Positions 1 to 17,725 of a DNA stretch of 17,725 nucleotides are shown one piece after another. Positions within the stretch are counted from its first letter, which is position 1, and every line of letters starts with the position of its first letter. Source of the stretch: Actinomycetospora sp. (GTDB taxonomy: Bacteria; Actinomycetota; Actinomycetes; Mycobacteriales; Pseudonocardiaceae); contig JAICLN010000035.1 in NCBI GenBank assembly GCA_025925615.1, positions 1-17,725 of the forward strand, read 5' to 3'. The notes under the pieces were generated by a model. That model saw only the letters and a program-made list of their open reading frames with translations. It had not been told where the DNA came from and ran no database searches. Both the position numbers and the translations under genes were made by a program.

Positions 1-14
1 AAGCGCGCGGCGGG

Positions 15-896
15 GTGAGCGACCCGCCGTCGGGGTACCGGGCGCGGGTGACCCCCGAACCCACACCGGCGCGGCGGCTGCGCGATGCGCTCGAACCGAT
101 CGCCATGGTGCACGTCCACTCACAGGAGGCGCGCGAGCAGTACGAGGCTCTCGGCCTGGATCGCTTCGCCGGCTACGTGCTCGGCCGGGCCGGCACGCTG
201 GGCCTGCCGCCGACGACCCTCGTCGTCGCCGCCTTCGGCGTGTTCGAGCCCGACACCCTGTCCGGGGTCTACGAGAGCGCCCTCACCACCGCGACGGTGC
301 CCGACGTCCTCGCCGCCAAGCAGGCCGGCGCGGTGCGCGCGCTGCACCGCGTGCTCGGCGAGGCGGGGCGGGACGTCGAGGAGGTCGTCACCGTGCTGCG
401 GGCCGGCGTGGAGCGGGCCCCGCTGGTCGGCAAGCCGCTGTTCGCGGGCCTCTCCGCGCTCGACTGGCCCGGCGACGCGTGGGGCCGGCTGTGGCACGCG
501 GCGAACCTGCTGCGCGAGTTCCGCGGCGACGCGCACCTCGCCGCGCTGGTGGCCCACGGGATCGGGGCGCTGGCGTCGAACCTGCTCACCGAGGCCCACG
601 TCGGGATCCCGGTGCCGCAGTACACCCGCACCCGCTCGTGGTCCGAGGCCGAGATCACGGCGGCCCGCGACGACCTCGTCGACCGGGTGCTGCTGACCCG
701 CGACGGCGCGCTGACCGAGCGCGGGGCCGCGCTGCGCCGCGACGTCGAGGACGCGACGGACGCCGCCCTCGACCCGGTGCTGGAGGGCATGGAGCACGCG
801 GTCGACCGGGTCGTGGAGCGGTGCACGACGTGGTCGCGGGATCTACGAGCGCAGGGCGCCTTTCCGGACGACGACGGGAAGCTGCGCGCCGGATAG
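15..896 (+). CDS. SCO6745-family (SalK-like) protein
   Basis: The 293-residue product resembles the actinobacterial SCO6745/SalK family, a group of predicted MarR-like helix-turn-helix proteins with no settled biochemical role. The best family signature is the segment LWHAANLLREFRGDAHLAAL at about residues 159-178. An N-terminal RRLRDALEPI segment (residues 20-29) and a C-terminal LTERGAALR segment fit the wing and helix typical of the family. No signal peptide or membrane segment is visible, so it is probably cytoplasmic. The GTG at 15 sits in a GTGA that could overlap the TGA (16-18) of an upstream gene whose last codons would be at 1-15; a later start at the ATG of residue 31 is possible but would remove conserved N-terminal sequence. 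The TAG stop lies flush against repeat element A. Family call is by recognition; function is unknown. Confidence 0.85.
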   Translation: MSDPPSGYRARVTPEPTPARRLRDALEPIAMVHVHSQEAREQYEALGLDRFAGYVLGRAGTLGLPPTTLVVAAFGVFEPDTLSGVYESALTTATVPDVLAAKQAGAVRALHRVLGEAGRDVEEVVTVLRAGVERAPLVGKPLFAGLSALDWPGDAWGRLWHAANLLREFRGDAHLAALVAHGIGALASNLLTEAHVGIPVPQYTRTRSWSEAEITAARDDLVDRVLLTRDGALTERGAALRRDVEDATDAALDPVLEGMEHAVDRVVERCTTWSRDLRAQGAFPDDDGKLRAG

Positions 897-970
897 GTGG
901 CCTTCGGCCCTGTGAGCACTTTCCGGGGCTATGACCCCGGAAAGTGCTCACGAGCGACGGAGTCGCACAC
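897..970. repeat. Three-hairpin boundary element, copy A (bidirectional terminator-like)
   Basis: A perfect 17-bp stem, GTGAGCACTTTCCGGGG (912-928) against 935-951, encloses the loop CTATGA. It is flanked by two small hairpins: GGCC-TTC-GGCC at 899-909 and GCGAC-GGA-GTCGC at 954-966. The same three-part layout recurs at 15219-15302 (opposite orientation), 16777-16846 and, with another core, 14579-14685. It lies between two convergent genes, which suits a U-less bidirectional terminator. It also contains the TGA stop of the - strand gene (948-950) and starts directly after the TAG stop of the + strand gene (894-896). Confidence 0.85.
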
Positions 971-1715
971 ATGCGAACGGGATCGCGACGGCGCCCATCC
1001 CGAGTCCGCCGACGAGGGCCGACCCGGGCAGGCCGAAGACGGCCAGGTGGGCGAGCACCGACGATGCGTAGACCCACAGGTAGAGCGCCGACGCGGGCCC
1101 CGACCCCGGGCCCGGCCCCAGCACCCGGTGCAGCGCCCCGATCACCAGCACGGCCACGACCAGCCAGCCGACGAAGTTCGTCAGCGGGATGCCCGGCACC
1201 AGCGGCAGGGACGGCGAGGGCGCGAGCCAGACCCAGTGGCCGGCCGCGACCATCTGCGGGTCGAGGAAGAGATCCCAGGTGGCCAGCGCGACCGCGCCCA
1301 CCGCCACGACCGCCCCGCCGCGCACCGCGAGCGCCCGCCCGACGACGAGCGCCGGCCAGGCCATCATCGCCCAGGCCAGCGGGACCACGACGGGGACGCC
1401 GAGCAGCTCCGGGCCGAGCGTGCCGGTGTAGACGTACGGGCCGAAGGGCAGGCCGGTGGCCAGCCCGACCGCCTCGGCGACGAGACCCCCGCCGCCGGCC
1501 ACACCCACGAGCCCGACCCCGCCGCGCACGCCGTGCACGCGTACCACGTCGACGAGCGAGGCGAGGAAGAACACCACGACGCTGCTGACCGTCACCGCCG
1601 TCGTCAGCGAGGCGGGCATCAGCGGATAGACGATCTGCACGAGCACCGCGGCGCCCACGAGGATCCAGGACGGGGCGGTGGACCGCAGCACCGGCCGCGA
1701 GGTGGTCACCACCAT
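948..1715 (-). CDS. Carotenoid biosynthesis membrane protein (CruF / DUF422 family)
   Basis: This 255-residue, strongly hydrophobic protein, with about six or seven membrane spans, matches the carotenoid-biosynthesis family that includes CruF-type hydratases, which add water to the 1',2' end of acyclic carotenoid ends. Visible family landmarks are EAVGLATGLPFGPYVY (about 81-96), TWDLFLDPQMV (146-156) and PGIPLTNFVGW (174-184). I chose the ATG at 1715 because the longer reading from 1832 adds an Arg/Pro-rich segment with no family similarity. The gene diverges from a GT2 glycosyltransferase and desaturase, the expected partners for making a glycosylated hydroxy-carotenoid. Its last residues (about ACVRLRRS) and its TGA stop are encoded by repeat element A, so the C-terminus is partly repeat-derived. 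Exact reaction is inferred from family and context. Confidence 0.85.
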   Translation of the reverse strand: MVVTTSRPVLRSTAPSWILVGAAVLVQIVYPLMPASLTTAVTVSSVVVFFLASLVDVVRVHGVRGGVGLVGVAGGGGLVAEAVGLATGLPFGPYVYTGTLGPELLGVPVVVPLAWAMMAWPALVVGRALAVRGGAVVAVGAVALATWDLFLDPQMVAAGHWVWLAPSPSLPLVPGIPLTNFVGWLVVAVLVIGALHRVLGPGPGSGPASALYLWVYASSVLAHLAVFGLPGSALVGGLGMGAVAIPFACVRLRRS

Positions 1716-1807
1716 GAGAGGAACCCCCGGGACGCGTCGAGCTCTCCGACCCACGTCCTCTTCGTGACCGCTCTGCGGCGCCGATCGGGCGTGCCTAGGG
1801 TCCCGGG
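1716..1807. promoter_or_regulatory. Divergent promoter region of the carotenoid locus
   Basis: This 92-bp gap separates the CruF-type gene (-) from the glycosyltransferase (+). On the + strand TAGGGT (1796-1801) resembles an actinobacterial -10 box and ends 6 bp before the GTG at 1808, so the glycosyltransferase mRNA may be leaderless; no ribosome binding site precedes that GTG. I do not see a convincing -35 box. On the - strand a GGGGG run lies about 8 bases before the CruF-type ATG and may serve as its ribosome binding site. Confidence 0.4.
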
Positions 1808-2932
1808 GTGCCCGTCGTGCACCTACACACACCCGTACGTCTCCTCGTGATGTGCGGCTCCCTGCTCGCCGCCGCCGGGACGCTCCACCAGCTGGTCAAC
1901 CGGCAGGCGCTGCGCCGACCCCCGGACGCACCGCCCCCGGTGGACGTGCCGGTGTCGCTGCTGGTGCCCGCCCGGGACGAGGCCCGCCGGATCGCGCCGA
2001 CCGTGCGCTCACTGCTCGCGCAGCAGGGCCTGGCGGACGTGGAGATCCTCGTGCTCGACGACGGGTCCACCGACGGCACCGCGGACGTCGTCACCGAGGT
2101 CGCGGGCGGGGACCCGCGGCTGCGCGTGCTCACCGGCCCGCCCCCGCCGTCGGGCTGGCTCGGCAAGCCGCACGCCTGCGCCCGGCTCGCCGACGCGGCC
2201 GGCGGTGAGATCCTCGTCTTCGTCGACGCCGACGTCGTGCTCGCCCCGCACGCCGTGGCGGCGGCCGTGGCCGTGCTGGGCGGGCCCGAGCCGCTGGCCC
2301 TGCTCTGCCCGTGGCCGCGGCAGCTGGTCACCGGTCCGCTGGGCCGGCTCGTGCAGCCGCTGCTGGCCTGGTCGTGGCTGACGACGGTGCCGCTGCGGGT
2401 GGCCGAGCGCAGCGGCCGGCCCTCGATGGCGCTCGGATGCGGCCAGTTCCTGCTCGTCGACGCGGCGGCGCTCGCGCGGGCCGGGGGCTGGGCGGCCGTG
2501 CGGGGCGCCGTGCTCGACGACATCTCGCTGGCCCGGGCGGTACGGCGCAGCGGCGGTCGGACCGGGGTCGCCGACGGGTCCGGGCTCGCGACCTGCCGGA
2601 TGTACGACTCGGGACCCGAGCTGCGCGCGGGCTACCGCAAGTCGCTGTGGGCCGCGTTCGGCTCGCCCGCGGGGGCCGTCGCCGTCGGGGCCGCGCTCGC
2701 CCTGGTCTACGTGCTCCCCCCGGTGGCGGCGCTCACCGGTTCCCGCACCGGTGCGGCCGGGTACGCCGCGGCGGTGGCCGGACGAATGCTCGCGAGCCGC
2801 TTCGTCGAATCCCGCAGCGGGTGGGACGTCGCGGCCCACCCGCTGTCGATCCTGGCCGTCCTCGGCCTGCTGACCTCGTCCTTCGTCGGGCGCGCCCGCG
2901 GCTCGCTGCGCTGGAAGGGACGGGCGGTGTGA
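1808..2932 (+). CDS. GT2-family glycosyltransferase, probably carotenoid glycosyltransferase (CruG/CrtQ-like)
   Basis: The 374-residue product is a membrane-associated family 2 glycosyltransferase. An N-terminal hydrophobic segment (about 10-25) precedes the GT-A domain, with the nucleotide-sugar motif DDGSTDG (84-90), a metal-binding DAD (140-142), GCGQF (210-214), a probable catalytic DD pair (237-238) and GYRKSLW (275-281) in the position of the usual QxxRW-type motif. Further hydrophobic helices follow from about 289. It lies beside a CruF-type hydratase and overlaps a CrtI/CrtD-type desaturase by 4 bp, which is the context of CruG/CrtQ enzymes that glycosylate hydroxylated carotenoids. 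The GTG at 1808 is preferred because the motif layout is complete from there and a -10-like box lies just upstream. Sugar donor and acceptor cannot be told from sequence. Confidence 0.85.
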   Translation: MPVVHLHTPVRLLVMCGSLLAAAGTLHQLVNRQALRRPPDAPPPVDVPVSLLVPARDEARRIAPTVRSLLAQQGLADVEILVLDDGSTDGTADVVTEVAGGDPRLRVLTGPPPPSGWLGKPHACARLADAAGGEILVFVDADVVLAPHAVAAAVAVLGGPEPLALLCPWPRQLVTGPLGRLVQPLLAWSWLTTVPLRVAERSGRPSMALGCGQFLLVDAAALARAGGWAAVRGAVLDDISLARAVRRSGGRTGVADGSGLATCRMYDSGPELRAGYRKSLWAAFGSPAGAVAVGAALALVYVLPPVAALTGSRTGAAGYAAAVAGRMLASRFVESRSGWDVAAHPLSILAVLGLLTSSFVGRARGSLRWKGRAV

Positions 2933-4488
2933 GCCGCGTCGTCGTGGTCGGGGCCGGTCTCGGCGGGCTCGCGGCGGCCGCCCGCCTGGCCGCCGCCGGG
3001 CACGAGGTCGAGGTCCACGAGGCGTCCGGGCGCCCGGGCGGCAAGCTCGGCGTGGTCGAGCGTGACGGCTTCGTCTTCGACACCGGACCGTCGCTGCTGA
3101 CGATGCCCGGCCTGCTCGACGAGCTCTTCGCGGCCACCGGTGGCCCGGTCGACCTGCCCGTGACGGCGGTCGACCCCGCCGCCGAGTACCGCTTCGCCGA
3201 CGGGACCCGCCTGGTCCTCCCGCACGACCCCGCCCAGGTGCCCGCCGCCCTCGACGACGCCCTCGGCGTCGGGGCCGGGGCCTCCTGGGAGCGGTTGCAC
3301 GAGCGCTCGCGGCACCTGTGGTCCCTGGTCGGCCGCGACGTGCTGCGCCGACCGCTGACGACCGCGGCGCTGCTGCGCATGAGCGCCCACCCGTCGGGGC
3401 TGCGCGCCGTCGCGCCCTGGCGGTCCGTGCGCGGGCTGGGACGGCGCCGGCTGCCGGACCCCCGGTTGCGGACCTGGCTGGAGCGCTACGCGACCTACTC
3501 GGGCTCCGACCCGCGGCGGACCCCGGCGGTGCTGTCGGTGGCGGCCTTCGTCGAGCAGGAGTTCGGCGCCTGGTGGATCCCGGGTGGCCTGCGGCGCCTC
3601 GTCGACGCCCTGATGGCCCGCTGCCGCGAGCTCGGCGTCGCGGTCCACCTCGGCTCGCCGGTCGAGGCGGTGCTGGTGGACCGCGGCCGGGTGTCCGGGG
3701 TCCGGGTCGCGGGGCACGACCGGGCCGCCGACGTCGTCGTGAGCAACGCCGACGCCGCCGAGCTGCACGAGCGGCTGCTGCCCGACGGTGCCGCCCCCCA
3801 CGCCCGACGGCGCGTGCGGCGCACCCCACGCTCGAGCGCCGGCTTCGTGCTCCTGCTCGGCCTCGCGGGACGACGGCCCGGGGCGGCGCACCGCGTGTGG
3901 TTCCCCGACGACTACACCGCCGAGTTCGACGCGGTGTTCGGTCGCCGGCCCTGCCCGGTCCAGGACCCGACGATCTACGTCCACGCCCCCGACGACCTGG
4001 CGATGCGCCCCGACGACGACTCCGAGGGCTGGTTCGTGCTGGTCAACGCCCCCGTGCACGATCCGGACGGCGGCGTCGACTGGGAAGCCCCCGGCCTGCG
4101 GGAGACCTACGCCGGGCACGTGCTCGACGTCCTGGCCGCCCGCGGGACCGACGTCCGGCCCCGGCTGCGGTTCCTCGAGATCCGGACGCCCGCGGACCTC
4201 GAGCGCGAGACCCGTGCCCCGGGCGGGGCGATCTACGGCACCGCCTCCCACGGCCCGCGCGCCGCGCTGCGCCGCCCCGCCAACACCGGTCCCGTGGCGG
4301 GGCTCTACCTCGTCGGCGGGTCCGCCCACCCCGGCGGCGGCATCCCGCTGGTGCTGATGTCCGCGGAGATCGTCGCCGACCTCATCGGCCCGGCGTCGGC
4401 GGCTCCGGCGGGAACCGCGGCGGCACCGAACGGACGACGCCCCACGTCAGCTGGACCAGCCCGACCGTCGCCAACCCCGCCCACGTGA
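2929..4488 (+). CDS. Phytoene desaturase family FAD oxidoreductase (CrtI/CrtD-like)
   Basis: A 519-residue flavoprotein of the CrtI family. The N-terminus is a Rossmann FAD site, VVVVGAGLGGLAAAARL, with GxGxxG at 8-13 and the ribose-binding Glu at 31, followed by the family motif SGRPGGKLG. The C-terminal FAD motif is YLVGGSAHPGGGIPLVLMSA near residues 460-480. The family dehydrogenates acyclic carotenoids. Next to CruF- and CruG-like genes, a CrtD-type 3',4'-desaturation is as likely as the classical phytoene reaction. The GTG at 2929 overlaps the glycosyltransferase TGA in a GTGA, which fits translational coupling; the reading frame stays open further upstream but that part is antisense-like, non-homologous sequence. 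The last 36 codons overlap the 3' end of the convergent phosphatidyltransferase gene and encode a Pro/Ala-rich tail without family similarity. Confidence 0.88.
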   Translation: MSRVVVVGAGLGGLAAAARLAAAGHEVEVHEASGRPGGKLGVVERDGFVFDTGPSLLTMPGLLDELFAATGGPVDLPVTAVDPAAEYRFADGTRLVLPHDPAQVPAALDDALGVGAGASWERLHERSRHLWSLVGRDVLRRPLTTAALLRMSAHPSGLRAVAPWRSVRGLGRRRLPDPRLRTWLERYATYSGSDPRRTPAVLSVAAFVEQEFGAWWIPGGLRRLVDALMARCRELGVAVHLGSPVEAVLVDRGRVSGVRVAGHDRAADVVVSNADAAELHERLLPDGAAPHARRRVRRTPRSSAGFVLLLGLAGRRPGAAHRVWFPDDYTAEFDAVFGRRPCPVQDPTIYVHAPDDLAMRPDDDSEGWFVLVNAPVHDPDGGVDWEAPGLRETYAGHVLDVLAARGTDVRPRLRFLEIRTPADLERETRAPGGAIYGTASHGPRAALRRPANTGPVAGLYLVGGSAHPGGGIPLVLMSAEIVADLIGPASAAPAGTAAAPNGRRPTSAGPARPSPTPPT

Positions 4489-5107
4489 GCGCGAACACGG
4501 TGCCCCACGTCCAGCCCACCCCCGGCACGCCCGCCGGGAGCGCCGCGGCGCCGACGGCGGCCAGCGCGACGACGATCAACCGGGTCGGCCGCTCGGCCAC
4601 CGTCACCGCACCCACCCCGGGCATGCCGACCGCCTGGGCCCGCGCCCGGGCGTACTCGTGCACGAACGTCGCCGCCGCCAGGCCAACCGCCGCGGCGAGC
4701 GGCGCCCCGAGGGCGAGCAGCACGGCGACGAGCAGGAGGTCCCCGAGCCGGTCGGCGACGGCGTCGAGCACGGCCCCCAGCGGTCGCGCCCGCCCGGTCG
4801 CCAGCGCCACCGCGCCGTCGAGCCCGTCGGCGATCCCGGCGAGGACCACGAGCAAGGCGGACACCGCGGGCAGTGCGCTTCCTGGCGGCCCGACGACGAC
4901 GAGCGCCCACGCCCCGACCAGGAGCAGCACCCCGGCCGCGGAGAGCAGGTCCGGCGGGACCCGCGACACCGGGCCGGCGGCGAGGACGCGGATCAGCCGC
5001 AGCCAGCCGCGGACCACCGGCGAGGGCCGGAGGTCACCGTGGCGCGCCGACCACCCGGCGTCGGGGTCGGCGGGGCCCTCGACCCCGTCGGGGCCCTGCG
5101 ACACCAT
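4382..5107 (-). CDS. CDP-alcohol phosphatidyltransferase family protein
   Basis: A 241-residue integral membrane protein with several hydrophobic helices. The signature DxxDGxxARx8GxxxDxxxD is recognisable at D94, D97, G98, A101, G111, D115 and D119, with one deviation: the usual Arg after A101 is Leu102. Enzymes of this family transfer a phosphoalcohol between a CDP-activated lipid or alcohol and an acceptor, making phospholipid head groups. I start the gene at the ATG at 5107; an upstream extension to 5389 is Gly/Arg-rich and runs antisense to the next gene. The 3' end overlaps the convergent desaturase gene by 107 bp. The gene diverges from the YihY-type gene with only 45 bp between. Substrate is unknown, and the missing Arg may be a subfamily trait. 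Confidence 0.82.
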   Translation of the reverse strand: MVSQGPDGVEGPADPDAGWSARHGDLRPSPVVRGWLRLIRVLAAGPVSRVPPDLLSAAGVLLLVGAWALVVVGPPGSALPAVSALLVVLAGIADGLDGAVALATGRARPLGAVLDAVADRLGDLLLVAVLLALGAPLAAAVGLAAATFVHEYARARAQAVGMPGVGAVTVAERPTRLIVVALAAVGAAALPAGVPGVGWTWGTVFALTWAGLATVGLVQLTWGVVRSVPPRFPPEPPTPGR

Positions 5108-5152
5108 CGACCCAGCCTGCCAGCGCCCACCCCGCGGCGCCCGGGAGCGGAC

Positions 5153-7012
5153 GTGACCGCGGCAGGGGCCATCCCGCGACGCGCACGGGCCCGGGCCGCG
5201 GCCGGCGAGGTCCGGCGCACCTTCCCGGGCAGCGACGTCGCGCTCTGGGCCGCCGGCGCGACCTACTTCGGCATCATCGGGCTGGTCCCGCTCGCGCTGG
5301 TCTCGCTGTGGGCGGTCGGCCACCTCCTCGGCGCCGGCGCGGTGCTGGGCGCGATGGAGGCCGCCGCCGGGGGCCTGCCCGCCGGCCACGGCACCCCGGA
5401 GGCGCTACGCACGCTGACCCGCACCGCGGTGTCGATGCCGTGGTGGCGGGCGCTCTTCGTCCTCTTCCCCGCCAGCCTCTACGGCGAGGGGCTGCGGCGG
5501 GCGTTCCTGCAGCTCTCGGGGGTGCCGGACCGGCTGACGGGGTGGCGCGGGCGGGCCGGGCTGCTCGGCGTCGCGGTCGTGGCCCCGTTCCTGGTGCTCG
5601 TCGTCCTCGCCGCGGCCCCGCTCGTCGGCCCGATGTACGCGCGCGGCGGCTGGTGGCTCGTCCTCGGCGTCGTCATCGCCTTCCACGTGGTGTGGGTGAC
5701 GATCTCGTCGGCCCTCGTCGCGCTGTTCCGCTTCGTGGCCCCCGGGCGCCTCGGCGTCCGGGCCCTGCTGGTCGGCGGCTTCGGCACCGGCTCGGTGCTC
5801 GCCGGGTTCCTGCAGGGCTTCGTGCTGTTCCTCGCCATCCCGGTGGAGTGGTCGGCGCCGTTCGGCGGACTGCCGATCATCGGGGCGGTCTCGGCGCTCG
5901 CGCTCTGGCTCTACCTGCTGCACCTGCTCGTGCTCGGCGGCTACCGCGTCACCGTGGTGCTCGACGAGATGCTCCCGCGGCGGGCCGCCCGTCGCCGACG
6001 GGCCGGTGCAGAGCGGGCCCCGGCCGGGAATGCTGGACGTATGAAGGCTGCCGTCTACCGCACGACCGGTCCCGCCACGGAGGTCCTCGCCGTCGAGGAC
6101 CTCGACGTCCCCGAGCCGGGGCCGGGCGAGGTCCGGGTGCGCATCACCCGGTCCGCCATCAACCCGACCGACTGGAAGACGCGCGCCGGGCTGACCGGCG
6201 GCGACCCGGAGGACTTCCAGGTCCCCCACCAGGACGGAGCGGGCGTCGTCGACGCCGTCGGGCCCGGCGTCGAGGACCGCGAGGCCGGCCAGCCCGTCTG
6301 GATCTTCTTCGCGGCCTTCGGGAACCGGTACGGCACCGCGGCGGAGTACAGCGTGCTGCCCGCCGAGCGCACGGTGCCGCTGCCCGACGGCGACTCCGCC
6401 GACCTCGGCGCCTGCCTCGGCGTCCCCGCCGTCACCGCAGCGCAGTGCCTGGGCGGCGATCCGCGGGCGCTCGACGGGGCGACGGTGCTGGTCGCGGGGG
6501 GTGCCGGCGCGGTCGGCCACTACGCGATCGAGCTGGCCAAGCACGCGGGCGCGCGGGTCATCGCGACCGTCAGCTCCGAGGAGAAGGGCGAGCTCGCGCG
6601 GGCCGCCGGCGCGGACGTCGTCGTGAACTACCGCGAGCCCGGCGTCGTCGAGCGCGTCCGCGGGATCACCGAGCGGGTGGACCGGATCGTGGAGGTCGCG
6701 CTCGGGGCGAACCTCGACCTGGACCTCGCCGTCGCCGGGGCCCGCACCGAGATCGCGGTGTACGCCAACGAGCCGAACGATCCGGTGCTCCCGGTGCGCC
6801 GGTTCATGACCGCGAACGCGACGCTGCGCTTCGTCCTCCTCTACGGCGTGCGCCCCGACGACCTGGCCGCCGACCTCGCGTGGGTGCGGGACGCGGTGGC
6901 CGCCGGGGCCCTCACACCGCTGTCCATCACGTCCTTCTCACTGGACGACGTGGTCGCCGCACAGGAGGCGGTGGAGAACGGCGCCGTCGGGAAGGTCATG
7001 CTGGTGCCCTGA
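5153..7012 (+). CDS. YihY/BrkB-type membrane protein reading in frame into an NADPH:quinone reductase
   Basis: From the GTG at 5153, with GGGAGCGG at 5143-5150 as ribosome binding site, the frame encodes about 285 residues of a YihY/UPF0761 (BrkB, formerly 'ribonuclease BN') inner-membrane protein. Hydrophobic helices start near ATYFGIIGLVPLALVSLW (37-54) and end near LWLYLLHLLVLGGYRVTVVL. An Arg/Ala-rich linker (about 283-295) follows, and the frame then continues with no stop codon into a complete medium-chain reductase starting at ATG 6041, ending at TGA 7010-7012: 619 residues in all. Either this is a real fusion of a membrane anchor and a soluble reductase, or the membrane gene has lost its stop. 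In the +1 frame a TGA at 6042-6044 overlaps the reductase ATG as in normal coupled genes, so a late indel or sequence error is possible. The YihY role itself is not established. Confidence 0.7.
   Translation: MTAAGAIPRRARARAAAGEVRRTFPGSDVALWAAGATYFGIIGLVPLALVSLWAVGHLLGAGAVLGAMEAAAGGLPAGHGTPEALRTLTRTAVSMPWWRALFVLFPASLYGEGLRRAFLQLSGVPDRLTGWRGRAGLLGVAVVAPFLVLVVLAAAPLVGPMYARGGWWLVLGVVIAFHVVWVTISSALVALFRFVAPGRLGVRALLVGGFGTGSVLAGFLQGFVLFLAIPVEWSAPFGGLPIIGAVSALALWLYLLHLLVLGGYRVTVVLDEMLPRRAARRRRAGAERAPAGNAGRMKAAVYRTTGPATEVLAVEDLDVPEPGPGEVRVRITRSAINPTDWKTRAGLTGGDPEDFQVPHQDGAGVVDAVGPGVEDREAGQPVWIFFAAFGNRYGTAAEYSVLPAERTVPLPDGDSADLGACLGVPAVTAAQCLGGDPRALDGATVLVAGGAGAVGHYAIELAKHAGARVIATVSSEEKGELARAAGADVVVNYREPGVVERVRGITERVDRIVEVALGANLDLDLAVAGARTEIAVYANEPNDPVLPVRRFMTANATLRFVLLYGVRPDDLAADLAWVRDAVAAGALTPLSITSFSLDDVVAAQEAVENGAVGKVMLVP
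6041..7012 (+). CDS. Zinc-independent NADPH:quinone reductase (medium-chain reductase family)
   Basis: Read from the ATG at 6041 this is a complete 323-residue reductase of the quinone-oxidoreductase branch, which uses NADPH to reduce quinones or similar carbonyl compounds in the cytoplasm. The N-terminal GroES-like part has MKAAVYRTTG and INPTDWKTRAG. The nucleotide-binding domain has AGGAGAVGHYAIELAK (152-167), an AxxGxxG variant typical of quinone reductases, followed by AGADVVVNYRE. The Cys ligands of zinc alcohol dehydrogenases are absent. The length is normal for the family, so the ATG at 6041 is probably the native start even though the upstream membrane gene runs into it in frame. The ribosome binding site is weak (GGA 4 bases upstream, GGGAA further up). 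A strong hairpin follows the stop. Confidence 0.82.
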   Translation: MKAAVYRTTGPATEVLAVEDLDVPEPGPGEVRVRITRSAINPTDWKTRAGLTGGDPEDFQVPHQDGAGVVDAVGPGVEDREAGQPVWIFFAAFGNRYGTAAEYSVLPAERTVPLPDGDSADLGACLGVPAVTAAQCLGGDPRALDGATVLVAGGAGAVGHYAIELAKHAGARVIATVSSEEKGELARAAGADVVVNYREPGVVERVRGITERVDRIVEVALGANLDLDLAVAGARTEIAVYANEPNDPVLPVRRFMTANATLRFVLLYGVRPDDLAADLAWVRDAVAAGALTPLSITSFSLDDVVAAQEAVENGAVGKVMLVP

Positions 7013-7017
7013 CACGA

Positions 7018-7041
7018 CGGGCGTCCGGCCCCGGACGCCCG
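7018..7041 (+). terminator. Hairpin terminator after the quinone reductase
   Basis: Eleven-base arms CGGGCGTCCGG (7018-7028) and CCGGACGCCCG (7031-7041) form a near-continuous GC palindrome five bases after the TGA stop. There is no T-tract, as is common for actinobacterial terminators. Confidence 0.7.
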
Positions 7042-7088
7042 GCCCGGCGAGACCGCCGCCGTCCACCACCGACCCTGAGGAGTTGCCC

Positions 7089-7619
7089 GTGACCAGCCGT
7101 TCCGGCCGATTCGAGATCGTCCCCGACGTCATGCTCGCGTGGAACCCCGCGGAGGACCCGGAGAACGAGAGCGGGTGGGTGAGCTCCGCGGGGATGCAGT
7201 GGGACCTGGACGGCGAGCGGACGGGAGCCCGCACCAGCTGGCACCTCGCCGTCTCGCACTCGCGGGAGAAGCGGGTGGGCCCCGGGACCGTCGGCTGGAT
7301 CCACGAGTGGACCGGCCGCGGCCGGATCGCCGCGGTGATGGTCTTCGACAGCAACCCGTACAGCCGCACCGCGGGCGCCAACGAGGTCAACTGGTACGCC
7401 GACGGCGTGATCTGCGTGATCCCGGAGGAGGACCGGGTGACCGCGGAGACGATCATGTCGGACCCCGACTGGAAGCCGAGCGCGCCCTACACGGGGGCGC
7501 GCGGCCGGCAGTTCAAGGACGGGATGCCGGTGGCCGCCGGGAACGGGGCGGTGCTGCGCCGCCACGTCGACGAGGAGACGGCGCGCTGGCTCGGCCACGG
7601 CGCCGTCGCGGCCCGATAG
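7089..7619 (+). CDS. Hypothetical protein, family not recognised
   Basis: The 176-residue product matches no family I know. It looks soluble: no signal peptide or long hydrophobic stretch, many Trp residues, and a mixed composition typical of a folded domain. Notable segments are VSSAGMQWDLDGE, TVGWIHEWTGRGR, MVFDSNPYSRTAGANEVNWY and APYTGARGRQFKDGMP. The GTG at 7089 is chosen because GAGGAG (7077-7082) lies 6 bases upstream; the in-frame TTG at 7083 abuts that site and cannot use it. A terminator hairpin separates it from the upstream reductase, and choD follows 58 bp downstream behind its own probable promoter, so it is likely a single-gene unit. Codon use matches the neighbours, supporting a real gene. 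Confidence 0.75.
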   Translation: MTSRSGRFEIVPDVMLAWNPAEDPENESGWVSSAGMQWDLDGERTGARTSWHLAVSHSREKRVGPGTVGWIHEWTGRGRIAAVMVFDSNPYSRTAGANEVNWYADGVICVIPEEDRVTAETIMSDPDWKPSAPYTGARGRQFKDGMPVAAGNGAVLRRHVDEETARWLGHGAVAAR

Positions 7620-7634
7620 GCGGACATCTCGTAC

Positions 7635-7653
7635 CTGTGACCTTCCGTCACAG
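7635..7653. promoter_or_regulatory. Dyad-symmetric operator-like site upstream of choD
   Basis: CTGTGAC-CTTCC-GTCACAG is a perfect 7-bp inverted repeat with a 5-bp centre. It lies 24 bp before the choD start and overlaps or abuts the proposed -35 region, which is where a repressor or activator would bind. It resembles the Crp/GlxR half-sites TGTGA/TCACA, but the spacing is 7 rather than 6, so the binding protein is uncertain. Confidence 0.5.
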
Positions 7654-7671
7654 CTACCCACGGGTTAACTT
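7643..7671 (+). promoter_or_regulatory. Probable leaderless promoter of choD
   Basis: TAACTT (7666-7671) resembles a -10 box and ends 6 bp before the GTG at 7678, and TTCCGT (7643-7648) sits 17 bp upstream as a weak -35. No ribosome binding site is visible before the GTG, which fits transcription beginning at or near the start codon. The run GGGTTAACTTGA is clearly less GC-rich than its surroundings. Confidence 0.4.
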
Positions 7672-7677
7672 GACCCG

Positions 7678-9441
7678 GTGCGACTCCACCACTCCCCGTC
7701 GCTGCGCTCGCCCCACTACGACGTCCTGGTCATCGGCTCCGGCTTCGGCGGCAGCGTCACGGCGCTGCGGCTGACCGAGAAGGGCTACCGGGTCGGCGTC
7801 CTCGAGGCCGGCCGCCGGTTCACCCCGGAGACGCTGCCCTCGACGTCGTGGGACGTCCGCAACTTCCTCTGGGCCCCGGCGCTCGGGTGCTACGGCATCC
7901 AGCGCATCCACGTGCTGCGCGACGTCGTGGTGCTCGCGGGGGCCGGGGTCGGCGGCGGGTCGCTGAACTACGCCAACACGCTCTACCAGCCCGCGTCGCC
8001 GGCGTTCTACGGCGACCCGCAGTGGTCCGCGATCACCGACTGGCGCACGGAGCTCGACCCCTTCTACGACCAGGCCCGGCGGATGCTCGGCGTCGTGACC
8101 CAGCCGAGTGTGACGCCGTCGGACGAGGTCATGCGCACCGTCGCCCGCGAGTGGGGCCGCGAGGACACGGTGACCCCCACCCAGGTCGGCGTCTTCTTCG
8201 GGCGCGACGGCGCGAAGGAGCCGGGCGTCACGGTCCCCGACCCGTTCTTCGGCGGCGCCGGACCGGAACGCGTCGGGTGCATCGAGTGCGGCGAGTGCAT
8301 GACCGGCTGCCGCCACGGCGCGAAGAACACCCTCGACCGGAACTACCTCGGGCTCGCCGAGCGCGCCGGGGCCACGGTCCACCCGGAGACGACTGTGCTC
8401 TCGGTGCGTCCGCGGGCCGGTGGGGGCTACGAGGTGACGACGCGGCCGACCCGGCACGGGCGCCGGCGTCGGGTCGTGTTCACCGCCGACCAGGTCGTGT
8501 TCTCGGCCGGGACCTGGGGCACGCAGTCGCTGCTGCACCGGCTCCGCGACTCCGGGGCGCTCCCGGGCGTCTCCGCCCGGGTGGGCCACCTGACCCGCAC
8601 GAACTCCGAGGCGCTGGTCGGCGCGATGGCGCGACGGGCTCCCGAGCGGGACGGGCCGCGGGACTTCTCCCGCGGCGTCGCGATCACCTCGTCGTGGCAC
8701 CCGGACGCCGACACCCACATCGAGCCGTGCCGCTACGGCCACGGGTCGAACGCAATGGGCCTGCTCACCACGCTGATGACCGACGGCGGCGGGCGCGTGC
8801 CGCGGGCGGTCAAGCTGCTCGGGGCCATGGTCCGGCACCCGCGCACCCTGGCCCGGTCGCTCGACAAGCGGCGCTGGTCGGAGCGCACCGTGATCGCGCT
8901 GGTCATGCAGTCTCTGGACAACTCGATCACCGTGCGGCGGCGGTTCGGGCGGCTCGTCTCCCGGCAGGGGCACGGCACGCCGAACCCGACCTGGATCCCG
9001 GCCGCGAACGCGACGACGAGGCGCATGGCCGAGCTCATCGACGGCGACCCCGGCGGCACCTGGGGCGAGGCGGTGAACATGCCGATGACCGCCCACTTCA
9101 TCGGCGGGTGCGCGATCGGGTCCTCACCGTCGGAGGGCGTGGTCGACGCCTACCAGCGGCTCTACGGACATCCCGGGCTGCACGTGGTGGACGGGTCCGC
9201 GCTCTCGGCGAACCTGGGCGTGAACCCGTCCCTGACCATCACCGCCCAGGCCGAGCGGGCCATGGCGTTCTGGCCGAACAAGGGCGAGACGGACCCGCGT
9301 CCGCCGCTGGGATCGGCCTACGAACGGCTCGCACCGGTCCCACCGGTCGCCCCGGTGGTGCCTCCGAGCGCCCCGGCGGCCCTGCGGGTGACGCTGCCGG
9401 TGCCCGTGGTGCCGCCGGCGCGGACCGAGCCGGTGAGCTGA
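7678..9441 (+). CDS. choD: GMC-family oxidoreductase, ChoD-type cholesterol oxidase
   Basis: The 587-residue product closely follows the mycobacterial ChoD (Rv3409c) family along its whole length (about 578 residues there). The FAD site YDVLVIGSGFGGSVTALRL (16-34) is followed by RLGV-like and AGAGVGGGSLNYANTLY segments typical of GMC flavoproteins. The C-terminal part has TAHFIGGCAIG and VDGSALSANLGVNPSLTITA. A cysteine-rich loop, C201-x2-C204-x2-C207-x3-C211 in GCIECGECMTGCRHGAKN, is shared with ChoD and looks like an iron-sulphur ligand set. The family is linked to oxidation of 3-hydroxysteroids, but enzymatic activity of this branch on cholesterol is debated. The N-terminus has no secretion signal. 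The GTG at 7678 follows a -10-like box and a dyad site. The C-terminal tail is Pro/Val-rich. Confidence 0.9.
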   Translation: MRLHHSPSLRSPHYDVLVIGSGFGGSVTALRLTEKGYRVGVLEAGRRFTPETLPSTSWDVRNFLWAPALGCYGIQRIHVLRDVVVLAGAGVGGGSLNYANTLYQPASPAFYGDPQWSAITDWRTELDPFYDQARRMLGVVTQPSVTPSDEVMRTVAREWGREDTVTPTQVGVFFGRDGAKEPGVTVPDPFFGGAGPERVGCIECGECMTGCRHGAKNTLDRNYLGLAERAGATVHPETTVLSVRPRAGGGYEVTTRPTRHGRRRRVVFTADQVVFSAGTWGTQSLLHRLRDSGALPGVSARVGHLTRTNSEALVGAMARRAPERDGPRDFSRGVAITSSWHPDADTHIEPCRYGHGSNAMGLLTTLMTDGGGRVPRAVKLLGAMVRHPRTLARSLDKRRWSERTVIALVMQSLDNSITVRRRFGRLVSRQGHGTPNPTWIPAANATTRRMAELIDGDPGGTWGEAVNMPMTAHFIGGCAIGSSPSEGVVDAYQRLYGHPGLHVVDGSALSANLGVNPSLTITAQAERAMAFWPNKGETDPRPPLGSAYERLAPVPPVAPVVPPSAPAALRVTLPVPVVPPARTEPVS

Positions 9442-9666
9442 GGCGCTCGCGCCCGCCCGTGACCAGGGGCACGCCGCGCAGGTCGACCCACCCTCCGAGA
9501 TGCCTGGCGTGCCCCTCGTCGTGGCGCGGCGGGCGCTCCGAGCGGCCGGACCCTGCCGCAACCTGCGCGCCGCGCGCAGGTCCACCAGGAATCGGACGCG
9601 CCCTCCGCCGAAGTGTGAGCGCCACACGCAGGTCCCGCAGCGCCCCCACCTGCGATCCTCGCCGAC
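9442..9666. other. Hairpin-rich intergenic spacer after choD
   Basis: No gene is supported in this 225-bp gap. Flush with the choD stop is GGCGC-TC-GCGCC (9442-9453). Then comes a long dyad, AGGGGCACGCC (9465-9475) with AGGC-free centre and its partner GGCGTGCCCCT (9506-9516). Next is ACCTGCGCG (9561-9569) pairing with CGCGCAGGT (9573-9581), a compact hairpin that could end choD transcription. CGCAGGT (9627-9633) pairs with ACCTGCG (9648-9654) just before pepE. The heptamer CGCAGGT or its complement occurs five times. The small-hairpin/long-dyad order at the left end recalls the boundary elements elsewhere in the window, but primary sequence similarity is weak. Confidence 0.55.
9561..9581 (+). 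terminator. Hairpin, possible choD terminator
   Basis: Nine-base arms ACCTGCGCG and CGCGCAGGT are separated by CCG. The hairpin lies about 120 bp after the choD stop and about 85 bp before pepE. There is no T-tract. Confidence 0.45.
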
Positions 9667-10380
9667 GTGCCCGGCGACGTCCTGCTGCTGTCCAACTCGC
9701 GCCCTCCCGGCGGCCGAGAGCCCTTCGCGCACGCCCGCGAGGTCCTCGCGAGCCACCTGGGCGACCGGGCGGTGTGGTTCGTCCCCTTCGCGCTCGCCGA
9801 CCACGACCACTACGTCCGCTGGGTCAGCGGGGCCCTCGACGCCGACGTCCGGCCCCTGCACCGCGAACCCGACCCCGCCGCCACGCTGGCCGGGGCGGAG
9901 GCCGTGTTCGTCGGCGGCGGCAACACGTTCCGGCTGCTCCACGAGGCCCGTCGTCTCGGCCTCCTCGACGCCCTGCGCGGCAACCCGGACTGCCGCTACA
10001 CCGGCAGTTCCGCGGGCACCAACCTCGCGTGCCCGACGATCATGACCACCAACGACATGCCGATCGTCGACCCGGGCGGCCTCGACGCCCTCGGGCGCGT
10101 CCCGTTCCAGGTCAACCCGCACTACCTCGACCCGGACCCGGCCAGCACCCACCAGGGCGAGACCCGCGAGCAGCGGATCACCGAGTTCCACGAGGTGAAC
10201 GAGGCGCCGGTGGTCGGACTCCGGGAGGGCGCCTGGCTGCACCGGACCGGGGACGCCCTCGCCCTGGGCGGCAACACCGCCCGCCTCTTCCGGCGCGGCC
10301 AGGAGCCGACGGAGCTCGCGGCGGGTACCGACCTGTCATGGCTGCTGACCCGCCCCGCTCAACCGGGCACCTCCTCCTGA
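9667..10380 (+). CDS. pepE: Peptidase E (alpha-aspartyl dipeptidase)-like, S51 family
   Basis: The 237-residue product has the length and motif order of peptidase E, a cytoplasmic serine peptidase that splits dipeptides with N-terminal Asp. The nucleophile is S115 in YTGSSAGTN, with the likely triad partners D130 in NDMPIVD and H152 in NPHYLDP. The 37-residue Ser-His and 15-residue Ser-Asp spacings equal those of E. coli PepE (S120, D135, H157). VFVGGGNTFRLL is another family signature. The GTG at 9667 has no clear ribosome binding site. The next gene, an amidohydrolase, starts inside the last 43 bp, so both are probably translated from one mRNA in a small-molecule catabolic or recycling operon. 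Confidence 0.9.
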   Translation: MPGDVLLLSNSRPPGGREPFAHAREVLASHLGDRAVWFVPFALADHDHYVRWVSGALDADVRPLHREPDPAATLAGAEAVFVGGGNTFRLLHEARRLGLLDALRGNPDCRYTGSSAGTNLACPTIMTTNDMPIVDPGGLDALGRVPFQVNPHYLDPDPASTHQGETREQRITEFHEVNEAPVVGLREGAWLHRTGDALALGGNTARLFRRGQEPTELAAGTDLSWLLTRPAQPGTSS

Positions 10381-11627
10381 CGAACGTCCTCGTCCGCGGG
10401 CGTGAGGGGCTCGTCGACATCCGGGTCGAGCAGGGCCGGATCGCCGAGGTCGGGCCGGACCTGCAGGCCGACCCCCGGACCCCGACGATCGACGGCGAGG
10501 CCCGCCCGGTCCTCCCCGGCCTCGTCGAGCCCCACCTGCATCTGGACAAGGCGATGCTCGACGCGCGCGAGCCCGGCGACGGCACCCTGGCCGGCGCCGT
10601 CGCGACGACGGCCCGGCTCAAGGCGGGCTTCACCCACGACGACGTCGTGGCCCGCGCCGAGGACGTCCTGCGCCGGGCGATCACCCACGGCACCACGCTC
10701 GTGCGCACCCCGGTCGACGTCGACCCCACGATCGGCTTGACCGGCATTGACGCGATGTTGGACGTGAAACAACGCTGGGCGGAGACGGTGACGCTGCAGG
10801 TCGTCGCCTTCCCGCAGGAAGGCATCGCCGCGCGCCCGGGCACCGACGAGCTGCTGGTCGAGGCGCTGCGCCGCGGCGTCGACGTCGTCGGGGCCTGCAG
10901 CTACGCCGAGGACGACGTCGAGGGCTGCCGCGACCACCTGCGCCGGGTCTTCGACCTCGCCGAGCGCTTCGACGTGCCCGTCGACGTCCACGCCGACTTC
11001 GACGTGGCCGCCAGCACCGACCCCCGCCACGCCCTCGCCGGCGAGATCGCCGCGATGACGGCGGCCCGCGGGTGGGGCGGGCGCACGACGATCGGGCACG
11101 TCACCACCCTCGCCGGGTACGACAATGCCACTGAGCACGCCGACAGGGCGGCGCGGCGCCGGCTGATCGACGACCTCGCCACCGCGGGCGTGGGCCTCGT
11201 CGTCCTCCCGCCCACCGACCTCTACCTGCAGGGCACCGCCGCGCCCGTCGCCGAACTCCTGGAGGGGGGCGTCGCCACGGCGCTGAGCAGCAACAACGTC
11301 CGCAACGCCTTCACCCCGTTCGGCACCGCGGACATGCTCGACGTCTGCCTGCTCGCCGCCCACACCCAGCCGTTCGGCACGCGCGCGGGCCTCGACCGCC
11401 TGCTCGACCGGGCCACGGCCGGCGCCGCCGCGATGCTCGGGGTCCCGGGCCACGACCTCGCGCCGGGTTCGCGCGCGGACCTCGTCGTCCTCGACGCGCG
11501 ACCACGAAATGGACTCCAGCCCGATCACCACACCGCGCTGCTCGACCGCGCGCCACGGCACACCGTCATCAGCGGCGGGCGTGTGGTGGCGCAGACACGG
11601 ACGACCACGACGCTGCACGCCCCCTGA
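10338..11627 (+). CDS. Amidohydrolase-superfamily protein, cytosine deaminase/AtzC-like
   Basis: This 429-residue protein is of the metal-dependent amidohydrolase type (CodA/AtzC branch), whose members hydrolyse C-N bonds of cyclic substrates. Metal-site landmarks are H66 and H68 in EPHLHLDKA with K71, H218 in VDVHADFD and H254 in GHVTTL. Two acidic positions differ: the Glu that follows the third His in CodA (HCDE) is Phe221, and the Asp ligand in the CodA GHDD or AtzC SDN motif is Asn319 in SSNNVRNAFTPFG. The remaining fold motifs, including the C-terminal APGSRADLVVLD, are intact. It overlaps pepE by 43 bp and is followed 20 bp later by a FAD/Fe-S dehydrogenase. The ATG at 10338 is the only good start before the conserved HLLLTNVLV. 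Substrate cannot be assigned. Confidence 0.82.
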   Translation: MAADPPRSTGHLLLTNVLVRGREGLVDIRVEQGRIAEVGPDLQADPRTPTIDGEARPVLPGLVEPHLHLDKAMLDAREPGDGTLAGAVATTARLKAGFTHDDVVARAEDVLRRAITHGTTLVRTPVDVDPTIGLTGIDAMLDVKQRWAETVTLQVVAFPQEGIAARPGTDELLVEALRRGVDVVGACSYAEDDVEGCRDHLRRVFDLAERFDVPVDVHADFDVAASTDPRHALAGEIAAMTAARGWGGRTTIGHVTTLAGYDNATEHADRAARRRLIDDLATAGVGLVVLPPTDLYLQGTAAPVAELLEGGVATALSSNNVRNAFTPFGTADMLDVCLLAAHTQPFGTRAGLDRLLDRATAGAAAMLGVPGHDLAPGSRADLVVLDARPRNGLQPDHHTALLDRAPRHTVISGGRVVAQTRTTTTLHAP

Positions 11628-11647
11628 TCGCCGAGCAGGATGGGGGC

Positions 11648-14600
11648 ATGACGAGTGCCCCGTCCCGACCGAGCACCGCGACCTCCCTCCTCGCCGAGGA
11701 GCTGGCCGGGGCGATGCGCGGCACGGTCCGGTTCGACACGGCGACCCGGGCAATGTGGTCGGCGGATTCGTCGAACTACCGCCACGTCCCGCTCGGCGTC
11801 GTGCAGCCCGTCGACCCCGACGACGTCGAGCGGGCCGTCGAGGTCACCCGCCGCCACGGGGTGCCGCTGCTCCCCCTGGGCGCGCGGACCAGCATCTGCG
11901 GGCAGTCGGTGAACGAGGCCGTCGTCGTCGACTTCCACCGGCACATGCACCGCGTGCTGGAGATCGACCCGGACGCCCGCACCGCCCGGGTCCAGCCCGG
12001 CACCGTCCTCGACGACCTGCGCGATGCGGCCCGCCCGCACGGGTTGACCTTCGGGCCGGACCCGTCCACGCACAACCGCTGCACGCTCGGCGGGATGATC
12101 GGCAACAACGCGTGCGGCTCGCACTCGGTGGCCTGGGGCAAGACCGTCGACAACGTCCGCGCGCTCGACGTGCTGCTCGCCGACGGCACCCGCATGCACG
12201 TCGGCGGGCCGATGGACGACGCGGCCATCGACGCGGCCGCCCGTCGTGCCGGCGCCGAGGGCCGGGTGTACGCGGACCTGAAGGCGCTGCGCGACCGCGC
12301 CGCCGACTTCGTCCGCACCGACACCCCGGATCTCACCCGCCGGGTCAGCGGCTACAACATCGACCAGCTCCTGCCCGAGCAGGGCTTCGACCTGGCCAAG
12401 GCCCTCGTCGGGACCGAGGGCACGTGCGTGACGCTGCTCGAGGCGACCGTGGACCTCGTCGAGTCGCCGCCGGTGCGCGCGCTCGCCGTCCTCGGCTTCG
12501 CCGACGCGTACACCGCCGCCGACCACGTCGTCCCGATCCGCGACCACGCCCCGCTGACGATCGAGGGCATGGACGTCGGTGTCATCGGCGCCCTGCGCGC
12601 GGCCCGCCCGGACGACCGCACCCACGAAGCGCTGCCCCGCGGCAAGGGCTGGCTCTACGTGGAGACCGGGGGCGCGACCCGCGAGGAGGCCCACGCCAAG
12701 GCCGAGGCGATCGCGCGGGAGATGGCGTGGGCGACGGTGGACACGAAGGTCGTCAGCGAGCCGAAGGCCATGCGGTCGCTCTGGAAGATCCGCGAGGACG
12801 GCTCCGGCATCGTCACCCGCGGGCCGGGCGGCGTCGAGGCGTGGCCCGGCTGGGAGGACGCGGCCGTGCAGCCGGCGCAGTTCGGCAACTACCTGCGGGA
12901 GTTCGACGCGCTGCTCTCGAAGCACGGCCGCAGCGGCGCCTACTACGGACACTTCGGCGACGGCTGCCTGCACGTCCGGATCGACTTCGACCTGCTCACG
13001 ACGCCGGGCATGCGCAACTTCCGCGCGTTCCTCGAGGACGCGGCCGACCTCGCCGTCGCGCACGGCGGGTCGCTCTCCGGGGAGCACGGCGACGGGCAGG
13101 CGCGCGCCGAGCTGCTCGCCCGGATGTACTCGCCGCGGATGCTGGAGGCCTTCGGCGACTTCAAGCGCGCCTGGGACCCGGACGGCCGGATGAACCCGCA
13201 CCGCGTCGTCGACCCGCCGCGCATCGACGACGACGTGCGCGTCTTCCTCGGCCAGCCGACGATCGGCTCGCGCACGCAGCTGGACTTCGTCGACGACGGG
13301 GTCCCCGACGGCGTCCGGGGCGGCTTCGCCTCGGCGACCCGGCGCTGCATCGGGGTGGCCAAGTGCATCACCGCCTCGGGCGGCGTGATGTGCCCGAGCT
13401 ACCGGGTCACCGGGGAGGAGAAGCACTCCACCCGCGGCCGGGCCCGCCTGCTGTTCGAGATGGCCTCCGGGCAGACGCTGCCCGACGGCTGGCGCTCCAC
13501 CGAGATGCGCGACGCGCTCGACCTGTGCCTGAGCTGCAAGGGCTGCGCCCGCGACTGCCCGGTCGGGGTCGACATGGCCACGTACAAGACCGAGTTCCTC
13601 GCCCAGCACTACGCGGGGCGCGCGAAGGACCGGCCCCGGTCGCACTGGTCGATGGGGTGGCTGCCGGCGTGGCTGCGCCTGGCCGGCTCGGTGCCCGGCG
13701 GGCCCCGGCTCGCGAACGCCCTCGCCCGACGGCCGGCGCTCGCGGGGATCGCCAAGAAGCTGGGCGGCATCGCCCCGCAGCGCTCGATCCCGCCGCTCGC
13801 GACCCGGCCCCTGCGCCGCCTGCTCTCCGGGACCGATCACACGGGCCGGGCCGACGTCGAGAAGCGCATCCTGCTCTGGCCGGACACCTTCACCGAGGCG
13901 TTCGACCCCGACCTGGCCCTCGACGCGATCGCCGTACTCGAGGCGCTGGGCTACCGCGTGGAGCTCCCGACGGCGGGGGTGTGCTGCGGTCTGACCTGGG
14001 TCACCACCGGTCAGCTCGGCGTGGCGCGACGGGTCGTCGAGCGCAGCCTCGAGCGGATCCGGCCGTGGCTGGAGGACGGCGTGCCCGTCGTCGGGCTCGA
14101 GCCCTCGTGCACCGCGGCGCTGCGGGGTGACTCGCTCAAGGTGCTGGGCCGCGACCACGAGCTGGCGGGGATCGCGTCGGCCTCGATCCGGACGTTCGCC
14201 GAGGTGCTCGCCGGGCACACCGAGGAGCTCGCGTCCCTCGCGGACGGGGCCGAGCGCAAGGCCCTCGTCCAGATCCACTGCCACCAGTACGCCGAGCTGG
14301 GCACCGACGCCGACCGCGCGGTGCTCGCGGCCCTCGGCGTGCAGGCGGACGTCCTCGACGAGGGCTGCTGCGGGCTGGCCGGCAACTTCGGGTTCGAGGA
14401 CGGGCACTACGAGGTCTCGACGGCGTGCGCGGAGCGCGGGCTCATGCCCGCGGTCCGGGCGGCGTCGGGCGACACCGCCGTCCTCGCCGACGGCTACTCG
14501 TGCCGCACCCAGATCCGCCAGCTCGACAACGGCGGCCACGAGCCCACCCACCTCGCCGCGCTGGCGGCGCAGGCGTTGGGCCTCCGGCCTCGTGCGTGCC

Positions 14601-14662
14601 CTATCGGCGTGCAGAATTATCCAGCCGTGTCTGAACACGTCGATGACACAGCACGCCGATAG
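11648..14662 (+). CDS. FAD-linked oxidase/Fe-S fusion protein (YdiJ/GlcD-GlcF type D-2-hydroxyacid dehydrogenase)
   Basis: A 1004-residue protein, close to the length of E. coli YdiJ. The N-terminal FAD domain (about 45-230) has PLGARTSICGQSV and GGMIGNNACGSHS. A FAD-oxidase C-terminal domain (about 250-520) has GHFGDGCLHVRIDF and GEHGDGQ. Next is a ferredoxin-like part with C567, C573 and C582 (MCPSYRVTGEEKHSTRGRA) and C627-x2-C630-x2-C633-x3-C637. Two CCG domains carry C779-C780 and C907-C908. The architecture oxidises D-2-hydroxyacids such as lactate, glycolate or 2-hydroxyglutarate and passes electrons through Fe-S centres to the respiratory chain. The ATG at 11648 has GGGGG close upstream. 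Family similarity ends around LAALAAQALG: the last 27 residues and the TAG stop lie in repeat element D, so the C-terminus is repeat-derived. Confidence 0.9.
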   Translation: MTSAPSRPSTATSLLAEELAGAMRGTVRFDTATRAMWSADSSNYRHVPLGVVQPVDPDDVERAVEVTRRHGVPLLPLGARTSICGQSVNEAVVVDFHRHMHRVLEIDPDARTARVQPGTVLDDLRDAARPHGLTFGPDPSTHNRCTLGGMIGNNACGSHSVAWGKTVDNVRALDVLLADGTRMHVGGPMDDAAIDAAARRAGAEGRVYADLKALRDRAADFVRTDTPDLTRRVSGYNIDQLLPEQGFDLAKALVGTEGTCVTLLEATVDLVESPPVRALAVLGFADAYTAADHVVPIRDHAPLTIEGMDVGVIGALRAARPDDRTHEALPRGKGWLYVETGGATREEAHAKAEAIAREMAWATVDTKVVSEPKAMRSLWKIREDGSGIVTRGPGGVEAWPGWEDAAVQPAQFGNYLREFDALLSKHGRSGAYYGHFGDGCLHVRIDFDLLTTPGMRNFRAFLEDAADLAVAHGGSLSGEHGDGQARAELLARMYSPRMLEAFGDFKRAWDPDGRMNPHRVVDPPRIDDDVRVFLGQPTIGSRTQLDFVDDGVPDGVRGGFASATRRCIGVAKCITASGGVMCPSYRVTGEEKHSTRGRARLLFEMASGQTLPDGWRSTEMRDALDLCLSCKGCARDCPVGVDMATYKTEFLAQHYAGRAKDRPRSHWSMGWLPAWLRLAGSVPGGPRLANALARRPALAGIAKKLGGIAPQRSIPPLATRPLRRLLSGTDHTGRADVEKRILLWPDTFTEAFDPDLALDAIAVLEALGYRVELPTAGVCCGLTWVTTGQLGVARRVVERSLERIRPWLEDGVPVVGLEPSCTAALRGDSLKVLGRDHELAGIASASIRTFAEVLAGHTEELASLADGAERKALVQIHCHQYAELGTDADRAVLAALGVQADVLDEGCCGLAGNFGFEDGHYEVSTACAERGLMPAVRAASGDTAVLADGYSCRTQIRQLDNGGHEPTHLAALAAQALGLRPRACPIGVQNYPAVSEHVDDTARR

Positions 14663-14685
14663 GGCACGCACACGTGCGTAGCACC
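14579..14685. repeat. Three-hairpin boundary element, copy D (variant core)
   Basis: A perfect 21-bp inverted repeat (14592-14612 with 14651-14671, starting GTGCGTGCCCTATCGG) encloses a 38-bp centre that holds its own CGTGT-CTGA-ACACG hairpin (14626-14639). The left flank GGCCTCCGGCCTCGTG (14579-14594) is identical over 16 bp to the complement of the matching flank in copy B. The right flank CACGTGCGTAGCACC forms GTGC-GTA-GCAC (14674-14684) and follows the CACGWGCG...GCAC pattern of the other copies. The element contains the TAG stop of the FAD/Fe-S gene (14660-14662) and the GTG start of the DUF5313 gene (14674). Confidence 0.8.
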
Positions 14686-15009
14686 AAGCGTCCGGGCGTG
14701 CTGCGCTGGCTGGCGTACGCGTTCGGGGCGCGGCTGCCCGTCACCTACGGGGCGTGGGTGCTGCACGACCTCACGGCCCGGACCTGGTTCGTGCGCCAGC
14801 TCGCGCGCACCGCGGTGCAGTGCGTGCCGGCTGGCCTGCTCGCGCTGCTGCCGGGACCGGCCTGGCTGCGGGTGGCGCTGCCGTGCTTCGTGCTCTTCTC
14901 GGCGCTGTTCATGGCCGCGATCTTCTCCCCGATGATCCGGGAGAAGCGGCTCTACCAGCACGGCTTCCTCCCGGAGCTGGTGCTCAACCCGGAGGATCGA
15001 GGGTCGTGA
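14674..15009 (+). CDS. DUF5313 family small membrane protein
   Basis: The 111-residue product matches the actinobacterial DUF5313 family, small proteins of unknown function. The characteristic N-terminal block is LRWLAYAFGARLPVTYGAWV (10-29) followed by LHDLTARTWFVRQLAR. Two hydrophobic segments (about 48-60 and 66-84) suggest a membrane hairpin, and the C-terminal REKRLYQHGFLPEL is typical of the family. The GTG start at 14674 lies in the right-hand small hairpin of repeat element D, so the first four residues (MRST) are element-encoded; no ribosome binding site other than the palindromic sequence is visible. It begins 11 bp after the FAD/Fe-S gene stop and may be read from the same mRNA if element D does not terminate it. 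Confidence 0.82.
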   Translation: MRSTKRPGVLRWLAYAFGARLPVTYGAWVLHDLTARTWFVRQLARTAVQCVPAGLLALLPGPAWLRVALPCFVLFSALFMAAIFSPMIREKRLYQHGFLPELVLNPEDRGS

Positions 15010-15172
15010 GTCGCTCGGGCGCCCGGATCGGGTCGTCCACCAACGGCACCCCCGCCCCGAGCCGCCCGAGCATGTCGTCCAGCTCCTCGACGTAGCTCTG
15101 CGCCCGCCCGGCGTCGACCCGCGCCCGCCGCACGGCGGCCAGCAGCGGCGTCCCGGCGGGGATCGCGGCCAT
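14984..15172 (-). CDS. Small hypothetical protein (62 aa)
   Basis: A short reading frame giving a plausible small soluble protein, MAAIPAGTPLLAAVRR at the start, a helical middle with VEELDDMLGRLGAG, and an acidic/Pro-rich end. The ATG at 15172 has GGAG 7 bases upstream; starts at 15184 (GTG) or 15175 (GTG) would add up to four residues. Its 3' end overlaps the convergent DUF5313 gene by 26 bp. It would otherwise leave a gap of 272 bp between DUF5313 and the protease stop. I know no family for it. Residue composition is more protein-like than the alternative frames here, but in DNA this GC-rich chance frames are common, so it is uncertain. Confidence 0.4.
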   Translation of the reverse strand: MAAIPAGTPLLAAVRRARVDAGRAQSYVEELDDMLGRLGAGVPLVDDPIRAPERLTTLDPPG

Positions 15173-15218
15173 CACCCGCTCCACCCCGACGGCTACGTCT
15201 GGTCGCGCTCCCCCGTCG

Positions 15219-15302
15219 GTGCGCCGTCGCGCTCGTGAGCACTTTCCCGTGTCGTACGGCGGAACAGTGCTGGAATGGTGCTCACGAGGCCGGAGGCCAC
15301 CT
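15219..15302. repeat. Three-hairpin boundary element, copy B (inverted relative to A and C)
   Basis: An outer 11-bp stem CTCGTGAGCAC (15232-15242) pairs with 15278-15288. The 35-bp centre is diverged and holds a further arm-like sequence (GGAACAGTGCT at 15261-15271). Small flanking hairpins are GCGC-CGTC-GCGC (15221-15232) and GGCC-GGA-GGCC (15288-15298). Read on the - strand, its ends match copies A and C in order, so it points the other way. It contains the TGA stop of the TAP-type protease (15282-15284). Confidence 0.75.
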
Positions 15303-16799
15303 GGCGCCGGGATCGGGCGGGCAGACGGTGCCCTCGGCCGGGGGCCGGCCCGGGTCGAGCAGGTAGGCCGCAGCGGCGTCCTGGGCGCAGTGGCTGGGGA
15401 GGTCGAGCGTGGTGTGGCCGAACCCGTCGACGACGAGGACGCGGGCCGCCGAGAGCACGGCGGCGGTGGCGCGGGCGATCGCGAGCGGGGTGTCCGGGTC
15501 GTCCCGGGCGTTGACCACGAGGGCCGGGGCGTGCAGCGGCGCGTTCCACGGGCCGAGCCAGCGGTCGGGGTCGATCGCCGGCCAGTCGACGCAGGCGGCC
15601 GTGTTCAGCGCGGCAGGCACCCCGAACAGCGGGTGGGCGGCCTGCTCGGCGGGCAGCAGCGCGGTGATCTGATCGGCGGTCGGCGTGACGACGTCGGTGC
15701 ACTGGATCGCGAGGAACGCCGCGGAGTGCGCGGGGGCGCCGGCGGCCGGATCGGGCACGACGGGGCCCGGCGCGAGTCCGGCGGGGGCACGGACGGCGAG
15801 CGTGCGGGCGAGCGAGGCGAGCCGCCCGCCCGACTCGAGCGCCGTCGCGACGCGGTCGGCCAGATCGGCGGAGCCGCCGGCGCGGGTGGCGGCCGCGATC
15901 GCGGCGTCGAGGCGGGCGCGCGGGTCGGCGCCGGGCGGTCCAGCGAGGGCGCACTGCGCGGGACCGGCCGTCGAGCAGGCACCGAGGAAGGCCTGCACCG
16001 ACGCGTCGCGCGCCGCCGCCACCCCGGCGCGGACGTCGACGGGCCGACCGGGGTCGGCGGTCCCGGCGTTCGCGGCGACGTCGAGGGCGCCGTCGACGAC
16101 GAGGGCGCGCAGGTGGTCGGGGAAGAGGTTCGCGTAGGTGGCACCGAGGACCGTGCCGTAGGAGTAGCCGTAGACGCTGATCTGCGGATCGCCCAGGGAC
16201 TGGCGGACCAGGTCGAGGTCGCGGGCGGCGTTCGCGGTGGACAGGTGGCGCAGCAGCTCGCCCGAGGCGGCCGCGCACGCCTGTCCGGCCGCGCGGGCCG
16301 ACGTCCAGAATCCGGCGGGGTCGGCGAGCGGGGAGCCGACCGGGGTCACGGGCTGCCCGTCGAAGGGCCCGCAGCGGACCGGGGTGCTCTGCCCCACCCC
16401 GCGGGGGTCGACCGCGAGGACGTCCATCCGCGCGCGGACCCCGTCGAACCGGCCGGCGAGGCGGCGCAGGCTCGAGGTGCTGGGCGTGCCCGGGCCGCCG
16501 TAGTTCACCGCGAGGGTGCCGATGCGATGGGCCGGGTCGAGGGCGGGCAGCCGGACCATGCCGAGCGCGATGGTCGGACCGGTGGGGTTCCGGTAGTCCA
16601 GCGGCACCGGCACCGTGGCGCACCGGAACGCGCCGCCGCACGGGCGCCAGGCGATCCGCGGCACCGCCGCCCCGTTCGTGCCCAGCACCCCGGGTGCCGA
16701 CGTGGCGCCCGCGGCGCCCGGTGCCGTCGCCGACGGTCCGGCGCACGCCGCGAGCAGCAGCAGGAGCGCCAGGAGGAGGTGGCTTCGCCATGTGAGCAC
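15282..16799 (-). CDS. TAP-type alpha/beta-hydrolase lipoprotein (tripeptidyl aminopeptidase family)
   Basis: A 505-residue exported serine hydrolase of the actinobacterial TAP/SlpD/Hip1 type, which removes short peptides from protein N-termini at the cell surface. The first 19 residues are a lipoprotein signal: R5, a Leu-rich core, then the lipobox LAAC with lipidated Cys19. The hydrolase domain has NYGGPG for the oxyanion region, VDPRGVGQS, and the nucleophile S213 in GYSYGT. The C-terminal TAP-like domain has the likely acid D434 in ARDDPDTP and H462 in DGFGHTT. The only standard start is the GTG at 16799, inside the stem of repeat element C; an in-frame TAA lies in that hairpin's loop just upstream. 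The stop lies in element B, and the last residues RWPPAS are also element-encoded. No ribosome binding site is seen. Confidence 0.88.
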   Translation of the reverse strand: MLTWRSHLLLALLLLLAACAGPSATAPGAAGATSAPGVLGTNGAAVPRIAWRPCGGAFRCATVPVPLDYRNPTGPTIALGMVRLPALDPAHRIGTLAVNYGGPGTPSTSSLRRLAGRFDGVRARMDVLAVDPRGVGQSTPVRCGPFDGQPVTPVGSPLADPAGFWTSARAAGQACAAASGELLRHLSTANAARDLDLVRQSLGDPQISVYGYSYGTVLGATYANLFPDHLRALVVDGALDVAANAGTADPGRPVDVRAGVAAARDASVQAFLGACSTAGPAQCALAGPPGADPRARLDAAIAAATRAGGSADLADRVATALESGGRLASLARTLAVRAPAGLAPGPVVPDPAAGAPAHSAAFLAIQCTDVVTPTADQITALLPAEQAAHPLFGVPAALNTAACVDWPAIDPDRWLGPWNAPLHAPALVVNARDDPDTPLAIARATAAVLSAARVLVVDGFGHTTLDLPSHCAQDAAAAYLLDPGRPPAEGTVCPPDPGARWPPAS

Positions 16800-16846
16800 T
16801 TTCAGGGGTTATAGCACCGGAAAGTGCTCACGTGCGCGCAGCGCAC
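16777..16846. repeat. Three-hairpin boundary element, copy C
   Basis: The core GTGAGCACTTTCAGGGG (16792-16808) pairs with 16815-16831 at 15 of 17 positions around the loop TTATAG. Small hairpins flank it: TGGC-TTC-GCCA (16780-16790) and GTGCGC-GCA-GCGCAC (16832-16846). Orientation is as in copy A. The left arm holds the GTG start of the TAP-type protease (16797-16799, read on the - strand). The right small hairpin abuts the TAG stop of the upstream glycosyltransferase gene (16847-16849). It may end transcription of that gene, and if transcribed through would bury the protease start codon in a stem. Confidence 0.85.
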
Positions 16847-17725
16847 CTATGCGAGGTTCCGCAACGACGGCCACGCCTGCGCCCACGGGGCCCGCGGGGT
16901 GCAGATCGCCAGCGGGACGCCGCTGTTCACCGGGGCGACCGGCGAGACCGGGGTGCGCGGCAGCTGGACCAGGCGCGCGCAGAACCGTGGCGCCCACGGC
17001 ACCTCGCCGACCAGCAGCGCGTCGTCCGAGCCGGGCGGCACGTCGAAGTACCCGAAGCCTCGGTGCGTGGAGTAGATCGGCGTTCGCAGACCGCGCGCAG
17101 GGCCCTCGTACTCGAGGGCGGAGGCGTACCAGTACGAGTAGGCGACGACGACGGTGTGCTCGCGCTGCGGCGCGGGGATCGCCGCCCGGGCCCGGGCCAC
17201 CGCCGTCGTCAGCTCCGGCCAGCCGACCTGCCCCATCGTCTCGAACTCGGTCGGCGCCCGCCATGATGACGGCCCCACCGGCAGCACCCACAACATCGCC
17301 GCCACCACGCCGATGCCCACCACCGTCGGGCGCAGCGTCCAGCGCCACGCCCGGTGCCACGGTCGGTCCGGGAGCGAGCCCGCCGCCACCGCGCCCGCGG
17401 CGAGCACGAGCGCGTAGAGCCCCGAGAGGTAGTAGGGCCGTCCGCCGGCCGCGAGCAGCACGAGGGTGACCAGCACGGCCGCGATGCCCAGCGACCGCCA
17501 CGGGCGCATCCGCTCGGACCGCAGCAGCGCCCAGAACCCGAGCACCACGAGCACCGCCCCGGGCAGCACCCCGGCGTAGTAGACCGCGCGCGGCAGGAAC
17601 TCCCAGCGGTTGCCGAAGAGCGACGACTCCCCCGCGACCACCGAGCCCATCCGCAGCTGCGGCCAGTCGTGCTGGGCCTGCCACACCAGCGTCGGGACCG
17701 TCGACGCCGCGGCCACCGCGAGCCC
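16847..17725 (-). CDS. GT39/ArnT-like membrane glycosyltransferase, C-terminal part (5' end beyond window)
   Basis: The 292 visible residues are the C-terminal part of a polytopic glycosyltransferase of the GT39/ArnT type, which use polyprenyl-phosphate sugars at the outer membrane face of the cytoplasmic membrane. The segment PTLVWQAQHDWPQLRMGSVV, the hydrophobic helices that follow (YYAGVLPGAVLVVLGFWALL, then IAAVLVTLVLLAAG, GLYALVLAAGAVAAG and VVGIGVVAAMLWVLPVG) and the motif GGRPYYLSGLYA are typical of actinobacterial members. The last 130 or so residues form a soluble extracytoplasmic domain. The frame is open to the window edge (17725), so the start and catalytic N-terminal part are missing. 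The TAG stop is directly next to repeat element C. Acceptor and sugar are unknown. Confidence 0.82.
   Translation of the reverse strand, partial: GLAVAAASTVPTLVWQAQHDWPQLRMGSVVAGESSLFGNRWEFLPRAVYYAGVLPGAVLVVLGFWALLRSERMRPWRSLGIAAVLVTLVLLAAGGRPYYLSGLYALVLAAGAVAAGSLPDRPWHRAWRWTLRPTVVGIGVVAAMLWVLPVGPSSWRAPTEFETMGQVGWPELTTAVARARAAIPAPQREHTVVVAYSYWYASALEYEGPARGLRTPIYSTHRGFGYFDVPPGSDDALLVGEVPWAPRFCARLVQLPRTPVSPVAPVNSGVPLAICTPRAPWAQAWPSLRNLA

Follow-up and report, generated by a model that had tools for sequence, protein, structure and literature searches.

The stretch of Actinomycetospora (Pseudonocardiaceae) DNA analysed here (the window; 17,725 nucleotides) contains four palindromic elements, which in order along the sequence are A, D, B and C. 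Element A lies at 895..970 and is built of AGGT (895-898), hairpin 1 (GGCC-TTC-GGCC, 899-909), a core palindrome (912-951) and hairpin 2 (GCGAC-GGA-GTCGC, 954-966). The TAG stop codon of the upstream HTH_67 gene (894..896, + strand) overlaps its AGGT, the stop at this position being TAA, TGA or TAG in relatives without element A, and the TGA stop of a convergent carotenoid-biosynthesis-like gene (948..950, - strand) falls within the GTGAGCAC arm of the core. Element D (14577..14686) has hairpins GGCC-TCC-GGCC (14579-14589) and GTGC-GTA-GCAC (14674-14684) around 21-bp arms at 14592-14612 and 14651-14671. Element B (15217..15302) is a decayed copy with a GCGC-CGTC-GCGC hairpin (15221-15232), a 51-bp core (15235-15285) that includes the TGA stop of a hydrolase gene (15282-15284, - strand), and a GGCC-GGA-GGCC hairpin (15288-15298). 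Element C (16777..16848) is bounded by AGGT (16777-16780) and ACCT (16845-16848), with hairpins GGC-TTC-GCC (16781-16789) and GCGC-GCA-GCGC (16834-16844) on either side of its core (16792-16831); the TAG stop of the upstream - strand gene (16847..16849) overlaps its ACCT end. The hairpins of the four elements are very stable (z -3.4 to -7.8).

A preliminary description of the window had proposed a family of three-hairpin boundary elements with shared ends and exchangeable cores. All four of its elements are present and are recovered by a covariance model of the unit, and the GTGAGCAC...GTGCTCAC core is present, as it claimed, in the copies at 897, 15219 and 16777, with a different core in the copy at 14579. 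This second class of core reads GTGCGTGC...GCACGCAC and has a CCCTATCGGCG insert in both arms. The first element starts at 895 rather than 897, where the unit begins with AGGT, and the decayed element B fails to form three clean hairpins when folded. The 16/16 match reported for end 1 of element D overstates homology because this end is partly native coding sequence, GGGCCTCCG aligning with GGGCCTGCG in the related genome G015, which has no element there; the GGCC hairpin of D is, however, also present in other copies of the same core class.

The consensus unit is 74 bp long. It opens with AGGT and closes with ACCT; inside these lie two 4-bp hairpins, each separated by 2 nt from the 40-bp palindrome at the centre. 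The constant tag AGGT is able to pair with ACCT, and the two form terminal inverted repeats (AGGT in 44/55 and ACCT in 45/55 copies of fixed layout, a set picked for GGT/ACC). A covariance model trained on 55 copies, with the four window elements excluded, recovers all four at the limits given above (best-strand E 4e-12 to 1e-5) and has matches in 18/18 genomes of the genus. The end motif GGCCTYCGGCCTYGTG occurs exactly 23 times in the 3.52 Mb of the source genome and 44 times with one mismatch allowed, against 0 and 2 occurrences of the reversed pattern, and the core pattern is found at 68 places against 0; the reversed pattern served here as the chance control, in place of the GC-matched shuffle asked for in the preliminary description. 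The core measures 40 bp in 58/61 units of this genome, and 44 pairs of hairpins lie 44 nt apart, with 0-3 pairs at any other spacing. In other species one or both small hairpins are missing from many copies, and subfamilies typical of a species can be distinguished. Palindromes of 40 bp resembling GTGAGTGG are matched in 111/249 genomes of the family. The suggestion of a dispersed, high-copy family with modular ends and exchangeable cores is borne out: matches are numerous, and the ends are commoner than in the control.

Covariation of the stems, which the preliminary description had read from four copies, is evident across the family. Of the 55 copies of fixed layout, 53 have only Watson-Crick pairs in one small stem and 52 in the other, compared with means of 19.0 and 21.7 after arm shuffling. 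Small stems and inner core arms taken together have 93.3% of cells paired (78.9% in shuffles), 263 double-changed cells (113) and a covariation score of 0.361 (0.124), none of which is reached in 500 shuffles; two counts are less extreme, namely pairs with a double change (17 vs 14.9, reached by 12/500 shuffles) and further pair types (38 vs 34.6, reached by 41/500). The set behind these figures includes copies from the relatives G010 and G015 that were mostly retrieved through one end motif. Hairpins 1 and 2 are inverted with respect to each other. Identical stems occur in 0/48 core-picked copies of this genome (6.4 expected) and in 1 of all 60 parsed copies (8.7 expected). The values are 3/18 in the single-contig genome G003 (5.1 expected), so that a rule requiring the two hairpins to differ is not universal, and 0/12 in A. 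chiangmaiensis, which is uninformative at 0.5 expected. The mixed set with G010 and G015 copies gives 6 (19.4 expected), a figure set aside here since retrieval through one end motif biases this comparison. Short-read assembly might also select against perfect 74-bp palindromes.

The units are located at gene ends, as had been proposed. Among 61 units examined in this genome, 57 could be classified, of which 34 lie between convergent genes, 23 between tandem genes and 0 between divergent genes, whereas pairs of adjacent genes on the contigs concerned, which were picked by element matches, divide 110/360/115. The 22 units examined in G003 show the same pattern (15/7/0). At 88/94 gene ends in this genome and 33/37 in G003, the unit contains the stop codon of the gene that faces it, and at 46 of the 94 the TAG at the element edge is itself the stop. 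The T that precedes AGGTG is also present at 10/18 ends that face no gene end.

The same sites were compared in related species. Across 8 genomes, site A is occupied in 2, sites B and C in 3 and site D in 1. Site A is also occupied in G010, where the unusual 5-bp hairpin 2 is retained while hairpin 1 and the core differ. Sites B and C are also occupied in G010 and G015; at C hairpin 1 is identical in the three species, and the core differs at 14 (G010) and 8 (G015) of 28 inner positions. At sites common to this genome and the two relatives, the core type differs by eye in 12/13 comparisons, the exception being the L161 site, where our decayed core resembles, again by eye, the G010 type. The core of this genome is closer to its own paralogs than to its ortholog in 8/8 scored pairs (one of them, L119, sits at a contig end and aligns along a single flank), and the relatives' cores are closer to paralogs of their own species in 6/8, the exceptions being the G015 core at site C and the G010 core at the L159 site. 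Element D was not seen in the 7 syntenic relatives; its flanking anchors are 120 bp apart here and 25-55 bp apart in G003, G015 and G010. Native gene-end sequence appears by eye to have been replaced at site A and at the L275/L121 site. A target duplication, for which the preliminary description had proposed such comparisons, could not be read cleanly at the compared sites, where few are empty, native sequence is partly replaced and a TA duplication is inseparable from a stop codon.

Other identities were sought for the elements and their mover. The RAYT-type transposase suggested earlier finds no support as the mover: PF01797, the Y1 family, is present in 0/18 genus genomes (this one 60% complete, two relatives 83-84%), in 4/41 genomes searched, all outside the genus, and in 5/14 known genomes used as a control. 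Two T-tract terminators are predicted in the window, none at any of the four elements, and canonical intrinsic termination was rejected on this ground. Rfam gives three window matches at E<=1, all under gathering scores and none at an element, and no tRNA is found within the window. Phage carriage was also discounted. Viral stretches matching two 16-base patterns number 27 and 30, about chance level by estimate rather than computation, and of 13 viral-match cores with >=14/18 arm positions matching (one, L369, at 18/18), none has flanking hairpins by eye. A single scar without a core (L138 3341-3380) and a single collapsed copy (L131 near 18925) are too few to support core loss and re-acquisition as the swap mechanism.

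We interpret these elements, with modest confidence, as a REP-like family of bidirectional gene-3'-end elements with a core cassette homogenised by copy transfer. Of this, the anatomy, covariation, copy number, placement and different cores at orthologous sites are observed. A full copy is a cassette of two outward-tagged small hairpins around a 40-bp palindrome. It sits at the stop codon and often supplies part of the stop of the flanking gene or genes, and a strong hairpin follows directly behind the last codon whichever direction is read. At the RNA level its most likely role is to mark the 3' boundary of mRNAs from both sides, giving protection and/or help in termination without a T-tract. 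A site can pass from species to species by descent while its core, at times together with a small hairpin, gives way to the current master sequence of the species. Gene conversion, or a comparable copy transfer, is the most probable route, with the constant GGT, GTGAG and CTCAC blocks as anchors for exchange among dispersed copies. Against this, ordinary RecA-type conversion works poorly on constant blocks that are short. More tentatively, the elements may form a Pseudonocardiaceae-wide cassette system in which pairs of hairpins, each 2 nt away from a 40-bp palindromic core, serve as docks anchored at stop codons. A ruler of 18-bp arms and a 4-nt loop would then govern the repeated exchange of the core, at existing sites, for a new master common to the species, and an enzyme or template switch other than RAYT and the known transposases would carry it out.

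Alternatively, the units could be non-autonomous mobile elements of MITE/REPIN-like type, mobilised by some unrecognised enzyme with stop codons or TA as its target, with the species cores recording successive bursts that include repeated insertion at hot spots. The inverted ends TAGGTG...CACCTA, the differences in occupancy between species, the species-typical subfamilies and the T at ends facing no gene end, which would follow from T or TA being part of the element or of its duplication, all suit this possible, though rather doubtful, explanation. Separate insertions into one and the same hot spot could mimic the core changes at some sites. The mobile-element reading fits less well with the lack of Y1/RAYT genes in the 18 genus genomes, with the lack of a readable target duplication and with the hairpins common by descent at A and C although the core changes. 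That we are dealing with ordinary intrinsic terminators alike by chance is improbable. Intrinsic terminators are GC-rich hairpins followed by a U-tract, and our elements resemble them in convergent and tandem 3' placement and in a strong hairpin just behind the stop, usable from both sides; the terminator module suggested in the preliminary description agrees with the data to this extent. However, the four elements lack a T-tract, and the invariant GTGAG(CAC), the 40-bp length, the two extra hairpins at fixed spacing, the homogenised cores and the family structure exceed what a terminator needs. Least probable of all are paired DNA-uptake or protein-binding sequences with GTGAGCAC half-sites doubling as gene-end hairpins. 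Other bacteria do have inverted pairs of uptake sequences at the ends of genes, and the octamer is near-invariant in the copies of this genome, but outside the elements it is only 1.7-fold over expectation (74 vs 43 in 652 kb), which does not amount to the strong over-representation of single copies on which an uptake sequence would depend, and the flanking hairpins and fixed length are left unexplained.

Among known systems, REPINs combine two inverted hairpins around a variable middle and form populations of copies within one genome. Our REP-like elements share this arrangement and abundance and differ in the absence of a RAYT from the genus and in a middle that is a fixed-length palindrome and the swapped part. 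They also resemble REPs in being small extragenic palindromes present in many copies at gene 3' ends, and inverted (hetero)dimers of REPs in their paired hairpins. The GTAG/CGTC-tagged REPs and REP dimers of Di Nocera et al. 2013 (PMC3733652) are described, in the parts of that paper available to us, as short palindromes in inverted pairs near gene 3' ends, mostly between convergent and tandem genes, whose termini often give a TAG stop; several families have heterodimers with different stems, and some are species-specific. To the extent of those parts, the present elements share the inverted palindrome pairs, the placement, the TAG stop from the termini and the unlike stems. They differ in carrying (T)AGGT as the tag on hairpins of just 11 nt, in having a third palindrome of nearly always 40 bp between these hairpins, in the differing cores at orthologous sites and in that no tyrosine transposase was found in this genus; the unpaired GTAG/CGTC tag is also lacking, with GT before AGGTG at only 27/70 gene-facing ends having AGGTG. 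The main text of PMC3733652, as far as available, gives no match for Actinobacteria, Pseudonocardia, Saccharopolyspora, Streptomyces or Amycolatopsis. We found no description of these elements in the titles and abstract openings searched, which covered the matches and subscription journals in part.

The family bears on general questions about short palindromic repeats, namely how they can spread where no transposase is to be seen and whether they are of use to the host. Since the same sites are traceable across species while the core changes, insertion and in-place conversion should be separable by strain comparison, and the variation of GTGAGTGG matches from 0 to 373 among 249 family genomes makes a search for the responsible gene possible. 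If the units form mRNA ends, they would provide actinomycetes with a compact bidirectional gene-end module that does without a T-tract.

The four window elements lie where the preliminary description placed them (model limits: A, 895-970; D, 14577-14686; B, decayed, 15217-15302; C, 16777-16848). The elements lie in a fragmented MAG of 3.52 Mb (60% complete, 382 contigs; window 17,725 bases). Aligning many copies side by side gives a consensus unit of 74 bp in total, comprising AGGT, a 4-bp hairpin whose loop is mostly TNC, 2 nt, a 40-bp palindromic core starting GTGAGCAC and ending GTGCTCAC, 2 nt, a second 4-bp hairpin and ACCT. If AGGT pairs with ACCT, the unit would close into a four-way junction. 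Among the copies folded, A and D form three hairpins, and B, C and two other copies form one long hairpin; the folding energies of the window elements (z -3.4 to -7.8) are far below those of shuffled sequence.

Core length is strict. We examined 652 kb of this genome (60 fetched contigs or parts, picked for core or end matches, plus the window) and retained 61 elements on 53 contigs from 64 detections, dropping three that were inside genes and chance-like. The core is 40 bp long in 58 elements, 39 bp in two and 51 bp in one. Of 122 core ends, 80 have a hairpin with a stem of 4 bp or more at a distance of exactly 2 nt, as against 2.5% of random 26-mers, and a 44-nt gap separates the two hairpins in 44 cases, every other spacing between 0 and 70 nt occurring 0-3 times. 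Across the genome the end motif has 23 exact matches and the core pattern 68, versus none for either reversed pattern. Contigs L119 (14235) and L120 (1197) carry near-identical sequence along one side of the element; L119 is at a contig end there, and misassembly within the repeat is a possible cause. At L138 3341-3380 a unit has no core: its two small hairpins enclose just GTGCTCAC, which looks like a deletion of the core between GTG repeats, and near L131 18925 a collapsed remnant, TAGGTGCACGGAGCGCACCT, stands where the relative G010 keeps a full element (L247).

Pairing in the small hairpins is maintained through sequence change. Covariation was assessed on 55 fixed-layout copies (GGT and ACC at set distances) out of 101 from this genome and the relatives G010 and G015, whose copies were fetched mostly via one end motif; the other 46 were excluded. 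All pairs of hairpin 1 are Watson-Crick in 53 copies, and all those of hairpin 2 in 52 (shuffled means 19.0 and 21.7). Paired cells (93.3% versus 78.9% shuffled) and the covariation score (0.361 versus 0.124) were each reached by none of 500 shuffles, and sliding the partners by 1-3 columns lowers pairing to 33-46%. Double-change pairs (17 versus 14.9; 12 of 500 shuffles) and pair types (38 versus 34.6; 41 of 500) are less extreme. GGT/ACC and the outer six core pairs belonged to the copy selection and are uninformative here.

The covariance model built from these 55 copies matches all 18 genus genomes, with 95 to at least 150 matches each (E ≤ 0.01, both strands counted), and, with stricter filters at E ≤ 1e-4, 11 of 70 family genomes, G000 and G003 among them. 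The block in other genera is GTGAGTGG, and the pattern GTGAGTGG-N14-44-CCACTCAC has matches in 111 of the 249 genomes of the family that were searched, spread over 26 of 46 genera. By hand count about 55 genomes have at least five matches; many have 1-4, which may be chance, the reversed-pattern control giving 0 in most genomes and up to 7 in one. Of 92 distinct places among those listed, 79 span exactly 40 bp by hand count, with 30-60 allowed. The highest count seen, 373 palindrome matches, is in a 12-Mb family genome (G202). A viral contig (L369 377-418) holds a 42-bp GTGAGTGG...CCACTCAC palindrome matching at 18 of 18 arm positions, and Saccharopolyspora hirsuta (L109 3980-4019) one core closely like ours, both lacking the small hairpins.

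The full three-hairpin unit is typical of this genome, G010, G015 and the examined G003 copies, and less so elsewhere. It is not universal, since many copies in named relatives such as A. lemnae and A. chibensis, selected by core alone, miss one or both small hairpins; in A. chiangmaiensis both hairpins passed in 12 of 24 copies, and 460 kb of these loci hold just 8 pairs at the 44-nt spacing. A second core class, GTGCGTGC...GCACGCAC, matches 7 of the 18 genus genomes (43, 15, 12, 7, 6, 1 and 1 matches); one single match is a non-palindrome and the other equals its genome's control count. Most of these cores are 40 bp, and a 59/60-bp subclass bears CCCTATCGGCGTGCT; element D falls in this class and has the CCCTATCGGCGTGCT insert on both arms. 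The clearest G015 copies (L267, L273) carry GTTC and GAAC on the outer side of GGCC hairpins. Copies of the asymmetric 15-mer CCCTATCGGCGTGCT are dispersed in their own right, some within core arms of the subclass and some outside any palindrome (window 14595 and 14668; L119 8404; L130 6279; L131 15318; L138 633; L161 4963; L176 6418; others). Further palindrome families in this genome are of GCGAAGGG, ACGAACGG, CGAGTGGACT and CATGATCGCCGGGATGACGAGCT types, with sites in four groups (L121 8610, L123 12873, L132 1336, L158 3568; L123 19006, L136 5329, L139 5531; L132 1180, L148 1615 and 1689, L164 435; L138 3691, L140 19889).

Cores are mostly typical of the species, also at shared sites. Fixed-layout cores are mostly TTTCCGGGGY in this genome (19 of 24), mainly AAGTGTCGC-like and TTTCTGGTG-like in G010, TAATTGAYGC-like in G015 and AAGTGGGSC-like in G003. 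Sites common to this genome and G010 and/or G015 are window A, B and C and loci L119, L127, L129, L135, L159, L160 and L161. By eye, core type differs in 12 of 13 pairwise comparisons, the exception being L161, where our decayed core resembles that of G010. In the eight pairs with two 40-bp cores (the L119 pair aligned on a single flank, at a contig end), our core has 8-17 mismatches to its ortholog over the 28 inner positions and a median of 1-11 to its paralogs, and is closer to the paralogs in all eight; the relative's core is closer to its own paralogs in six, the exceptions being C in G015 and L159 in G010. Hairpin 1 of C is identical across three species and the unusual 5-bp hairpin 2 of A is shared; these units accordingly appear to be inherited ones in which parts were replaced. 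At some other sites, such as L135/L249, both small hairpins have changed too, with pairing retained. Older ATCCGTGC-type cores remain as a minority in this genome, G010 and G015, and look like an ancestral type under overwriting. Copy transfer between dispersed units would be the simplest account of species-wide homogenisation at inherited sites; Higgins et al. in 1988 reportedly raised gene conversion for REPs long ago.

Over the region syntenic with the window, the model detects elements A, B and C in G010 (where B and C were training copies) and elements B and C in G015. It has no match in the fetched syntenic stretches of G001, G003, G007, G014 and G016, and none of the seven syntenic relatives showed D; beside A, G015 is rearranged and the G001 match is at a contig end.

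Using a simple home-made codon-bias gene caller, on contigs picked by element matches, we place 34 elements between convergent genes, 23 between tandem, none between divergent and 4 at contig edges; neighbouring gene pairs on these contigs are 110 convergent, 360 tandem and 115 divergent. At 88 of the 94 gene ends that face an element, the stop codon is within the unit; TAG overlaps AGGT at standard spacing at 46 of the 94, and TAG stops make up 58 of these 94 ends versus 157 of all 600 called genes on the contigs. AGGTG is preceded by T at 57 of the 70 gene-facing ends and at 10 of the 18 other ends. In G003 (22 fetched of 38 places listed), 15 units are convergent, 7 tandem and none divergent, with stops within the unit at 33 of 37 gene ends. 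The element TAG at A, at C and at B in G015 is at the stop-codon position of element-free relatives; at B, the genes of this genome and G010 read on to a TGA inside the core. From the sequence and the gene calls, element C may even supply the hydrolase's GTG start. A single ORF at window 5153-7012, with a BrkB-type domain then a zinc alcohol dehydrogenase, may be a real fusion or an assembly error.

An mRNA from either strand would present, in order, stop codon, small hairpin, 18-bp hairpin and small hairpin. Terminator prediction found no T-tract at the four window elements, so transcripts, if they end at units, would do so in some non-classical way; a role in 3'-end protection is equally likely. 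A fixed length kept across freely varying sequence suggests a ruler, structural or protein. The preliminary description proposed REP- or MITE-like elements, or RNA/terminator modules, with shared ends and exchangeable cores. GTAG-type REPs, as described in PMC3733652, lie at gene 3' ends, form inverted dimers, and heterodimers in several families, and supply a TAG stop. The Actinomycetospora units share the 3' placement, inverted dimers and TAG stop, but differ in tag and hairpin size and in having a third palindrome, and the tyrosine transposase proposed there was not found in 18 Actinomycetospora genomes. We class the Actinomycetospora family as REP-like by behaviour, outside REP/REPIN membership.
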